Of a stretch of DNA of 64,000 nt, positions 1-64,000 are shown piece by piece (position 1 is the stretch's first letter; each line of letters opens with the position of its first letter). Below the pieces are notes generated by a model. It was not told the DNA's origin and made no database searches. It saw nothing but the letters and a program-made list of their open reading frames with translations. The position numbers and the translations under genes are program-made. The DNA is taken from contig NZTP01000066.1 of NCBI GenBank assembly GCA_002696485.1, forward strand, positions 90,061-154,060, read 5' to 3'. Source of the stretch: Altibacter sp. Lineage in GTDB: Bacteria; Bacteroidota; Bacteroidia; Flavobacteriales; Flavobacteriaceae.

Positions 1-677
1 CGCTCCCTATACGCACAGGAGATACCCTGCGTCTGGAGATGGCAGCGAACAACCTGTACGAATACACGGTACGACGCAGCGGGGGCGTTGAGATTAAATA
101 CGATGAAAATGACGAAAAGATCATCTATTCCAATGACATTAGATTGATCGTTCGTTCTACCAACGATTCGGTAGCGAAAATTGTGATAGAAAAACACGCC
201 GAAGGTCGAAGTCTTCTTGAAGCCAGACAACGCGCAGAGGCAATAAACTATGCGTACAACCTTCAAGGAAATAAACTGCTGCTCGACGGATATTTCTTGA
301 CCGGCATCGAAAATAAATACCGCGATCAAGAAGTACAGGTGTTATTATATCTGCCTGTGGGTACGGTTCTTTATGCCGAAGAGAACACCTATTCGTTTCA
401 CAGGAATTCTTCCAGCTACCGGGATATTTTGGACAATGGTGATGAATCTCATTATCTGCGCATCTTGAGTAATAAGACCGAATGTTTGGATTGCCCTATG
501 GAAGAAATGGATCCTTCCGAAAGAAATTCTGAAACGGAAAGCGATGATTGGGAACGGGAATTGGAAGAAGAATGGAACGATGAAGACGGTCCGCACGAGA
601 TTATTATTGATAAGAACGGTGTAAAGATCAATCCGGGGAGCCATTCAGATTCAATTCAACTAACCATAGATAACTAA
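1..677 (+). CDS. PspC/DUF2807-type membrane protein, C-terminal part (5' end outside window)
   Basis: The frame is open from the left edge (first whole codon at position 3), so the ATG at 39 is probably internal and the gene starts outside the window. The visible part resembles the C-terminal putative adhesin-like domain of flavobacterial PspC-domain proteins: an alternating polar/hydrophobic beta pattern, a segment reading LLLDGYFL and then VLLYLPVGTVLYAEE, followed by a very acidic tail rich in Glu and Asp before the stop. Family knowledge suggests an envelope-stress-linked inner membrane protein. The DUF2807 lipoprotein follows after 16 nt, an arrangement common in Flavobacteria, so the two are probably co-transcribed. 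Its N-terminal membrane domain cannot be seen here. Confidence 0.6.
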   Translation, partial: LPIRTGDTLRLEMAANNLYEYTVRRSGGVEIKYDENDEKIIYSNDIRLIVRSTNDSVAKIVIEKHAEGRSLLEARQRAEAINYAYNLQGNKLLLDGYFLTGIENKYRDQEVQVLLYLPVGTVLYAEENTYSFHRNSSSYRDILDNGDESHYLRILSNKTECLDCPMEEMDPSERNSETESDDWERELEEEWNDEDGPHEIIIDKNGVKINPGSHSDSIQLTIDN

Positions 678-693
678 TTTAAAACCAAACGAT

Positions 694-1422
694 ATGAAAT
701 CATTTAAAATCATAGCCGTACTTTTCATTTCCATTGCGAGTGTCTCCTGTAATTTTGATATTTCACTGGGACAAATTCATGGTGACGGAAATGTGGTTAC
801 CGAAGAACGACCTGCTGCCGAAGCATTTGATCAAGTAAAAGGCAGTGCCGGTATCGATGTCTTCCTTACGGAAGGTACCGAACAAAAGATCCTAGTGGAA
901 GCCGATGAGAATCTCCAAGATATCATTACGACCGAAATTACGAATGGAAAACTTTCCGTGGGTGTCGTCAACGGAAAGAATATTGGTCGCTCGAAGGCTA
1001 AAAAGGTACACGTAACGTATGTGTCGCTTACAACAATTGCCGCCAGCAGCGGTGCCGATGTGATCGCGAATTCTGTAGTTAGAAGTGAGCGTGTATCCCT
1101 GGACGCCAGTAGTGGTGCCGATCTTGAAGCTGAAGTATTTGCTAAGGAGGTCTATGCCGAAACCAGTAGCGGTGCCGACCTGAAAGTTAGCGGAAAAGCA
1201 TCCAAATTAATTGCAGATGCCTCCAGCGGAAGTGATCTCAATGCAAAGAACCTGTTGGTACTAACCTGCAATGCTGAAGCTTCCAGCGGGGCAGATATTA
1301 CGGTACATGTAAAGGACGAACTTCGCACCGATGCCAGTAGTGGCGGAGAAATTAATTATTACGGCGATCCTACCCCGGTTACTAACAATAGTAGTCGTAG
1401 CGGTAACATTCACAAAATGTAA
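694..1422 (+). CDS. DUF2807 (head GIN domain) lipoprotein with ASSGAD repeats
   Basis: The 242-residue protein begins with a lipoprotein signal ending in a lipobox (ASVSC, Cys19), so it is probably lipid-anchored on the periplasmic side. The body matches the DUF2807/head GIN family: an early FDQVKGSAGIDVFLTEG segment, then six rungs built on ASSGAD or close variants between about residues 113 and 218, as expected of a right-handed beta-helix. The DNA of these rungs is repeated as well (gccagcagcggtgccgat and variants). It sits 16 nt after the PspC-type gene and is followed by a terminator hairpin. The molecular function of the family is unknown; adhesin or envelope roles have been suggested. 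Confidence 0.8.
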   Translation: MKSFKIIAVLFISIASVSCNFDISLGQIHGDGNVVTEERPAAEAFDQVKGSAGIDVFLTEGTEQKILVEADENLQDIITTEITNGKLSVGVVNGKNIGRSKAKKVHVTYVSLTTIAASSGADVIANSVVRSERVSLDASSGADLEAEVFAKEVYAETSSGADLKVSGKASKLIADASSGSDLNAKNLLVLTCNAEASSGADITVHVKDELRTDASSGGEINYYGDPTPVTNNSSRSGNIHKM

Positions 1423-1445
1423 CACAAACGGTCTAACCAACCTAT

Positions 1446-1480
1446 AAAACCCCGAAGTTGTTCCATGGCTTAGGGGTTTT
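1446..1480 (+). terminator. Hairpin terminator after the DUF2807 gene
   Basis: Arms AAAACCCC (1446-1453) and GGGGTTTT (1473-1480) pair perfectly, and a further AAG/CTT pairing lies inside after one mismatch. A T-rich run follows. It separates the DUF2807 gene from the gene starting at 1499. Confidence 0.7.
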
Positions 1481-1498
1481 ATGTTTAATTGATACATC

Positions 1499-1984
1499 AT
1501 GAAACTAGTTTATATCCTCGTTATGCTTATTACAACACATGCTACAGCCCAAGTAGCAACATCATCAGAACTCTTCAAGACATTAAAATACAACGACAGC
1601 TTATTGTTCGATGTGGCTTTTAATCGTTGCGATCCTGCTCCATTACACCTTCTCATTCGAGAGGATCTGGAATTTTATCACGATCAAGGAGGGATACAGC
1701 ACTCCAAAAAGGAATTCATGGAAACAATGCAAAAAAATATTTGCGGTAATCCTAATTTTAAATCCCGAAGAGAGCTTGTTCCCGGAAGTTTAAAAGTATT
1801 TCCGCTCTATGATAATGGAACGCTATACGGAGCGATACAGATAGGAAGCCATCGTTTTTTCGAAAGTAGGAATGGTGAAAGCGAAACACCGGGAAGCACT
1901 GCCTTGTTTACACATCTTTGGTTACTGAAAGACGGTAATTGGCAACTGGCCAGGGTCTTGAGCTATGATCACAAAGCTCCTTAA
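1499..1984 (+). CDS. Secreted NTF2-like (DUF4440/SnoaL-type) protein
   Basis: This is a 161-residue protein with a signal peptide of about 18 residues ending THATAQ and no lipobox, so it is predicted to be periplasmic. The mature part has the size and pattern of the DUF4440/NTF2-like fold: a helical start (SSELFKTLKYNDSLLFDVAFNRCD), a DLEFYHDQGG segment typical of these cone-shaped domains, and a C-terminal strand reading HLWLLKDGNWQLARVLSYDH. Members are often annotated as nuclear transport factor 2 family proteins and may bind small molecules; the ligand here is unknown. It is likely transcribed alone because it lies downstream of a terminator. Confidence 0.7.
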   Translation: MKLVYILVMLITTHATAQVATSSELFKTLKYNDSLLFDVAFNRCDPAPLHLLIREDLEFYHDQGGIQHSKKEFMETMQKNICGNPNFKSRRELVPGSLKVFPLYDNGTLYGAIQIGSHRFFESRNGESETPGSTALFTHLWLLKDGNWQLARVLSYDHKAP

Positions 1985-2074
1985 TTTACAATATGACACG
2001 GGCGAATCAATTTTTCTGAAAGTGCTGTAATAAATTCAAAAAAGTATCGTTACACTAGCACAAAGAATATCCCC

Positions 2075-2548
2075 ATGAGATCAAATGTAGCTCCGTTCGC
2101 AGCCTTGCTTTTTTTAGTTTTTTCTGCCTTGCTTTTCAAAAGCTGTAAATCCAATGATGATGATGCGGCTACCAATGTGAATGCAAATGTGGTGAGCGAT
2201 CTTCCTGAAGGAACTTGGCGAATCTCCTATTTTTTCAATAACAACGCCGACCATACCAACGAATACATCAGTTTTACTTTCAATTTTAACACAGACAGAT
2301 CTGTTGAAGCTGCCAACGACATTTTCAGCGAAACCGGAAACTGGGAATACGAAGATGCTTCCAATGATGCTTCAGACGATGATGGAATTGAAAATGACGA
2401 GGAACTATTGATATCCTTTACCAATGCAACGCTTTTGGGAGAACTTTCAGACAATTGGCATATCACTTCCGCCAGTGCTACACGAGTCGAGCTTTTTGAT
2501 GAAAGTTCAGACGGAAATATGCAATTCTTAACCTTCAGTAAGTTGTAA
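2075..2548 (+). CDS. Small acidic lipoprotein of unknown function
   Basis: The 157-residue product starts with a hydrophobic signal followed by FKSCKSNDDD (Cys24), a likely lipobox with an Asp-rich tail that is common in Bacteroidetes lipoproteins. The mature part contains LPEGTWRISYFFNN, a lipocalin-like opening seen in many Bacteroidetes lipoproteins, then alternating beta strands and an acidic loop rich in Asp. I do not recognise a specific family. It is convergent with trxB, and a shared hairpin lies between them. Confidence 0.6.
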   Translation: MRSNVAPFAALLFLVFSALLFKSCKSNDDDAATNVNANVVSDLPEGTWRISYFFNNNADHTNEYISFTFNFNTDRSVEAANDIFSETGNWEYEDASNDASDDDGIENDEELLISFTNATLLGELSDNWHITSASATRVELFDESSDGNMQFLTFSKL

Positions 2549-2551
2549 AAA

Positions 2552-2582
2552 AAATCCGAAGCACATTACGCACTTCGGATTT
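2552..2582. terminator. Bidirectional terminator between the lipoprotein gene and trxB
   Basis: Arms AAATCCGAAG (2552-2561) and CTTCGGATTT (2573-2582) pair perfectly around an 11-nt loop. An A-run precedes and a T-rich run follows, so it can work on both strands for the convergent genes. Confidence 0.8.
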
Positions 2583-2608
2583 ATTAATTTTAACATGTCA
2601 GTATTGCC

Positions 2609-3571
2609 TTAGGCCGTTACCTCACTTTCAATGCTCACGAGATACCGCTCCGCATCCAAAGCAGCCATACATCCCGTTCCTGCAGCCGTAACCGCTTGAC
2701 GGTACTCTTTATCCTGCACATCGCCACTTGCAAAGACGCCCGGTTTATTGGTCTTAGTGCTTTTGCCTTTTGTGATGATGTATCCTGTCTCATCCATATC
2801 GATCTGCCCTTTAAAGATCTCTGTATTGGGTTTATGCCCAATCGCAATGAACAGGCCGGTGATAGCTATTGTTTCCTTCTCTCCGGTTTCATTGTTCACC
2901 ATGCGTAAACCTTCCACAACAGTATCTCCCAGAACCTCATCGATCTCTGTGTTGTATCTTAGATCAATGTTTTTGGTAGACGTCACGCGGTGCTGCATTG
3001 CCTTTGAGGCTTTCATATGATCTTTACGCACCAACATAGTTACTTTGTTACAAATATTAGCCAAATAGGTAGCTTCTTCGGCAGCAGTATCTCCACCACC
3101 TACAATCGCAACGTCCTGACCTTTATAAAAGAATCCGTCGCATACCGCACAGGCCGATACACCGCCGCCGCGTAAGCGTTGCTCACTGGGAAGCCCTAAG
3201 TATTTTGCCGTAGCTCCGGTAGAAATAATCACGGTTTCGGCTTCTAATTGTGTGTCGTTGTCCACCGTAATCTTATGGATCCCACCCACCTCATCGCTAA
3301 AATCCACGGCGGTCACCATCCCGATGCGCACCTGAGTTCCGAAGCGCTCGGCTTGTTGCTGCAATTGCACCATCATGGTAGGTCCGTCCACACCATCGGG
3401 GTATCCGGGGAAATTATCAACTTCGGTAGTGGTGGTCAATTGACCGCCGGGTTCCATTCCGGTATACATCACAGGCTTCAGGTCGGCTCTGGCAGCATAG
3501 ATCGCAGCTGTATAACCCGCCGGCCCCGATCCAATGATCAAACATTTTATTCTTTCTATGGTATCAGACAT
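2609..3571 (-). CDS. trxB: Thioredoxin-disulfide reductase
   Basis: TrxB is a cytosolic FAD enzyme that reduces thioredoxin with NADPH. The 320-residue protein has the FAD dinucleotide motif GSGPAGYTAAIYAARA (from residue 15), the redox pair Cys141-Ala-Val-Cys144, the NADPH motif VGGGDTAAEEA (from 157) and the C-terminal FAD motif GDVQDKEYRQA. Length and order are normal for bacterial low-molecular-weight TrxB. A perfect -7 element (TACTTTTG on the minus strand, 3604-3611) sits about 30 nt before the start codon, with no TGAY-type box at the position used by the anaerobic genes, so it looks housekeeping. TrxA is encoded in the same window at 62326. Confidence 0.96.
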   Translation of the reverse strand: MSDTIERIKCLIIGSGPAGYTAAIYAARADLKPVMYTGMEPGGQLTTTTEVDNFPGYPDGVDGPTMMVQLQQQAERFGTQVRIGMVTAVDFSDEVGGIHKITVDNDTQLEAETVIISTGATAKYLGLPSEQRLRGGGVSACAVCDGFFYKGQDVAIVGGGDTAAEEATYLANICNKVTMLVRKDHMKASKAMQHRVTSTKNIDLRYNTEIDEVLGDTVVEGLRMVNNETGEKETIAITGLFIAIGHKPNTEIFKGQIDMDETGYIITKGKSTKTNKPGVFASGDVQDKEYRQAVTAAGTGCMAALDAERYLVSIESEVTA

Positions 3572-3603
3572 AATGTAATTCTTTCTAATAAATTAGTAGA
3601 CTG

Positions 3604-3611
3604 CAAAAGTA
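3604..3611 (-). promoter_or_regulatory. Bacteroidetes -7 promoter element for trxB
   Basis: TACTTTTG on the minus strand matches TAnnTTTG exactly and lies about 30 nt before the trxB start. No palindrome is present 33 nt upstream. Confidence 0.5.
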
Positions 3612-3663
3612 GCAACTTTCGTTAAAAATAGGATAGTAAATAGTATTAATAATAGGTATTTAA

Positions 3664-4182
3664 TTATTGCTGATTCCTATCGTTTTTCTTCGGAAAAAAA
3701 CGCCCCGTGGAATCCTTATAGTCCTTATAATCTGAAAAATCCTTTATTAACAGTTTCTCTTCGTAAGATGATTTTAAATAGAGCACAACAATTAAGGCGA
3801 AGGCGATAACCAATTTTATAACCGAAACACTGTAGATGGCGAAGGCGATCATGGCGATCAATATACCCAAATAAATAGGGTGACGCACGTACTTATAGAT
3901 ACCGTAAGAAATTAATGCTGCATGCTTCTCTTTCGAAGATATTGGGCTTAAGGAATCACTTAGGTTCAAGATCCCCAAGACAATTACAAAAATCCCTAAT
4001 CCTACAAACACCAAACAGATATGTGCAAGCCATTGTGGCAATTCAATACCAAAATTGTCTTCCCATGCTATGAAGAACAAAGCAAAAAAGAAGAACTGAA
4101 CGAGTAGGTATACAATGTCTTTTTTGAGCACGAACCGTAGGAATTCAAATTTCAAGGCATACAAAAATAATATATTTTGCAA
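3664..4182 (-). CDS. Isoprenylcysteine carboxyl methyltransferase/PEMT-family membrane protein
   Basis: The 172-residue protein has about four to five hydrophobic segments and the family signature GIYKYVRHPIYLGILIAMIA (from about residue 92), with the conserved RHP. It ends with YEEKLLIKDFSDYKDYKDSTGRFFP, which matches the conserved tail E-x4-F-x-x-Y-x-x-Y of ICMT/PEMT-type S-adenosylmethionine-dependent methyltransferases. Bacterial members have poorly known substrates (small thiols, lipids). It lies between trxB and the divergent hemN and is probably transcribed alone. The substrate cannot be inferred. Confidence 0.75.
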   Translation of the reverse strand: MQNILFLYALKFEFLRFVLKKDIVYLLVQFFFFALFFIAWEDNFGIELPQWLAHICLVFVGLGIFVIVLGILNLSDSLSPISSKEKHAALISYGIYKYVRHPIYLGILIAMIAFAIYSVSVIKLVIAFALIVVLYLKSSYEEKLLIKDFSDYKDYKDSTGRFFPKKNDRNQQ

Positions 4183-4261
4183 TTTGAGAAAACAAATAGG
4201 ACACTAAGTAGCACATAAGGTTCATTAGATAGGATCGCGTGATTTGAGAGGTTTTGAAAGC

Positions 4262-4304
4262 TGATATATATCATTTTACAAGACCTTTACCGCCACTATT
4301 TTTG
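4262..4304 (+). promoter_or_regulatory. Crp/Fnr-type class II promoter of hemN
   Basis: The palindrome TGATatatATCA (4262-4273, centre 4267.5) lies exactly 33 nt upstream of the centre of a perfect -7 element TATTTTTG (4297-4304). With transcription starting near 4308 the box would be close to -41, the class II activator position. Confidence 0.75.
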
Positions 4305-4324
4305 CGATATAAAAGTCGAAATAT

Positions 4325-5689
4325 ATGTGTGCATCCCTTATCACTAAATACAATGTCGCAGGGCCCCGCTATACAAGTTACCCTACCGTTCCGTATTGGG
4401 ACAATGACAGCTTTTCTTTAAAGCATTGGAAAGAAACCATAATGCAAAGTTTTAAAGAAAGTAACGAATCTCAAGGCATTAGCCTGTACATTCATTTACC
4501 TTTTTGTGAAAGCCTATGCACCTTTTGCGGCTGCAATAAGCGAATCACAAAGAATCACGATGTAGAGATCCCTTACTTGAAGTCGGTACTTAAAGAGCTT
4601 CAGTTGTATATCGATATGTTTGAAGAGCGCCCCATCATTAAAGAATTACACTTGGGCGGAGGTACTCCTACCTTCTTTACACCTCAAAACCTGCAAATGC
4701 TCTTGGAAGGACTTTTCCGAAGAACAAAAAAAGCAGCCAATGCCGACCTTAGCTTTGAAGGTCACCCCAACAATACTACCGAAGAACATTTAGACGTATT
4801 AGCGTCCTTTGGATTTACGCGTGTAAGCTACGGCGTACAGGACTATAACGAGACGGTGCAAAAGGCCATCCATCGCATCCAACCGTTCGAAAATGTGAAA
4901 AATGTGACCAAAGCAGCACGCAACGCCGGTTTTACCTCAGTAGGGCACGACATTATCTTCGGACTCCCTTTTCAGAAAAAAGAACATATTATTCATACCA
5001 TAGAGCGCACCAAAGAACTTATGCCGGACCGGATTGCGTTCTATAGCTATGCCCATGTACCGTGGCTCAAAGGAAATGGGCAACGAGGGTTTAAGGAAGA
5101 AAACTTACCTTCAGCCGAAGAAAAACGAGTGCAATACGAAACGGGAAAACGCATGTTGCTCGAAGCGGGCTATGTTGAAATTGGCATGGATCACTTCGCT
5201 TTGCCAACAGACAGCTTGTACAAAGCTTCGGTATCGAAAACCATTCACAGAAACTTTATGGGATACACCGACTCCAAAACCCAAGTGATGATTGGTTTGG
5301 GAGCTTCGGCCATTAGCGACAGTTGGTACGGTTTCGCACAAAACGAAAAAGGTGTGGAGGCGTATCAGGATCTCGTAGAAAAGAATATCATTCCCGTATA
5401 TCGCGGACATGTACTTACTAAGGAGGACTTAGTGATTCGCAAACACATTCTCAATCTCATGTGTACGCTAGAAACAAATTGGAAGCATCAGGAAGACTAT
5501 TTTAATGAACTGCCCGATGTATTGGTAAAATTGAAGGAGATCGAGAAGGACGGCTTGATCGAATTTCAAAAAAACGGACTGACAGTCACCGAAAAAGGGC
5601 GCCCCTTTGTTCGAAACATTTGCATGGCCTTTGACCTGTTGCTCCAACGAAAGCAACCCGAAACGCGACTATTTTCTATGACGATATAG
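4325..5689 (+). CDS. hemN: Oxygen-independent coproporphyrinogen III oxidase
   Basis: HemN converts coproporphyrinogen III to protoporphyrinogen IX without oxygen, using radical SAM chemistry in the cytosol. The 454-residue protein has the radical SAM cysteines Cys61, Cys65 and Cys68 in LPFCESLCTFCGC, with the family-typical fourth Cys at 70, then LHLGGGTPTF and the HemN C-terminal domain. The opening GPRYTSYPTVPYWD is characteristic of true HemN rather than HemW. Its promoter carries the TGATatatATCA box, fitting the known FNR/FixK-type control of hemN and the haem demand of the oxidase and reductases encoded nearby. A strong terminator follows. Confidence 0.95.
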   Translation: MCASLITKYNVAGPRYTSYPTVPYWDNDSFSLKHWKETIMQSFKESNESQGISLYIHLPFCESLCTFCGCNKRITKNHDVEIPYLKSVLKELQLYIDMFEERPIIKELHLGGGTPTFFTPQNLQMLLEGLFRRTKKAANADLSFEGHPNNTTEEHLDVLASFGFTRVSYGVQDYNETVQKAIHRIQPFENVKNVTKAARNAGFTSVGHDIIFGLPFQKKEHIIHTIERTKELMPDRIAFYSYAHVPWLKGNGQRGFKEENLPSAEEKRVQYETGKRMLLEAGYVEIGMDHFALPTDSLYKASVSKTIHRNFMGYTDSKTQVMIGLGASAISDSWYGFAQNEKGVEAYQDLVEKNIIPVYRGHVLTKEDLVIRKHILNLMCTLETNWKHQEDYFNELPDVLVKLKEIEKDGLIEFQKNGLTVTEKGRPFVRNICMAFDLLLQRKQPETRLFSMTI

Positions 5690-5713
5690 CGTTTGATTTT
5701 TAGTTTAATAGGT

Positions 5714-5747
5714 AAAAGGGAAGTCAATGACTTCCCTTTTTTTGTAT
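5714..5747 (+). terminator. Terminator after hemN
   Basis: Thirteen-base arms AAAAGGGAAGTCA (5714-5726) and TGACTTCCCTTTT (5728-5740) pair perfectly and run into a T-tract, a classic intrinsic terminator just after the hemN stop. Confidence 0.85.
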
Positions 5748-5792
5748 CTAGTAGTAAGATGAATATAACGGTCTATTTTATATCTTTAACTA

Positions 5793-6887
5793 ATGATACA
5801 TCCAAAGTACGGTCATTATATTCGGCAAATAATCGTTTTTGCGATTATCTGGCTCATTTTTGGAACGTTGTATGCCCTCTTGGAAGTAGGTCTATTAGGA
5901 AGTACTACCATTGCATATCCCACCACGGGTATCGATTATTACTTTGGAAATAACATCCTGTATTTCAGCTTAGGAAGTCTCCTCATGGGCGCCGTACAAG
6001 GCTCGATAGAAGTCCTCTGGCTTCACAAACAATTTTCAGACAAGCCTTTGTGGGTAAAGATCCTTTGGAAAAGCCTTATTTATTTGTTTCTTATCCTTTT
6101 ATTCTTATTGGTACTCACCGTAGTCACCAGTTGGGTGAATGCCCCTTCGGGTAGTTTGGATGCTTCTGCAACCGATAGAATACAGGGATTTATGGGTCAA
6201 TTCTCCTTTTGGTCCATTGTAATTTACGCCGGTGTCACCTTGAACATTGCCTTGATCTTTTCAGATATACAGGAATACATAGGTCGCCGATTGCTCTATA
6301 ATTTTTTACTCGGAAGATACCACCATCCTAATCAAGAGTGTAGGATCTTCATGTTCTTGGATATGAAATCATCCACCACCATTGCCGAAAATATGGGGCA
6401 CGCCCAGTATTTCCAACTTATAAAGACCTATTATGCTAATATGACGGATGCCATCCTTGAAACAGCTGGAGAGATCTATCAATATGTTGGGGATGAAATT
6501 GTGATCTCTTGGCCCGAAAAAAAAGGGCTCTATAAGAGCAATTGTATCCAATGTTTTTACAAAATTGAGAAAGACCTGTATAGAAATCGTCAAAAGTATA
6601 TGGAAGAGTTTGGCATTGTCCCATCCTTTAAAGCGGGTTTTCACATTGGAGAGGTCACTACCGGAGAGATCGGGATTATTAAGAAGGACATCATCTATAC
6701 GGGTGATGTCCTCAATACAACTGCCAGAATACAAGCCCAGTGCAATACCTACGATGCCAAGGCATTGATCTCGGAAGCATTGATGAACAAACTTCCGGCG
6801 TCCTCCTCCTTTACGTTTACCAAACTGGGTAAACTAAAACTTCGGGGAAAGAAAGATGACATCTTATTATATCGCATCGAGCTTTAA
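5793..6887 (+). CDS. Membrane-anchored class III adenylate/guanylate cyclase
   Basis: The 364-residue protein has four hydrophobic segments in the first 170 residues and a class III cyclase catalytic domain after about residue 185. Catalytic features are FMFLDMKSST with the first metal-binding Asp, YQYVGDEIVISWP with the second Asp, and YTGDVLNTTARIQ, which supplies the conserved Asn and Arg of the active site. It should make a cyclic nucleotide, but whether cAMP or cGMP is not certain. A TATCTTTA -7-like element (5781-5788) lies only a few bases before the ATG, so the transcript may be nearly leaderless. A link to the Crp/Fnr regulon of this region is possible but unproven. Confidence 0.85.
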   Translation: MIHPKYGHYIRQIIVFAIIWLIFGTLYALLEVGLLGSTTIAYPTTGIDYYFGNNILYFSLGSLLMGAVQGSIEVLWLHKQFSDKPLWVKILWKSLIYLFLILLFLLVLTVVTSWVNAPSGSLDASATDRIQGFMGQFSFWSIVIYAGVTLNIALIFSDIQEYIGRRLLYNFLLGRYHHPNQECRIFMFLDMKSSTTIAENMGHAQYFQLIKTYYANMTDAILETAGEIYQYVGDEIVISWPEKKGLYKSNCIQCFYKIEKDLYRNRQKYMEEFGIVPSFKAGFHIGEVTTGEIGIIKKDIIYTGDVLNTTARIQAQCNTYDAKALISEALMNKLPASSSFTFTKLGKLKLRGKKDDILLYRIEL

Positions 6888-6910
6888 AAAGAAGTCAACG
6901 CCCTAACATG

Positions 6911-7039
6911 TTATTTTTTCTTATCGCTTTTTACCATGTTGAGAACAACTAGAATCATCACGGTGCAAACCACGCCAAAAACAACAATAATGGCAGTGCC
7001 CATGCCCCAATCCACTAAAGGTATATTTGTTAAGATCAT
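6911..7039 (-). CDS. 42-residue membrane protein at the end of the cbb3 oxidase operon
   Basis: A short open frame starts with ATG at 7039 and ends with TAA at 6911. It encodes 42 residues: a short polar start (MILTNIPLVDWGMG), one hydrophobic segment (about TAIIVVFGVVCTVMILVVL) and a lysine-rich end (KSDKKK), the pattern of a single-span membrane protein with a cytoplasmic tail. It begins only 6 nt after the stop of the SafE-like gene, so it is the last gene of the cco operon. By analogy with small oxidase subunits such as CcoQ it might assist the oxidase; that is inference only. Confidence 0.6.
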   Translation of the reverse strand: MILTNIPLVDWGMGTAIIVVFGVVCTVMILVVLNMVKSDKKK

Positions 7040-7045
7040 AGGTAA

Positions 7046-7795
7046 TTATTTTAAAGGTTGATAGTTAGGCGTTGTCGCTTTGGACATAGCCGGTGAATGA
7101 CAATTATAATCTGCAGAGACACTTTCCACCACGGGCGTAGGAGAAATATAGGGTATACCCAATCCCAAACCGCGCACAACAAACAAACAGCCCATAAGCA
7201 CAACAAATACGGGAATGGATTTGCGTATGTATTGACGTACCTTACCGCTAAGAAAATTTCCGAAATAAATGGCGGTGGTCATCAAGGGGATCGTTCCAAA
7301 ACCAAAAACAGCCATGTACAAACTTCCTTCCAACGCATTTCCCGAAGCGATCGCTCCAAAAACGGCCATATAAACAAGTCCGCAAGGCAAAAATCCATTT
7401 AAGAAACCTATGGTTAAAAAGGTGTCCGGACTCCGCTTTTTCAACGCAGTTCCCAAATGGTTTTTAACAGATGAGATCGCTTTGAAAATGGGTTTTGAAA
7501 AGTTATATCTGCTAACAGTTCGGTAAGGCAAGAGGATCACCAAGATCATTAAAAGTCCCACAACAATAGACAATTGCTGCTGCATTCCGAAGAGATAAAA
7601 ACTTTTTCCCAGCAATCCAAAAAGCAGTCCTATGATCCCGTATGAGAGTAGTCGACCCATGTGGTACAGCGCGATCTGCCCCGATTTTTTCACGGGATTT
7701 GCGCGGTCTACCGGCAATAAAAAGGCAATGGGTCCGCACATGCCAACGCAGTGAAAACTACCCAAAAGCCCAAAAATTAAAGCCGATACAAACAT
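7046..7795 (-). CDS. Sulfite exporter TauE/SafE-family membrane protein of the cco operon
   Basis: The 249-residue protein has about six to seven hydrophobic segments. It opens with FGLLGSFHCVGMCGPIAFLL and contains GFLNGFLPCGLVYMAV, the paired GxxxxCxxMCGP and LPCG motifs of the SafE branch (DsbD-like transmembrane fold) that is regularly found next to ccoG and ccoH in Bacteroidetes and Proteobacteria. Related proteins have been linked to copper supply for cbb3 oxidase, which fits this position better than sulfite export. It starts 2 nt after ccoH. Confidence 0.8.
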   Translation of the reverse strand: MFVSALIFGLLGSFHCVGMCGPIAFLLPVDRANPVKKSGQIALYHMGRLLSYGIIGLLFGLLGKSFYLFGMQQQLSIVVGLLMILVILLPYRTVSRYNFSKPIFKAISSVKNHLGTALKKRSPDTFLTIGFLNGFLPCGLVYMAVFGAIASGNALEGSLYMAVFGFGTIPLMTTAIYFGNFLSGKVRQYIRKSIPVFVVLMGCLFVVRGLGLGIPYISPTPVVESVSADYNCHSPAMSKATTPNYQPLK

Positions 7796-7796
7796 A

Positions 7797-8243
7797 TTAG
7801 TAGGTTATTTCTGCTTTGTATAAATAGTTCTTTCCATTATAGGTCATTGCCATAGTAATGTTCCATCGACCGTCCAAAAAGCGTTCGTCAGGTATGAGCA
7901 AATTTGATCCGGACACTTCAATCGGAAGATCGAAATCCAGTTGCTTATTAGACGGTCTGTATAGGAACACTGTGCCCTTCAATTTCGGTATATCCATGTC
8001 GTCCGGAAATGTAAGTTGCCAGCCTTCTGCTACCTTGGTTCCCACAATTCCTTTGGAAAAATCCTTCAAGTTCGTTTCGGCATCGATCTCTTGTTGATAG
8101 GCGAGTTCCTTCTTGTAATACTCTTCCGTGACAAGGTCGTAATCGTATCGGTCATCTGTACTCATGGTAATCACCATGAACATAATGAATGCTATAAATA
8201 GTACCATTCCTATCGCTAATCCTGTTCCCCAGTTTATTTTCAT
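7797..8243 (-). CDS. ccoH: FixH/CcoH family cbb3 oxidase assembly protein
   Basis: CcoH supports maturation of the cbb3-type oxidase in the inner membrane. I place the start at the ATG at 8243 (MKINWGTGLAIG), because the usual FixH N-terminus starts right before the single membrane segment; an upstream in-frame ATG at 8270 would add nine unconserved residues. After the membrane segment come MSTDDRYDYDLVTEEYYKKELAYQQEIDA and a periplasmic beta domain, as in the family. It lies downstream of ccoG across a GC-rich repeat element and directly before the SafE-like gene. Confidence 0.85.
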   Translation of the reverse strand: MKINWGTGLAIGMVLFIAFIMFMVITMSTDDRYDYDLVTEEYYKKELAYQQEIDAETNLKDFSKGIVGTKVAEGWQLTFPDDMDIPKLKGTVFLYRPSNKQLDFDLPIEVSGSNLLIPDERFLDGRWNITMAMTYNGKNYLYKAEITY

Positions 8244-8289
8244 AGTAGTATGCGTCTTTAGACGCTGCATTAGTTAAACTTCTTTATTT

Positions 8290-8418
8290 GGGCGTGCCCC
8301 GCTGTCGCCGGTCTTGTGACCTGTCTCCATCGGGTCGGGCTATCGCTGCAATTCCTCACCGCTGTCGCGGCTACGGGATTTTCGCTCTACAAGCCCGCCT
8401 TTGGCGGGTCCCTCACGC
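8290..8418. repeat. GC-rich interspersed repeat-like element between ccoG and ccoH
   Basis: About 129 bases, bounded by GGGCGTGCCCC (8290-8300) and CCTCACGC (8411-8418), are much richer in G+C than the flanks. They hold a perfect hairpin CCCGCC-TTT-GGCGGG (8394-8408) and segments such as GGGTCGGGCTATCGCTGC. I recall elements with these end motifs scattered through flavobacterial genomes, but could not check. It starts 4 nt after the ccoG stop, inside the cco operon, and contains no gene. Confidence 0.55.
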
Positions 8419-8421
8419 TTT

Positions 8422-9843
8422 CTATTTGTAACTTCGGGGTCCCAAAAAGGCTGCCGTGGTGGTCTCCACCAGTCGGTCCCCACTGTATACACCTATTTCT
8501 ACCCTATCCTTATCTCCTGTTAATGCACTGGCATTGATCTCAATAAAAAGTGTTCCTTCAGACAATCCTTGCGGCGGAACAACAAACGCGTCATGTGCTA
8601 CCAATTTCACGGTCCCTTTATGGGAGAGCAACTCAAACCGTACGTCCTCGATCGCCGCAGTAGTCTTGTTCACCAATTTGAAGGTATACACATTGCTTAT
8701 AATATTATTCTCCTTGTGTTCATACAACTGTCCCGGCAATCGCAATATCCTTGCTTCCACATCATTCCTTAGAAATAGCATCCCCGTAAGAACCGACACC
8801 AAAATGAATAACACTGCGGTATATCCCTTTAAGCGCGGGGTGAACTTGAATTTTGCTTTTTTCTCGATATTATCTTCACTCGCATAGCGTATGAGCCCTT
8901 TGGGAAGATTCACCGCCTCCATGATGCTGTCGCATGCATCGATACATGCCGTGCAATTCACGCATTCCAGTTGTGTCCCGTTTCTAATATCTATACCGGT
9001 AGGACATACATGCACACATTGAAAACAATCGATACAATCACCTTTCCCACTGGCTTCACGGTCCTCATTCTTTTTGAACTTGGCCCGTCCCATTTCCTTC
9101 TCACCGCGTTTATGATCGTAAGCAACCACAATCGATTTGTTGTCGAGCAGCACCCCTTGTAAGCGTCCATAGGGGCAGGCAATGATACACACCTGTTCGC
9201 GAAACCAAGCAAACACAAAATAGAATACGCCCGTAAATATCAACAGAGAGATGAGTGTACTCACATGACTTAAAGGCCCGTCCATTATGTATTGTATCAA
9301 GCGATCACTCCCTATCAAATATGCCAAGAACACATTGGCAATGAGAAAAGAGATAATGAAAAAGATACTCCACTTCAACACTCTTTTTTTAATTTTCTCA
9401 CTATTCCAAGGCATTTTATCCAGCCGTATCTGCTTACCGCGGTCCCCATCGATCCAATATTCAATACGTCGAAAGACCATTTCCATGAAGATAGTCTGTG
9501 GACAAATCCATCCGCAAAAGATTCTTCCAAAGGCAACGGTAAAGAAGATCACAAATACCACTCCTATGATCATCATGATCACAAACAAATGAAAATCCTG
9601 TGGCCAGAACGGAAATCCAAAGATGTTGAAACGGCGTTCCAACACATTAAACATGAGAAACTGGTTTCCGTTGATCTTCACAAAAGGAGCCGCAAACAAA
9701 AAAAGTAAAAGAACGTAGCTCACATACTTGCGATATTCATACAACCTTCCTGAAGGTTTCTTTGGGAAGACCCAAGCCCGTTTGCCTTCTTTGGTTACAG
9801 TACCAATACTGTCTCTAAACTTTTCGTTCTTTGGGGTCTCCAA
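8422..9843 (-). CDS. ccoG: Cytochrome c oxidase accessory protein CcoG (FixG/RdxA)
   Basis: CcoG is a membrane iron-sulphur protein needed for copper handling during cbb3 oxidase assembly (cupric reductase activity is reported for the family). The 473-residue protein has several hydrophobic segments, IFCGWICPQTIFMEM, a polyferredoxin-like site with CIDCFQCVHVCPTG and CVNCTACIDACD (two 4Fe-4S clusters), and a C-terminal Ig-like domain (the FixG C domain). It lies 25 nt after ccoP in the same operon. A GC-rich repeat directly follows its stop codon. Confidence 0.95.
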   Translation of the reverse strand: METPKNEKFRDSIGTVTKEGKRAWVFPKKPSGRLYEYRKYVSYVLLLFLFAAPFVKINGNQFLMFNVLERRFNIFGFPFWPQDFHLFVIMMIIGVVFVIFFTVAFGRIFCGWICPQTIFMEMVFRRIEYWIDGDRGKQIRLDKMPWNSEKIKKRVLKWSIFFIISFLIANVFLAYLIGSDRLIQYIMDGPLSHVSTLISLLIFTGVFYFVFAWFREQVCIIACPYGRLQGVLLDNKSIVVAYDHKRGEKEMGRAKFKKNEDREASGKGDCIDCFQCVHVCPTGIDIRNGTQLECVNCTACIDACDSIMEAVNLPKGLIRYASEDNIEKKAKFKFTPRLKGYTAVLFILVSVLTGMLFLRNDVEARILRLPGQLYEHKENNIISNVYTFKLVNKTTAAIEDVRFELLSHKGTVKLVAHDAFVVPPQGLSEGTLFIEINASALTGDKDRVEIGVYSGDRLVETTTAAFLGPRSYK

Positions 9844-9867
9844 GGGTTTTTGTAATTTAAATTCTTG

Positions 9868-10851
9868 TTATTGATTGTCGGTTGTGAGATCTTCCACCAC
9901 GGGATCATCTGTCATGATCACCTGTACCTTCGTAGAATCAATCACTTCCACCGAAACGTTGTCCACTCGGGCATTTTCATCTATCCACAGTTCTCCTTCG
10001 GGTTCTTTCGCTTCAGCCGGAGTAATACCATGTAAAGAGAGGACATAACTGGCAACTTGGGCCATTTCGGCCGGTTTCAGGTCGGTTTTCCAGGCGACCA
10101 TTCCTTTTCCTGCTCGTCCTCCTTCAGAAATAGTATTGAACACATTCTTTATTCCACCACCCAAGATCCAATAATCGTCTACCAGATTCGGACCAATTCC
10201 GCCGCCGCCATCAGATTTATGACAAGCAACACAATTGGCTTCAAAAATGGTTTTACCGGCATTGATATCCTCCGCACCGGTGAGAAGTTCTACCGTATTC
10301 ACATCGACAAGATCTTTGGCCGTTTTTTTGTATTCATCTATCTCCGCCCGTGCCTCGGCTACGGCAATTTCATATTCCTCATCCTGATTGGCATCGTCGA
10401 ATATGTGGTAACGCACCATATACACCACAGCAAAAATTATAGTAGCATAGAACATATACACCCACCATGGCGGGAGGTTATTGTCTAATTCTTTAATACC
10501 ATCGTAATTGTGGTCTAAGATGATTTCGCCTTCTTTCTCGACAGGTTTGCTTCCCAGTAACTTCTTATAGACCCGCTTGAACCATCCAAACCGATTTTCT
10601 TTCTTAGCTGCTTCCGCAGCGAGATATCGCCCTTTAGCTTCCGGAGACAACCCATTAAAAAGAATGCGTTTCAGTGTTTCTGAAATGACTTCCACAGCGA
10701 TGGCAAATAACAGCAACATGGCTAGTACGGCCCAAATAATGGGGTATTTTTCAATGGCTATTTGATCGCCGGTATCTATCGTGAACTCCAGCAGAAAAAA
10801 TGCGAGGACCATAAAGGTGATGATCCGTAAATAGGAGGTTCCTGTTCTCAT
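9868..10851 (-). CDS. ccoP: cbb3-type cytochrome c oxidase subunit CcoP (single haem c)
   Basis: CcoP passes electrons to the oxidase core. The 327-residue protein has two to three membrane segments, the CcoP N-terminal WVYMFYATIIFAVVYMVRYH segment, and one cytochrome c domain with the haem site ANCVACHKSDGGGGIGPNL. Only one CxxCH is present, whereas proteobacterial CcoP has two; a single haem is common in Bacteroidetes. An extended acidic tail of about 50 residues follows the haem domain. The start overlaps the end of ccoQ by 4 nt, indicating translational coupling. Confidence 0.93.
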   Translation of the reverse strand: MRTGTSYLRIITFMVLAFFLLEFTIDTGDQIAIEKYPIIWAVLAMLLLFAIAVEVISETLKRILFNGLSPEAKGRYLAAEAAKKENRFGWFKRVYKKLLGSKPVEKEGEIILDHNYDGIKELDNNLPPWWVYMFYATIIFAVVYMVRYHIFDDANQDEEYEIAVAEARAEIDEYKKTAKDLVDVNTVELLTGAEDINAGKTIFEANCVACHKSDGGGGIGPNLVDDYWILGGGIKNVFNTISEGGRAGKGMVAWKTDLKPAEMAQVASYVLSLHGITPAEAKEPEGELWIDENARVDNVSVEVIDSTKVQVIMTDDPVVEDLTTDNQ

Positions 10852-11042
10852 AATAAATCGTCGTTTTGTTGGTTGTTTGACTCTAGTGGAATGTTGCTAA
10901 CTTCAGCAATGTGTTCTTTCTTTGCGGTAAAGACCCACCAAAAAAGGACTACAAAAAAGATGAAGAAGATCAACAGTGAAATAATAGGATAGATCTGTAC
11001 CCCATCGATGCTTTCTAAGTTTCCTTTGATAAATCGTAACAT
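10848..11042 (-). CDS. ccoQ: cbb3-type cytochrome oxidase subunit CcoQ (FixQ)
   Basis: This 64-residue protein has a single membrane segment (IYPIISLLIFFIFFVVLFWW) followed by TAKKEHIAEVSNIPL, the conserved FixQ pattern. CcoQ stabilises the assembled oxidase. It lies between ccoNO (2 nt gap) and ccoP (4 nt overlap), the normal position. Confidence 0.88.
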   Translation of the reverse strand: MLRFIKGNLESIDGVQIYPIISLLIFFIFFVVLFWWVFTAKKEHIAEVSNIPLESNNQQNDDLL

Positions 11043-11044
11043 AC

Positions 11045-13246
11045 TTAATCGTTTTGCGCTGAAACTTCAGCATTATTGGTTACTTTAATATCGGTTCCAA
11101 GACGTTGCAGGTATGCGATGATCGCTACCACTTCTCGATCCTTCATTTCAATAAAGGTCTCACCGTTCTCTTGTGCATACTGCTTGTCGGCTTCATAGGT
11201 TTTCACGAAATCGGGATCGCTGTACAGGTTTTGCTGAATGGTAGTACCTTGCGCATCCATCCACTCTTGCGCCCGTGCGATATCTTCTTCCGTATAAGGC
11301 ACCCCAAGAGACACCATGGCCTTCATCTTAGCTTCGGTCATGGATTTGTCAAGTTCACGTTGTATCAACCACTTATACGATGGCATAATTGAGCCTGAAG
11401 ACGTACTCTGCGGATCGTAGAAATGGTTCAAATGCCAGTTGTCGCTGTACTTTCCTCCTACCCTGAACAGATCGGGGCCGGTACGCTTGCTACCCCATAG
11501 GAACGGGTGATCGTAAACATATTCGCCGGACTTAGAATATTCCCCATAGCGCTCCACTTCACTTCTAAAAGGGCGGATCATTTGTGAATGACACGAAACA
11601 CACCCTTCCCGAATGTAAATATCACGGCCTTCCAGTTCTAAAGGGGTATACGGTTTTACACTGGAAATCTTAGGTACATACTCGTCTACCATAAGCGATG
11701 GAATGATCTGTACCATGCCTCCAATTAAGATCGCAATCGTAGCATAGATGGTAAGCTTTACCGGGCGACGCTCTAGCCATGTGTGATACCCCTCTTTGGC
11801 GGTTCGTTTCTTGGTTACTTTCTCAAGTGCTGCTGCTTCGGCAAGCTCATCGGTAACCTTGCTTCCTTGACGTACGGTCTGAACCACATTGTATAGAGAA
11901 ATAAAAGCACCTATAATAAACAAACTACCCCCAATGGCCCGCATCCAGTACATCGGCATGATCTCACTTACCGTCTCCAAGAAGTTTCCATAGGTGAGCG
12001 TGCCATCCGGATTGAATTGTTTCCACATGGAGGCTTGAACAAATCCGGCTACATACATTGGAAGTGCATACATTATGATCCCCAAGGTCCCGATCCAAAA
12101 ATGGAAGTTCGCCAATTTGATGGAATAGAGCTTTGTTTTAAATAATTTAGGCACCATCCAATACAGCATACCAAAGGTCAAGAATCCGTTCCACGCTAAT
12201 GCACCTACGTGAACATGCGCAATGATCCAATCGCTAAAGTGAGCGATGGCGTTCACGTTCTTCAAGGATAACATAGGTCCTTCGAAAGTAGCCATTCCAT
12301 ATCCCGTGATCGCAACGACCATGAACTTAAGAACAGGATCGGTTCGCACTTTATCCCAAGCTCCTCTCAAGGTCAAAAGACCATTAATCATACCACCCCA
12401 TGAGGGTGCGATCAACATCACCGAGAACGCAACACCTAAGTTCTGGGCCCAATCCGGCAATGCAGAGTATAAAAGGTGGTGAGGGCCTGCCCAGATATAG
12501 ATAAATATAAGCGACCAGAAGTGAACAATAGACAATTTATAGGAATACACAGGTCGATTGGCTGCCTTTGGGACAAAATAATACATCAAGCCTAAGAATG
12601 GTGTGGTCAAGAAAAATGCCACTGCATTATGACCGTACCACCATTGCACCAAAGCATCCTGAACGCCCGCAAAGGCCGAATAGCTCTTCAAGGCATTTAC
12701 AGGTATTTCAATGCTGTTCACGATATGGAGCACGGCCACAGTAACGAAAGTGGCTAGGTAGAACCAAATCGCCACGTATAAATGACGCTGTCTTCTTTTA
12801 AGAATTGTTCCAATGAGATTTGCCCCAAACGCCACCCAAATTAAGGCAATGGCAATATCGAAGGGCCACTCCAGTTCTGCATATTCTTTGGAAGTGGTAT
12901 ACCCTAGAGGTAAGGTGATCGCCGCCCCAACAATAATTAACTGCCAACCCCAAAAGTTGAGATTACTCAGGAAATCACTCCACATACGGGCTTTTAACAA
13001 GCGTTGGGAAGAATAATATACCCCTGCAAAAATGGCATTCCCTACAAAGGCAAAGATCACAGCATTGGTGTGCAAGGGACGTAAGCGTCCAAAGCTCAAC
13101 CACGAGATCCCATCGGTCATGTTAGGGAACATGAACATAAACGCGAGGATGAGCCCAATCGTCATACCAACGATCCCCCAAATAAGGGTGGCCCAAATAA
13201 ATTTCTTAACGACTTTATTGTCGTAATAGAATTGTTCTACTTTCAT
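11045..13246 (-). CDS. ccoN: Fused cbb3 oxidase catalytic subunit CcoN-CcoO
   Basis: The 733-residue protein joins the haem-copper catalytic subunit (about residues 1-480) to the monohaem cytochrome c subunit CcoO, the fusion normal in Bacteroidetes. CcoN ligands are all present: RPLHTN (low-spin haem), YGHNAVAF and AGPHHLLY (copper B), and IAHVHVG (both haems). The CcoO part has its membrane anchor, the haem site EGCVSCHSQMIRPF and a GPDLFRVG/MPSYKWL region. It catalyses high-affinity oxygen reduction in the inner membrane. Its start overlaps the ccoS stop by 3 nt. Confidence 0.97.
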   Translation of the reverse strand: MKVEQFYYDNKVVKKFIWATLIWGIVGMTIGLILAFMFMFPNMTDGISWLSFGRLRPLHTNAVIFAFVGNAIFAGVYYSSQRLLKARMWSDFLSNLNFWGWQLIIVGAAITLPLGYTTSKEYAELEWPFDIAIALIWVAFGANLIGTILKRRQRHLYVAIWFYLATFVTVAVLHIVNSIEIPVNALKSYSAFAGVQDALVQWWYGHNAVAFFLTTPFLGLMYYFVPKAANRPVYSYKLSIVHFWSLIFIYIWAGPHHLLYSALPDWAQNLGVAFSVMLIAPSWGGMINGLLTLRGAWDKVRTDPVLKFMVVAITGYGMATFEGPMLSLKNVNAIAHFSDWIIAHVHVGALAWNGFLTFGMLYWMVPKLFKTKLYSIKLANFHFWIGTLGIIMYALPMYVAGFVQASMWKQFNPDGTLTYGNFLETVSEIMPMYWMRAIGGSLFIIGAFISLYNVVQTVRQGSKVTDELAEAAALEKVTKKRTAKEGYHTWLERRPVKLTIYATIAILIGGMVQIIPSLMVDEYVPKISSVKPYTPLELEGRDIYIREGCVSCHSQMIRPFRSEVERYGEYSKSGEYVYDHPFLWGSKRTGPDLFRVGGKYSDNWHLNHFYDPQSTSSGSIMPSYKWLIQRELDKSMTEAKMKAMVSLGVPYTEEDIARAQEWMDAQGTTIQQNLYSDPDFVKTYEADKQYAQENGETFIEMKDREVVAIIAYLQRLGTDIKVTNNAEVSAQND

Positions 13247-13464
13247 AGTGATTCGTGTTTCTCTTGATTAGTGTTTGATTGTTTATTCGATTTTTTTTGG
13301 GTTGAAACGGTGGTGTCTTTAACTACTTCGTCTTCAAATAACATACGAACCGAAGGTGTGTACGTATCGTCGTACTGACCTCTGTTTACTGAAAAAATGA
13401 ATGCTGCGAAGAATACCAAAGCTACGATTACGCTTATGGTTAGTAATACATAAATAATACTCAT
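13243..13464 (-). CDS. ccoS: cbb3 oxidase maturation protein CcoS
   Basis: CcoS is a small membrane protein needed to insert cofactors into cbb3 oxidase. The 73-residue product opens MSIIYVLLTISVIVALVFFAAFIFSV, followed by NRGQYDDTYTPSVRMLFED, in which G-Q-[FY]-D-D is the family signature. A Ser/Thr/Lys-rich tail follows. It is the first gene of the cco operon and overlaps ccoNO. Confidence 0.9.
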   Translation of the reverse strand: MSIIYVLLTISVIVALVFFAAFIFSVNRGQYDDTYTPSVRMLFEDEVVKDTTVSTQKKSNKQSNTNQEKHESL

Positions 13465-13483
13465 ACCTACCTGAATTATGCTG

Positions 13484-13526
13484 TAAAATTAGTACTGCGT
13501 GGTTCCTTAAAATATGACATCGGTCA
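13484..13526 (-). promoter_or_regulatory. Crp/Fnr-type class II promoter of the ccoS-ccoNOQP operon
   Basis: The palindrome TGACatcgGTCA (13515-13526, centre 13520.5) stands exactly 33 nt upstream of the centre of TAATTTTA (minus strand, 13484-13491), which matches TAnnTTTG at five of six fixed positions. Confidence 0.7.
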
Positions 13527-13538
13527 GTTATACCTTAT

Positions 13539-15959
13539 TTAAAATCGTTTTAAGGGAGTGCTTACATATTGGGTTGCCACTGTGGTAAACACTACAATGG
13601 TTATTGAACTCAATGGCATTAGAATCGCAGCGATTACCGGCAGTAAGTTTCCTGTTACAGCAAAAGAAACACCTACAATATTGTATAGCAACGACAGCAG
13701 GAAACTCCATTTTATGATTTTGATTCCCTTCTTGGAGATAGAAAAGAACCGGGTGATATCTGAAAAACGGGAGGCATCCAAGATTCCATCACAGGCCGGG
13801 GAGAACACGTTTATATTTTCAGAAATAGCGATCCCTACGTTGCTTTGCTTTAAAGCCCCCGCATCGTTCAAGCCATCTCCAACCATCATTACGGTTCTTC
13901 CCGCTTCCTGAAGCGAGCGTATAAACTCCAGTTTATCGTTGGGCTTTTGGTTGAACAACAATTGGGTGCCTTTGGGTAACAGCTCTTGAAGCCGCTCTCG
14001 CTCTCCTTCATTATCGCCTGATAAAACAATAAGCTTCTTGTCCTTATGAAGGTCCTCGAAAACCCGCGCAACTCCTTCTCTATATTCATTGTGAAAGACA
14101 TAACATCCTTTATACACTTCATTGCTGCTTACATGCACCTTGGTTCTTGCCACAGCCGCTGCTTGTGGGGAGGTATCTGTTTTGGTGTCACTATCTACGA
14201 AACTGTACGATCCAACCTTCATACGAAGGTTATTGGAGCGTGCGTACATACCCAAGCCGGTCTCTTCTTCAAATTCATCTAAGGTTTGAATACCATTATT
14301 CTTCAGCAAGTCGTACAGAGCGCGACTTAACGGGTGATTGGACGCACGCAGTGTGTTGGTTAGCAAGGTCTCCTCTTCCGAAGAAAGTGCAATCCCTTCA
14401 TACGTGATCAAACTTTTCTTATGAGTAGTAAGGGTTCCGGTCTTGTCGAAAACCACGGTGTCTACTTTTGCGATCTGCTCGATCACCGAAGCTTCCTTAA
14501 GGTACAATTTATGCTTTCCGAAGATTCGCAATAAATTCCCCAAGGTGAAAGGAGACGCTAAGGCAATGGCACAGGGACACGCAACGATCAATACGGCTGT
14601 AAATACATTGAACGCCTGGATTGGATCGTACACCAACCAAAAAAGAGTCGATAGAAAAGCGATGGACAAAACCGCGACAGTAAACCGCCTGCTAATACTG
14701 TCTGTAAGTGATTGAAAAAGATTGGGCCGTTCTTTTTGGAACACCTCGTTACTCCACAATTGGGTTAAGTAACTTTGTTCTACGGGTTTTAACACCTCGA
14801 CTTCTAACACTCCTGCCATTTGTTTTCCGCCGGCAAAAAGTTTATCACCGCTTTCCTTGGTTACCGGTTCGGCCTCTCCGGTGACAAAACTGTAATCGAT
14901 CAAGGCATTCCCTTTAATAAGAATGGCATCTACCGGCAATAGTTCGTTATTTCGAATAAGTATACGATCGCCCTTTTTAACTTCGTAAACCTCTGTTTGC
15001 TCTTCGGAAAGATCTCCTTGGTCGTTTCTGTGCAAGCGGGTAACCGCAATGGGAAAATACGACTTGTAGTCGCGTTCAAAAGAAAGGAAGGCATAGGTTT
15101 TTTGCTGAAAAAATTTACCCAACAACAAAAAGAACACCAATCCGGTAAGGCTGTCGAAGAAGCCCGAACCCCAGTCGAAGACAATATCCATGGTACTTCG
15201 AATGAATAGCGCCGCGATTCCGATGGCGATAGGTATGTCTATATTTAAGAACCCCGATCGTATGCCCTTATAGGCCGCAGTAAAATAATCACGACCGGAG
15301 TAGAATACCACCGGAAGTGAAAAGGTAAACATCAACCATCTAAAAACATGTTTGAATTGTTCCAGCCAAAACTCTTCTTCTCCTCTTCCGAGATCGAAAT
15401 ATTCCGGAAACGAAAGGAACATCACATTTCCAAATGCAAAACCCGCAACACCCAACTTATAGATAAGGCTTCGGTTGTATTGTTTTTTCTTTTTATTCGA
15501 ATCTTCCAGCGAAATGTTGGGTTCATATCCAATACGGCTTAAAAGCAAGACAAGTTCCTTTAAGGAAGCCTTTTCAGAATGAAATGTGATTCGAACGGTT
15601 TTTTCCGGGAAATTTACTTGTGAGGTCGTTACGGCCGGATGCAATTTTTGAAGGTTTTCCAATACCCAAATACAAGAACTGCAATGAATAGAAGGTATTA
15701 CAAAGGATACAATTTGTGTATTCGTATCGTCGAATTCCAAAAGCTTTTGGACAATTGCCGCATTATCCAAGAAATCGAATTTGCCGGAAACTTCATTGGG
15801 ACTTGTCCCCGGAGTCTTCTCGAGATCGTAATAATATCCAAGGTCGTTCTCGTTAAGAATCTCAAAAACGGTTTTACAACCATGACAACAAAATGTTTTT
15901 TCGTCGTAGGGAATAACAGTGTCAAGACAAGAATCCCCACAATGGAAGCATGTATCCAT
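13539..15959 (-). CDS. ccoI: cbb3-associated copper-translocating P-type ATPase CcoI (FixI)
   Basis: CcoI is a P1B-type ATPase that exports copper for cbb3 oxidase assembly. The 806-residue protein starts with the Cys-rich CcoI-specific metal-binding region (CFHCGDSC, FCCHGCKTVFE), then a heavy-metal-associated domain (IHCSSCIW), transmembrane segments, VTGEAEPV, the membrane CPC motif (VACPCAIALASP), the phosphorylation site DKTGTLT and MVGDGLNDAGAL. It lies upstream of the cco operon in the same direction with its own box-containing promoter. Confidence 0.95.
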   Translation of the reverse strand: MDTCFHCGDSCLDTVIPYDEKTFCCHGCKTVFEILNENDLGYYYDLEKTPGTSPNEVSGKFDFLDNAAIVQKLLEFDDTNTQIVSFVIPSIHCSSCIWVLENLQKLHPAVTTSQVNFPEKTVRITFHSEKASLKELVLLLSRIGYEPNISLEDSNKKKKQYNRSLIYKLGVAGFAFGNVMFLSFPEYFDLGRGEEEFWLEQFKHVFRWLMFTFSLPVVFYSGRDYFTAAYKGIRSGFLNIDIPIAIGIAALFIRSTMDIVFDWGSGFFDSLTGLVFFLLLGKFFQQKTYAFLSFERDYKSYFPIAVTRLHRNDQGDLSEEQTEVYEVKKGDRILIRNNELLPVDAILIKGNALIDYSFVTGEAEPVTKESGDKLFAGGKQMAGVLEVEVLKPVEQSYLTQLWSNEVFQKERPNLFQSLTDSISRRFTVAVLSIAFLSTLFWLVYDPIQAFNVFTAVLIVACPCAIALASPFTLGNLLRIFGKHKLYLKEASVIEQIAKVDTVVFDKTGTLTTHKKSLITYEGIALSSEEETLLTNTLRASNHPLSRALYDLLKNNGIQTLDEFEEETGLGMYARSNNLRMKVGSYSFVDSDTKTDTSPQAAAVARTKVHVSSNEVYKGCYVFHNEYREGVARVFEDLHKDKKLIVLSGDNEGERERLQELLPKGTQLLFNQKPNDKLEFIRSLQEAGRTVMMVGDGLNDAGALKQSNVGIAISENINVFSPACDGILDASRFSDITRFFSISKKGIKIIKWSFLLSLLYNIVGVSFAVTGNLLPVIAAILMPLSSITIVVFTTVATQYVSTPLKRF

Positions 15960-15988
15960 AGATTAAAATTTGCTCATTATACCTAGGG

Positions 15989-16031
15989 CAAAGGTTAGGA
16001 TTATGAGATCTTTAAAAAATGATTTATGTCA
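15989..16031 (-). promoter_or_regulatory. Crp/Fnr-type class II promoter of ccoI
   Basis: The palindrome TGATttatGTCA (16020-16031, centre 16025.5) lies exactly 33 nt upstream of the centre of AACCTTTG (minus strand, 15989-15996), a five-of-six match to TAnnTTTG. Confidence 0.65.
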
Positions 16032-16053
16032 GCTATGCGTCAGACCCCACCAA

Positions 16054-16266
16054 TTATTTGAGCGTGGTCTTTTTACAGGTATTAATCCCAAACGGCGCAT
16101 ATAAAGGACAAAAACTCACAAAACTGGTGATTACGAATACAGCTGCCAAAACCAAGAGGATGATTCCCAGCGTCCCTTCAATAACATTAGTGAAATACAA
16201 TACTAAAATCCCAAGTGCAATTAGTATGCGAAGCATGCGGTCTGTGCCGCCCATATTTTTTTTCAT
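16054..16266 (-). CDS. DUF2892 (YgaP-type transmembrane) small membrane protein
   Basis: The 70-residue protein opens MKKNMGGTDRMLRILIALG, matching the DUF2892 start N-[MV]-G-x2-[DE]-R-x-[IL]-R. It has two hydrophobic segments and a Cys near FVSFCPLYAPFGINTC, as in the membrane part of the YgaP sulfurtransferase and free-standing relatives (often annotated as inner membrane protein YgaP-like). Its exact role is unknown; a link to persulfide or respiratory functions is often assumed. It is divergent from ric and may be driven by the TGATaattATCA box at 16324-16335. Confidence 0.8.
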   Translation of the reverse strand: MKKNMGGTDRMLRILIALGILVLYFTNVIEGTLGIILLVLAAVFVITSFVSFCPLYAPFGINTCKKTTLK

Positions 16267-16292
16267 ATTAAAAACTTTTAATAAATCTTTCG

Positions 16293-16335
16293 TAAATATC
16301 AGTCAAACAACACAATAGACCTATGATAATTATCA
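16293..16335 (-). promoter_or_regulatory. TGATaattATCA box, possibly serving the DUF2892 gene
   Basis: A perfect palindrome TGATaattATCA lies at 16324-16335 in the divergent region. At the fixed 33-nt spacing on the minus strand stands GATATTTA (16293-16300), only a four-of-six match to the -7 element, so the target gene is uncertain. Confidence 0.4.
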
Positions 16336-16356
16336 TATCACCCGGCACTCTTATTA

Positions 16357-16378
16357 AAAAAGATAAATTTATCTTTTT
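16357..16378. promoter_or_regulatory. AAAAGAT-N6-ATCTTTT palindrome upstream of ric
   Basis: A perfect 22-base inverted repeat with arms AAAAAGAT (16357-16364) and ATCTTTTT (16371-16378) around AAATTT. The same AAAAGAT-N6-ATCTTTT layout occurs before norC (31096) and nrdG (33552) and nowhere else that I found. Confidence 0.55.
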
Positions 16379-16379
16379 A

Positions 16380-16422
16380 TGAGAAATATCATTTTTTACT
16401 CTGGGCCTAGTTTCGATTTTTG
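16380..16422 (+). promoter_or_regulatory. Crp/Fnr-type class II promoter of ric
   Basis: The box TGAGaaatATCA (16380-16391, centre 16385.5) lies exactly 33 nt upstream of the centre of GATTTTTG (16415-16422), a five-of-six -7 match. It is directly next to the AAAAGAT palindrome. Confidence 0.6.
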
Positions 16423-16442
16423 CCTTATAAAAAATACATACT

Positions 16443-17165
16443 ATGACAATTACAAAAGATAAAACCGTTGCCGAGATCGTTACCGAAAACATCAAGGCAT
16501 CCCACGTTTTCAAAAAATACAACATTGACTTCTGCTGTGGTGGCGGTGTGACCATAGAAAAGGCCTGTGAGAAAAAAGGCATAGCCTACGAGACCTTGAA
16601 AAACGATCTTCTTCACCTCGATTCTTCCGTAGAAGATTCGAACGATTACAATAACTGGAAGCTTCCGTTCTTGATCGACTACATCGTGAACATCCATCAC
16701 CAATATGTGGAAGAGAACCTGCCGTTGTTATTGATGTACGCCTCTAAAGTGGCGAAGGTACATGGACATCATTATAGTGAAGTGATCGAAATCGATCGTC
16801 TTGTTCGTGAGATCGCTTCTGAACTCGCCGCACACATGAAAAAGGAAGAATTGATTCTCTTCCCTTTCATAAAGCAAATGGTACGAGCCGAAAAAGAAGG
16901 GACTCCCCTACCAAACAGAAATTTTGGAACGGTAGACAACCCCATCAAAATGATGGAACACGAACACGAGGAAGTGGGCCAGCTATTTAGAGAAATAGCA
17001 CAGCTTACCAATGAATACACACCCCCTTCTGGAGCCTGCAACACCTTTAAAGCCTTATACGACAAGTTAAATGAGTTTGAGCAGGACCTTCATACGCATA
17101 TTCATTTGGAGAACAATATTCTGCATCCCAAGGCCTTGCAGTTAGAACAGCGCCTGCAGTCTTAA
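16443..17165 (+). CDS. ric: Iron-sulphur cluster repair di-iron protein (RIC/ScdA/YtfE family)
   Basis: RIC repairs iron-sulphur clusters damaged by NO or oxidants in the cytosol. The 240-residue protein has the N-terminal ScdA_N (DUF542) domain with the signature KYNIDFCCGGGVTIEKAC, and a hemerythrin-like C-terminal domain with the di-iron His/Glu ligands spread over NIHHQYVEENLP, ELAAHMKKEELILFP, EHEHEEVG and HTHIHLENNILHPKA. It lies next to a divergent DUF2892 gene and before a degenerate haem-copper-type membrane protein. Upstream are two palindromes, one of each type found in this window, fitting joint low-oxygen and NO control. A terminator follows. Confidence 0.94.
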   Translation: MTITKDKTVAEIVTENIKASHVFKKYNIDFCCGGGVTIEKACEKKGIAYETLKNDLLHLDSSVEDSNDYNNWKLPFLIDYIVNIHHQYVEENLPLLLMYASKVAKVHGHHYSEVIEIDRLVREIASELAAHMKKEELILFPFIKQMVRAEKEGTPLPNRNFGTVDNPIKMMEHEHEEVGQLFREIAQLTNEYTPPSGACNTFKALYDKLNEFEQDLHTHIHLENNILHPKALQLEQRLQS

Positions 17166-17185
17166 TAGTATGTTGTTGCTTAAGA

Positions 17186-17230
17186 AAGCTGTCCGGGTCG
17201 TGCCATTTGGACAGCTTCTTTTTTATTTTT
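17186..17230 (+). terminator. Terminator after ric
   Basis: Arms AAGCTGTCC (17186-17194) and GGACAGCTT (17209-17217) pair perfectly, followed by a long T-rich run. Confidence 0.85.
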
Positions 17231-17231
17231 G
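17224..17231 (+). promoter_or_regulatory. -7 promoter element for the 17249 gene
   Basis: TATTTTTG matches TAnnTTTG perfectly and lies 18 nt before the start codon at 17249, immediately after the ric terminator hairpin. No TGAY box stands 33 nt upstream, so this gene is probably not in the shared regulon. Confidence 0.5.
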
Positions 17232-17248
17232 AAGTTTGACAAACGTTC

Positions 17249-18454
17249 ATGCCACTCAATAAACACATACATATAGCTCTTGGTTATTTTTTTATCATTG
17301 CATTCTTAGGCGTAATAATGCGGTTGTACCCAATTGCCGATATCCCTGCGCCCTATCGCTTTATCGTTCATACTCATTCCCATGTTGCTCTACTAGGTTG
17401 GGTCTATACAGCTATTACGACACTTCTAGTGTATGCTTTTTTGCGCAATGAAGCTACACTTAAAATGTACAATCGTATTTTTTGGGTCACGCAAGTCACT
17501 ATTCTCGGGATGCTGTTCTCATTCCCATTTACCGGTTATGCCTTATTCTCTATCCTATTTTCTACTTTATTTTTAATTGCCTCGTACTGGTTCGTCTCTT
17601 TTTTTCTGAAAAACGTTCCGATTTCGAAAAAGCGACTACCATCCTTTAAGTTAGTGCGTATATCACTTTGGTATTTAATTCTTTCCAGCATAGGCCCTTG
17701 GGCGTTAGGAGCTATTATGACCACCTTAGGAAACAGTTCACCTTGGTACCGAAACGCCATCTATTTCTTTCTGCATTTTCAATACAACGGCTGGTTTATT
17801 GTCGCCTTAGTTGGACTTTTTTTTGTGTTATTAGAAGATTGGGGGTTGAAATTTCCACCCAGCGCATTTAAAAAATTCTTTTCCCTGCTGAATGCAGGTG
17901 TTATACTCACTTTCTTTCTATCTGTGTTGTGGATGGAACCTCATGCTATTTTTTATGTGTTGGCAGGTATGGGAGCGCTCCTTCAGGTGATTGCCTTTGG
18001 CATGCTGTTCGTATGGGTTTTTAAAAATCGCGTCACCGTTAAAGAAAATCTTCCGGGACTGGTATATTCGCTTTTAAAGGTCTGCGGAGCCTTGCTAATA
18101 ATTAAGTTAGGTGCGCAATTATTGGGTGCAGTTCCCCCTGCATCTAAAATCATTTCAGCAAATATTGACTACGTTATTAGTTATATCCACTGGGTATTTC
18201 TCGGGATAGTTAGTTTGGCACTTTTAGCGTTCCTAAAACAATTTCAACTAATTAGAATAACCAAACCCATTTATTGGCTGTATCTCTTAGGTTTCTTTCT
18301 AACAGAGATACTTATTTTTTATAGAGGTACGACCTCGTGGCTTGGAGGCAACACAATAGAAAACTATCCCGAAGCACTTGCACTGTCGAGCATTCTTCTT
18401 TTTACAGCCATCGCCCTGTTATTTCTACAGCAATTTGTAAAAAGAGGAAGCTAA
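17249..18454 (+). CDS. Twelve-span haem-copper-oxidase-like membrane protein with a degenerate active site
   Basis: The 401-residue protein has about twelve membrane segments. Compared by eye with NorB encoded at 29273, segment 2 has RFIVHTHSHVALLGW (low-spin haem His region), segment 6 has FFLHFQYNGWF, aligning with HLWVEG of NorB so that His176 is kept while the iron-site Glu becomes Asn180, segment 7 has MEPH where NorB has HH, and segment 10 has SYIHWVFLG where NorB has MHGHLAFWG, so one His is replaced by Tyr312. It thus keeps candidate low-spin haem ligands but lacks a full catalytic centre. No exact family name is certain. Its position after ric suggests a link to NO or low oxygen. It overlaps the convergent 18451 gene by 4 nt. 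Confidence 0.6.
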   Translation: MPLNKHIHIALGYFFIIAFLGVIMRLYPIADIPAPYRFIVHTHSHVALLGWVYTAITTLLVYAFLRNEATLKMYNRIFWVTQVTILGMLFSFPFTGYALFSILFSTLFLIASYWFVSFFLKNVPISKKRLPSFKLVRISLWYLILSSIGPWALGAIMTTLGNSSPWYRNAIYFFLHFQYNGWFIVALVGLFFVLLEDWGLKFPPSAFKKFFSLLNAGVILTFFLSVLWMEPHAIFYVLAGMGALLQVIAFGMLFVWVFKNRVTVKENLPGLVYSLLKVCGALLIIKLGAQLLGAVPPASKIISANIDYVISYIHWVFLGIVSLALLAFLKQFQLIRITKPIYWLYLLGFFLTEILIFYRGTTSWLGGNTIENYPEALALSSILLFTAIALLFLQQFVKRGS

Positions 18455-19068
18455 CTTATCTTAACTTTCTTGGCGTCTAACAACGTTACCATTTTTATGA
18501 GTTCTTTTAAAATCGATTGGCCGCGATCCTTATTGTACCAAACTTGAAGTGATTCTTTAAAGGCCGCATCCAAGGTTCCGTGTTGGGCTTTATATTGTAA
18601 CACCAGTTGGGTTGCTGCTTCCGAGCGTGGTCCCCAGTCTGCCAACACGTCCAAATTCTCATCCAAAACAATGAGCTTCGGGATCGCACGTGCGCCGTTT
18701 GTAAGAAAAGCATCCATTAACTCCGGATGTTGATCCCGTAGCAGTATCCGGAGTTCAATGTCTGGAGCTGTTTCCGCAACCCGGTTGAGGAACGGAAGTG
18801 TTTGCGCAGCATCCCCACACCAAGTTTCGGTTAGCACCAACCATGTTTGTGGTTGTACGGTCTCTTTAAGCCGCTTGGCCTGGATCTCTGTAAGAAAAAT
18901 GGTCTTATCCAATCGTTTGCTTCGGCTGAAATTCAATTTTGTGAATTGAATCCTTTCCGCTGTAGGTTCTCCGGTGGTACCGTCTTGTGTAGCCAGCTGC
19001 TTGAACATCAACATATATTCAGCATAGGTCATGCCGGCTTGTATTGCTTCTTTTATTGTATTTTTCAT
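18451..19068 (-). CDS. Thioredoxin-fold protein with CGDA in place of CxxC
   Basis: The 205-residue protein has a thioredoxin-like core: WLVLTETWCGDAAQTLPFLNRVAE, a strand-helix, then a cis-Pro-type AIPKLIVLDENLDVL. The usual second Cys is missing (WCGDAAQ), so it cannot act as a normal dithiol reductase; related proteins are annotated as thioredoxin family. It has an extended helical N-terminus of about 70 residues. It overlaps nadB by 4 nt and is the last gene of the nadA-nadB operon, which suggests a thiol or peroxide role near NadB, but this is a guess. Confidence 0.75.
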   Translation of the reverse strand: MKNTIKEAIQAGMTYAEYMLMFKQLATQDGTTGEPTAERIQFTKLNFSRSKRLDKTIFLTEIQAKRLKETVQPQTWLVLTETWCGDAAQTLPFLNRVAETAPDIELRILLRDQHPELMDAFLTNGARAIPKLIVLDENLDVLADWGPRSEAATQLVLQYKAQHGTLDAAFKESLQVWYNKDRGQSILKELIKMVTLLDAKKVKIS

Positions 19069-20639
19069 ACGAGTGTGTTTATTTTTTCTGAATAGTTTAT
19101 ATTATAATAGCCTCCTTTATTTTCGGTACGTTGTAAAGAATGATCAATAATTAAATAGGCTACGCTTAGCATGTTACGTAGTTCACAAAGTGTTGAGGTG
19201 AGCGTATGTCTTTCAAATAGGATCTCGGTATCTGCACGAAGCATGGCAAGCATTTTAAGTGCTGTTGTTAACTCATGCGTACTTCGAACGATCCCGGCGT
19301 TACAGCGCATGAGCTGTTGTAACTCCAGTATTTTACTTTGAAGAATGGTTTCTTCGGCTGGCCCTGATTTTTTATTCTGCTTCCATTGTGGAGGTTCTTC
19401 CGTAATACTTTTAAGATCTTGTTTAATGTGGTAGCGAAAAATACGATGGGCATATACCAATGCTTCTAAAAGTGAGTTGGAAGCCAATCGGTTGGCACCG
19501 TGAAGCCCTGTACGGGAACACTCTCCACACGCAAACAGATTATTTATACTTGTTCTCCCCCAACTATCCACCTCAATTCCTCCACAAACATAGTGTGCAG
19601 CGGGGACAACCGGTATCCAGTCCTGTGAAACGTCTATTCCTAAACGTGAACAATTGGTGAAAATCGTAGGAAACTTTTGTTTAAACGTTTCAGTCTTTAA
19701 ATGCGTACAGTCTAAATATACGTAGGGAATATGTTCTTTCTTTATTTCGGCATGGATTGCACGAGCCACAATATCCCTTGAAGCCAACTCGGCATCTTCA
19801 TGATTGTGCAACATAAAGCGTTCTCCATTGGTATTACGCAAATATGCTCCGAAGCCCCTTACAGCCTCTGAAATCAAAAAGGAAGGAGTTTCCTTTTCCT
19901 CGTAAAGCGCAGTTGGATGAAATTGAATGAATTCCATATCCCTGATCCTTGCATTGGCTCTGTAGGCCATCGCAATACCATCTCCGGTAGCAACCATGGG
20001 ATTCGTGGTATGCCCGTAGATCCTGCCAAGGCCTCCGGTAGCCAAGACAACACTTGCTGCTCTTAAAGCGCAAATTTCACCCGATATCTGATCCAGCACA
20101 TAGGCTCCAAGACAAGCTGATGGTGTATTGGAAGCATGTAATGGATGGGATTCCAAGATAAGATCCACTGCAAAATGATGTGATAGTAACTCAATGTTAT
20201 CCAAAGCATGTACCCTTTGCAAAAGAGCTCTTTCAATTTCAGATCCCGTAGCGTCCTTATGATGAAGCACCCTATATTCGGAATGACCGCCTTCCCTACC
20301 CAACGAAAAATTGCCATGCAGATCCTTATCGAATCGCACGCCCCATTCTATTAGTTCTCGTAAGCGTTCGGGCCCTTCCTTCACTACCATTTCAACTATA
20401 TTGGGATCACACATGCCATCTCCGGCCAAAAGGGTGTCAGCAATATGTTTTTGGAAAGAATCCTTTTTCTCACTAATGACAGATGCTACCCCGCCCTGGG
20501 CGTATTTAGTATTGGACTCTGATTCGTGAGCCTTGGTAACAATAGTAATAATGCGCTTTGGAAAAGCTTCGGCCATTTTTATGGCTAAAGTCAACCCTGC
20601 CACACCCGATCCAATAATAAGGCATTGTGATTCTTTCAT
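19065..20639 (-). CDS. nadB: L-aspartate oxidase
   Basis: NadB oxidises L-aspartate to iminoaspartate for NAD synthesis and can use oxygen or fumarate as electron acceptor. The 524-residue flavoprotein has the FAD motif GSGVAGLTLAIK, REGGHSEYRVLHHKDATGSEIE (substrate/FAD region), EFIQFHPTALY and HGANRLASNSLLEALV, all typical of the succinate dehydrogenase/L-aspartate oxidase family. It lies 1 nt after nadA. The operon promoter carries the TGAY-type box, so NAD synthesis appears tied to low oxygen. Confidence 0.95.
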   Translation of the reverse strand: MKESQCLIIGSGVAGLTLAIKMAEAFPKRIITIVTKAHESESNTKYAQGGVASVISEKKDSFQKHIADTLLAGDGMCDPNIVEMVVKEGPERLRELIEWGVRFDKDLHGNFSLGREGGHSEYRVLHHKDATGSEIERALLQRVHALDNIELLSHHFAVDLILESHPLHASNTPSACLGAYVLDQISGEICALRAASVVLATGGLGRIYGHTTNPMVATGDGIAMAYRANARIRDMEFIQFHPTALYEEKETPSFLISEAVRGFGAYLRNTNGERFMLHNHEDAELASRDIVARAIHAEIKKEHIPYVYLDCTHLKTETFKQKFPTIFTNCSRLGIDVSQDWIPVVPAAHYVCGGIEVDSWGRTSINNLFACGECSRTGLHGANRLASNSLLEALVYAHRIFRYHIKQDLKSITEEPPQWKQNKKSGPAEETILQSKILELQQLMRCNAGIVRSTHELTTALKMLAMLRADTEILFERHTLTSTLCELRNMLSVAYLIIDHSLQRTENKGGYYNINYSEKINTLV

Positions 20640-20640
20640 C

Positions 20641-21573
20641 CTATTTCGATAATTCCAACATCCGTTCTATGGGTTTCAAAGCTTGTATTCTTATTTTTTC
20701 TGAAACTTGTATCTGTGGTGTGTCATCGCGCAGACAATTGTACAATTTCTGAAGTGTGTTAAGTTTCATATAAGCACATTCACTGCAAGCACAGGTGTTA
20801 TCTTCCTGCGCCGGGGCCGGTATCAAGGTGGCCTTTGGTACTTCTTGGCGCATTTTATGTAAGATTCCCGCTTCGGTCGCAACAATAAATTTTTCGGAAG
20901 GATACTTCTTAACATACCCTATCATTCCGGCCGTGGAGCCAATATAATTAGCCGTGTCCAAAATGTGGGTTTCAGATTCGGGATGTGCGATTATCTTGCT
21001 CCCCGGATGCTCCTTATACAGGTTCACAAGCTTATCTATGGAAAAAGCTTCATGTACAATACAAGATCCATCCCACAGCAGTAACGCTCTTCCGGTTTTT
21101 TTCTGAATATATTTCCCAAGATTCTTATCGGGAGCAAAAATAATTGGCACTTCGGCAGGAATACTATTTACGATCTTCAGGGCATTTGACGAAGTGCATA
21201 CGATGTCGCTCATGGCTTTGATCTCTGCCGAACAATTGATGTAGGTGATCACCATATGATCCGGATACGCTTCAACAAGTTCTGCAAAAGGCCCAGGCAA
21301 ACAAGAATCTGCGAGTGAGCAGCCTGCATTAAGATCGGGGATTAGCACCTTTTTTGTAGGATTTAGGATCTTGGCCGTTTCAGCCATGAAGTGTACCCCG
21401 GCGAACACAATTATATCGGCATTGGTCTCAGCTGCTTTTTGTGATAATCCTAAACTATCGCCAACATAATCGGCTATATCCTGAATTTCGGGTGCCTGAT
21501 AATAATGTGCTAAAATGACAGCGTTTTTATCATTTTTCAACGATACAATTGCTTCGGAAAGTTTTTTTGTCAA
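20641..21573 (-). CDS. nadA: Quinolinate synthase
   Basis: NadA condenses iminoaspartate and dihydroxyacetone phosphate to quinolinate using a 4Fe-4S cluster. The 310-residue protein has the expected three-fold layout: [34 protein letters not shown] with [12 protein letters not shown] (cluster Cys), NCSAEIKA and a C-terminal CACSECAYM (cluster Cys). It is the first gene of nadA-nadB-thioredoxin-like. A perfect promoter with box TGACtaaaATCA lies just upstream. Confidence 0.95.
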
Positions 21574-21589
21574 TTGATTTGTTTTGACA

Positions 21590-21632
21590 CAAAAATAAAA
21601 TGATTAACCCCTACTAAATATGACTAAAATCA
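21590..21632 (-). promoter_or_regulatory. Crp/Fnr-type class II promoter of nadA-nadB
   Basis: The box TGACtaaaATCA (21621-21632, centre 21626.5) lies exactly 33 nt upstream of the centre of a perfect -7 element TATTTTTG (minus strand, 21590-21597). Confidence 0.75.
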
Positions 21633-21670
21633 TGGTTTGACCCTTGTTCAACAATTCGATTAAGGTGTAC

Positions 21671-21688
21671 TTTCTGAAGCTTCAGAAA
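21671..21688. repeat. 18-base perfect palindrome downstream of the NorB-like gene
   Basis: TTTCTGAAGCTTCAGAAA is a perfect inverted repeat 17 nt past the stop of the NorB-like gene. It may form a hairpin or be an operator; no clear T-tract follows on the minus strand. Confidence 0.4.
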
Positions 21689-21704
21689 AATGGGATTTTT
21701 ATAA

Positions 21705-23045
21705 TTAATAGTCGGGTTCGCTTGTTCTTATCTGCTTAATAAAAGCCTTTACTAACGGCAAGGCAATCATTCCGATAGAAATAACGAGTGCAACGCCAAA
21801 GAAGCTAATTGCTCCATACGTTACTGCTAAGCCTTCCTGCATTTCGGAAAAGAGTCCTTGTTTAGTAAAATACAACCAATAACTTTTCTTTATCCCTGCG
21901 GCAAGTATGGAACACCAAAAAAGAAACAGGGAAATATTAAAAAGTTGCAATCCTCTTTTGGTTACCCATTGCGCTTTTGGGAATGAAAAATTTAAGTTTC
22001 CAACAATAAAATACAAGGAAGAGAACAAAATGGTTGTATTGATCCCAATCGTGGTACCCATAGCATGTGCAACAGTAACGTGGGTCCCGTGGGTAAAGAA
22101 ATTAATGGCCGGGATGGAGAACAGCAGCGCAAGAATTAGATTGAGCAGAATCCAGAAATCTGCAGACATCATAAACTTGGTTGCCATAGGGTGATTTAAT
22201 TTATCGACTTTAGGCAACGACCGTTTCCAATTATAAATAATAGAACCAAGAACGACCCATTCTGTCATGCTCACCCCATAGGCCAAATAGCGAATCCAAG
22301 GCTGTGTTGGTAAAAAATAGGTGTGATGCGCCCATCCAAACATAAGGTTGGAAAGTCCTAAGAAATAGAAGAAGAATGCGATCTTACTTGTGGCCACATT
22401 ACTGTCCTTTTTTATTTTGGACATTACGTAAATTGAAATCCCGTAAACCAGCATATTCCAAGACCCTGTAAAAGAACCATACGATTTCCACTGAACGGAC
22501 ATGTCTTTTATAAACGAACTCCTGAAATAGTCAAAAAACCAAAGGTGGGCTTCCATCAAATGATAGATCATAAAAACAATCCCGGTACCCCACATCCAAT
22601 AGTATACCGGCCAATTTCTCACTTTCTTCCGAAGGGTTCTAAAAAAATTGAATCCGAAAAGTATCCAACCCAGAATGATGGGAATAATCAAGACAGGGGC
22701 AAAAGCAAAGTATTCCCTTCCTTTCATAAATCCAAAGGCATAGGAAATATAGATTGCGACTCCCGTTAACAAGAAAATGATAAAATGTGCCCAAACTAAA
22801 GAAGGTGCTGCAATTTGTAATCTTTCAATTTTTGACATGAAAAAATAAATACTCCCGGTAGCTCCAAGAATAATCCATGAAATAACCGATGTGGTATGGA
22901 ATGGCCGCAACTTTGAGAAAGGCGTATATTCCTTTAAGAGCTCCGGAACTATGTATTGAAACGATGCCGTAAGTCCGAATAAGATCCCTGCCAATAAAGC
23001 AAATAGCGCAAATATTAAAAAATATAAAGGAAGTCTATTTGGCAT
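21705..23045 (-). CDS. NorB-like haem-copper oxidase superfamily protein with altered ligands
   Basis: The 446-residue, about twelve-span protein aligns along its length with the true NorB at 29273 (also 446 residues). Kept: His50 (RPFHTT), the HH pair His240-His241 (GWAHHTYFLP), Glu262 and His327 (THVTVAHAMG). Changed: NorB His187 and Glu191 (HLWVEGVWE) become Tyr189 and Thr193 (YGSFTGSWN), and NorB His329 becomes Met329. The non-haem iron site therefore lacks a His and the Glu, and the low-spin haem may be His/Met ligated. A one-haem cytochrome c gene precedes it with overlapping frames, as norC precedes norB. It may be a divergent NO reductase or another haem-copper enzyme; the substrate is unknown. 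Confidence 0.75.
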   Translation of the reverse strand: MPNRLPLYFLIFALFALLAGILFGLTASFQYIVPELLKEYTPFSKLRPFHTTSVISWIILGATGSIYFFMSKIERLQIAAPSLVWAHFIIFLLTGVAIYISYAFGFMKGREYFAFAPVLIIPIILGWILFGFNFFRTLRKKVRNWPVYYWMWGTGIVFMIYHLMEAHLWFFDYFRSSFIKDMSVQWKSYGSFTGSWNMLVYGISIYVMSKIKKDSNVATSKIAFFFYFLGLSNLMFGWAHHTYFLPTQPWIRYLAYGVSMTEWVVLGSIIYNWKRSLPKVDKLNHPMATKFMMSADFWILLNLILALLFSIPAINFFTHGTHVTVAHAMGTTIGINTTILFSSLYFIVGNLNFSFPKAQWVTKRGLQLFNISLFLFWCSILAAGIKKSYWLYFTKQGLFSEMQEGLAVTYGAISFFGVALVISIGMIALPLVKAFIKQIRTSEPDY

Positions 23046-23466
23046 CTTTATACTTTATTTTTACCCAGCCGCTGCGTTCAATAGAAGCATCGAAATTGGG
23101 ATAGTATCCTGTTTCATCGACGATTCGCAAGTATTCGATAATCGCATCCTTCTCACCTTCCGAAAAATTAAATTTAGGCATGCTGCTTACGCCGCTGTTC
23201 AAAAAGGCCTTTATAAACAATGGTCCTTTGTCGATATTAGAATAAACATTGGTAAGATCCGGTCCTAAATATCCCCCCAATCCGTATAACTGATGACAAG
23301 ACCAGCAATTATTTTCCTGCCATAGTTCTTGACCCTCGATGGCTTGAGAGGTTAATGCAGATGAAGGCGTATAAGATTCTGCGCTGTAAATGAAATAATT
23401 ATAAATTGAGAAAAGTACAAGTAACATTGCGATCACAAAAAAGTACTTTCTCGTAATTTTTGACAT
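23035..23466 (-). CDS. Membrane-anchored monohaem cytochrome c (NorC-like partner)
   Basis: The protein has one N-terminal membrane anchor and the haem site NNCWSCHQLYGLGGYLGPDL (Cys54, Cys57, His58), closely resembling NorC, in which GEGAYYAPEL occupies the same place. I choose the ATG at 23466 (MSKITRKYFF, 143 residues) instead of the one at 23532: the upstream part would include the promoter and has no conserved look. It overlaps the start of the NorB-like gene by 11 nt, so the two make a complex and are translationally coupled. Its promoter has the regulon box at exact spacing. Confidence 0.85.
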   Translation of the reverse strand: MSKITRKYFFVIAMLLVLFSIYNYFIYSAESYTPSSALTSQAIEGQELWQENNCWSCHQLYGLGGYLGPDLTNVYSNIDKGPLFIKAFLNSGVSSMPKFNFSEGEKDAIIEYLRIVDETGYYPNFDASIERSGWVKIKYKDAK

Positions 23467-23488
23467 TTTGAACAAATAAATACAGCGA

Positions 23489-23531
23489 TAAAAGTAACCA
23501 TAACAGCGCCCTTCAAATATGACATTTATCA
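23489..23531 (-). promoter_or_regulatory. Crp/Fnr-type class II promoter of the NorC-like/NorB-like pair
   Basis: The box TGACatttATCA (23520-23531, centre 23525.5) lies exactly 33 nt upstream of the centre of TACTTTTA (minus strand, 23489-23496), a five-of-six -7 match. This promoter places the start codon at 23466. Confidence 0.65.
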
Positions 23532-23575
23532 TTTTTGACGACTATTGCTTCAGCATGCTTTTAGTGAAACATATA

Positions 23576-23618
23576 TGATTTAAATCATACTCAAGTTGAG
23601 GTCGATTCTCTAGTTTTA
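23576..23618 (+). promoter_or_regulatory. Crp/Fnr-type class II promoter of the ADP-forming acyl-CoA synthetase gene
   Basis: The perfect palindrome TGATttaaATCA (23576-23587, centre 23581.5) lies exactly 33 nt upstream of the centre of TAGTTTTA (23611-23618), a five-of-six -7 match. It is separate from the divergent box at 23520-23531. Confidence 0.7.
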
Positions 23619-23640
23619 CTCCTTTATTCTCAAAAAGGAT

Positions 23641-25719
23641 ATGCTAAACAAAAAATTAATCTCCCCATCAAGTATCGCAGTTATCGGGGCTTCCAATGAT
23701 GTGAAGAAGCCGGGAGGGAAAATGCTTAAGAATATTTTGGATGGAGGCTTTAAGGGAAACCTTTGTGTCGTCAATCCTAAAGAAGAAAAAGTACAGGGAG
23801 TACACAGTTTTCCCAATGTAGGATCCCTTCCAAATATCGATCTTGCGATCCTTGCCATTCCTGCCCGACATTGTTTAGAAGCAGTGACCGTTTTGGCAGA
23901 GCAAAAAAATACGAAGGCCTTTATAATTATTTCGGCGGGATTTGGTGAAGCCGATGCGGTCGGGGCATCCTTGGAGCGTCGTATCACTGAGATTGTAGAA
24001 AAGGTCGAGGGCTGTTTAATAGGTCCTAATTGTATTGGTGTGATCACAGAATACTATAAAGGCGTGTTTACCTCGCCAATTCCCAAATATGATTCAAGTG
24101 GTTGTGATCTAATCTCCGGGTCGGGTGCTACGGCAGTATTCATTATGGAAGCGGGAATGGCTTTAGGAGTTACATTTGCGAATGTTTTTTCGGTTGGTAA
24201 TGGGGCGCAAACAAGCATAGAAGATGTATTGGAGTATATGGATCGCAACTATAATCCGGCTACCGATGCTCCCATTAAGCTTCTATATTTAGAGACTATA
24301 AAAGATCCCGAAAAACTCCGAAGACACGCTGCTTCTCTTATTAAAAAAGGAGTAAGGATCGCTGCAATTAAAGCCGGAAGTACCACAGAAGGAAGCAGAG
24401 CGGCAACTTCGCATACAGGTGCCTTGGCAAATAGCGACATGACAGTACGGGCATTATTCAATAAGGCCGGAATAGTATATTGCAGCAGCAGAGAAGAATT
24501 ATTGAGTGTAGCTTCTATCTTTAAATATAAAAAGTTAAAAGGAAAGAACATTGCCATTATAACACATGCCGGCGGCTCGGCAGTTATGTTGGCCGATGCC
24601 CTATCCAAAGGCGGATTAAGTGTTCCGGTTATAGAAGGACAAGAAGCTGAAAAATTAAAAAGCTACTTATACCCGGGATCTTCGGTTGGTAACCCTATTG
24701 ATTTCCTCGCTACAGGAACAGCCGAACAATTAGGTATCATTATAGATTATTGTGAACATAAATTTGATATAATCGACGCCATGGTGGTAGTTTTTGGGAG
24801 CCCGGGTCTGTTGGACGTGGAGAATGTGTACAACGTTCTGGGTGTTAAACTGGATGTTTGCAAAAAACCTATATTTCCCGTTTTACCTTCCGTAATAAAT
24901 GCCCGGCGTGAAATTAGCCGGTTCATTGCGCAGGGGCATATCAATTTTCCGGATGAAGTTGTTCTGGGAAAAGCATTGGCTCAAGTTTATAAAACCCCTC
25001 AGCCATCTACTGAAACAATTGTTCTTCCTTCAATAGACCTTAAAAACATTAGAAAAATTATTGAACAAAACCCATCGGGATACTTAACTGCAAGTGATAC
25101 TGAAGCGCTACTAAAAGCCGCCAACATCCCGCATGTTCCCACTATAGTTGAAAATACAAAAGCAGCACTGCTTTTAAAATTAGATGCGTTCGATTTTCCC
25201 ATTGTAATGAAAGTAGTAGGACCCCTTCACAAGTCTGACATAAAAGGCGTGCTAATAAATATCGCTTCGGTAGCGGAAGCTTCTGATGCTTTTGATCAAT
25301 TGATGAACATTGATAACGCAACAGCTGTAATGGCACAACCGCAATTAGCCGGTTTAGAGCTTTTTGTTGGTGTAGCAAAAGAAGCAGGGTTTCCCCATAC
25401 CATAATTTGTGGTTTAGGAGGAATCTTTATTGAAATTCTCAACGATGTGGCGGCCGGATTAGCTCCTATTTCAGAAAAAGAAGCAAGAGCAATGCTTCAA
25501 TCGCTGCGTGGTTATAAATTATTGCAGGGTGTTCGGGGTAAGGACGGAATCAACGAAGCTGCTTTCATAGCTATAATCCAACGTATTTCGGCACTTGTTC
25601 AGATCGCTCCGGAAATAACAGAAATGGACATTAATCCGTTGATTGGAAATCCAAAGGACCTTGTTGCGGTAGATGTTCGTATCAAAATTGAAAAAACAGT
25701 AGTTTCCGTAGCGAACTAA
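23641..25719 (+). CDS. ADP-forming acetate/acyl-CoA ligase (fused alpha-beta)
   Basis: The 692-residue cytosolic enzyme has an N-terminal CoA-binding domain (SIAVIGASNDVKKPGGKML), a succinyl-CoA-ligase-like part with the phospho-His region AATSHTGALANSD (about residue 260), and a C-terminal ATP-grasp domain from about residue 480. This is the domain order of ADP-forming acetyl-CoA synthetases and related acyltransferases (Pat-like). In anaerobes such enzymes conserve energy by turning acetyl-CoA into acetate with ATP formation. The regulon box upstream fits a low-oxygen role. It is convergent with the nor operon, 3 nt from the norF-like gene, with no terminator visible. Confidence 0.9.
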   Translation: MLNKKLISPSSIAVIGASNDVKKPGGKMLKNILDGGFKGNLCVVNPKEEKVQGVHSFPNVGSLPNIDLAILAIPARHCLEAVTVLAEQKNTKAFIIISAGFGEADAVGASLERRITEIVEKVEGCLIGPNCIGVITEYYKGVFTSPIPKYDSSGCDLISGSGATAVFIMEAGMALGVTFANVFSVGNGAQTSIEDVLEYMDRNYNPATDAPIKLLYLETIKDPEKLRRHAASLIKKGVRIAAIKAGSTTEGSRAATSHTGALANSDMTVRALFNKAGIVYCSSREELLSVASIFKYKKLKGKNIAIITHAGGSAVMLADALSKGGLSVPVIEGQEAEKLKSYLYPGSSVGNPIDFLATGTAEQLGIIIDYCEHKFDIIDAMVVVFGSPGLLDVENVYNVLGVKLDVCKKPIFPVLPSVINARREISRFIAQGHINFPDEVVLGKALAQVYKTPQPSTETIVLPSIDLKNIRKIIEQNPSGYLTASDTEALLKAANIPHVPTIVENTKAALLLKLDAFDFPIVMKVVGPLHKSDIKGVLINIASVAEASDAFDQLMNIDNATAVMAQPQLAGLELFVGVAKEAGFPHTIICGLGGIFIEILNDVAAGLAPISEKEARAMLQSLRGYKLLQGVRGKDGINEAAFIAIIQRISALVQIAPEITEMDINPLIGNPKDLVAVDVRIKIEKTVVSVAN

Positions 25720-25721
25720 TC

Positions 25722-25955
25722 CTAAAGAAGTAAAAGAATTACGCAAATTAGAAGCGTAAAACCTATTATGAGCACCTGCCAGAACAGGTGTGCCTTTTTC
25801 AGTTCCATGAAATTTAACGCGACACCAATAATCTTAAAAATCGCTAAGCCTAGAATAATTGCGGCTATATAATCTTTCACAAATTGCGATAGGATCACAG
25901 AGATACCTGTGAGTGCCAAAAGAATTATCCATGTAATATTAATTGTTCTTTCCAT
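25722..25955 (-). CDS. NorF-like small membrane protein (cytochrome oxidase subunit IV family)
   Basis: I place the start at 25955 (MERTINITWIILLALTG, 77 residues), 2 nt after the norE stop; an ATG at 25997 would overlap norE by 40 nt. The product has three hydrophobic segments with FKIIGVALNFMELKKAHLFW between the second and third, the pattern of prokaryotic cytochrome c oxidase subunit IV/NorF proteins (K-x7-FMELKxA). It ends the nor operon and probably assists NO reductase activity together with NorE. Confidence 0.75.
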   Translation of the reverse strand: MERTINITWIILLALTGISVILSQFVKDYIAAIILGLAIFKIIGVALNFMELKKAHLFWQVLIIGFTLLICVILLLL

Positions 25956-25957
25956 AA

Positions 25958-26542
25958 TTAATACAGCAAATAAATAACAGGGAACAACAATAGCCATATT
26001 AGATCACAAAGATGCCAAAACGCGCCGGCAGCTTCAAAATCATCAAGTTGTATACGTTCCGGGTTTTTACGAAGCCCTAAAAGCATGGTTCCTAGTATCA
26101 CCAAGCCTACAAATACGTGTATCACATGGAACAAGGTGAGCATCCAATAATATGAAAAGAATGTATTGAATCCCATGGTAAGACCTGCGTCTACTTTATC
26201 ATAATACTCTATTCCCTTTATTACGATAAATAGTAAGCCTCCCAGCATACTGCCTACCAAAAATAGTCTGCTCTTAGCAAAATTCCCCTTTCTAAAAAAG
26301 TGTAGGGATTGCGCCATGGACCATCCGCTACTCAACAAAACTATTGTATTGATAGTGCCTAAAGACCGATCAAGAAGCAATCTTGATGCATGAAATAACT
26401 CCGGCATATCAGAAGCGTGAATACCCATAAATACGAGAGCAATCCCAAAAGTGATAAGTTCCAAATAGATAATTATCCAAAGTAAGATTCCCCCGGGAGG
26501 ATAATACAGGTTTTTGTAGTTTATTATTTGCGTACGCGCCAC
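25958..26542 (-). CDS. norE: NorE, cytochrome c oxidase subunit III-like protein
   Basis: The 194-residue protein has five hydrophobic segments and the subunit III motifs GGILLWIIIYLELITFG near the N-terminus, WSMAQSLHFFRKGN, and FHVIHVFVGLVILG, ending in FWHLCDLIWLLLFPVIYLLY. NorE proteins raise NO reductase activity but are not part of the minimal NorBC core. It lies 4 nt after norD. Confidence 0.88.
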   Translation of the reverse strand: MARTQIINYKNLYYPPGGILLWIIIYLELITFGIALVFMGIHASDMPELFHASRLLLDRSLGTINTIVLLSSGWSMAQSLHFFRKGNFAKSRLFLVGSMLGGLLFIVIKGIEYYDKVDAGLTMGFNTFFSYYWMLTLFHVIHVFVGLVILGTMLLGLRKNPERIQLDDFEAAGAFWHLCDLIWLLLFPVIYLLY

Positions 26543-26546
26543 TATG

Positions 26547-28325
26547 CTAGTTTTGATGTTTTATTTTATCGTATAATTTAACCAACGCCTCTAATAATGC
26601 TACCGGTGTGGTTAAGACTTGGTAGTGATTTTGCCCAAACATTTGCGGCAGGTAGTATTTTGCTTGTGCCTCTATTGCCAAAGCGTAAGAGTTTATACCT
26701 TGTTGATTCAATTCCCTCAATGCCTGTTTCACATCCTGTATCCCATACGTTCCTTCGTATTTATCGTAATCGTTGGGTTTTCCGTCAGAAAGCAAGATCA
26801 CCCACTTATTTTTAGAGTTTCGTGATTCCAACAGTGCGCCGGAGTGCCTTAGAGCAGTTCCTATTCGCGTATATCCACACGGCTCAACAGCTCCAACCCT
26901 GTGTTTCGCCTTATTCCATTCTTCATCAAACCCCTTTAGCGTTATATAGGTGCTGTGGTTCCTGGTCTTGGAATAAAAACAATCAATGGAAAAATCCACT
27001 TTAAATTCTACCAAAATTTCCCCAAAAATAATGGAGACCTGTTTTTCCACATCGATCACCTTGTTTCCGGCGGCATATCCATCGCTGGAGAGACTGCTAT
27101 CCAATAAGATAAGAATGGACAAATCCTTTTCTTTTTTTCGTTTTGAAAGATATATTTTATCTGAAGGTGTATGACCCGAATGAACATCTACAAACAGATC
27201 TGTAACAGCATCCAGATCGAGTTCTTCACCATCGGTTTGCCGCCGTTGTTGCCGGTATTTATTATTTACCGATGTAAGCATTTTACGAACTCCCATCAAG
27301 GTGGACGTGTGAAGCTTAAGTGTTTGTTTGTAATAATCGCTATTGGTTTCCGCTTGGATTTTAGGATATACCTTACAAAAATTAGGTTTATACGTACGTT
27401 TGTTATAATCCCACTCATCATACGAAAAATACTGTGCTTCCGTAAGGATCTCTGCACTTTCTGAAATAGTTGTATTTTCAATAAATTCGGCTTGATAGAT
27501 CGAATGTGTAGGGTCATCGACCCGTACCGTATTTTTCATGTGTAAATCTTCCAAGGCGTTGGCATGCTCGTCCAGATCATCGTCGCCGTCAAAATCACGC
27601 CAGCCTCCTTCCCATTCTTCAGCAGTTTCCACTTTTTCAAAATTATGAGTGAGCACATAATCTTCCTGAGCCTTTTTATCTATTTCCAGAGAGACGATCT
27701 CTTCTACGGCATTGGCTTTTAGAATGGTATTGATCTCATCTTGGATAGCTGTTTTTACTTTTTCTGAAATATTCTGAAGTGCTTTCTTCTTGGTCACTTC
27801 GGGATCGTTCTGCATCCACTTTCCGTAGAGAAACGTATAATCAGCCTTCATTTTTTCTGAAGCTTTTTTCTGAAAAAGTTCCAACAATGCATCGTGAACC
27901 GGCTCTACCATTGGGAATTGGTGAAAAAGTTCTGCTAACACCATTTCCGAAGTATCCAACGCATTCTCCCGAGCCTCTTCCAGTGTGTGCTCCTGTTCCG
28001 ACATATAATTGAGTTGTAAATCCATTTGAATGGACAGATATAGCACGCGGTAGAGATAAAAACTGGTGTTTTGAGCCGTTGTCTCGAATAGCGCGAAGCG
28101 TTCAGGTAGAAAGAAATTGGTATTCTTATACCCCCCTTCCCGTTCGGCGGGATAGATCTCTATGGAAACTCCCGTAATTGCCCTGGCAATAAGGGCAAGG
28201 CGGGGTTTTATTTCCTCCAACTTTACGGCATACGCAATTGAATCCTTGGCGTTCTTCTTCCGGGTTTTAAGGAATTTAGCAACTTTCGAAAATAGAAATT
28301 CATCTGGTTCGAACATAGAAAACAC
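26547..28325 (-). CDS. norD: NorD, VWA-domain NO reductase activation protein
   Basis: NorD works with the NorQ ATPase to activate NO reductase, probably by inserting the non-haem iron. The 592-residue cytosolic protein has a long helical acidic N-terminal part and a C-terminal von Willebrand A domain with the metal-site motif LDSSLSSDGY (DxSxS), followed by GYTRIGTALRH and VILLSDGKPNDYDKYEG. Its start lies 3 nt from the norQ stop. Confidence 0.92.
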   Translation of the reverse strand: MFSMFEPDEFLFSKVAKFLKTRKKNAKDSIAYAVKLEEIKPRLALIARAITGVSIEIYPAEREGGYKNTNFFLPERFALFETTAQNTSFYLYRVLYLSIQMDLQLNYMSEQEHTLEEARENALDTSEMVLAELFHQFPMVEPVHDALLELFQKKASEKMKADYTFLYGKWMQNDPEVTKKKALQNISEKVKTAIQDEINTILKANAVEEIVSLEIDKKAQEDYVLTHNFEKVETAEEWEGGWRDFDGDDDLDEHANALEDLHMKNTVRVDDPTHSIYQAEFIENTTISESAEILTEAQYFSYDEWDYNKRTYKPNFCKVYPKIQAETNSDYYKQTLKLHTSTLMGVRKMLTSVNNKYRQQRRQTDGEELDLDAVTDLFVDVHSGHTPSDKIYLSKRKKEKDLSILILLDSSLSSDGYAAGNKVIDVEKQVSIIFGEILVEFKVDFSIDCFYSKTRNHSTYITLKGFDEEWNKAKHRVGAVEPCGYTRIGTALRHSGALLESRNSKNKWVILLSDGKPNDYDKYEGTYGIQDVKQALRELNQQGINSYALAIEAQAKYYLPQMFGQNHYQVLTTPVALLEALVKLYDKIKHQN

Positions 28326-28327
28326 AT

Positions 28328-29167
28328 TTAGATCATAAGATCACACAAGTCTGAAAGGGCTTCTGTAATCTCTAAATCGTCGGTGAGCGGTTCAATCACT
28401 GCAACACGTACCGATAGGCGTTTGGGTAAACCGGAACCAATTAGTTTTGCCGCATCCACAAGTAATCGCGTCGAAACAGTTTCTGTAAGACCTAGTTCTG
28501 TAAGGTTGCGGATTTTGTTAGCGATGTGAACCAGTTTTTTTGCGATCGGCCTATCGATCCCGGTTTCAATGGTAACGATTTCCGCTTCATCCTGAGGATT
28601 GGGATATTTGAAAGGAATCGCTACAAAACGTTGTCTAGTGGAGGGTTTCAGCTCCTTGAAACCTTTTTGATACCCGGGGTTAAAAGAAGCCACCAGCATA
28701 AAATCCGGGTGCGCCGAGATCGTAATTCCCAATTTATCAATATGGAGTTCTTTACGGTGATCGGTAAGTGAATGGATGGCGACGATTACATCGGGACGCG
28801 CTTCGGCTATTTCATCTAAATACAATATAGCGCCTTCTTTTATGGCACGTGTTAATGGCCCATCGATCCATATTGTTTCGGCTCCTTTAATTATGTAACG
28901 CCCTATAAGATCTGTTGAAGAAGTTTCTTCATGACAGGAAATGGTAATCAGCGGACGTTCGACTTCATGAGCCATAAATTCGACAAAGCGGGTCTTTCCT
29001 GTCCCGGTAGGACCTTTAAGAAGTAAAGGTAGTTTATTGATAAAAGCTTGTCTAAAAACATCCATTTCCTTGCCCGTTGCCTTATAAAAAGGTTGTTTCT
29101 GTTCCGGCTGTGAATTCTCGGGGGTAGTGATCGTTTTTTTTTCGTTTACTGAAGCAATGTTTGTCAT
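28328..29167 (-). CDS. norQ: NorQ/CbbQ-type AAA+ ATPase
   Basis: NorQ is a MoxR-type AAA+ ATPase that remodels NO reductase with NorD. The 279-residue protein has Walker A LKGPTGTGKT, Walker B AILYLDEIAEAR, a sensor region FMLVASFNPGYQKG and the CbbQ C-terminal domain (TEALSDLCDL). A gap of about 105 nt separates it from norB, larger than elsewhere in the operon; an AGATaattATCA-like half palindrome lies there but without a well-placed -7 element. Confidence 0.93.
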   Translation of the reverse strand: MTNIASVNEKKTITTPENSQPEQKQPFYKATGKEMDVFRQAFINKLPLLLKGPTGTGKTRFVEFMAHEVERPLITISCHEETSSTDLIGRYIIKGAETIWIDGPLTRAIKEGAILYLDEIAEARPDVIVAIHSLTDHRKELHIDKLGITISAHPDFMLVASFNPGYQKGFKELKPSTRQRFVAIPFKYPNPQDEAEIVTIETGIDRPIAKKLVHIANKIRNLTELGLTETVSTRLLVDAAKLIGSGLPKRLSVRVAVIEPLTDDLEITEALSDLCDLMI

Positions 29168-29272
29168 ATTGTATATTTTAAAAAAAGGCCCAAATTAATT
29201 ATCGCATTGAAAGGAGACATTTTAGGTTTAGGTATATTGATAATTATCTCAAGCCTTTTTAAGTCAATAATT

Positions 29273-30613
29273 CTATCCATCTATCTTTTGGAGTGCTTCG
29301 TTATTGGGACGTCCATGTTTCACGAAGTCTATAATGTATGTCGTTATTCCTACGGCGAACAAGGTTGCGCAAAGTATGAGCACGACAAAGTGAATACTAA
29401 TCTCTTCTTGTACTTCCATAAAATCCATCTTAAATTTTCGTTCCAAATAAACTTGAGCAACTCCTGCAACACCAAACGCTACCGTCATCCCGATCATGCC
29501 AATATTGGCCGTCCAAAAAGCGAGTCGGCCTCGTACTCCGTCGTATAATTTGCGACCTGTCATATTTGGAAGCGAATAACTTATAATGGCCAGAACGATC
29601 ATAGCGTAAGCACCCCAAAAAGCAAGATGCCCATGCATGGCAGTAACTAGTGTACCATGTGTATAAATGTTGGTTTGTGGCAGCGTATGAGCAAAACCTA
29701 ATAGTCCCGCTCCAACAAAAGATACAATTGCAGAGCCCAGGGTCCAAAAAAGAGCAATTTTATTTGGATGCTTCTTTTCGCCTTTTCGGTACATATTAAC
29801 AGCAAACAATGCCATGGCAAGGAATGCCAACGGTTCTAAGGCCGAAAATATACCCCCAACAATGATCCAGATCTTATTCACACCAATATAATAATAGTGA
29901 TGACCTGTTCCTAAGATACCCGATAGGAAAGTAAGTCCTACGATCACATAAAGCCATTTTTCAATCACCTCTCGGTCAACCCCCGTTAATTTAATTAAGA
30001 GGAATGAGAGAATACCTCCCATGATTAATTCCCATACACCTTCAACCCATAAGTGGACAACCCACCAACGGAAAAAGGAATCTGTCACCTGACTGTCGAA
30101 CGGAAGCATTCCGGGTAAGTATAACAAGGCAGCAAATAGCAATCCCATTGTAAGCACCAGAGCCGTGGTTGTCTTTCGTTTACCTTTAAAAAGGGTGATT
30201 AAGATCAAGGTTAGGAACAATAGAACATTTACAACAACAAGATAATCCAGTTGCCGTGGTATTTCAAGGAATTTACGTCCTTCCCACCAATTGAAGTGAT
30301 ACCCAACAATAGCGGTTACCCCTACTAGAGCAAGAGAGATAAGTTGCACATAAGCTAATTTTACACTTACAAGCTCACGCTGGGCTTCTTCGGGGATAAT
30401 ATAATATGCTGCTCCCATAAAACCTGATAACAGCCAAACTACCAATAGGTTTGTGTGAACAGCTCTTGCTGTATTGAATGGAATAAACTCATGTAAGCCA
30501 TCCATGCCAATTCTGGCAAAACCCATAATGAAGCCGTATGTAAGTTGTAAAACGAGGAGTAGCATGGACAATGCAAAGAACCAATACGCTACTTTTTGCG
30601 ATTTGTATTTCAT
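29273..30613 (-). CDS. norB: Nitric oxide reductase catalytic subunit NorB
   Basis: NorB reduces two NO to N2O in the inner membrane with electrons from NorC. The 446-residue, twelve-span protein has a complete ligand set: His53 (RAVHTN), His187 and the catalytic Glu191 (HLWVEGVWE), His238-His239 (GTGHHYYYIG), Glu260, and His327/His329 (MHGHLAFWGAY). It has no fused N-terminal quinol domain, so it is a cNOR. norC lies 10 nt upstream. The NorB-like protein at 21705 can be compared position by position and lacks several of these ligands. Confidence 0.97.
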   Translation of the reverse strand: MKYKSQKVAYWFFALSMLLLVLQLTYGFIMGFARIGMDGLHEFIPFNTARAVHTNLLVVWLLSGFMGAAYYIIPEEAQRELVSVKLAYVQLISLALVGVTAIVGYHFNWWEGRKFLEIPRQLDYLVVVNVLLFLTLILITLFKGKRKTTTALVLTMGLLFAALLYLPGMLPFDSQVTDSFFRWWVVHLWVEGVWELIMGGILSFLLIKLTGVDREVIEKWLYVIVGLTFLSGILGTGHHYYYIGVNKIWIIVGGIFSALEPLAFLAMALFAVNMYRKGEKKHPNKIALFWTLGSAIVSFVGAGLLGFAHTLPQTNIYTHGTLVTAMHGHLAFWGAYAMIVLAIISYSLPNMTGRKLYDGVRGRLAFWTANIGMIGMTVAFGVAGVAQVYLERKFKMDFMEVQEEISIHFVVLILCATLFAVGITTYIIDFVKHGRPNNEALQKIDG

Positions 30614-30623
30614 GATTTTTAGT

Positions 30624-31073
30624 TTAGTTTGTGTCTATTGATTTTTCATCTTTCGCAAGGGGCGATACCACGCGATCAAAACCATTAAGGTCGATGTCGC
30701 CTATCCAATCCAAAAATGCGATTACATCCATAGCTTCTTCTTCAGAAAAACCATAGGCGACCATTTTCCGACCGTTGGGAGCCCATGGATTGGGTGTCAT
30801 GAGAACCGCTTTCACGTATCCTTCCCCTCGTCTATCCATAACTTTGGTGAGCTCGGGAGCGTAATAAGCCCCCTCTCCTAGAATAGTATGGCACCCCATA
30901 CAATTGTTTGTTTCCCATATTTCTTTTCCACGCACTACGCTATCTGTAATAGCTTCGTAATTGGTTTGATCTTGGTCCTTACTGAAAGAGAAAATGGTGA
31001 GTCCGATGAACACTAAAAAAGTGACTAATGTCCCTCCGAGAAAAAAGGCTCGGGCTTGTTTTTTTGACAACAT
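30624..31073 (-). CDS. norC: Nitric oxide reductase cytochrome c subunit NorC
   Basis: NorC is the membrane-anchored cytochrome c that feeds NorB. The 149-residue protein has one N-terminal membrane anchor and the haem site NNCMGCHTILGEGAYYAPEL (Cys58, Cys61, His62), followed by Met-containing GRKMVAYGFS. It is first in norC-norB-norQ-norD-norE-norF. Upstream lie an AAAAGAT-type palindrome and a TGACtaaaATCA box. Confidence 0.96.
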   Translation of the reverse strand: MLSKKQARAFFLGGTLVTFLVFIGLTIFSFSKDQDQTNYEAITDSVVRGKEIWETNNCMGCHTILGEGAYYAPELTKVMDRRGEGYVKAVLMTPNPWAPNGRKMVAYGFSEEEAMDVIAFLDWIGDIDLNGFDRVVSPLAKDEKSIDTN

Positions 31074-31095
31074 AGAAATCGAGTTATTAAATTAT

Positions 31096-31117
31096 AAAAA
31101 GACCTTTTTATCTTTTT
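31096..31117 (-). promoter_or_regulatory. AAAAGAT-N6-ATCTTTT palindrome before norC
   Basis: Arms AAAAAGAC (31096-31103) and ATCTTTTT (31110-31117) flank CTTTTT. It lies immediately downstream of the predicted -7 element, over the expected transcription start, a position that suits a repressor. Confidence 0.5.
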
Positions 31118-31118
31118 A

Positions 31119-31162
31119 CAAAGATTTGATATTTTTTAAGTTTTAAATTATGACTAAAATCA
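31119..31162 (-). promoter_or_regulatory. Crp/Fnr-type promoter of the nor operon
   Basis: The box TGACtaaaATCA (31151-31162), identical to the nadA box, lies 34 nt (centre to centre) upstream of AATCTTTG (minus strand, 31119-31126), a five-of-six -7 match. The spacing is one base longer than in the other promoters. Confidence 0.6.
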
Positions 31163-31218
31163 TTTCAGAAAATTTACTTTCAACTAAAAAGAATTGAAAG
31201 ACCCAGTTTTCCTCACGA

Positions 31219-33090
31219 TTAATCGATGTTTGGATGGTGGGTTACTTGCTCCGCTGTCTTTGGACGTAATGAAGAAAGCACTCCTACTCTATGTTCATTG
31301 AGCGCATTCTTTCGATTTTGTTTGTGGTAGTGTCTTAAGCCATGTTCCCTTTGTCGTCCCGAACTAAAACTAGAAACGCGTTTCAAGTAACCGATCACTC
31401 TTGTAGCGTGGTCGACATCCACCGAACCGCATTTTGAACAGCTATAAAGCGTTCTTTTATCGATGTGTTCACAATCATTGCAAAGGGTGATCCTGATATT
31501 AAAGCAAAAATAATTACATCCGGCGGCGGCAGTAGCGTGAATCAGTTTTACAAAGCCTTCTGCCGTTGGGGTTTCCTCTAGGTTAAGGTGGAGTGCGGAG
31601 CCTCCGTCGAGATATTGAATGATTTCTTTTCCGTGCAGAATGATCTTATCCAATGAATTTGTTTGTTGATCTTCAACGACATAGAAATAAGAATTGTAAC
31701 AATCCCTAGGAACAAAAAAACCATCCTCCCGATCCCATTTCGCGTTCTTTACCCCTAAATTCTCAGCCGGCACGAACTCTGTATTGAACATATACCCATA
31801 GGTTTCTTTGGCTGCTTTATTTTCGTTATAGATGGCTTTAAGATAGGTATTGACAAACTGTTTATAGGTACTGTTATTTTTAACTTCAATACCTAAACTT
31901 TCGGCCGCTTCTACCATCCCATTAATACCAATGGTTAAGAATTGTTTGTCTAGCGAAATAAACCCTGCGTCATAGACAGGTAATAAGCCCGATGCCTCAT
32001 ATTCTTCAATTAACTTACGGTAGGCCACTTGGTATTGATGGACCTTTCGTACTTCTGTAACAATATCTGCTCCTTTTTGGATAAGTCTATTCATATTGAG
32101 GGTGATCACATTAATAGATCCTGTTGCAACGCCTCCGGCCCCTAAGGAATAACTAAAGGTATTATCACTTATCTCATTCCGAAGTCTGCAACAAGATGCC
32201 AAGCTGTCGGCGTTTTCAGATTGATAGATAAAAAAAGAATTTCCTTCGCTTAACTCCTGTGCACACATAGTCGTAAATTCTGTATCCACAGGTGCTCCAT
32301 TTTGCACCAACATCGCAGCCGTTACTACGGGAAAGGTGAGTACAGCCTTGTTTCGCTCTTCGTTGAACCATTTCATAAAAAAGGTTTGTAAGCGCTTTAC
32401 ACTCTCCCATTCAGGTCTTACCATATCCGGAAAGACAAAGGCTCCAAACATGCTGTTAAAATAGGCTTCGTCGTAGAGTGAAATATTCCAAAACACCGAT
32501 TGGTAACCACGTGCCGCAGCGGGTTGATTTATCGCGTAGACCACATGCTGAAGGTGATTCTCCACTGTTTTTGTATGTGTCGATACATAATTGGCGCCAT
32601 AGTCTTTCTTCGCAAAGTGATCAAAATACAAGAGAAATTCTACGGTCGCTAACGCACCGGCAAATTGGGAACTCACTGCAAACACAAGATTAACGAACTC
32701 CCCGCAAAAACTTTCTAAGTGTTTTGGCGCCTTGCTCTCCCCTCCCATTTTAGTAAGTCCGTCAAGCAAAAAAGGATACATGCTTATACTTACACAATAC
32801 GGTTTCAAAGAAGTCTCATCGTGGACATATATTTCATGGTTTTCAATTTGTCGCAGGTATTCTTTTGCACTAGCTTCTCCAAAAAGTTGCGAAATTTTAC
32901 GCGCCACCAATGCCCTATTTACTTGAATATTGATGTCTTTATTTAATTCGGCCTCCATAGTGGCAATATTCTTGGAGGTAACATTGGCATTGGCATCTAC
33001 TTTAGAGCCATCGGCGGCATTAGAGGATTGAATGTACTGATCAATAAAACTGATTTTTTTTGCCACCTGAGTATCGGTAAGTCGTATCAT
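31219..33090 (-). CDS. nrdD: Anaerobic (class III) ribonucleoside-triphosphate reductase
   Basis: NrdD makes deoxynucleotides without oxygen by glycyl-radical chemistry. The 623-residue protein has the active-site region LASCCRLRNEI, FSYSLGAGGVATGSINVITLN, a C-terminal zinc site (CNDCEH with CSKCGS) and the glycyl-radical segment TRVIGYLKRVSSFSSGRQ. It starts directly in the core domain and lacks the N-terminal ATP-cone usual in longer NrdD, so allosteric overall control may be absent. It lies 4 nt after nrdG. The transcription unit carries the AAAAGAT palindrome seen before norC and ric. Confidence 0.93.
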   Translation of the reverse strand: MIRLTDTQVAKKISFIDQYIQSSNAADGSKVDANANVTSKNIATMEAELNKDINIQVNRALVARKISQLFGEASAKEYLRQIENHEIYVHDETSLKPYCVSISMYPFLLDGLTKMGGESKAPKHLESFCGEFVNLVFAVSSQFAGALATVEFLLYFDHFAKKDYGANYVSTHTKTVENHLQHVVYAINQPAAARGYQSVFWNISLYDEAYFNSMFGAFVFPDMVRPEWESVKRLQTFFMKWFNEERNKAVLTFPVVTAAMLVQNGAPVDTEFTTMCAQELSEGNSFFIYQSENADSLASCCRLRNEISDNTFSYSLGAGGVATGSINVITLNMNRLIQKGADIVTEVRKVHQYQVAYRKLIEEYEASGLLPVYDAGFISLDKQFLTIGINGMVEAAESLGIEVKNNSTYKQFVNTYLKAIYNENKAAKETYGYMFNTEFVPAENLGVKNAKWDREDGFFVPRDCYNSYFYVVEDQQTNSLDKIILHGKEIIQYLDGGSALHLNLEETPTAEGFVKLIHATAAAGCNYFCFNIRITLCNDCEHIDKRTLYSCSKCGSVDVDHATRVIGYLKRVSSFSSGRQREHGLRHYHKQNRKNALNEHRVGVLSSLRPKTAEQVTHHPNID

Positions 33091-33094
33091 GTTA

Positions 33095-33544
33095 TTAGTT
33101 TTTGGTGAATAAATGATTGAGGTTTCTGTTGGTTTCTACTTCTATAAATCGCTGATTGGTTTGAGGGCTGTCAAGACCTCCCAATGTGGGATCCCATTTA
33201 CCTGTCTTGATAAAATCCAACTGTTCCAAAAGCATCGTATCTACGTTTTCCTCTCCGGTATAAAGACAGGTCTTATACCCTTCTCTCTTTGCTATTTTAA
33301 GAAGTTTTAGGAGCTTTTCTCCATGCCATTCCCCGCCCATAAAAATGACACAGCTGGCAAAGCCCTTGTACCTATATACTGTCTGGGCAAACAACTTCTT
33401 AGTAAGGGGTGTCCCGTTACTTAGTTTCCAAAGGAAGGGAGAATGACAGCCGTCGCAACGTAACCGGCAGCCGGTAATGGAATAACACAAACTAATCTCC
33501 CCGGGAACTTCCTGTAAAACAACTTGAAAATCGTGATAACGCAT
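33095..33544 (-). CDS. nrdG: Anaerobic ribonucleotide reductase activating protein
   Basis: NrdG is the radical SAM activase that installs the glycyl radical in NrdD. The 149-residue protein has the cluster motif TGCRLRCDGCHSPFLW (CxxxCxxC) and FMGGEWHGEKLLKLL, where the family GGE motif is visible. Here nrdG precedes nrdD, the reverse of the usual nrdDG order. Confidence 0.9.
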   Translation of the reverse strand: MRYHDFQVVLQEVPGEISLCYSITGCRLRCDGCHSPFLWKLSNGTPLTKKLFAQTVYRYKGFASCVIFMGGEWHGEKLLKLLKIAKREGYKTCLYTGEENVDTMLLEQLDFIKTGKWDPTLGGLDSPQTNQRFIEVETNRNLNHLFTKN

Positions 33545-33551
33545 ATTTAAG

Positions 33552-33583
33552 TATAAAAGATCTTTTTATCTTTTATAAAATTA
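33552..33583 (-). promoter_or_regulatory. AAAAGAT-N6-ATCTTTT operator and promoter of nrdG-nrdD
   Basis: Ten-base arms TATAAAAGAT (33552-33561) and ATCTTTTATA (33568-33577) flank CTTTTT. A five-of-six -7 element TAATTTTA (minus strand, 33576-33583) overlaps the upstream arm. No TGAY box is found at the expected distance, so this unit seems to be controlled by this palindrome alone. Confidence 0.55.
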
Positions 33584-33644
33584 AATAAGATTAACGGAGG
33601 TTTCAAGTGCGAGGTTCGAGAGTTATTAAGAGGGTTATTAACAG

Positions 33645-33683
33645 AAAGGTTTGTCTGTCACAAACGCTGACAAACAAACCTTT
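33645..33683. terminator. Long hairpin between the acetyl-CoA hydrolase gene and nrdG
   Basis: Arms AAAGGTTTGT (33645-33654) with TGTCA (33656-33660) pair with TGACA (33668-33672) and ACAAACCTTT (33674-33683) with one mismatch around a 7-nt loop. It lies 47 nt past the stop of the minus-strand gene at 33731, so it is probably its terminator, although no clean T-run follows. The rest of the 33545-33730 gap holds nothing else that I can identify beyond the nrdG promoter. Confidence 0.55.
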
Positions 33684-33730
33684 AACCGTATAAATTAAGG
33701 AATCTAGGTAAGATCTCTGGATTTCTCCAA

Positions 33731-35032
33731 TTACTGTAGATTGAATCTATTGAATGCTTCCCGCTCCAAACTTTCCCTATGGTCGGGATGTGCAATGGAG
33801 ATCAACGCTTGGGCACGTTGCTTTAAACTCTTTCCAAAAAGATTCACGATTCCATACTCAGTGACAACATAATGAACGTGAGCTCGGGTCGTGGTGACAC
33901 TGGCTCCTTCCTTTAAGAAGGGGGTTATCTTAGACAGTCCTTTGGTAGTGACAGAAGGCATGGCAATTATTGGTTTTCCTCGTTCGGAAAGGGACGCACC
34001 TCTTATAAAATCCATCTGTCCCCCCACACCCGAATATTGATATGCTCCTATCGAATCTGCACAGACCTGTCCTGTAAGATCGATCTCTATGGCACTATTG
34101 ATGGCAGTTACTTTAGGGTTTTGCCTAATGAGGGCGGTATCATTCGTATATCCTGCTTCCTTAAAATGAACAATAGGATTATCGTCCACAAAATCGTAGA
34201 GTTTTTGGGTTCCCATGGCAAAGCAGGTAACGATCTTTCCGGTCTTGATCTCCTTCTCTTCCCCGGTGACGATCCCTTTTTCCACCAAGGGTAGCAGTCC
34301 GTCACTAAACATTTCGGTATGTATTCCCAATCGTTTATGGTTCATTAGATTGCTTAATACAGCGTTAGGTATGTTGCCAATTCCCATTTGCAAAGTAGCG
34401 CCATCTTCCACCAAACTCGCCACGTGTCTTCCAATGGTCGCCTCTATTTGTGAAGGCGCCCCCAAAGGGGAAGCGTGTATAGGCGTATCGACCTCAACAG
34501 CATAATCGATACTATTGACGTGAATAATTCCGTCACCATGGGTTCTTGGAACCATCGGATTGATCAATGCTACTACTTTCTTTGCAGTTTGTATCGCCGG
34601 AAGGGTAATATCCACCGAAACGCCCAATGAACAATACCCGTGTTTATCGGGAAGTGAAACCTGTATAAACGCCACATCCAGCGGAAGGATTTTTCTTCTA
34701 AACAACCAGTGAATCTCACTCAGAAAAACTGGAATATAATCCCCTGTGTGTGTGGCAACACCTTTTCGAACATTTTCCCCTACAAAACAGCTGTGTAATT
34801 TAAATGCATTACAATAAGGCTGCCGTGTGTATTTGGCATCACCATGCGTGTGAATTTGAATGATTTCAATATCTGAAAGCTCTTCGTATCGATCACATAA
34901 AGCATCAATCAAAAGATTGGGGGTCATTGCGGCTCCTTGAAAGAACACACGGTTTCCGGGTTGTACAATTGAGACAGCTTCAAGCGGTGATACTAAAGTA
35001 AGTCCTGTATAAGGGGTGGAATGCATAACCAT
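33731..35032 (-). CDS. Acetyl-CoA hydrolase/transferase (4-hydroxybutyrate CoA-transferase family)
   Basis: The 433-residue cytosolic protein matches family I CoA-transferases: VFFQGAAMTPNLLIDAL near the N-terminus, GDGIIHVNSIDYAVEVD in the middle, AINSAIEIDLTGQVCADSIG with the likely catalytic Glu, and the C-terminal THVHYVVTEYGIVNL-like segment (ARAHVHYVVTEYG). It would move CoA between acetyl-CoA and another acid or hydrolyse it. It follows nosY but has its own promoter with the regulon box, so it links acetate or CoA-ester metabolism to low oxygen. The acyl substrate is unknown. Confidence 0.88.
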   Translation of the reverse strand: MVMHSTPYTGLTLVSPLEAVSIVQPGNRVFFQGAAMTPNLLIDALCDRYEELSDIEIIQIHTHGDAKYTRQPYCNAFKLHSCFVGENVRKGVATHTGDYIPVFLSEIHWLFRRKILPLDVAFIQVSLPDKHGYCSLGVSVDITLPAIQTAKKVVALINPMVPRTHGDGIIHVNSIDYAVEVDTPIHASPLGAPSQIEATIGRHVASLVEDGATLQMGIGNIPNAVLSNLMNHKRLGIHTEMFSDGLLPLVEKGIVTGEEKEIKTGKIVTCFAMGTQKLYDFVDDNPIVHFKEAGYTNDTALIRQNPKVTAINSAIEIDLTGQVCADSIGAYQYSGVGGQMDFIRGASLSERGKPIIAMPSVTTKGLSKITPFLKEGASVTTTRAHVHYVVTEYGIVNLFGKSLKQRAQALISIAHPDHRESLEREAFNRFNLQ

Positions 35033-35043
35033 TAATTTTTTGG

Positions 35044-35086
35044 CAAAGATTCCATTTCACTCCCTTTCAGGCAATGATATTGCTCA
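35044..35086 (-). promoter_or_regulatory. Crp/Fnr-type class II promoter of the acetyl-CoA hydrolase gene
   Basis: The box TGATattgCTCA (35075-35086, centre 35080.5) lies exactly 33 nt upstream of the centre of AATCTTTG (minus strand, 35044-35051), a five-of-six -7 match. One half-site is CTCA, as in the 44337 box. Confidence 0.55.
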
Positions 35087-35089
35087 TAT

Positions 35090-35872
35090 CTAGAAATCTT
35101 TCCGCTTTGCTTTCCGCTGAATGATCCATGTTGGAATCACCACCCACAACAACAGCATCACAATAGAGATGATCACGCCAAAACTGGTTCCGAAGAATTT
35201 CTGAAATACCGCTCCCGTATATCCCAAAAGGGCCGAAATATCAAGCTTCAGCAGAATAAGTACACGCGACAGATCAATAGGATTTGCCATGGTACCGATT
35301 AGTGAAAAGCTATCTAATGGATATTCTTCAAAGGCGATCAAAGACATCAAAAAGATTCCGTCATAGATCACTGCCATGAACAGCCACAGCAAAATAGCAT
35401 ACCCGAATCCTTTAATCTTATTTTCATTGGACAGTGCGATCATAAAAGCCAGAGCAGTAAAGATCAGGGTTAAAAAGGTTCCGGTGATAAGCAGTAATGA
35501 AAAGTCCCAAATGGCATTGGACCTGAATATACCGTAAAATATAAATGGTACTCCTAGTCCAATGATCAAACTCATGGAGAGTGAAAGCGCGACACCCAAA
35601 TACTGACCCAAAAATATGGAAGTACGTTTTACAGGCTGTGCTAAGAGAAGTTCGGTAAACTCTTTCGAATTGTAATAATACATCACGCCAAAGATGGTTC
35701 CAATTAGCGGGACTAATACAATGATCACATTCATAAGGGTGATCACTGCTTTGGACAGATCGTTATTGAGAAAAAGCAGGACAACGCCTAACAAAAGGTA
35801 GAATGCGAAGTACACGTAACTCCAACGGCTCCGCATGAGATCGTAAAAACTATATTTGAGAATTTTAATCAT
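35090..35872 (-). CDS. nosY: NosY, ABC transporter permease for NosZ maturation
   Basis: NosY is the membrane part of the NosDFY complex that supports copper-centre assembly of N2O reductase. I choose the ATG at 35872 (MIKILKYSFYDLMRS, 260 residues), because the ATG at 35908 would overlap nosF by 44 nt and adds no conserved residues. The protein has about six membrane segments and the ABC2-type pattern GTIFGVMYYYNSKEFTELLLAQPVKRTSIFLG. It overlaps nosF by 8 nt. Confidence 0.88.
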   Translation of the reverse strand: MIKILKYSFYDLMRSRWSYVYFAFYLLLGVVLLFLNNDLSKAVITLMNVIIVLVPLIGTIFGVMYYYNSKEFTELLLAQPVKRTSIFLGQYLGVALSLSMSLIIGLGVPFIFYGIFRSNAIWDFSLLLITGTFLTLIFTALAFMIALSNENKIKGFGYAILLWLFMAVIYDGIFLMSLIAFEEYPLDSFSLIGTMANPIDLSRVLILLKLDISALLGYTGAVFQKFFGTSFGVIISIVMLLLWVVIPTWIIQRKAKRKDF

Positions 35873-36575
35873 AGCTCTGTTGTAAAATCGACGCAATGGC
35901 GTGTTCAAAATCGGGTTGCTGAGTTTGCTCCTTCAATTGTGTGATACTTCCTTTAAAATAGATCTTTCCTTCGAGTAGAAAAACAATATCGTTGGTTACC
36001 TGTTCCACAAAACTCATTATGTGTGAGGTGATAAGTATGGTCTTCCCTTTTTCCTTTTCTGAATTGATCAAATCCTTTAATCGCAATAATGATATAGGGT
36101 CGAGTCCGGAGGTAGGCTCGTCGAGGATAAGGAGCGGACTATCGAACATAAAGGCTAATACGATATTTACCTTTTGTTTAGTTCCCCCGGAAAGATTGCC
36201 CAGCTTCTTTTTTAAGAAAGGCTGCAACTTAAAAAGTTCAATAAGCCGCAAGTCGTCTACATTTTCTTTGCCACGAAGGTCCTTAATCATATTGATGAGT
36301 TCCTGAACCGTAAGATTAGAAGGAAAGTTAGCGATCTGTGGAAGGTAATCGATCTTATGACGATACTTCCAGTCCTTTTTAATAGGTTTACCTTCAATTT
36401 TTATTACGCCCGAATTTGGGATGACCATCCCCAAAATACTTTTAATAAGGGTGGTCTTTCCCGAGCCATTGGGACCCAGGATGGCAAAGATCCCGCCCTG
36501 CTCTATTTCCAGATCCACGCCTTGTAGCACTTGGTTCTTTCCAAATTTTTTATGTAAATCTTGAACTTTAATCAT
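35865..36575 (-). CDS. nosF: NosF, ABC transporter ATP-binding protein
   Basis: NosF drives the NosDFY complex. The 236-residue protein has Walker A LGPNGSGKTTL, the signature LSGGTKQKVNIVLAF, Walker B PLLILDEPTSGLDP and the switch His in LITSHIMSFVE. It overlaps nosD by 8 nt and nosY by 8 nt, consistent with stoichiometric, coupled synthesis. Confidence 0.94.
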   Translation of the reverse strand: MIKVQDLHKKFGKNQVLQGVDLEIEQGGIFAILGPNGSGKTTLIKSILGMVIPNSGVIKIEGKPIKKDWKYRHKIDYLPQIANFPSNLTVQELINMIKDLRGKENVDDLRLIELFKLQPFLKKKLGNLSGGTKQKVNIVLAFMFDSPLLILDEPTSGLDPISLLRLKDLINSEKEKGKTILITSHIMSFVEQVTNDIVFLLEGKIYFKGSITQLKEQTQQPDFEHAIASILQQSYD

Positions 36576-37836
36576 GGGATATCAATTTCATTTTGGGTGC
36601 TGCATCCACTAAGTTGTCCGGGGTGAAGACCGGTGAAACTTTTTCAGAAAAATCTATAATATCGATGAACAAGCTCCGCAATAAAATAATGGCTTCCGGA
36701 GTTCTGTTCACCACGTAAGAGAATAATTTTACCGGACGGTACGGTACATCTCCGATACCATCTTTATTAAGGTCGTAGCCGGTATAATTGCTCCAATAGT
36801 TATTACTGAACTTATTGTCGTTGAGCTTGCTGTTATACGAAAGATCGAAAGAGTTATACAAAAAATTATTCTCTGTAAAAAGATTGGCATAACACGCGCC
36901 TCGGGATTTAATGGCCCATCCGTTATTGATGAAGTCATTGTCCTTATAGTTCACCCGGTTGGAACCCTCTATGTTAATGCCTACGGTATTACTTTCAAAT
37001 ACATTGCCTACAATTTCAGAATCGTTGATTTCCTTTAATAAAATTCCGAAGGAAGCAGACCCCCAATTATCTTTAAAGATATTATCATACATCTCAATTT
37101 TTTTAGAGAACATTACGGCAACCCCTGCGCCGTTATTCTGAAAGGTATTCCCTTGATATATATCATCGTTGGAAAACATAAAATGCAGCCCATACCTAAT
37201 ATTGTGCGAACTTGTATTGTTGGTGATCTTGCAAAAGTCTGAAAACTCCAAATAGATACCATCCCTCACGTGGGTGATTATGTTTTGATCTACCTCAATA
37301 TTATTGCTGTACCACAATTGAATTCCATTACCCGAATTGTACTCTTCTTTGGCATCCCCTATAATCTTATTATGAAAAACCTTGCCATCACTAGCCTTTT
37401 CAAGATAAATTCCGAAGAAAAGCTTTTCTAAGACCAAATTCTGGAGGATAAAATTCTTGCTTTTAACCACCCGCACGGCGGCATAATCTTCGGTGTAACT
37501 GGTTCCCACATTAATAATAAACAGGCCGTCCAGCGTAACGTTATCAGCAAGGATCTTAATGATCTCCCCTTTGTTCTGTCCGTCGATCACAGGATAATTG
37601 TCGCCTAAAAGGGTAAGGGGTTTATCAATAATAATATTATATTCCTTATAAGTCCCTTTTTGTATCAAGACAGTGTCAAAGGGTTGTGCTATTTGCACCG
37701 CTTCCCGAATACTCTTATAGGAGCAGGTAGCACAAACTTCCAATGTATTGGCAAAAAGAAAAGGGATACCCGCCAAGAAAAAAAGAATGCTATGTATCAG
37801 TGGATTTTTCAAAAAACCTGTAAATAAAGTGACCAT
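36568..37836 (-). CDS. nosD: NosD, periplasmic copper-processing beta-helix protein
   Basis: NosD is a periplasmic beta-helix protein needed to build the copper site of NosZ. The 422-residue protein has an N-terminal signal/anchor (HSILFFLAGIPFLFANT), CATCSYKSIREAVQIAQPFDTVLIQKG and many CASH-type rungs with NNGAGVAVMFSK, GIYLEFSDFCKITNN and similar. The C-terminal NKDGIGDVPYRP is typical of the family. It is 1 nt from nosL. Confidence 0.93.
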   Translation of the reverse strand: MVTLFTGFLKNPLIHSILFFLAGIPFLFANTLEVCATCSYKSIREAVQIAQPFDTVLIQKGTYKEYNIIIDKPLTLLGDNYPVIDGQNKGEIIKILADNVTLDGLFIINVGTSYTEDYAAVRVVKSKNFILQNLVLEKLFFGIYLEKASDGKVFHNKIIGDAKEEYNSGNGIQLWYSNNIEVDQNIITHVRDGIYLEFSDFCKITNNTSSHNIRYGLHFMFSNDDIYQGNTFQNNGAGVAVMFSKKIEMYDNIFKDNWGSASFGILLKEINDSEIVGNVFESNTVGINIEGSNRVNYKDNDFINNGWAIKSRGACYANLFTENNFLYNSFDLSYNSKLNDNKFSNNYWSNYTGYDLNKDGIGDVPYRPVKLFSYVVNRTPEAIILLRSLFIDIIDFSEKVSPVFTPDNLVDAAPKMKLISHD

Positions 37837-37837
37837 G

Positions 37838-38269
37838 TTAAAATTTTGAAACTTGATCTTGTATCTCGTCCCACGTATACAGAGTGCCGCCTTTCTCTTG
37901 CTGCAGTTTCCGGGCCACTTCGTTTGATTCCAAAGCAGATAGATTGGCTCTCATGGGGCTGGGAATATTTTCAGAAATAATAAAGGTGGCCTTTGTGGCA
38001 TCAATAAGTTTTTCAGGTTGTGCATAATCCGTAACAAGATAGAGTTCCACTTCCATATCGTTCTCTTTCATAAAATGAAACATGCATTCTGCCGCATCAA
38101 ACTTATACGCTTTTCCTTTATTGGTAACCAATTGGGCAGCATGTTGCCTATCGACAATGGTCATACTACAATAGACACAACCGTCTTCTCCATAGTGTAT
38201 TTCTTGTGGTTTAATGGTACAGGAAATACTAAGGAAAGAAATAAGTAATATGTAAAAAATTGTTCTCAT
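37838..38269 (-). CDS. nosL: NosL, copper-binding lipoprotein
   Basis: NosL delivers copper(I) to NosZ in the periplasm. The 143-residue protein has a lipobox (LSISC) and the NosL metal-binding segment EDGCVYCSMTIVDRQHAAQLV, then KFDAAECMFHFM. It lies between nosD and the membrane protein gene at 38282 in the nos operon. Confidence 0.92.
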   Translation of the reverse strand: MRTIFYILLISFLSISCTIKPQEIHYGEDGCVYCSMTIVDRQHAAQLVTNKGKAYKFDAAECMFHFMKENDMEVELYLVTDYAQPEKLIDATKATFIISENIPSPMRANLSALESNEVARKLQQEKGGTLYTWDEIQDQVSKF

Positions 38270-38281
38270 GTCTTAGGTGTA

Positions 38282-38872
38282 TCAATTTAAGCTTTTAAAC
38301 CTTTTACCCACAAAGTATGCTACTAAAGACAGGGCCATCCCTGCAGCTAAAAAGTAAGCCCCTAATTGCGGATAGCTGTGCGCCTTGAAATTAAGAATAT
38401 CTTTGGTTCCAAACAACGGCGGTTGAAAACCCATTACGGTACCGTCCTTATTGGTGAATTTTAGAATAGCCTTAGGGTCCAGGTTATGTCCGTAGTCGTG
38501 TTCCCATAGATAGAAATCGTAGATCCCAGCTGCGGCCAATACGAACATGAGCAGGAACCATCCCAGGAACCATTTGTAATTTGCTTTTAATGCAATAAAT
38601 AACCCTAATACACACATTATAATGATCACCACGGGAAAGATTTGAAATTCGGGAATACTTTCCGGTATGTACTTCATGCCCACGTAATGGTTCATGAGGT
38701 TGATGTTCTTTATATCATGGGGATTTGTGTCTGCAAAATCATTGATGTAAATATCCATACCCAATGGAGTTGGATATTGTGGTGCTTCTAGAGTTATATT
38801 CCAAAGCGGGAAAAGAAACAGCCCTAAGATCAAGACGGCTGAAAGTCCCATAAGTATACGCGATTTTATCAT
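38282..38872 (-). CDS. Membrane protein of unknown function in the nos operon
   Basis: The 196-residue protein has four hydrophobic segments: an N-terminal one ending LFPLWNITLEAPQYP, two close together (FQIFPVVIIIMCVLGLFIAL and WFLGWFLLMFVLAAAGIYDFY) and a last one (LGAYFLAAGMALSLVAYFVG). Periplasmic motifs include NLMNHYVGMKYIPESIPEF and WEHDYGHNLDPKAI with several His. Genes of this kind are often found between nosZ and nosL in clade II clusters, so a role in NosZ maturation or electron supply is likely, but I do not know its function. Confidence 0.75.
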   Translation of the reverse strand: MIKSRILMGLSAVLILGLFLFPLWNITLEAPQYPTPLGMDIYINDFADTNPHDIKNINLMNHYVGMKYIPESIPEFQIFPVVIIIMCVLGLFIALKANYKWFLGWFLLMFVLAAAGIYDFYLWEHDYGHNLDPKAILKFTNKDGTVMGFQPPLFGTKDILNFKAHSYPQLGAYFLAAGMALSLVAYFVGKRFKSLN

Positions 38873-38889
38873 GACATTTTATTTTAATG

Positions 38890-38921
38890 AAAGACGGGAG
38901 CAGTCGAAAACTCCCGTCTTT
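38890..38921 (-). terminator. Hairpin downstream of nosZ inside the nos operon
   Basis: Arms AAAGACGGGAG (38890-38900) and CTCCCGTCTTT (38911-38921) pair perfectly around a 10-nt loop. It lies between the nosZ stop and the next gene. Only a short T-run follows on the minus strand, so partial termination or protection of nosZ mRNA is likely. Confidence 0.6.
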
Positions 38922-38975
38922 GTATGGAAATACCACTAATCACTACGCAAATGTATTTCCGCTATTAACAACTAA

Positions 38976-40937
38976 TTAATCCTCTCCCAATGACCAGCTC
39001 AACTCGAGCGGTGACGAAGCGGGAGATACTCTTACATAACCTTGCATCTCTTGGTGTAGTGCAGAACAGAAGTCGGTACAATAGAATGGCCATACCCCTA
39101 CCTGTTTCGGCTCCCACACAAAGGTTTCGGTTTGTCCCGGCATGATCAACAGCTCAGATGTGTTAGCACCAATCATACTAATTCCGTGTGGTACATCGTA
39201 ATCCTGCTCTAGGTTGGTCACGTGGAAATACACCTTATCCCCAACCTTAATCCCTTCTATATTGTCCGGGTTAAAGTGACTGCGTATCATGGACATGTAT
39301 ACATGGACTTCGTTTCCGTTACGTTCCACACGAGCTTCCGATTCCGATTTGATACCATACTTGTGTTTGTTTTCCTCGATCTTAAAGATCTTCTTAGAGT
39401 TCTTCATTACCACATCGGCTGCGATACCTGCTGCATAGTGGGGCTCCCCTATGGTTGGGAAGTCCAACAACAGTTCCATTTTCTCTCCGGAAATGTCGTA
39501 TAATTGAGCCGACTGGGTGACCTCGGGTCCTGTGGGCAGGTATCGGTCTTTGGTGATCTTGTTCATAGCCACCACATACTTACCTGAAGGCTCTCTCGAA
39601 TTTCCACCCGGGATCATTAAGTGACCTACAGAGTAATAGCATGGTTGTCTATCGACTACTTCCCAAGTTCCTAATTTCCATTTCACCACTTCAGAAGAAA
39701 TAAAGAAGGTGGTATATGCATTTCCTTTATCATCAAATTCAGTGTGTAAAGGTCCTAATCCTGGTTGTTCAACCACGCCTGCCAGTACATCCTCGAATTT
39801 TAAAATAGGGATACCGTATGCTTCTCCGTCAAACTTCTTATTCTCGATAGCATCTAGCATCTTGGTGAAGGAGTGTATTGTTAGATTAGCAGATAATTTT
39901 CCGTTTCCAACGATGTATTCTCCTGAAGGATCTACGTCACAACCGTGAGGTGATTTAGGCGTTGGCAAAAAATACACAGCTCCCGGAACCTCGGTTGGAT
40001 CTATCACCAACACCTCCTTCTTCATGGTAGACGTTGCTGTGTGGGTTTCCTCGTCATACACATTATGAGCGTAATTAGTAGGCATTTTAGTACCCCCACC
40101 ATTGTTCACATATTCTTCAATTTTCTTCCAGTTCACAGCAGCAATGAAATCCTTATCATTTTGAGAAGCATTCACTTCCAATAAGGTATTTGCCTCTTCA
40201 GAATTATAGGTAGTAAAGAAGAACCAACCGTGTGATTTCCCTCTTCCGGGATGCGAAAGATCGTAATCGAATCCGGGCATTAACAACTGGAATTTTATAT
40301 CCATGCCTCCGTCTTCCGGATCTACACTAATAAATGATAATGAGCCTTTAAAGTTCCCTTTATAGTCCTTAATAGGCATATCCCGTTGCGGGATGGGCAC
40401 CGAAAAACGTGTTCCTGCCACTACATACTCCGTATTCTCGGTTACGAACGAAGAGCTGTGGTTACCGGCACTGTTAGGTATCTCAATGATCTCGGTCGTT
40501 TCAAAGGTCGTGAGGTCAATCTTTGCGATACGCGGTGTATTGTTACCATTAATGAACACCCAACGGCCGTCTAGAACCCCATTGGTTTGAGAAATATCCG
40601 GGTGGTGCGCATCGTCCCATGGCACAAATCCGTGAGATGTGTTTAACATGGGTTTGGTCTCTTCATTGTATCCCCAGGCTTTTTCGGCATCTTGTGAAAA
40701 TACAGGAATGACCTTGAACAATCGTCCGGACGGCAAACCGTAAACCGAGAGCTGCCCGCTAAAACCTCCGGAAATAAAGGCATAGTACTCATCGTATTCT
40801 CCCGGCGCCACGTAGACCTTCTCTGCAGCGTTGGAGCTCAGGGCTCCTTTATTCTTGTTACTGGATTCACTATTGTTACAGCTTATTATCCCAAAGAGGA
40901 CCACAAACGACAATAGTATGTTAAATGATTTTTTCAT
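38976..40937 (-). CDS. nosZ: Nitrous oxide reductase, clade II type
   Basis: NosZ reduces N2O to N2 in the periplasm. The 653-residue protein has a Sec lipoprotein signal (FGIISC) instead of a Tat signal, a clade II mark. The propeller domain has CuZ His regions (DDAHHPDI, SHGWFFF, KSPHGCDVDP, GLGPLHTEFDD, GEPHYAAG). The C-terminal cupredoxin domain has DYDVPHGI and the CuA ligands in FYCTDFCSALHQEMQGY. Accessory genes follow it, and a cytochrome c and a fasciclin lipoprotein precede it in the same direction. Confidence 0.97.
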   Translation of the reverse strand: MKKSFNILLSFVVLFGIISCNNSESSNKNKGALSSNAAEKVYVAPGEYDEYYAFISGGFSGQLSVYGLPSGRLFKVIPVFSQDAEKAWGYNEETKPMLNTSHGFVPWDDAHHPDISQTNGVLDGRWVFINGNNTPRIAKIDLTTFETTEIIEIPNSAGNHSSSFVTENTEYVVAGTRFSVPIPQRDMPIKDYKGNFKGSLSFISVDPEDGGMDIKFQLLMPGFDYDLSHPGRGKSHGWFFFTTYNSEEANTLLEVNASQNDKDFIAAVNWKKIEEYVNNGGGTKMPTNYAHNVYDEETHTATSTMKKEVLVIDPTEVPGAVYFLPTPKSPHGCDVDPSGEYIVGNGKLSANLTIHSFTKMLDAIENKKFDGEAYGIPILKFEDVLAGVVEQPGLGPLHTEFDDKGNAYTTFFISSEVVKWKLGTWEVVDRQPCYYSVGHLMIPGGNSREPSGKYVVAMNKITKDRYLPTGPEVTQSAQLYDISGEKMELLLDFPTIGEPHYAAGIAADVVMKNSKKIFKIEENKHKYGIKSESEARVERNGNEVHVYMSMIRSHFNPDNIEGIKVGDKVYFHVTNLEQDYDVPHGISMIGANTSELLIMPGQTETFVWEPKQVGVWPFYCTDFCSALHQEMQGYVRVSPASSPLELSWSLGED

Positions 40938-40971
40938 GATAGTATTTGATTAAATGGTTGTTTTTTCTGAA

Positions 40972-41547
40972 TTAATTGTTTGGAAGAATTACCTTATCCA
41001 CCACATGCACGATCCCGTTTCCGGCAGGAACGCTCGCAATGATCTTGGCGCCTCCCACATACACATCGCCACCCTTCACTTCAACAGGAACATTCTCATT
41101 ACTTGCTTGTCCTAACGATTTGAACTTTTTCAAAAATTCCTTATCGTAATTTCCTGGTGTAACATGATGTTTCAAGATATAGGCCAATTTCTCCTTGTTC
41201 TCTGGCTTTAACAGGTCCTCAACGGTGCCCGCAGGCAGCGCTTCAAAAGCTTCGTTCGTGGGTGCAAAGACCATTAACGGACCGGCATTTACAAGTGCAT
41301 TTTCCAATTCGGCTGCTTGTACTGCCGCAACCAAGGTTGAATGGTCCTTAGACCCAATTGCAATGTGAAGTACCGTGGGCTTCCCTTCATCATCTTTTAA
41401 AAAGGCTTGCCCTTGTCGTTCGGAATCTGCAACTTCTTCTGTTGCTGCCGGTGAGGCGGCGGCCGGTGAATCATTTTTGGTCTCAGACTTACAGTTGGTA
41501 AAAAAAACTAAGATTGAAACCAGTACGAGTTTACTTATTGTTTTCAT
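40972..41547 (-). CDS. Fasciclin (FAS1) domain lipoprotein in the nos operon
   Basis: The 191-residue protein has a lipoprotein signal (FFTNCKSETKND), a low-complexity Ala/Pro/Glu linker, and one FAS1 domain: LVAAVQAAELENALVNAGPLMVFAPTNEAFEALP (H1 motif), LAYILKHHVTPG, and the closing NGIVHVVDKVILPNN (H2 motif). FAS1 domains usually mediate adhesion or protein contacts. Its place 34 nt before nosZ suggests a role around NosZ at the cell surface or periplasm, but no function is established. Confidence 0.85.
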   Translation of the reverse strand: MKTISKLVLVSILVFFTNCKSETKNDSPAAASPAATEEVADSERQGQAFLKDDEGKPTVLHIAIGSKDHSTLVAAVQAAELENALVNAGPLMVFAPTNEAFEALPAGTVEDLLKPENKEKLAYILKHHVTPGNYDKEFLKKFKSLGQASNENVPVEVKGGDVYVGGAKIIASVPAGNGIVHVVDKVILPNN

Positions 41548-41628
41548 GGGTTTCGTTTTTATGCCAAAAGCACTTCAAAGTACGTCTTGGCTGGTTGATT
41601 GGTTGGTGATATATGCTTCTTTACTGAA

Positions 41629-42135
41629 TTATTGATCCAAGGTTCTAAAATACTCCAGAATGCTTCGTGCTTCTGCTTCGGTCAAGCTCTGGTTGGCCAT
41701 TGGAGATCCGTTATAATCTATAAGCAATTGCTTTGCGATTGGGTCCTTCTGTACCATTTCTTCAGGGTTCAAGATCATGTTCATGATCCATTCCGGACTA
41801 CGTCTTTTTGTGACCCCATCGGGAGCTGGTCCGATGAATTTTTTTCCTACCTTGTGGCAAGCCGTACATTTTGTTTTAAACAATTCTTGACCTTGAGACG
41901 CTAAGCCCTGATCGATCGTTTCGGGTAATTCTAAATTCTTGATAGGTCCTACCCCTTTACTGGAAAGATCGATCGTAGCGGTTGTGGCCGGAGTCTTTTC
42001 CACAGCCTTGGTAGTTTCTTCTTTTTTATAACTTCCAATTTTTACTTGTTCCTTTTCCTTTTTTTCATCGCCTCCTCCACAGCTTAGCAATGTGAAGACA
42101 AAAAGAACCGACAGCGATTTAAATAGATATTTCAT
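41629..42135 (-). CDS. Lipoprotein cytochrome c, likely electron donor for NosZ
   Basis: The 168-residue protein has a lipobox (LLSCGGGDEKK), a charged linker of about 60 residues and a monohaem domain with KCTACHKVGKKFIGPAPDG and axial Met in GSPMANQSLTEAEARSILEYF. It is the first gene of the nos operon and its promoter has a perfect box and perfect -7 element, so it probably carries electrons to NosZ, as other clade II operons also encode cytochromes. Confidence 0.9.
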   Translation of the reverse strand: MKYLFKSLSVLFVFTLLSCGGGDEKKEKEQVKIGSYKKEETTKAVEKTPATTATIDLSSKGVGPIKNLELPETIDQGLASQGQELFKTKCTACHKVGKKFIGPAPDGVTKRRSPEWIMNMILNPEEMVQKDPIAKQLLIDYNGSPMANQSLTEAEARSILEYFRTLDQ

Positions 42136-42161
42136 GGTACATTTGATTAAATATTACGGGT

Positions 42162-42204
42162 CAAAAGTAGCGGTGAAAACCAATTTAAAATATGATATTT
42201 ATCA
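42162..42204 (-). promoter_or_regulatory. Crp/Fnr-type class II promoter of the nos operon
   Basis: The perfect palindrome TGATatttATCA (42193-42204, centre 42198.5) lies exactly 33 nt upstream of the centre of a perfect -7 element TACTTTTG (minus strand, 42162-42169). The divergent rrf2 gene has TATATTTG at 42234-42241, 39 nt from the box. Confidence 0.78.
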
Positions 42205-42270
42205 TAAAAGGATTGTTTTCTCTTTTTATAATGTATATTTGATTCCGGTTATCCTTAACGATACGATGTC

Positions 42271-42669
42271 ATGCTGTTACATTCTTCAAAATATGCGGTA
42301 AAAGCCTTGGTCTATTTGGTGGCAAATGCTTCGGAAGAAAAAAAATTGTTGGTCAAAGATATTGCCGAAGCAACCGAGGTTCCACAGGCGTTCCTGTCAA
42401 AACTGTTTCAGCAACTTGCGGCAAAGAACCTAATTTCATCTACCAAAGGGAGGCATGGGGGTTTTTACCTGACCGATGCGCAATTACAGCATTCGGTTTT
42501 AGACATTATTATCGAATTGGAAGGTAAGGACCGGCTCCAAGAATGTGCTTTAAATTTAGAGAACTGCGATGCGCAAAATCCATGTGCCATTCATGAACTT
42601 ATTGTTGAGGAGAAATCTGCACTTCGCGAACGTTTTAAGAACATTACCTTAGCGCATTTAAAAGCATAA
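42271..42669 (+). CDS. Rrf2-family transcriptional regulator with Fe-S type cysteines
   Basis: The 132-residue protein opens MLLHSSKYAVKALVYLVA and has the Rrf2 winged helix (VPQAFLSKLFQQLAAKNLISSTKGRHGGFYL). Three cysteines, Cys92, Cys99 and Cys105, have C-x6-C-x5-C spacing close to the cluster-binding loops of NsrR and IscR, so it may sense NO, oxygen or iron-sulphur status. It is divergent from the nos operon. It is a candidate for binding the AAAAGAT palindromes near norC, nrdG and ric, but that is inference. A small hairpin covers its stop codon. Confidence 0.88.
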   Translation: MLLHSSKYAVKALVYLVANASEEKKLLVKDIAEATEVPQAFLSKLFQQLAAKNLISSTKGRHGGFYLTDAQLQHSVLDIIIELEGKDRLQECALNLENCDAQNPCAIHELIVEEKSALRERFKNITLAHLKA

Positions 42670-42682
42670 GGAAATGCTTTTT
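42660..42682 (+). terminator. Hairpin overlapping the stop of the rrf2 gene
   Basis: Arms AAAAGCAT (42660-42667) and ATGCTTTT (42674-42681) with T continuing form a small terminator-like hairpin that includes part of the stop codon. Confidence 0.5.
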
Positions 42683-42688
42683 GTAATA

Positions 42689-42731
42689 TGACCGAAATCA
42701 TACCTATGTACGCACCTTCTTACTATTTTTG
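42689..42731 (+). promoter_or_regulatory. Crp/Fnr-type class II promoter of a universal stress protein gene
   Basis: The box TGACcgaaATCA (42689-42700, centre 42694.5) lies exactly 33 nt upstream of the centre of a perfect -7 element TATTTTTG (42724-42731). The ATG at 42729 overlaps this element and so cannot be the start; the ATG at 42747 is used. Confidence 0.75.
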
Positions 42732-42746
42732 AGAAAATATAGTAGC

Positions 42747-43577
42747 ATGAAACATATTCTTCTTCCTACCGATTTTTCAGAAAACGCCATGAATGCCATC
42801 ACATACGCAATGAAATTCTTTGCCGGAATGGAAATGCACTTCTATGTGTTGAACGTTCAGAAAACATCCGATTTCACCTTAAGTGAGGTAATGAGCGGAT
42901 CGCCGACAGATTCGATTTACAATGGTGTTCTTCAAGACAATAAGAAAGCAATTAAGGAAGTAATCGATTACCTCCAAAAAACATACAAAGAGGAACGCTA
43001 TACCTTTAAACCCCTGCTGGATTACGACGTTTTTTGCGATGCCGTGAACCAAGCGGTGGTGACATACAATATCGATCTTATTATTATGGGAACCAATGGT
43101 GCCACCAATGCCAAAGAAGTTGTCTTTGGCAGCAATACACTACAGGTAATTCGCAAAGTAGACTGTACCGTACTTACGGTTCCGGAAGCGTATCGGTTCA
43201 CGCCGATAAAATCGGTTTTACTATCTCTTAACTACCAGTCCTTTCCTATGTCGCAGGTTCCCTTATTAAAAGAGGTGCTGTCATTACACAAAGCAAACTT
43301 AAAAGTCTTGGACATTAAAGAATCGGAAGCTGCAATAACTGCCAAAGATACTACTGCCAATTTGGAGCGATTGCAGAAGATGCTCAATTACCAGTTATTT
43401 CGTGTAAAGGATATTCCTGAAGCCATGGCCATTAAAGCCTTTGAACAATTAATGCCCGTCGAACTGCATACCGTCATCGTGGAAGAACAGCATTTTTTAG
43501 ATAGATTGCTTTTTGGGTCGGGGGCTTCAAAAATAAGTTATGAAAGTCCGGTACCCTTATTGATCATCCATTGCTAA
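42747..43577 (+). CDS. Two-domain universal stress protein
   Basis: The protein (276 residues from MKHILLPTDFSENAMNAIT) has two UspA-type domains. The first carries the ATP-binding motif G-x2-G-x9-G-S (MGTNGATNAKEVVFGSNT), the second is degenerate. UspA proteins help cells survive energy or oxygen limitation, and in several bacteria they belong to anaerobic regulons. It is one of five two-domain USPs in the window. The start at 42747 is set by the promoter. Confidence 0.9.
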   Translation: MKHILLPTDFSENAMNAITYAMKFFAGMEMHFYVLNVQKTSDFTLSEVMSGSPTDSIYNGVLQDNKKAIKEVIDYLQKTYKEERYTFKPLLDYDVFCDAVNQAVVTYNIDLIIMGTNGATNAKEVVFGSNTLQVIRKVDCTVLTVPEAYRFTPIKSVLLSLNYQSFPMSQVPLLKEVLSLHKANLKVLDIKESEAAITAKDTTANLERLQKMLNYQLFRVKDIPEAMAIKAFEQLMPVELHTVIVEEQHFLDRLLFGSGASKISYESPVPLLIIHC

Positions 43578-43582
43578 CAATA

Positions 43583-44224
43583 TCAATTGGCAACCAACAG
43601 CATTTGTTGCTGTGCCATTTCCTTCATAAGAATTCGGGCGTAATCTGCCACGGCACGCCCTGCTCGTTGCGGATCTATTACATCTATCATTCCTTTCCAT
43701 AACAACTCTCGTTCTTTCCCGGGGCATATACAAAAGAGTGAGGTTTCGGTATGGTAAACCTTGTACGAAGAAGGTTGCTGTGCTTCCGAATAGATTTGCT
43801 GATTCTCGTAATAGTATTCTCTAAAAGAGCCTATTTCGTTCCTAAATGCGTTGATCGATCCTACTAGCGTAGTTCGGTCTTCGGAACCTGTGACCTTTGA
43901 TATTAAAACAGCATCAAATCCGGCTTGCAGCAGTTGGTTCTCGATGGCATTGAGTTCGGCTTCGGTCTTTTCGGCATTCGTAAAAGAAGTATCGAAAAAG
44001 TCGACGCTTTTCACGGCGATCACGCCTTCTTTCTCCAAACGAGACACCAGCTCATCCTCGAACATCCTTCTGGAATCAATATTTGCCGTCATCCCTATCA
44101 CCAATACTTTATTCGCTTCAAAAACGGGGGTGTCGGGACTTTTCCATTGGTTCACCAATCTACTGGAGGCGCATCCGCTAAGAAGCCCTAATAGTATTCC
44201 AAAAAAAACATAGTGTAGTCGCAT
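43583..44224 (-). CDS. Lipoprotein of unknown function (possible DUF4136-like)
   Basis: I use the ATG at 44224 (MRLHYVFFGILLG, 213 residues), which puts the lipobox (LSGCASS) at the expected position; an ATG at 44263 would add a charged stretch. The mature part starts SRLVNQWKSPDTPVFEANKVLVIGMTANIDSRRMFEDEL, with a Rossmann-like strand/helix pattern like that of outer-membrane-linked lipoproteins with a DUF4136 or CsgG-like core. It has a regulon box promoter. Function unknown. It is convergent with the USP gene, 5 nt away. Confidence 0.7.
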   Translation of the reverse strand: MRLHYVFFGILLGLLSGCASSRLVNQWKSPDTPVFEANKVLVIGMTANIDSRRMFEDELVSRLEKEGVIAVKSVDFFDTSFTNAEKTEAELNAIENQLLQAGFDAVLISKVTGSEDRTTLVGSINAFRNEIGSFREYYYENQQIYSEAQQPSSYKVYHTETSLFCICPGKERELLWKGMIDVIDPQRAGRAVADYARILMKEMAQQQMLLVAN

Positions 44225-44305
44225 TGTCTTTTGTTTGATAGGGTTAAAAAAATTTTTGATCATAGGTGCTACAGGTATCTTGTACCAAGTTCCCTAAATA
44301 CGCAT

Positions 44306-44348
44306 TAAAAGTAGCGTAATTGGTCTTCCTTACATATGATATCCCTCA
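44306..44348 (-). promoter_or_regulatory. Crp/Fnr-type class II promoter of the lipoprotein gene
   Basis: The box TGATatccCTCA (44337-44348, centre 44342.5) lies exactly 33 nt upstream of the centre of TACTTTTA (minus strand, 44306-44313), a five-of-six -7 match. Confidence 0.55.
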
Positions 44349-44366
44349 GCTTCCCAAAGAATTTTG

Positions 44367-45737
44367 TTAGATATAGATTTCTTTGATGTCGTATAACTTC
44401 GGAACGGAAACCCTCCACGCATACGTATCCTTCAGTTTTACACGCAATGCATGCTGTGCCGAAGGTTCTCCATGAATAAGAAAGGTTTCTTCAGGTATGT
44501 TCTTTATGTTGCTTGTCCAGTTTAACAGCCCTTGCTGATCTGCATGCGCCGAAAGACTTTCTATATGATCCACTGTTGCCTTGACCTCGTAATACTTTCC
44601 GAAGAACTTTATTTCATGCGTTTCTTCCAGCAACTGCCGTCCGCGGGTTCCTTCAGCTTGGTACCCCACCAATAATACTGTAGTATTCGTTTTATCTATC
44701 AACTGCTTCAGATAGGTCAAAACCCTTCCGCCGGTGACCATGCCGCTACCTGCTATCACCACTTTGGGCTGCGGATTATCTATGGTTTCCCATGTTTCTT
44801 TATAGGAGGTGATGATATTCATTCGGCTGTTCATGGCGTTGAAATCTTTCATAGGAAGTTTGTGCCAATCCGGAAATTTCTGAAACACAGATAATACATT
44901 GTTGCCCATGGGGCTATCTATAAATATTGGGATATTCGGTATTCGGTTTTTGTCGTACAATTTCCAAAGCAGAAACATCAACGTCTGTAATCGTTCAACC
45001 GCAAAGGAAGGAATGATCAAATTGCCGCGATTGTGTATGGTCCTGTTGATGAGTTCCACTAATTTTTCTGAAACACTTTCGGTGGGGTGTAATTTGTGTC
45101 CATAGGTGCTTTCCATAAAAAGATAGTCTGCCCATTGGGGTCTTTTCGGGGGAAAAAGGAGCAGATCGTTCTCTCTTCCCACATCACCGGAAAAGACGAA
45201 GATCTTTCCGAAGAGATCCAATTCGATAAAGGTCGCACCAATGATATGACCGTTATATTGGAATCTGTATTGTATGTTTTCTGAAAGTCGGTTCCAGCTA
45301 TCCTTTTCCTCTTTCTGAAAGAATCCAAGGGTGACTTCGGCATCCTCGACAGTATAGAATGGCTCTGCAGGAGAATGCTTAGAATAGCCTTCTTCGTTGG
45401 CTTTTTCGGCTTCCTCTTCATGGATCTTGGCACTGTCTAATAAAATAATCTTTGCAATTTCCAGCGTGGGTGCTGTACCTACGATCTTACCTCGAAATCC
45501 TTGCTTTACCAATCGTGGCAAATAGCCCGTATGATCTAAGTGACCATGTGTGAGCAGCACCACATCTATTTTTGAAACATCCACAGGCAAATATTCCCAG
45601 TTTTTTTCGCGCAATTCCTTCAGTCCTTGGAACATCCCACAATCAATAAGAATAGTCTGCTCGGGGGTTTCCAACAGAAATTTAGACCCCGTAACGGTTC
45701 CTGCTGCCCCTAAAAAATGCACCTTGATTTTTTTCAT
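44367..45737 (-). CDS. MBL-fold RNA-metabolising exonuclease (beta-CASP, CPSF/YSH1-like)
   Basis: The 456-residue cytosolic protein has the metallo-beta-lactamase motif LTHGHLDHTGYLPRL, a beta-CASP domain with IPSFAVERLQTLM, and the closing motifs SLSAHADQQGLLNW and FLIHGEPSAQHALR. This is the layout of bacterial RNA-processing MBL hydrolases. It overlaps the nuclease-fusion gene by 4 nt in an operon led by a USP with a regulon promoter, so RNA turnover is tied to low oxygen here. The RNA targets are unknown. Confidence 0.9.
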   Translation of the reverse strand: MKKIKVHFLGAAGTVTGSKFLLETPEQTILIDCGMFQGLKELREKNWEYLPVDVSKIDVVLLTHGHLDHTGYLPRLVKQGFRGKIVGTAPTLEIAKIILLDSAKIHEEEAEKANEEGYSKHSPAEPFYTVEDAEVTLGFFQKEEKDSWNRLSENIQYRFQYNGHIIGATFIELDLFGKIFVFSGDVGRENDLLLFPPKRPQWADYLFMESTYGHKLHPTESVSEKLVELINRTIHNRGNLIIPSFAVERLQTLMFLLWKLYDKNRIPNIPIFIDSPMGNNVLSVFQKFPDWHKLPMKDFNAMNSRMNIITSYKETWETIDNPQPKVVIAGSGMVTGGRVLTYLKQLIDKTNTTVLLVGYQAEGTRGRQLLEETHEIKFFGKYYEVKATVDHIESLSAHADQQGLLNWTSNIKNIPEETFLIHGEPSAQHALRVKLKDTYAWRVSVPKLYDIKEIYI

Positions 45738-46588
45738 GATGTACCTTTACAAAGCGAGGATATCTCTGCAAGAATTTTGACTTTCCTACCGTTGGAAATC
45801 CCCAAATGATCTAAGTAGAACGCATCATTGACCAACTCCCTGCAAAGTACCACATCCCGGCTCAGTAGAAACTGCTTTTCTCTAGAGGACAATAATGTAG
45901 AAACAGTAATTGGATATAAGCCCAAACGGTCAATACGTTCCTTTAAACTATGACCCTTCGGATAATCCCAGCTTAACAATACCAAGCCTGCACAGGTACC
46001 GTATTCGATCGCATCTGCTGTAAACCGTGTGTTGGTCACCACCCATCCTTCGTTAGGCGTGATCTTAGGATTCTTGAGCTCCATACCATACGCTTCAATA
46101 TCTTTAAAACGAGAATGGATATAAAGCGGCACTTTCACATTGCAATTGCGCCCTTCATCACTGTGGAATTTACATTCGGCTACGATATGTTGACCGTTCT
46201 TAAGAGCGACAACATCCACTTCATGATCTACACAACGTCCCTGTAGTATTTGCCCTGTTCGCGTAGCATATCCTGAATAGAACAACAGTGCTGCAATAAA
46301 TTTCTCGAATGGAAATCCTGTGGGGCCCAGTTCGTAGATCGCTTTCTTTAATTTGTATTTGGAGGCATATACCGATTTCTTTTTCTTTAGCAATGCGAAA
46401 GCCCTATTATAGATCTCTTTGGTAGAAATACCTTGGTAGAGTTCGTCACGAACAATATCGACAATCTCCTGTACGGCTTTATCATCGGCGCCGCTACGAT
46501 GTAAGGAATGTTTTAGTTTTTCCACAGAGAATCGCACTACCTCCCCGGAAGACTTGACCACATCAAATTTTTGATGGGATTCTTTCAT
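45734..46588 (-). CDS. ATP-cone domain fused to an Mrr-like restriction endonuclease domain
   Basis: The 284-residue protein starts with an ATP-cone (about residues 7-90: DVVKSSGEVVRFSVEKLKHSLHRSG..., the nucleotide-sensing domain of ribonucleotide reductases and NrdR). From about residue 95 it has a PD-(D/E)xK nuclease fold with DHEVDVVALKNGQHIVAECKFH, i.e. the Asp...Glu-x-Lys catalytic pattern of Mrr_cat. Such fusions are known in Bacteroidetes but their role is not. It lies 6 nt after a USP gene and overlaps the MBL RNase by 4 nt. No methyltransferase is nearby, so a classical restriction role is unlikely. Confidence 0.85.
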   Translation of the reverse strand: MKESHQKFDVVKSSGEVVRFSVEKLKHSLHRSGADDKAVQEIVDIVRDELYQGISTKEIYNRAFALLKKKKSVYASKYKLKKAIYELGPTGFPFEKFIAALLFYSGYATRTGQILQGRCVDHEVDVVALKNGQHIVAECKFHSDEGRNCNVKVPLYIHSRFKDIEAYGMELKNPKITPNEGWVVTNTRFTADAIEYGTCAGLVLLSWDYPKGHSLKERIDRLGLYPITVSTLLSSREKQFLLSRDVVLCRELVNDAFYLDHLGISNGRKVKILAEISSLCKGTS

Positions 46589-46594
46589 CTAGGG

Positions 46595-47401
46595 TTAATT
46601 ACGAAAATCATGGAGTGCGAGGACCGGTACTTTGGAGTACAATCCTAATTTTTTTACCAAAGGGTTTGAAAAAACACTTCCGAAGAAAAGGTGCTTTTTA
46701 TTAATAAAGGCGATCATCCCGCTCTTTCGTTCTTCAACAAATTGAAGAAGCCCTTCTTGAATGTCTATATTTTCCAACCAGTGAAAGCTAAACTGCGTAC
46801 CATCCAAACAGTCTTCCAACAGTTCTTTATTGTGTTGCTGTGCCTCGCTAAGTTTTTCTTTTTTCTGAACGTGTAGAATTCGTATAGGCGCATTGGTGAT
46901 CCTAGAAATTTCGAACAGGTGCTGCATTTCGCGCTTTTTGTAATGCGTTTTATAACTGGTGGGAAAAACGATCTCATTTGGATCTTGATATATTACATTA
47001 CCCGGGACTGCCAATACAGGGCAATTACGTATCTTTTCCATGGCATTTATGGTATTACTGCCAAAGAGCACATCGGTCGCATCGGTTTGACCTTTGGTTC
47101 CCATAACCACGAGTTCGATATCGTATTTTTCTATAGTCTGCTTTAGCGCTTTTAGAGGTAAAAGATCTAATGCTAACGTACTGTAGTTATGTCGCGGATG
47201 GATGGTTCGTATTTCTAAATGTTGTAAGGTCTTTTGAAGTTCCTTTTCGGCTTTTTCATTTGCGATCTTAGAGCGGGAATCCCCATAGGCATGTACCAGA
47301 TAGAATTCTACTTCTTCCCTTTTATAGAGATCGGCAGCATAGGCGATGGCGTTCCATGCGTTCTTGGAGAAATCTGTAGGGATCAAAACTTTCTTTTTCA
47401 T
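46595..47401 (-). CDS. Two-domain universal stress protein
   Basis: The 268-residue protein starts MKKKVLIPTDFSKNAWNAI. Domain one has the ATP motif MGTKGQTDATDVLFGSNT (G-x2-G-x9-G-S). Domain two is more divergent. It is the first gene of the USP, ATP-cone/nuclease, MBL-RNase operon and has a perfect box and perfect -7 element in front. Confidence 0.9.
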   Translation of the reverse strand: MKKKVLIPTDFSKNAWNAIAYAADLYKREEVEFYLVHAYGDSRSKIANEKAEKELQKTLQHLEIRTIHPRHNYSTLALDLLPLKALKQTIEKYDIELVVMGTKGQTDATDVLFGSNTINAMEKIRNCPVLAVPGNVIYQDPNEIVFPTSYKTHYKKREMQHLFEISRITNAPIRILHVQKKEKLSEAQQHNKELLEDCLDGTQFSFHWLENIDIQEGLLQFVEERKSGMIAFINKKHLFFGSVFSNPLVKKLGLYSKVPVLALHDFRN

Positions 47402-47495
47402 CGTTGAAAACTTTAAATTTTTTTTGGGATTGTATCGCTCCTACTGTTTTTAATATTGGACAATGGATCTCCTCCCAAAATGGAATTTACTAATT

Positions 47496-47538
47496 CAAAG
47501 ATATGCTTTTCAGCCTCCTCGTAATATGATTATAATCA
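47496..47538 (-). promoter_or_regulatory. Crp/Fnr-type class II promoter of the USP-nuclease-RNase operon
   Basis: The perfect palindrome TGATtataATCA (47527-47538, centre 47532.5) lies exactly 33 nt upstream of the centre of a perfect -7 element TATCTTTG (minus strand, 47496-47503). The leader is about 90 nt. Confidence 0.78.
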
Positions 47539-47568
47539 TATCCAATAGGATAGGACTGATCAAGTTAT

Positions 47569-47603
47569 AAATCCGTTCTCACACTTACAAGTAGAACAGA
47601 TTT
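47569..47603. terminator. Terminator-like hairpin after the efflux operon
   Basis: Arms AAATCCGTTCT (47569-47579) and AGAACAGATTT (47593-47603) pair with one mismatch, directly after the stop of the DUF2892 gene. No clear T-tract follows, so its strength is uncertain. Confidence 0.5.
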
Positions 47604-47810
47604 CTACACGCAACAGTCTCCTCCCGTTTCTTGAACCCCAAACTTTTTGAGAATTTTTTCCATCAAACACCATCTGGTAAACGATGATTGTAGCAAGTTG
47701 ACACCTACAAAACCTGTGAACCACAACCAGCTTATATTTACATAAACAGCCAACAAAAGGCTGATCAAAATAAAAGTTCCGGCAATAGCTCTAATATATC
47801 TGTTGATCAT
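47604..47810 (-). CDS. DUF2892 (YgaP-type transmembrane) small membrane protein
   Basis: The 68-residue protein has two hydrophobic segments (RAIAGTFILISLLLAVYVNI and WLWFTGFVGVNLLQSSFTRWC) and ends in GGDCCV. It matches the DUF2892 family, in which N-L-x-Q-S-x-F-T-x-[FW]-C-x-[ML] is characteristic. It is the last gene of the TolC/adaptor/RND operon and a paralogue of the protein at 16054. The paired Cys end may handle sulfur or metal, but this is a guess. Confidence 0.82.
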   Translation of the reverse strand: MINRYIRAIAGTFILISLLLAVYVNISWLWFTGFVGVNLLQSSFTRWCLMEKILKKFGVQETGGDCCV

Positions 47811-47860
47811 ACTAATTATTTTAATGTTAGAATTCCTCTCTTTATTTGTTTCGCTTATCT

Positions 47861-48166
47861 TTAAATACTCCGTTCTATAGGAACAACCACTGCATGGATC
47901 GGGTTGTTAGTTTCCATCATTGTATTGAATTGCACCACTAAGTTGAAAAACGAATCAATATTCTTATCTTCGGTGAAGGAGAAGAACATACTGCTGTCTG
48001 CGCCTCCTTTTTCAGAAGGAAACCAACTGGAGTTTAGCATAAAGGAAGATGCGTTCTTATAGCCTTCAATGTCAGAACCGCTGAAGCTCTCAATATTTGC
48101 TTTTTTGAAAAGTTGCAACACGTCTTTCTGAAATTCGTCTACAGTGGTTACGATCAATAATTTCAT
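47861..48166 (-). CDS. Small P-II-like protein next to the RND pump
   Basis: The 101-residue protein MKLLIVTTVDEFQKDVLQLFKKANIESFSGSDIEGYK looks like the ferredoxin-like beta-alpha-beta fold of P-II or CutA relatives, with a C-terminal strand HAVVVPIERSI. It has no clear P-II T-loop. It sits 39 nt after the RND gene. It may sense a metabolite or metal and tune the pump; the function is not known. Confidence 0.55.
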   Translation of the reverse strand: MKLLIVTTVDEFQKDVLQLFKKANIESFSGSDIEGYKNASSFMLNSSWFPSEKGGADSSMFFSFTEDKNIDSFFNLVVQFNTMMETNNPIHAVVVPIERSI

Positions 48167-48205
48167 CCGTTTATAGTTTTAATTATTTATTCTTATTACT
48201 CACTA

Positions 48206-51200
48206 CTATTTATTGTTTTTCCGTTCTATCATATAATAAACCAGCGGTACAACAAGCAGCGTGAGTATTGTGGAAACTATGGTTCCGCCCATCAATGAAA
48301 TGGCGAGCCCTTGGAAAATCGGGTCAAAAAGTATTACGAAAGCACCAATAACAACAGTTCCCGCCGTCAACAAGATGGGGGTTGTTCGTACAGCACCCGC
48401 CTCAATAACGGCTTGTTTTAACGGAATTCCTTCAGCAGTTCGCAGATTCACAAAATCAATCAACAGCACCGAGTTTCGCACCATAATACCTGCCAAAGCG
48501 ATCATTCCGATAAATGATGTAGCTGTGAAAAACGCACCCATAATCCAATGACCGAGTACAATTCCTATTAACGATAAGGGAATGGCAACCATCATGACCA
48601 CAGGAGCCTTAAAATTTTGGAACCAACCCACGATCAACATGTAAATGAGAATGATTACACCTAAAAAAGCAATTCCCAGATCACGGAATACTTCCAGCGT
48701 AATCTGCCACTCGCCATCCCACTTCACGGTAAAATCGTCTGCATGTTCTGGCTGTTGCAAGTACAGTTCATTCATTTTGTAACCCGTGGGCAACTCAATT
48801 TCATTAAGCTTATCGGTCATTCCCAAAATGGCGTACACCGGGCTTTCGAGTTCGCCTGCCATATCGGCCAGCGCATAGACTACTCGCTTTTGGTTTTTGC
48901 GATAAATACTCTTGGCCCGGATGCTTTGTCGGATATCGACCAAATCGCCTACCGAAATCATATGTCCTTGTTTTGAGGCAATCTTCAACTGGGAAATATC
49001 CTGAATGGTGGATTTTTCCTTTTCATCCAAAGCAAGCAGTATTCCCACTTGATCGGTAGCTGTTTCATCATAGAGTTGGGTTGCTGGCCTATCCGAAAGG
49101 GCTATATTCATCATATTGACAATCTGCTGCGGCGTCACGCCGTAACGCATCGCCTTCTCCTTGTCAATAATGAACTCGTACTCTTTTTGATCGGCTTCTA
49201 CCATCCAGTCCACGTCAACCACATCCTGAGTTTCGTTGAGAATGTTTTGTATCTTTTCGGCCACTGCAATTTGCTGGTCGTAATCAGGTCCGTAGATTTC
49301 TGCCACAATGGTGGATAAGACAGGTGGCCCAGGCGGTACTTCCACTATTTTTACGTTGGCACCAAACTTATTTCCGATTTCCTGAATATGTGGCCGAAGT
49401 TCTTTCGCAATGTCGTGGCTTTGATCGCTACGATCTTCCTTTCCAACTAAATTCACTTGGATATCGGCCATGTTACTCCCTCCTCGAAGGTCGTAATGAC
49501 GCACCAAACCGTTAAAGGTTATGGGTGCCGAGGTACCCACATAATTTTGGTAATTCACTACCAAAGGATGCGTTGAAAGGTACTGCCCAATTTCACGGGC
49601 AACCACCGCTGTTCTTTCCAAGGTGGTTCCTTCGGGCATATCGATCACTACTTGCATTTCATTCTTATTGTCGAAAGGAAGCATTTTCACGGCAACTGAT
49701 TTTGTAAAGAATAACATGACAGAACCCAAAAGCATAACAACGGTAATTCCCAAAAACAGCCAACGCGTCTTCTTGTTTTCGATCAAAGGGGTTTCCAGTT
49801 TTGAGTAAACTCTATAAATGAAGGTGTTTTCCACCGGTTTTTCTTCTTTTGGACCTTTCCCATTCCCACCTCGGCGGACAGGTTTCTCTTTCTGTCTTAG
49901 GAAAATATACCCTAAATAAGGCGTAACCGTTAAAGCCACAAACAACGACAGTATCATCGCAATGGAGGCTCCAATAGGCATTGGCGACATATAAGGCCCC
50001 ATTAGTCCGGAAACGAACGCCATGGGTAACACTGAAGCAATTACCGTAAACGTTGCCAAAATAGTTGGGTTTCCTACTTCATTTATTGCATAAATGGCCG
50101 CCTGCTTAAAAGGCAAGCGTTTCATTTTGAAATGCCGGTGCATATTTTCGGCTATGATAATGGAGTCGTCCACCACGATTCCCGTGACAAAGACCAAGGC
50201 AAAAAGTGTAATTCTATTAAGCGTATAATCGAGCAGATAATAACTCAAAAGTGTCAGCGCAAAGGTGATGGGTACCGAAAGGAATACGACCAATCCACCG
50301 CGCCAGCCCATTGCTAACATTACAATTAGAGTAACGGCCAAGATGGCTCCTAATAGGTGCATTAATAATTCTGAAACCTTTTGGGAAGCGGTTTCCCCGT
50401 AATTTCTGGTAATTTCTACACGAACATCATCCGGAATTAAATTGCTTCGCAAATGTTCAACCTTATCGATTATCACATCGGCAATCTGCATGGCATCGGC
50501 TCCTTTTCTTTTTGCAACAGAAATGGTCACGGCAGGATATTCCGAAAGGTGTTTTAAGGCATTTTCACCTGCGCCACCAAAGCCAAAGGAAACATAATGT
50601 CTAGGTATTTCCGGTCCATCAACAATACTTGCAACCTGTTTAAGATAGATAGGCTGATCCTGCTGCACACCCACCACCAAATTCTCAACATCGGCAGCAC
50701 TTTTTAGGAAATTCCCGGTGGTGACCAAAAACTCTGTATCATTCTTATCAAAACTGCCTGAACTCATTTGCTGGTTGTTTGCTTTTAACATTTCGGCAAC
50801 GCCCAAAAAGTCGAGACCGCTTGCAGCCAATTTGTCCTTGTCTAATATTACCCGCAATTGTCTGTTTCTACCTCCAATTTTCTGAGTGGCTGAAACCTGT
50901 TTTACTTCTTCAATTTCTTGGGTGAGTTCATCGGCAATCTGCTTCAGTTGAAAATCATCATACGTTTCGCTCCAAAGCGTTATTCCCAGCATAGGCACAT
51001 CATCAATGGCACGAGGTTTCACAAGTGGCATGGTTACGCCCGGAGGTATTTGGTCCATATGTTTGTTCATCTCATTATATAGCTTGACGAACGAACGTTC
51101 AATATCTTCGCCTACATAAAACTGCACGATTACTAGCGCTCCTTCCTTTGAGGAGGTGGAATACACATACTCAACTCCCGGGATGTTGGAAACTAATTTC

Positions 51201-51418
51201 TCCAAAGGTTTTACTACCCTCGATTCTACTTCGGTTGGAGAGGCACCCGGGTAACCAACAAAGATATCGGCCATGGCGACATCAATCTGCGGTTCTTCTT
51301 CGCGGGGTATCAAAAACGAGCTCCAGACACCTACGACCATAAATACGATCATCAACAGTACTGTAAGCTTTGAACCTATAAATAATTTAGCAATCTTGCC
51401 AGCTAATCCGTCTTTCAT
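48206..51418 (-). CDS. RND efflux transporter permease (AcrB/HAE family)
   Basis: The 1070-residue inner-membrane pump has the RND start (KLTVLLMIVFMVVGVWS), porter domains with YPGASPTEVESRVVKPLE, and the proton-relay acid pair in TGIVVDDSIIIAENMHRH. Twelve membrane segments are expected. It exports unknown substrates through the adaptor and TolC protein encoded directly upstream. The heavy-metal branch signature is not evident, so substrate range is open. Confidence 0.93.
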   Translation of the reverse strand: MKDGLAGKIAKLFIGSKLTVLLMIVFMVVGVWSSFLIPREEEPQIDVAMADIFVGYPGASPTEVESRVVKPLEKLVSNIPGVEYVYSTSSKEGALVIVQFYVGEDIERSFVKLYNEMNKHMDQIPPGVTMPLVKPRAIDDVPMLGITLWSETYDDFQLKQIADELTQEIEEVKQVSATQKIGGRNRQLRVILDKDKLAASGLDFLGVAEMLKANNQQMSSGSFDKNDTEFLVTTGNFLKSAADVENLVVGVQQDQPIYLKQVASIVDGPEIPRHYVSFGFGGAGENALKHLSEYPAVTISVAKRKGADAMQIADVIIDKVEHLRSNLIPDDVRVEITRNYGETASQKVSELLMHLLGAILAVTLIVMLAMGWRGGLVVFLSVPITFALTLLSYYLLDYTLNRITLFALVFVTGIVVDDSIIIAENMHRHFKMKRLPFKQAAIYAINEVGNPTILATFTVIASVLPMAFVSGLMGPYMSPMPIGASIAMILSLFVALTVTPYLGYIFLRQKEKPVRRGGNGKGPKEEKPVENTFIYRVYSKLETPLIENKKTRWLFLGITVVMLLGSVMLFFTKSVAVKMLPFDNKNEMQVVIDMPEGTTLERTAVVAREIGQYLSTHPLVVNYQNYVGTSAPITFNGLVRHYDLRGGSNMADIQVNLVGKEDRSDQSHDIAKELRPHIQEIGNKFGANVKIVEVPPGPPVLSTIVAEIYGPDYDQQIAVAEKIQNILNETQDVVDVDWMVEADQKEYEFIIDKEKAMRYGVTPQQIVNMMNIALSDRPATQLYDETATDQVGILLALDEKEKSTIQDISQLKIASKQGHMISVGDLVDIRQSIRAKSIYRKNQKRVVYALADMAGELESPVYAILGMTDKLNEIELPTGYKMNELYLQQPEHADDFTVKWDGEWQITLEVFRDLGIAFLGVIILIYMLIVGWFQNFKAPVVMMVAIPLSLIGIVLGHWIMGAFFTATSFIGMIALAGIMVRNSVLLIDFVNLRTAEGIPLKQAVIEAGAVRTTPILLTAGTVVIGAFVILFDPIFQGLAISLMGGTIVSTILTLLVVPLVYYMIERKNNK

Positions 51419-51420
51419 TC

Positions 51421-52521
51421 TTATTCTTTAGGGGTTATTTTCGCTCCGTTGAAAAGCTTTCCATGCTGTCCGGCAGGCAGGCCTTCGGCAGCAATAATAT
51501 AGTTTTCATCTGCGGAAAGGCCCGAAAGCACCTCCACATTCTCTCCAAAAGTCCGGCCTAGGCGCAACCAACGCAGTAAGGCGGTATTGCTCTGACTTAC
51601 AGTATAAATCCCTGTCAATTGTCCGCGTTTTACTAAAGCGTCCTCCGGGACCATAATTAAGCTCGTTTCCGTCTTCGCTTCTAAGGGAAATTGTACCGTA
51701 GCATACATACCCGAAAGAATTGTTGCATCAGTTCTGTCCAAAACCACTGTTACAAGATATTGGCCACCCGTGTTTTTAGCGGAACTACTAACTTCGGTAA
51801 CCGTGCCGTGAAGTATTCTATCTAAAGACTTCACGTGCACTTGTACTACTGCTCCCGACTTTATTTTTGAAATTTCACCTTCGGGTACTGAAGCGGTAAC
51901 TTCAAAAGTACCCGGACCCTCCACCGAAAGCAAAGGCTCTCCCGGGTTCGCCATATCACCTACTTCAATAAAATGGTTGGTCACTACGCCGTTGAAAGGC
52001 GACCGCAGATTTACATAGGCAAACTGCGATTGTATTTCATTTTTGATTTGCTTTGTCCCTTCTAGTCGGGCTTTTGCCATTTCATACCGTGCACGTTGGT
52101 CGTCGAGTTCCTTTTGGCTCGCACTGTTATCGTCAAAGAGGTTTTGAAATCGATGGTAATCTTTTTCAGCATTGTTAAAAGCCGCTTGTGCTTCGGCAAT
52201 GCCGGCACTGGTCTGCGCTTGTTTTGCCGAAAGATCGGCATTGTTTATACTAATTAACAACTGTCCCTTTGTAACTTTATCCCCAACATTCACGTGAACC
52301 TTATCCACAAAACCCATCATTCGGGTGCTGAGGGTGGCGCTATTTGCGGCTTCTATTTTTCCGCTGGCCGTTAAGAAAGGGGTGTTGTTTTTTGCAGTTA
52401 CTGAACGCACCGTCACCGGAATCGCTGCTGAATTGTCAATATTTTTTTCTTCGGAAGAATTGCCGCAACTGCTAAAGCCAAGAATTCCTAAAAGAAGTAT
52501 GCCGGTATAAATTTGTTTCAT
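51421..52521 (-). CDS. RND periplasmic adaptor protein (membrane fusion protein)
   Basis: The 366-residue lipoprotein (LGFSSCGNSSEEK) has the barrel-sandwich/biotinyl-lipoyl parts (MMGFVDKVHVNVGDKVTKGQLL and VNLRSPFNGVVTNHFIEVGDMANPGEPLL) around a coiled-coil hairpin, then a beta-barrel domain. It joins the pump at 48206 to the TolC protein at 52560. It is 2 nt from the pump gene. Confidence 0.92.
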   Translation of the reverse strand: MKQIYTGILLLGILGFSSCGNSSEEKNIDNSAAIPVTVRSVTAKNNTPFLTASGKIEAANSATLSTRMMGFVDKVHVNVGDKVTKGQLLISINNADLSAKQAQTSAGIAEAQAAFNNAEKDYHRFQNLFDDNSASQKELDDQRARYEMAKARLEGTKQIKNEIQSQFAYVNLRSPFNGVVTNHFIEVGDMANPGEPLLSVEGPGTFEVTASVPEGEISKIKSGAVVQVHVKSLDRILHGTVTEVSSSAKNTGGQYLVTVVLDRTDATILSGMYATVQFPLEAKTETSLIMVPEDALVKRGQLTGIYTVSQSNTALLRWLRLGRTFGENVEVLSGLSADENYIIAAEGLPAGQHGKLFNGAKITPKE

Positions 52522-52559
52522 TTTTTATGTTTTTTTAAATCTTGTTGATTTCGGTTTCT

Positions 52560-53864
52560 TTAGTTTTTTGTTAAGAATTGTAAATACGCTAAGGCGTAAT
52601 TATGCTGAAAAACGATATTGAAATACTCCAATTGTTTCTGTGAATATTGCGTTTCTGCCATTAACAAATCAGTTGTTTTTTCTAGCCCTTCCTTAAATCG
52701 GTTGGTTCGGATTCGCAGGGCTTCTTTTGATTGCTCCAATGCCAGTTCAGTCAACTTTAAACTGTTCTGCGCATCTAGGAACATACGTCTCGCCTTGTTT
52801 AGTTCCATTTGGCTTTCAGCCCTGTATTGTTCCAACGCCAGATTTGCCTTGTTAAATTCGGCCTTACTTTTTTCAATCTTTCCAAAGCGTTTTGAACCTT
52901 CAAAAAGATTCCAAGTTAAAGCTGCGCCAAACAAATAACCGTTCGCGTCTGCCTGAAAAATCTGATCGTCATATAGTTCGTAGCTTCCAAAGGCATTCAG
53001 CCTAGGGAGAAACGTCATCTTATCGGCTTTGTAGTTTTGTTTATAAGCTTCCGCTGCAAATTCCATCGCCTGTATATCGGCTCTGGAATTCGAAATGGTT
53101 TCGGCGGTATTCAATTCCGAAACAACCCTTAACGAATCGATTGGATCTAAAACTCCAAAAATCTCTTCATTCATAAGCACCCCAAGATATTCCGAAGCGT
53201 TTAATACGTTACTCTTAGCGTATTGCAATTGATTCTCAACTTCAGAAACACGCACTTGCACGGCCAGAACATCACTTTGATGTAGATATCCTTGTTTAAA
53301 CCTGTTATTTGCCAATCGCAGATTCTCGTTAGCAGCTTCCAAGGCTATTTCCAACACAGCTACACTTTTATAAGCTAACTGTAGTTGCATATAGGCCTTT
53401 TCGGTTTCCAACCAGAGATAATCGGCGGTTCGCGCCAACTGCATTCGAGTGGCCTCCCAGCTTGCTTTTGCCGCTTTTCGCTGAAATATACCGTCAATAT
53501 TTATAAGAGGCTGTTGCATTTCAACCTTTGTTGCGAACAGATTTATTTGGGAAGGATCATTTAGGTTGTTTGGATCAAAATCGGCTTGGGTGACTAATTC
53601 TTGGTTTAGTCTAAAACCGAACGCCATTAAAGGGTTGGTTGTTGTCATTCCACTGTGCGAAGCATTGATCGTTGGAAGAAACACCGCGTTGGTTTGGCGG
53701 TAATCTCCCTTAGCGGCAAGTACTTGCTGTGCTCCTATCTTCAATTCATTATTTTGCTGCATCACCTTTTCCATCACTTCTGCCTTGGAAATGGGTACCG
53801 CTTGCTGTGCGGAAATTATCGCGGGTAGCAAAGCAATGAGTACACCTATATTTTTAATTCTCAT
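52560..53864 (-). CDS. TolC-family outer membrane efflux protein
   Basis: The 434-residue protein has a signal peptide (IALLPAIISAQQ) and two long TolC-type repeats rich in Ala, Asn and Gln with YLHQSDVLAVQVRVSEVENQ and GLEKTTDLLMAETQYSQKQL. It forms the outer channel. It is the first gene of the efflux operon and its promoter carries a GTAAC-N4-GTTAC palindrome. Confidence 0.92.
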   Translation of the reverse strand: MRIKNIGVLIALLPAIISAQQAVPISKAEVMEKVMQQNNELKIGAQQVLAAKGDYRQTNAVFLPTINASHSGMTTTNPLMAFGFRLNQELVTQADFDPNNLNDPSQINLFATKVEMQQPLINIDGIFQRKAAKASWEATRMQLARTADYLWLETEKAYMQLQLAYKSVAVLEIALEAANENLRLANNRFKQGYLHQSDVLAVQVRVSEVENQLQYAKSNVLNASEYLGVLMNEEIFGVLDPIDSLRVVSELNTAETISNSRADIQAMEFAAEAYKQNYKADKMTFLPRLNAFGSYELYDDQIFQADANGYLFGAALTWNLFEGSKRFGKIEKSKAEFNKANLALEQYRAESQMELNKARRMFLDAQNSLKLTELALEQSKEALRIRTNRFKEGLEKTTDLLMAETQYSQKQLEYFNIVFQHNYALAYLQFLTKN

Positions 53865-53883
53865 TTTAAAATTTAATTTGATG

Positions 53884-53927
53884 CAAACCTACGGTAGATA
53901 TATAGGTGGGTCAGTAACTAATGTTAC
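53884..53927 (-). promoter_or_regulatory. Promoter of the TolC-RND operon with GTAAC-N4-GTTAC palindrome
   Basis: The palindrome GTAACtaatGTTAC (53914-53927, centre 53920.5) lies exactly 33 nt upstream of the centre of a perfect -7 element TAGGTTTG (minus strand, 53884-53891). The geometry equals that of the TGAY-box promoters, but the motif differs, pointing to a second Crp/Fnr-family activator. Confidence 0.6.
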
Positions 53928-53944
53928 CAAAGATTCTTATGGTG

Positions 53945-53972
53945 AAAAAAAAAAGCACCCACTTTGGGGTGC
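53945..53972 (-). terminator. Terminator of the MBL-rhodanese gene
   Basis: On the minus strand GCACCC and GGGTGC arms (53955-53960 with 53967-53972) form a stem followed by a run of ten T (53945-53954). It ends the transcript of the gene at 54014. Confidence 0.85.
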
Positions 53973-54013
53973 ATAATACAATGAATGTCGAGGTCTTTAT
54001 GACGCGAACTCTA

Positions 54014-55354
54014 TCATTTGAAATCTTTTACATCATCGCTAAGGTCATAAACAGCCGCATTTTTTATTGCTCTTTGAAGAATACTGGTTCCGGCAGCACT
54101 GCGATAGCCTCCGGCACAATGCACCACTATAGGTTTATCCGTGGGTATTTCATCTACTTGATCGCGCAATCGGTGCAGTGGAATCGGCAGTGCGTGTTCG
54201 AATAATTTTCCTTCGGAAACTTCACTCTCATTCCGAACGTCTATGATCGTGTAGTCTTTGGGATTTTCTTTGAATGCTTCCAAATGGAACGAAGGTGACG
54301 CTTCTAATTTGACATCGCCGAGAGTAAGTACCGTTTTAATATTAGTCTCATATCCGATCTTGGCGGCTCGGTTCAGTATATTCTCAACATTTTCTATGGA
54401 ATCAACGACCAAGTGGAATTTCTCGTTTGGTCGTACGATCGATCCTAACCAAGTTTCAAACTTTGATGCTTTAGACGTAGCCATAATATTAAGACTGCCA
54501 GGAAGGTGCTTCTCTTTAAAGGTTTCCTCATCCCGAATGTCAATAATCAATGATTCTTCTTTTACTTCTGTTACATTTAGCTTGCATTCAATGTTGCCTA
54601 AAGCAGCGCGCATATTGACAGCACCATTTTTATTAACATCCACATTGTACCCAAAGTAGTGTGGAATGAAAGGTTGCGAATCCAGCAAATGGTTTATAAA
54701 CTGTTCTTGTGTTTGTTTTTTGAAGGCCCAATTCCCAACGCGTTCGTTACCCAATGTACTAGACGAGGCGTCCTCGCTCATCCCTTTTCCACAGAGGGAA
54801 CCAGCGCCATGTGCCGGATATACATAAGCGTTGTCCGGTAAATTGGTAAATTTATTCTGAATGGTTTCATACATCATTTTTGCCAATTCTTCGCGTTTGG
54901 CTTTCATGTGACCGGATTTTTCACGAAGATCAGGTCGTCCCACATCACCCACGAATAAAGTATCTCCCGTAAAAAGTGCTGTTTTATTCGCTTCCGAAGC
55001 AACGATAGTGATACTGTCCGGAGAGTGACCCGGTGTATTGATGGCTTTAAATGTACAATTCCCAATCATCACTTCATCAGTTTCATCAAAAGGCACATGG
55101 GGGTAATCGGCACCCGTTTTTTTACTACAATAGAGGGTAGCACCCGTTTCTTTATGGATTTGAAGATGTGAACTTACAAAATCGGCATGCGGATGAGTTT
55201 CAAAAACAGCAACAATCTGCGCGTTGTTATCTTCTGCGTATTTATAATACTGTATAGGATTTCTCTCAGGATCTACCAACACCATTTTTCCTTCGCTTAC
55301 AATAGCATATGAAAAGTGTGAAAGTGGCTCATATTCAAATTGTTTGATCTTCAT
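54014..55354 (-). CDS. MBL-fold persulfide dioxygenase-like protein fused to rhodanese domains
   Basis: The 446-residue protein has an ETHE1-like metallo-beta-lactamase domain with the motif FETHPHADFVSSHLQIH, GHSPDSITI and YPAHGAGS, followed by two rhodanese-like domains (about residues 255-345 and 360-446). The last has HCAGGYRSAAG with the persulfide-forming Cys. The first rhodanese domain lacks a clear active Cys. Proteins of this type oxidise glutathione or other persulfides and move sulfane sulfur. It lies upstream of the efflux operon that includes a DUF2892 gene, suggesting sulfur detoxification. A GTAAC-AATT-GTTTC half-palindrome lies far upstream at 55528, but its link is weak. Confidence 0.88.
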   Translation of the reverse strand: MKIKQFEYEPLSHFSYAIVSEGKMVLVDPERNPIQYYKYAEDNNAQIVAVFETHPHADFVSSHLQIHKETGATLYCSKKTGADYPHVPFDETDEVMIGNCTFKAINTPGHSPDSITIVASEANKTALFTGDTLFVGDVGRPDLREKSGHMKAKREELAKMMYETIQNKFTNLPDNAYVYPAHGAGSLCGKGMSEDASSSTLGNERVGNWAFKKQTQEQFINHLLDSQPFIPHYFGYNVDVNKNGAVNMRAALGNIECKLNVTEVKEESLIIDIRDEETFKEKHLPGSLNIMATSKASKFETWLGSIVRPNEKFHLVVDSIENVENILNRAAKIGYETNIKTVLTLGDVKLEASPSFHLEAFKENPKDYTIIDVRNESEVSEGKLFEHALPIPLHRLRDQVDEIPTDKPIVVHCAGGYRSAAGTSILQRAIKNAAVYDLSDDVKDFK

Positions 55355-55582
55355 AGAATTATTTATTTTTTTGAATTTACTAAACTTAGCATTAAAAGAA
55401 AAAGAGAAGGTCTTATTCTAACAAAACTTTAAAATTATTTTTTCTACTAAAGTGCAAAAACGACTTTGATCTTTACTAATTACGGTTGTGAACTATGTAA
55501 AAAGAAAGATTAGAATTCGCTTTTCCTGTAACAATTGTTTCACTTACCCTACGATTCTTTGTGCACTTTAGCTACCTGTTTA

Positions 55583-56431
55583 TTAAACATTTATTTCGGC
55601 AGGAACCACCAGAAAAGGAATGTTTGTATGATACGCAACTTGATTGATCACGGGCTTGAAAAGCATATTCTCGAAAAAAGAATGCTTGTTATGGACCATC
55701 ACGAGTAGATTGATCTTTTGTTTTCTCTGAAACTGCTCGATCGCTCCCAAAACGTCGGTATTTTCAGCAATATGAAAAAGGTGTGCATTATCTTTAAAAT
55801 AGTGATCCAAGAAATCCTTGATATCTTCCTGTTCCTCTGTTAAGGGCTCGCCGTAGTAAGCATTCAAAATATTGAGTCGGGCCACATGGTTCTTACAAAT
55901 TTCTTTGATCAAAGCAAGATAAGGATTCGTTTTACTCACCGTGTAATCGGTAGGAAAAAGAATTTCTTTGGGAGCCTCATAATGAAATCCTGAAGGTACT
56001 GCCAACACGGGGCACTTCACCTTTTTAATCGTGTATGTGGTGTGAGTTCCTAGAAATACCTCCTTGGCTCCGGTGGCTCCTTGTGTACCCATCACGATCA
56101 TGTCGATATCTTGCGTTTCGGTTAGATCGATCATTTCCATAACGAGCAAGTTAAAACTGGCGATGCGTTCAAAGCTGTGTTTTGGATTGTTAAATTCTTG
56201 TGTTAAAGTCTTCTCCATGCGCTCCAGGCCTTTCTCTGAATTCCCCCGTACGATCTCCTGGAGTCGTAAAGCCGAATAACTATCTGCCATCATTCCCACA
56301 TTGTAGGCGGCAGGCGTAAAGGTATTGAGCAAATAAAAGGTACAGGTTTCGTTCGCGAAGAATTGCAGGGCGTATCTTGAAGCGTTCAGGGCATTTTCGG
56401 AAAAATCGGTAGGCAACAGGATCTTTTTCAT
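55583..56431 (-). CDS. Two-domain universal stress protein
   Basis: The 282-residue protein starts MKKILLPTDFSENALNASRY, with MGTQGATGAKEVFLGTHT as the ATP motif (G-x2-G-x9-G-T) in domain one and a second domain ending NIPFLVVPAEINV. It follows another USP gene after 15 nt and is probably co-transcribed from the 57322-57364 promoter. The 55355-55582 gap downstream of it holds no gene that I can support. Confidence 0.9.
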   Translation of the reverse strand: MKKILLPTDFSENALNASRYALQFFANETCTFYLLNTFTPAAYNVGMMADSYSALRLQEIVRGNSEKGLERMEKTLTQEFNNPKHSFERIASFNLLVMEMIDLTETQDIDMIVMGTQGATGAKEVFLGTHTTYTIKKVKCPVLAVPSGFHYEAPKEILFPTDYTVSKTNPYLALIKEICKNHVARLNILNAYYGEPLTEEQEDIKDFLDHYFKDNAHLFHIAENTDVLGAIEQFQRKQKINLLVMVHNKHSFFENMLFKPVINQVAYHTNIPFLVVPAEINV

Positions 56432-56446
56432 GGCTGCGGATTTACA

Positions 56447-57295
56447 TTAATTTCGTGGTAAATTTTGTAGGACTAAAAAGGGTATTTGGATCTGTAAACC
56501 AATCTCTTCCACCTTGGAAGTATGTAATACATGCTCTAAATACGAATGACGTGAATTGGTCATTACCAACATATCAATCTTATGGTCTTTAATAAAGGTG
56601 TGTATCCTACTCGGAATATCTTTGCCTTCTTGTTGATGAAATTGTGTTTTATTGTCTGAAAGAAAACAGGACAGCAGGAATTTATTATCCTGTTGCCTAA
56701 ATGAAAGGGAGCTAAACGGTGATATGTACAGAAAATGAACGGTTGCAACAAACTTTTTGGCGATAGTGCTTACTAATTTCAGTTCACGTCGTTGGCAGGG
56801 TAACATATAATCTGTGGTATAGAGTATATGTTTGGGATGTACGTCGTGAAATCTTGAGGGAATTGCCAAAACCGGACATTTCACATACTTTATAACCTGA
56901 AGGGTATTACTCCCAAAAGTGATCTCCCGTTGGTCTGTTGCACCCTTGGTTCCCATCACAAGCACATCGGCATTTTCGGAGTCAACAAGGTCGTTCGATA
57001 CATCTACCAGACTCCCAAAGACCGAACGGAAATTGTACTCATGTCGTGGATTGGGAGATATACTAAGCATTTCCTTTAGAATAGCTTGTAGTTCTCTGTC
57101 CGAGCGTTCTTGCACCTTTTCTCTAAATGCTTCAAAGAGTTCACGAGACATTTCCAAGGTATTCTCATAGACCTCATCTGCATACGCATGAAAGATGATA
57201 AATTCGCTTCGCTCGTATTTGAACAATTCTAACGCATAGCGTATCGCATTCATGGCATTTTCAGAAAAATCGGTGGATATGAGTACTTTTCGCAT
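56447..57295 (-). CDS. Two-domain universal stress protein
   Basis: The 282-residue protein starts MRKVLISTDFSENAMNAIRY. Domain one carries MGTKGATDQREITFGSNT, the ATP-binding USP motif. The second half is a degenerate USP fold. It is first in a two-USP operon with a perfect box and -7 element. Confidence 0.9.
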   Translation of the reverse strand: MRKVLISTDFSENAMNAIRYALELFKYERSEFIIFHAYADEVYENTLEMSRELFEAFREKVQERSDRELQAILKEMLSISPNPRHEYNFRSVFGSLVDVSNDLVDSENADVLVMGTKGATDQREITFGSNTLQVIKYVKCPVLAIPSRFHDVHPKHILYTTDYMLPCQRRELKLVSTIAKKFVATVHFLYISPFSSLSFRQQDNKFLLSCFLSDNKTQFHQQEGKDIPSRIHTFIKDHKIDMLVMTNSRHSYLEHVLHTSKVEEIGLQIQIPFLVLQNLPRN

Positions 57296-57321
57296 GGTAA
57301 AAGATTACATGTTGATAGTCT

Positions 57322-57364
57322 CAAATATACACTGAACGTCTTGGAAAAAGAATGATAATTATCA
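57322..57364 (-). promoter_or_regulatory. Crp/Fnr-type class II promoter of the two-USP operon
   Basis: The perfect palindrome TGATaattATCA (57353-57364, centre 57358.5) lies exactly 33 nt upstream of the centre of a perfect -7 element TATATTTG (minus strand, 57322-57329). Confidence 0.78.
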
Positions 57365-57435
57365 GCTAACCTATTGATTTTTAGCGAAACCTTAAGATAA
57401 ATTCTCTAGTACAAATGGTATCTTGTAACCAAAAA

Positions 57436-57660
57436 ATGAAACTTAGTGCTATGGCATGGGTGGCCATTTCCACCCTTATTCTACTTACGGTCGTCGTCTT
57501 TGTTTCGATGGACATGCCGTTTGGCTGGGTCTTCTATCTTACCACGCTTGGCCAAGCCATATTGGTATATACCGTTTACCGTGTTTTGACAGATGACTAC
57601 AGTACCGAGAAGACTTTTGAGGATTTTTACGAAGACCATCCTATTGGCAGGAACGACTAG
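57436..57660 (+). CDS. Small two-span membrane protein of unknown function
   Basis: I use the ATG at 57436 (MKLSAMAWVAISTLILL, 74 residues); an ATG at 57415 is also possible and would add MVSCNQK. Two hydrophobic segments are separated by a short MDMPFGW turn, and the tail is acidic (STEKTFEDFYEDHPIGRND). It is divergent from the two-USP operon and convergent with the next USP gene, 2 nt away. I do not recognise a family. Confidence 0.55.
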   Translation: MKLSAMAWVAISTLILLTVVVFVSMDMPFGWVFYLTTLGQAILVYTVYRVLTDDYSTEKTFEDFYEDHPIGRND

Positions 57661-57662
57661 CA

Positions 57663-58502
57663 TTATTCGTGCAAGACCAAGAAAGGTATCTTAGTATGGT
57701 AACTTATCTTTTCTACTGTGGGCCGAAATAGTATGCGTTGGAAGAAATTCAAATTTTTCGCCACCATGGCGATCATATCGGTATCATTCTTTGCCACGAA
57801 ACTCTCTATGGCGTTGTCAATATTTAAATCTGTGATATAATAGAAGTGATGTGGTTTATTTTCAAAGTGTTCCTGCAAAAAATTTCTGTTCTTTTGCTGA
57901 AGGGAACTCAATTCATGTACTTTCTTAGAAACATACAATACTCGTAAGGCTGCTTCTTTTACCCGAAGTATTTCGGAAAGGGTCTTTAAAATCCGGGACT
58001 TATAATACATGTTGAAATCGGTTGGGAAAAGAATGTTTTTTGGCGGTGTATACCTTGCCTGCTCCGGAATTACAAGTACAGGGCATTTCACCCGGGTGAT
58101 GACCTCGCCCGTATGACTGCCAATGGTAGAGGCATTCAATTGAGAGGCTCCTTTAGTTCCCATAACGATATAGTCGATCTTCTTCTCATCCACATGTTTG
58201 CGGATGGCTTCCACAAAATGTATATATTCATGGATCGCATAAAAATGGTGCCTTGTATTGGCAGTGAGCTTTTGTACTTTTCTAAGTTCGGCGGTTAAGG
58301 TTTCAGAAGGGTCGTAGATTACTTTTTGATCTGTAACTGTTTCAGAATATTTGTAAAAACATTCTTCTTCGTTCAATTCTTCCACCAACGAGACATGCAG
58401 CAGAAAAAAATTGGCAGGGGTATCTTCGAAGAAGGACAGCGCATACCGTATTGCATTCTGAGCATTTTTTGAAAAATCTGTTGGGATAAGAATATTCTTC
58501 AT
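57663..58502 (-). CDS. Two-domain universal stress protein
   Basis: The start is set at 58502 (MKNILIPTDFSKNAQNAIRY, 279 residues), because the ATG at 58520 lies at the predicted transcription start. Domain one has MGTKGASQLNASTIGSHT, a USP ATP motif. It is the fifth two-domain USP in the window and has its own regulon promoter. Confidence 0.9.
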   Translation of the reverse strand: MKNILIPTDFSKNAQNAIRYALSFFEDTPANFFLLHVSLVEELNEEECFYKYSETVTDQKVIYDPSETLTAELRKVQKLTANTRHHFYAIHEYIHFVEAIRKHVDEKKIDYIVMGTKGASQLNASTIGSHTGEVITRVKCPVLVIPEQARYTPPKNILFPTDFNMYYKSRILKTLSEILRVKEAALRVLYVSKKVHELSSLQQKNRNFLQEHFENKPHHFYYITDLNIDNAIESFVAKNDTDMIAMVAKNLNFFQRILFRPTVEKISYHTKIPFLVLHE

Positions 58503-58522
58503 CTCACTACTTTGTAACAAGA

Positions 58523-58565
58523 CAAAAGTATCGGGAACGGGTCAGCTAAAGAATGACAATAATCA
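58523..58565 (-). promoter_or_regulatory. Crp/Fnr-type class II promoter of a universal stress protein gene
   Basis: The box TGACaataATCA (58554-58565, centre 58559.5) lies exactly 33 nt upstream of the centre of a perfect -7 element TACTTTTG (minus strand, 58523-58530). Confidence 0.75.
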
Positions 58566-58579
58566 GTTTTGCAAAAAAA

Positions 58580-59638
58580 CTATTCGATGGTCTCGAGACG
58601 GTCAAGATCGAGGATTCTAATGTTACGTCCTTCAATCTCTATGAGCCCCTCTTTTTTAAAACCGGACAAGGTTCTAATAAGGCTTTCGGTGGCGATCCCT
58701 GCCACACTTGCGAGATCATTCCGTGAAATTTTAATGGTGTCTTCAGATTTCTTATTCAATACAGCGGCAAATTGAAGAATGGTCTGTGCTGTTTTTTTCC
58801 GAACGGAACTATAGGCCATTTGCAGCAGTTGTTGTTTAATTTCTGAAAGATTATCGGTGAGCACATTCATTAACTCTAAGGATACATTCTTGCTTTTGCC
58901 CAACACTTCTTTTAATTCCATTTTAGAGATCGCAGCCAGTTCGGTATCTTCAACGGCTGTTGCCGACTCCTGATAGGGGAAGTTTTCTTCAAAAGAAGTA
59001 AACCCTAAGAAGTCATCTGCTTTGTGTAAAGCGGTAGTTAACTCCTTCCCGCTTTCATCCATTTTATGACTTTTCACGACGCCTTTTAGAATGAGAAAGA
59101 TATTATTCGAGTGGTCGCCTACGCTGTAGACAGGGTCTCCTTTTTTCACTTCGATGATCGTTCCATTATCGTCGAAGAAATTTTTTAGCTCGTGCAAATT
59201 GCGTACACTATCCTCTTCGCGGGCGTCGATGGCGGACTGTTGTGCCTCTTTTGCCATTGCCGATAGAATACTCGATTTGGCCAAGCGGCTTTCTATAGCA
59301 CTTAAAAGTTCATCTTCATCAAAAGGTTTTGTAAGGTAGTCATCGGCCCCCAGGTCCATTCCTTTTCTAATTTCCTTATGCTCGGTTTTGGCGGAAAGAA
59401 AGATAAAAGGGATCTGGCGTGTGTTCGGGTCGCTGGCGAGTGCCTGCAGCACCCCATACCCGTCCACCTCGGGCATCATGATATCGCATACAATAATATC
59501 CGGCTTTTCCTTCTTTGCCTGCTCAATACCGGCAGCCCCATTAGGAGCGGTTAGCACCCTGTAATGTGAAAGTTCCAGTAGCTCTGCCGTATTCTCTCGA
59601 AGGGCCATATCGTCTTCTATAATAAGTATGGTTTTCAT
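58580..59638 (-). CDS. Response regulator receiver fused to a Crp/Fnr-type sensor and HTH domain
   Basis: The 352-residue protein has a CheY-like receiver (about 1-120) with Asp9, Asp10, the phospho-acceptor Asp52 (CDIMMPEVDG) and the LTKPF Lys. A short linker leads to a cyclic-nucleotide-binding-like beta roll (about 150-260: VKKGDPVYSVGDHSNNIFLILKG). A Crp-type HTH follows (ISRNDLASVAGIATESLIRTLSGF) with the conserved Glu and Arg of the recognition helix. The four-Cys oxygen cluster of FNR is missing, so activity is probably set by phosphorylation from the kinase encoded 7 nt upstream. It is the only Crp/Fnr-type regulator in the window and is a good candidate activator for the TGAY-box promoters. 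Confidence 0.93.
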   Translation of the reverse strand: MKTILIIEDDMALRENTAELLELSHYRVLTAPNGAAGIEQAKKEKPDIIVCDIMMPEVDGYGVLQALASDPNTRQIPFIFLSAKTEHKEIRKGMDLGADDYLTKPFDEDELLSAIESRLAKSSILSAMAKEAQQSAIDAREEDSVRNLHELKNFFDDNGTIIEVKKGDPVYSVGDHSNNIFLILKGVVKSHKMDESGKELTTALHKADDFLGFTSFEENFPYQESATAVEDTELAAISKMELKEVLGKSKNVSLELMNVLTDNLSEIKQQLLQMAYSSVRKKTAQTILQFAAVLNKKSEDTIKISRNDLASVAGIATESLIRTLSGFKKEGLIEIEGRNIRILDLDRLETIE

Positions 59639-59645
59639 GCTGCTT

Positions 59646-60875
59646 CTAATTATGCGTAATAGGAAGAACCACGGTAAAGGAACTTCCTTTATTTTCCTTA
59701 CTGCTAAACATTATGGTACCTCCTAAGTTCTCCAAATGACTCTTTACAATGTTAAGACCAATTCCGGTGCCTTGATCCAAAAGGGCATTCTCCGCCCTAA
59801 AGTACCTGTTAAATATAAACTTTTGTTCTTTTTCGGGGATGCCCATGCCTTCATCAGTTATCATAATTGATAAATTGTCTTTGTTCAATGCTACCTGCAC
59901 GTCGATCACCGTATGCTCCGGAGAATACTTGATCGCATTATTGATCAAATTCGTTAAGATGAGCTCAAGGATCTTCTCGTCGAACTCGATCACGATGTCA
60001 TCAATGTTGTGAGGATAATTGATCCTCTGTCCGTCCTTGAGCAACATGTTAGCATCATAGATCACCTCGTTGATCACCTTACTCAATGGGAACTCACTAA
60101 ACTTGTAAGTAGCTTTTCCTGTTTCAATACGCTCTATGGACAGGAAATCATCCAAGATGTTATTGAGGTACTTCACTTTACTTTGAATGGTCTTTAAGTG
60201 CTTTTCCCGCTTCTCTTGTTGTTCGGTCTGGGTATATTTACGTGCCAAAGTAGCAGAAGTGAGGATACCGCTTAAGGGTGTTTTAAACTCGTGTGAGACC
60301 AACGAAAGGAATTTTGTCTTTAGCTCGTTCAATTCACGTTCTTTTTGGAGCGATTCTTTCATCTTGTTCTCGGCCTCTTTTCGCTTAATGACCTCATCTT
60401 TAAGCTCCATGATCGTACTGTGAAGTTCCTTGGTACGTAAATCGATCCTTTGCTCCAAACTTTCATTAAGGGTGCGTATCTCTTTCTCTTGTTGTTTCCG
60501 TATGGAAATATCACTCACCAAAGCCATTACGTACGTACGCTCATTGATCTCAAAAGGGTTGAGACCGGCTTCCACGGGAAAGATACTGCCATCTTTGCGC
60601 AGTCCATACAGATCGCGTCCATGACCCATTTGCCGCGTGTCACTATTCTCTACGAAAGCTTCAAAATGACCCTCATGCTTTTTGTGGTATTCCTTCGGAA
60701 TAAGAAGATTTAAGTGTTGCCCGAGGAGTTCGTCCCCCTCGTACCCAAACATAGCGTTGGCAGCCCCGTTTGAAGCAACCACTTCCTGACGGGCATTCAC
60801 GATAATGATTCCTTCAGAAATAGCTTCAGAAAGAAGTTTGAAAATGGTATCTTTTTTTTCTTCAAAAACCTTCAT
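59646..60875 (-). CDS. PAS-domain sensor histidine kinase, FixL-like
   Basis: The soluble kinase (409 residues from MKVFEEKKDTIF) has one PAS domain (about 10-125), a coiled coil, the phospho-acceptor LVSHEFKTPLSG and ATPase motifs (NLINNAIKYSPEH, DEGMGIP, GTGIGLNIVKSHL). In the PAS domain, P-x2-Y-x3-His67-E-G and Arg87 reproduce the spacing of the FixL haem-pocket His and oxygen-binding Arg (20 residues apart). The same pattern also occurs in non-haem PAS domains, so haem binding is only possible. I prefer the ATG at 60875; an upstream ATG at 60926 would place the regulon box inside the coding part. It forms an operon with the response regulator. Confidence 0.88.
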   Translation of the reverse strand: MKVFEEKKDTIFKLLSEAISEGIIIVNARQEVVASNGAANAMFGYEGDELLGQHLNLLIPKEYHKKHEGHFEAFVENSDTRQMGHGRDLYGLRKDGSIFPVEAGLNPFEINERTYVMALVSDISIRKQQEKEIRTLNESLEQRIDLRTKELHSTIMELKDEVIKRKEAENKMKESLQKERELNELKTKFLSLVSHEFKTPLSGILTSATLARKYTQTEQQEKREKHLKTIQSKVKYLNNILDDFLSIERIETGKATYKFSEFPLSKVINEVIYDANMLLKDGQRINYPHNIDDIVIEFDEKILELILTNLINNAIKYSPEHTVIDVQVALNKDNLSIMITDEGMGIPEKEQKFIFNRYFRAENALLDQGTGIGLNIVKSHLENLGGTIMFSSKENKGSSFTVVLPITHN

Positions 60876-60880
60876 TCCCC

Positions 60881-60925
60881 CAAAAGTAATCATTTTAATA
60901 GAGTTTTTGGAACTGATTTTTATCA
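60881..60925 (-). promoter_or_regulatory. Possible box promoter of the kinase-regulator operon
   Basis: On the minus strand TACTTTTG (60881-60888), a perfect -7 element, lies 35 nt from the centre of the TGATttttATCA box, two more than usual, and only 6 nt from the chosen start codon. Autoregulation is possible but not certain. Confidence 0.4.
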
Positions 60926-60956
60926 TAAAACAAACCGGTAGAATTCGTTATTTTTA
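60914..60956 (+). promoter_or_regulatory. Crp/Fnr-type class II promoter of the TerB-like gene
   Basis: The perfect palindrome TGATttttATCA (60914-60925, centre 60919.5) lies exactly 33 nt upstream of the centre of TATTTTTA (60949-60956), a five-of-six -7 match. Confidence 0.65.
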
Positions 60957-60981
60957 TCTCATATTTTAAAACACTGAAATT

Positions 60982-61386
60982 ATGGACACTACACATCCGG
61001 CCCAATTGAAATTCTACCAAAAAATAGGAAAACTATTCTATGCTGTAGCTGCTGCCGACAAGGTAGTACGCAAAGCCGAATACGATATGCTTTTAGATAT
61101 CGTTTCGTCTCACTGGATGAATGTGGACGAAGTGGAGGATGAATTTCACAGCGATGCGGCATTCCAGATTGAGATCGTCTTTGGATGGCTGGATTACAAC
61201 AATGCAGCCGCCGATGATTGTTTTGAAGAGTTTCGTGAATTCAAGAAAGAACACGAACATCTTTTTGACGACAAACGAAAGAAACTGATCTGGAAGACGG
61301 CCCAAGCCATCGCCGATGCTTTTGCCGGCACCAACAAATCGGAATTGGTACTCTTGTCCAAATTAAAATTAACCCTCAATTCTTAA
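60982..61386 (+). CDS. TerB-like helical protein
   Basis: The 134-residue soluble protein is all-helical, with FYQKIGKLFYAVAAADKVVRKAEYDMLLDIVS near the N-terminus, a pattern typical of TerB/DjlA-like domains (AAADGxxxxxE), and an acidic middle. TerB proteins are linked to tellurite or stress responses, with unclear chemistry. It starts just after the regulon promoter divergent from the kinase operon and is followed by a lipoprotein gene 10 nt away. Confidence 0.75.
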   Translation: MDTTHPAQLKFYQKIGKLFYAVAAADKVVRKAEYDMLLDIVSSHWMNVDEVEDEFHSDAAFQIEIVFGWLDYNNAAADDCFEEFREFKKEHEHLFDDKRKKLIWKTAQAIADAFAGTNKSELVLLSKLKLTLNS

Positions 61387-61396
61387 AATACTAAAC

Positions 61397-62278
61397 ATGC
61401 ATATTCTAAGAGCAGTATTGGCCGTAACACTTGTAATAATCACCTACGGTTGTAAAAATGACACTAATAAAAAAGAAGGTGTCCCCTTTATGGAAGACGC
61501 CACAGATCCCGTGGAAGACTCCCTTGTAAGATCATTGGAAGACTCCGATCTGAAAAAACAGCAGACCATACAAATCAAGCGAGAGGAACTCATACAAAAG
61601 GCGGATGAACGATCTGAACTTGAAGAACTGGTGGTTGCAAAGTCTTTCTTTAAAGAGGAGGATATGTATGTGCTGGATTTTAAATATCCGTATCTTAATG
61701 AATCTCTCAAGCCTTCCTACAATAATTTTAACGAATATCTCCAAAAATACTATATCGATATTAAAGGGGTGGAAGCGCAGATCCTGGAGGACAAGGAACT
61801 GTATTGCGACACGCTTCGCACCAATAGATACCGGGAAAAGCGCAAAGTAGACTATAAGATCTATTCCATTAATGAAAAGCTCATTAGCGTACTCTTCTAC
61901 AAGGAAAATCACTACGCCGGCGCCATGCATCCTTCCTACACTTTCGATTGTCTTAATTTCGATCTGGTTCGTTCGGTGTTTATGAATTACGAAGATTTCT
62001 TTATCGATGGCTCGGAAGAAGAATTACGCACGATCCTAAATGAATTATTGAATGAGAAGATCGCTTCCGGAGAGTTCTTCTACGATTGTTGGGAGATCTC
62101 TGAAGACGATTTCTTTGAGTACAAAAATAACTTTGTTGTCAACGACGATATGGTAGAATTCTATTTCGACGACTGTGTGATATGCCCCTCCTATACGGGA
62201 ACGTATTCCATTGAGATACCCTTGACTAAGTTGCTTCCGGTGCTTCGAAAGTATAAGAACAACCCACTGTTGGGCTAA
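61397..62278 (+). CDS. DUF3298-type lipoprotein
   Basis: The 293-residue protein has a lipobox (ITYGCKND, Cys19), an acidic N-terminal linker, and a C-terminal DUF3298-type domain ending VEFYFDDCVICPSYTGTYSIEIP with TKLLPVL. Similar domains occur in RsiV and PdaC-like proteins, where they bind cell-wall ligands; here the ligand is unknown. It is likely co-transcribed with the TerB-like gene. Confidence 0.75.
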   Translation: MHILRAVLAVTLVIITYGCKNDTNKKEGVPFMEDATDPVEDSLVRSLEDSDLKKQQTIQIKREELIQKADERSELEELVVAKSFFKEEDMYVLDFKYPYLNESLKPSYNNFNEYLQKYYIDIKGVEAQILEDKELYCDTLRTNRYREKRKVDYKIYSINEKLISVLFYKENHYAGAMHPSYTFDCLNFDLVRSVFMNYEDFFIDGSEEELRTILNELLNEKIASGEFFYDCWEISEDDFFEYKNNFVVNDDMVEFYFDDCVICPSYTGTYSIEIPLTKLLPVLRKYKNNPLLG

Positions 62279-62325
62279 ATATTTCTTCGGAATGAAGTAT
62301 CTTTCTATAGCATAAAATAATACAT

Positions 62326-62625
62326 ATGAAACAAAACTTTAATGCCATAATAGATTCTGAAACACCTGTGTTGGTCGATTTCCATGCCGATTGGTGCGGA
62401 CCCTGTAAAATGCTCGCTCCCATCCTAAAGCAAGTTAAGGACGAATTGGGAGATGCTATCAAGATCGTAAAGATTGATGTGGATAAAAATCAAGCGGCTG
62501 CAGCTAAATTTAATGTTCGAGGTGTGCCCACGCTCTTGCTGTTTAAGAACGGACAACAGCAATGGCGCCAATCGGGGGTCTTGCAGAAGGATGCCATTAT
62601 CGCAGCGATAAATGCGCACAATTAA
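62326..62625 (+). CDS. trxA: Thioredoxin
   Basis: The 99-residue protein has the active site ADWCGPCKMLAP (Cys24, Cys27) and the cis-Pro in NVRGVPTLLLFKNGQ, the full length of a single-domain thioredoxin. It would be reduced by TrxB (2609). A five-of-six -7 element TATCTTTC lies before it. Its stop overlaps the deoC start by 1 nt (taATG). Confidence 0.93.
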   Translation: MKQNFNAIIDSETPVLVDFHADWCGPCKMLAPILKQVKDELGDAIKIVKIDVDKNQAAAAKFNVRGVPTLLLFKNGQQQWRQSGVLQKDAIIAAINAHN

Positions 62626-63269
62626 TGGAACTACGGCAGTATATCGATCACACTTTGCTCGCTCCTACCGCCACACCCGAAAACGTGTTGCAGCTTTGCG
62701 AAGAAGCAAAACAATATCATTTCTATGCGGTGTGCGTGAACAGTTGTTATGTTTCTCTTGCGAGCAACGCACTGTTAGACACCCCTATAAAAGTAGCAGC
62801 TACTGTTGGATTTCCCTTAGGTGCAGCCTCAAGCAAATCAAAACGAAGTGAAGCAGAGCAGGCCATCAAAGATGGGGCACATGAAATCGATATGGTCTTG
62901 AATATCGGTCTTCTAAAATCACAACAATACAAAAATGTTCACGAAGAGATTACCGCCATCAAAGAGGTCATTGGGAACGCTGTTCTCAAGGTCATTATAG
63001 AAACTTGTTTTCTTACCGATGAAGAAAAACGCATTGCTTGTTCTATAGCCGCTAAAGCCGGTGCCCAGTACGTAAAGACCTCCACGGGATTTGGCACCGG
63101 CGGTGCGACCTTAGATGATGTGGCACTCATGGTGGAAGAAGTAGGCCCCTCGGTAAAAGTAAAAGCTTCTGGGGGTATAAAAGATGTAAAAACAGCCCGT
63201 AAGTTTATCGCATTAGGGGCGAGCCGTATTGGCACGTCATCGGGTATCGCTATTGTTTCAGAAACATAA
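62625..63269 (+). CDS. deoC: Deoxyribose-phosphate aldolase
   Basis: DeoC splits 2-deoxyribose 5-phosphate into glyceraldehyde 3-phosphate and acetaldehyde. I choose the ATG at 62625 (MELRQYIDHTLLAPTAT, 214 residues), because the upstream ATG at 62562 lies inside trxA. The Schiff-base Lys is in YVKTSTGFGTGGAT, and VKASGGIKD follows. With deoD it forms a nucleoside salvage unit. Confidence 0.94.
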   Translation: MELRQYIDHTLLAPTATPENVLQLCEEAKQYHFYAVCVNSCYVSLASNALLDTPIKVAATVGFPLGAASSKSKRSEAEQAIKDGAHEIDMVLNIGLLKSQQYKNVHEEITAIKEVIGNAVLKVIIETCFLTDEEKRIACSIAAKAGAQYVKTSTGFGTGGATLDDVALMVEEVGPSVKVKASGGIKDVKTARKFIALGASRIGTSSGIAIVSET

Positions 63270-63276
63270 GAGAAAA

Positions 63277-63978
63277 ATGAGTATACATATTGAAGCTAAG
63301 AAAGGACAGATCGCCGAATCGGTCTTGCTACCGGGTGATCCCATGCGCGCCAAATGGATCGCTGAAACATTTTTGGAAGATGCCGTATGCTATAATGACG
63401 TTCGGGGAATGCTGGGATATACGGGAACCTATCGCGGAAAAAGGATCTCGGTGCAGGGAACGGGAATGGGCATCCCTTCGGCCCTTATCTATTGCCATGA
63501 ACTTATAAACGACTATGGTGTAAAAAACCTAATTCGCGTAGGTAGCGCCGGCTCGTACCAGCCCGATATTAAATTAAGGGATATCGTTATTGCCATGGCG
63601 GCCTCCTCTACGTCAGGGATCAATAATTCTCGTTTTATCAATGCCGATTATTCACCAACGGCCGATTTCGACCTATTTATGAAGGCAGCCAAATATGCCG
63701 ATTCACAGGGTATTCCCATAAAAGCGGGTAACGTGCTTTCGGCAGATGAATTCTACGACGATGACTTCGATTCGTATAAGAAATGGGCCGATTTTGGTGT
63801 GTTGTGTGTGGAAATGGAAGCAGCCGGACTCTATACCATTGCAGCCAAATTCAAGGTGAAGGCACTGGCTATCCTAACCATTTCAGATTCTTTGGTATCT
63901 AAAAAAGAAATTTCGGCCGAAGACAGAGAATCTACCTTTAGCACGATGATCGAGATAGCGCTCCATACCGTACCATAA
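63277..63978 (+). CDS. deoD: Purine nucleoside phosphorylase, DeoD type
   Basis: DeoD cleaves purine nucleosides with phosphate. I choose the ATG at 63277 (MSIHIEAKKGQIAESVLLPGDP, 233 residues), because the upstream ATG at 63229 lies inside deoC. Motifs are LPGDPMRAKWIAET, GTGMGIPSALIY, IRVGSAGSY and the substrate-site VEMEAAGLYTIA. It ends 22 nt before the window edge, where the start of a possible terminator is cut off. Confidence 0.95.
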   Translation: MSIHIEAKKGQIAESVLLPGDPMRAKWIAETFLEDAVCYNDVRGMLGYTGTYRGKRISVQGTGMGIPSALIYCHELINDYGVKNLIRVGSAGSYQPDIKLRDIVIAMAASSTSGINNSRFINADYSPTADFDLFMKAAKYADSQGIPIKAGNVLSADEFYDDDFDSYKKWADFGVLCVEMEAAGLYTIAAKFKVKALAILTISDSLVSKKEISAEDRESTFSTMIEIALHTVP

Positions 63979-64000
63979 AAAAAGAGGCTCCATTGCTGAA

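Follow-up and report, generated by a model that had tools for sequence, protein, structure and literature searches.

The window studied here, i.e. the whole stretch of DNA analysed, comprises 64,000 nt of Altibacter sp. (GCA_002696485.1, contig NZTP01000066.1, positions 90,061-154,060, forward strand). It contains a gene for a receiver domain fused to a Crp-type regulator, a neighbouring histidine kinase gene, and a series of promoter composites. A composite was defined as a TGAYN4RTCA-type box plus a TAnnTTTG -7 element, with the spacing measured from centre to centre. The features are:

4262..4304, plus strand: composite before hemN (4325-5689); box perfect, -7 element 6/6
13484..13526, minus strand: composite before ccoS/FixS (13246-13464) and cco genes; box perfect, -7 element 5/6
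15989..16031, minus strand: composite before ccoI (13539-15959); box perfect, -7 element 5/6
16293..16335, minus strand: probable extra composite before a 70-aa YgaP-like protein (16054-16266); box perfect, spacing 33, -7 element 4/6
16380..16422, plus strand: composite before ric (16443-17165); box TGAG, -7 element 5/6, weak alone
21590..21632, minus strand: composite before nadA (20641-21573); box perfect, -7 element 6/6
23489..23531, minus strand: composite before a cytochrome c/COX1 (NorC/NorB-like) pair (21705-23475); box perfect, -7 element 5/6
23576..23618, plus strand: composite before an ADP-forming CoA ligase (23641-25719); box perfect, -7 element 5/6
31119..31162, minus strand: box before norC (30624-31073) at spacing 34; box perfect, -7 element 5/6
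35044..35086, minus strand: composite before acetyl-CoA hydrolase (33731-35032); box TGAG, -7 element 5/6, weak alone
42162..42204, minus strand: composite before the nos operon (cytochrome c 41629-42135, nosZ 38976-40937); box perfect, -7 element 6/6
42689..42731, plus strand: composite before a USP gene (42747-43577); box perfect, -7 element 6/6
44306..44348, minus strand: composite before the 43583-44263 gene; box TGAG, -7 element 5/6, weak alone
47496..47538, minus strand: composite before a USP gene (46595-47401); box perfect, -7 element 6/6
53884..53926, minus strand: TAACN4GTTA composite before efflux genes, spacing 33; assigned to a second Crp protein, internal control
57322..57364, minus strand: composite before a USP gene (56447-57295); box perfect, -7 element 6/6
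58523..58565, minus strand: composite between the fusion gene and the next USP gene; box perfect, -7 element 6/6
58580..59638, minus strand: REC-cNMP-HTH_Crp fusion (Pfam), 352 aa, proposed box reader, with Asp52 in the receiver domain
59646..60926, minus strand: FixL-like PAS histidine kinase (Pfam); start uncertain, ATG at 60926 or about 60875
60914..60956, plus strand: composite before the 60982-61386 gene; box perfect, -7 element 5/6

A preliminary description of this DNA had listed fifteen transcription units with the box exactly 33 nt upstream of the TAnnTTTG centre, and norC as an exception at 34. The spacing is indeed exact in 15 of 15 units, norC (31162, minus strand) does have 34, and the -7 elements match at all six fixed positions in seven units and at five in eight, as stated there. 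A TGAY-type box had been ascribed to all of them; 12 are perfect, but three (at 16380, 35086 and 44348) read TGAG. All fifteen units stand, but the tally probably missed a sixteenth, the YgaP-like unit at 16335 on the minus strand; in relative G241 a YgaP-like_TM gene is preceded by an exact composite. Neither of the genes labelled 'TerB-like' and 'lipoprotein' has a Pfam match above the cut-off. The nos composite occurs at the same place in relative G281.

The window holds 16 perfect palindromes, of which 13 are at spacing 33 (12 of these with at most one mismatch in the -7 element), one is at 34 and two are intragenic. Not every palindrome is a site, since those at 30196 and 37154 fall within coding sequence and have no such -7 element. 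A match at 45532, with an exact -7 element and one box mismatch, is intragenic and was excluded from the units.

With a perfect box and at most one mismatch in the -7 element, the window has 12 sites at spacing 33, whereas the 55 other distances between 15 and 70 average 0.27 sites. When one box mismatch was also allowed, spacing 33 rose to 16 sites, the other distances averaged 2.15 (7 at a distance of 35), and shuffled sequences gave a mean of 1.57 and a maximum of 7. Because of this one-mismatch background in the window and the shuffles, the three TGAG sites are insecure individually. The preliminary description had proposed scoring the genome with the combined model against shuffled sequences, and the scan leaves the finding intact: the whole genome has 9 exact composites (7 of them inside the window) versus 0 in a reversed control, and 200 dinucleotide shuffles gave a mean of 0.08 against the 12 window sites. 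Relaxed matching proved of no use. At up to two mismatches the genome has 112 matches versus 82 in the reversed control, so the signal is carried by near-exact matches only.

That last comparison would fit a pattern that arose by chance from AT-rich DNA and a loosely matched consensus. However, the single sharp spacing peak and the exact composites, 9 versus 0 here and 446 versus 9 across 56 genomes, make this explanation barely credible. At 80 loci in relatives, spacing 33 accounts for 113 sites and no other distance from 15 to 70 for more than 5, except 55 with 11; close relatives show no other strong spacing. Of 24 exact composites in two relatives, 19 stand before genes that match the window's set or are consistent with it. 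The computation thus confirms that the shared promoter pattern is real.

In the start-site map of F. psychrophilum (PMC9723704), TAnnTTTG lies at -12 to -5, and therefore the box centre, 33 nt upstream, would be at -41.5. Together with the single strong spacing of 33, this agrees with the earlier placement of the box near -41. A class II architecture common to the units is thereby supported, as predicted from promoter sequence. The composite would represent a Bacteroidetes sigma-A-type promoter (TAnnTTTG) with a Crp/FNR-type site at -41.5 in place of an upstream element. In class II Crp/FNR-dependent promoters, too, the activator binds at -41.5 and its site overlaps the upstream promoter element, but here the -7 element is the Bacteroidetes TAnnTTTG and the spacing is single and strict.

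Two Crp-type (HTH_Crp_2) proteins were found in the assembly. One is the fusion, which according to Pfam consists of a receiver, a cNMP_binding and an HTH_Crp_2 domain, and which shares the cNMP-binding fold with cAMP-CRP. Its recognition helix, ATESLIR, is FNR-like and includes E318 and R322, the Glu and Arg with a known role in helices of this type. D9, D52, K104, E318 and R322 are invariant in 35 fusion homologues, and the helix reads TES.IR or [TS]E[ST][LF]IR among the 44 listed of 61 close fusions. The second Crp protein was rejected as reader of the TGA box, because it has a different helix (RVVVSR) and its own box, TAACN4GTTA, at the same 33 nt. The 42 TAAC boxes at loci L033-L112 do not cluster at any one spacing, so this box assignment is based on the present genome.

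By computation, the composite is also linked to the family of the fusion. Of 62 close loci, 54 have a composite at spacing 33 directly behind the fusion gene, exact in 40 of them, and 6 lack one there. All 81 fusions form one branch, with a support of 0.995. Where the stand-alone proteins have their N-terminal CxxC columns, none of these 81 carries a Cys, and the fusion in the window has a single Cys, residue 51, so it has no FNR-type Fe-S site. Stand-alone FNR/CEQC proteins differ from the fusion in that they lack a receiver domain and conserve cysteine in four columns, but they have a similar helix: TES.IR, found in 24 of 26 stand-alone proteins, is common to the fusions and the cysteine-bearing FNR.

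A CEQC-type FNR with its cysteines might instead read the boxes, with the fusion in a side role. The composite is not private to the fusion, as it is present in 56 of 56 genomes, including 21 fusion-less family members, all 21 of which have a stand-alone CEQC-type Crp protein and the same composites. Moreover, 19 of the 27 fusion genomes in the family also carry an FNR-like protein. No FNR-type protein was found in the present assembly, but with 95.8% completeness an FNR gene may be missing from the data. Against this reading, eight fusion-only genomes from five genera, without a cysteine-bearing FNR, have kept the composites, and the composite stands beside the fusion gene in most close loci. 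Completeness among the fusion-only genomes is 99-100% for six besides the window's genome and 99% for two more; two of the eight (G072 and G206) have another stand-alone Crp protein, with 33% identity. The eight contain 39 T-refined composites, and 36 genomes that have neither of the two proteins contain 3, although the latter are small (0.3-2.0 Mb), which confounds the comparison. In 3 of 24 FNR-bearing genomes the composite is absent. We regard FNR as a quite unlikely reader here. The preliminary description had linked the box to FNR/FixK; a Crp/FNR-type class II promoter stands, but the reader is probably the receiver-Crp fusion, which is neither FNR nor FixK.

A homologue of the kinase ends less than 400 bp before the fusion gene in 73 of 80 loci. 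When its PAS domain was compared with solved structures, all 13 sequences at E<=1e-9 were FixL or DosP/YddU haem sensors, and in the alignment both a His and an Arg of the window kinase match haem-site residues of FixL. At the position aligned with the haem His of FixL, H occurs in 66 of 74 homologue rows (70 ungapped), although at least three of the H rows (L092, L100 and L110) do not look like PAS at this column. For comparison of the His column, the genome offered three other PAS_9 domains only, one of them in the wrong frame. The box of the composite at 60914..60956 also lies upstream of, or within, the kinase start.

We consider it likely that the fusion reads the box at a class II promoter under control of the FixL-like kinase. 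The kinase (59646-60926) would sense low oxygen, probably through a haem of the FixL type, and phosphorylate Asp52 of the fusion. The phosphorylated dimer would then bind TGAYN4RTCA and recruit RNA polymerase, presumably activating genes for the cbb3 oxidase, haem, NO and N2O reduction, anaerobic metabolism and USP proteins. Alternatively, the fusion may read the box while a haem-free kinase responds to a signal other than oxygen, such as NO, redox or energy state. This would suit the NO/N2O reduction and ric genes in the set and the poor retention of the FixL-like Arg (41 of 71 ungapped homologues), but it is rather unlikely in view of the FixL-aligned His and Arg in the window kinase and the haem sensors among the solved structures. 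Furthermore, cbb3 oxidase and hemN are switched on under oxygen limitation or by FixK in other bacteria (PMC9723704, PMC4999443).

An oxygen-responsive fusion would act like the alphaproteobacterial FixL-FixJ-FixK cascade with FixJ and FixK merged into one protein. FixJ is a receiver domain joined to a LuxR-type helix-turn-helix; the fusion shares the receiver, but its output is cNMP_binding plus HTH_Crp_2. Like FixK, it lacks Fe-S cysteines, but it is not stand-alone, since the receiver is attached. With receiver and Crp parts in one protein, separate FixJ and FixK would be unneeded. The cascade (PMC4999443) likewise combines a FixL-type PAS kinase with a Crp-type protein without Fe-S cysteines and has cco, hem and nos targets; it differs from the present system, which has one REC-Crp protein for FixJ and FixK and a Bacteroidota promoter. 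Literature searches turned up no paper title on a REC-Crp/FixL system in Bacteroidetes, although Galperin's response-regulator surveys (2006, 2010) may list the fusion.

For Bacteroidota in general, we tend to favour a one-step form of FixL-FixJ-FixK, in which a FixL-like kinase acts directly on a monophyletic REC-Crp protein, and this protein replaces a cysteine-bearing FNR, or shares its job, at a single conserved type of -41.5 promoter; the oxygen sensor would be swapped while the regulon stays, with a promoter layout that depends on lineage. If so, this would explain the switch of many Flavobacteriaceae to microaerobic respiration and to a Sec-dependent nitrous oxide reductase, an enzyme that removes the greenhouse gas N2O. 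Related genomes have FNR only, both proteins, or the fusion only, and so would offer a natural example of one sensor being exchanged for another while the regulon stays fixed. The exact composite offers an easy way of predicting candidate low-oxygen genes in the order Flavobacteriales.

The promoter layout does vary by lineage. Close relatives have a single box at -41.5; the tandem arrangement occurs in 1 of 129 cases in close relatives, and the window has no perfect box at distance 55 from a perfect -7 element. More distant fusion loci have tandem boxes at -63.5 and -41.5, the second box being 22 bp upstream. In this they resemble class III promoters, which have two tandem activator sites. 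Carriers of tandem boxes include Mucilaginibacter, Rudanella and Chitinophagales records.

The assembly comprises 3.02 Mb in 94 contigs and is 95.8% complete; the window corresponds to C68:90061-154060. All 15 transcription units described as having 33 nt between the centre of a palindromic box and the centre of a TAnnTTTG -7 element were recovered in the window sequence, with the same division of the -7 elements into seven full matches and eight that are one position short. The accompanying claim of a TGAYnnnnRTCA-type box in every unit held for twelve units, but the boxes of the other three read TGAG. A perfect palindrome absent from the preliminary description was found at 16335 on the reverse strand, where it precedes a 70-aa YgaP-like protein at spacing 33 with a -7 element matching 4/6 positions. 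It probably represents a sixteenth unit, because an exact composite of box and -7 element precedes the gene of a YgaP-like_TM protein (PF11127) in G241, the genome of a relative.

Perfect boxes combined with a -7 element of at most one mismatch occurred in the window 12 times at distance 33. The 55 remaining distances between 15 and 70 averaged 0.27, and the corresponding value in 200 dinucleotide shuffles (1 kb blocks) was 0.08. When one mismatch was allowed in both the box and the -7 element, the window contained 16 sites at 33 and seven at 35, and the shuffles gave a mean of 1.57 and a maximum of seven. Because distance 35 and the shuffles both reach seven with this relaxed matching, the composites of ric, the acetyl-CoA hydrolase and the gene at 43583-44263 rest on context. 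The genome scan against chance, proposed together with the original pattern, yielded nine exact composites and none in the reversed control. The window, 2.1% of the genome, contains seven of the nine. With a T also required after the box (T-refined composites), the whole genome held seven, every one inside the window, while allowing two mismatches left a small excess (112 composites versus 82 in the control).

A search of the assembly with the HTH_Crp_2 profile returned two proteins. The first, the proposed reader of the box, is a fusion protein next to a FixL-like PAS kinase:
58580-59638, reverse strand: fusion with Response_reg, cNMP_binding and HTH_Crp_2 domains
60875-60926, reverse strand (kinase strand): the shared box, 35 nt from a perfect TACTTTTG, which stops just ahead of a possible ATG
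From this last position, the kinase transcript may be nearly leaderless, or the kinase may start elsewhere. None of the best 25 of the 108 NCBIfam matches of the fusion reached the cut-off. The kinase has no obvious transmembrane stretch, and its PAS domain matched 13 sequences of solved structures at E<=1e-9, all of them FixL or DosP/YddU haem sensors. In its homologues the FixL-type His column is H in 66 of 74 rows, at least three of which are not PAS-like there, and the FixL-type Arg is kept in 41/71.

The closest named relatives of the fusion come from records of Aquimarina, Bizionia, Algibacter and further Flavobacteriaceae. In 80 named loci round its homologues (1.49 Mb), exact boxes and exact -7 elements formed 113 pairs at spacing 33; among the remaining distances between 15 and 70, only 55 gave more than five (11). 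Averaged over the 112 sites whose flanks were long enough, the sequence was TGAYnnnnRTCAT, mostly preceded by A or C and followed by a T-rich stretch. Since the start-site map of Flavobacterium psychrophilum sets TAnnTTTG at -12 to -5 (PMC9723704), a spacing of 33 would place the box centre at -41.5.

Composites were also linked to the fusion gene itself. Allowing up to one mismatch in the box and one in the -7 element, with ties resolved towards 33, 54 of the 62 close loci had a composite at exactly 33 directly after the fusion gene, an exact one in 40; of the rest, two had composites at 32 and six had none. Across all 80 loci, 60 were at 33, four at 32, one at 30 and one at 36, and 14 had none. 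In 73/80 loci the end of a kinase homologue lies no more than 400 bp ahead of the fusion, and a USP homologue occurs within the examined flank of 65/80.

The 24 exact composites of two relatives' genomes (G241 and G281) were traced to the next ORF: hemN (2), FixS (2), USP (4, one weak), thioredoxin (2), a nos-operon-like cytochrome c, PFL-like, POR, PTA, FTHFS, NapD, OsmC, YgaP-like, a Glu/Leu-type dehydrogenase, a pectate lyase/pectinesterase, three ORFs without Pfam match and one outside the scan. In the window's genome, the composites outside the window (up to one mismatch) were traced in the same way for all listed sites but one (C78); the genes behind them include those of an S30AE ribosome-hibernation type protein, an AhpC-type peroxiredoxin, a phosphofructokinase and a pyridine-nucleotide oxidoreductase.

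Eight of the 18 loci that do not belong to the close group account for all 11 sites at distance 55:
L094, L096, L103, L105, L106, L107, L108 and L111: tandem boxes at -63.5 and -41.5, 22 bp apart
Of the two, the box at -41.5, exactly 22 bp downstream, is the weaker and matches on average 6.73 of 8 positions, versus at most 3.91 at other offsets from 13 to 39. A -63.5 box accompanies the -41.5 box at TAnnTTTG in 11/14 cases in the 18 distant loci versus 1/129 in the 62 close ones. Class III promoters have two activator sites, which these tandem boxes resemble.

The fusion was matched at 1e-30 in 38 of the 296 genomes of the order, nearly at full length in 35. A stand-alone Crp protein is present in each of the 21 fusion-less genomes examined in the family. 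Of 26 stand-alone proteins compared, including three from genomes carrying the fusion as well, Cys occupies the four cysteine columns in 24, 24, 25 and 24, and the TES.IR helix is shared by 24. In the 81 fusions the CxxC columns are devoid of Cys, and the tree places all of these proteins on a single branch with a support of 0.995. In the family, 19 of the 27 fusion genomes also carry an FNR-like protein (44-77% identity); the window's genome is among the eight that do not, two of which have another Crp protein at 33%. T-refined exact composites numbered 39 in the eight fusion-only genomes (27.5 Mb), 66 in six searched of the 19 genomes with both proteins, 31 in six searched of the 21 FNR-only genomes of the family, and 67 in 24 FNR-only genomes elsewhere in the order (75.7 Mb; three genomes had none). 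The 36 genomes with neither protein (50.1 Mb) had three, although these genomes are small and genome size is a real confounder of the comparison. Here, 'neither' means absence from the fusion matches and no FNR-like match at 1e-40 (four had weaker ones). The reversed control gave two in all 80 genomes. Near stand-alone FNR-like genes (L113-L136, L140, L141), a box lies 19-21 nt from TAnnTTTG in 14 cases versus four at 33, with counts inflated by relatedness of the loci; the 19-21 nt position would fit self-repression.

The best reading is that the FixL-like kinase would act on the REC-Crp activator bound at -41.5, with the haem, the oxygen signal, the phosphotransfer and the direction of regulation all predicted. 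The logic of FixL-FixJ-FixK would thereby be compressed into one step instead of a cascade. No account of a pair of this kind turned up in the open literature searched, a scope outside which two key surveys fall. In F. psychrophilum, cbb3 oxidase and haem genes are induced by oxygen limitation (PMC9723704), and in Alphaproteobacteria cco, hem and nos genes have FnrN/FixK sites upstream (PMC4999443).

In the second Crp protein, L002, the helix reads RVVVSR. Two exact TAACN4GTTA boxes near its gene, each 33 nt from TAnnTTTG, and a third composite in the window were located as follows:
L148 (locus of the L002 gene), 3688-3730 and 2813-2855, reverse strand: TAAC composites before a permease-like gene and a metallo-beta-lactamase/rhodanese gene
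Window, 53884-53926, reverse strand: TAAC composite before efflux genes
Given these composites, the 33-nt layout appears to serve both Crp proteins of the genome, with a separate box for each. The TAACN4GTTA family is possibly a sulfur-related regulon.

Other genes of the window were:
5793-6887, forward strand: nucleotide cyclase catalytic domain protein, after hemN
38976-40937, reverse strand: nitrous oxide reductase, matching the Sec-dependent NosZ model TIGR04246
42271-42669, forward strand: Rrf2-family regulator, flanked by the nos operon and a USP gene and adjoining two composites
44367-46588, reverse strand: ATP-cone protein and metallo-beta-lactamase/beta-CASP protein, paired behind a USP gene
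The Rrf2-family regulator could be an NO or Fe-S sensor serving as a second input. Homologues of the ATP-cone and metallo-beta-lactamase/beta-CASP proteins occur in the flanks of 21/80 and 22/80 fusion loci, respectively.
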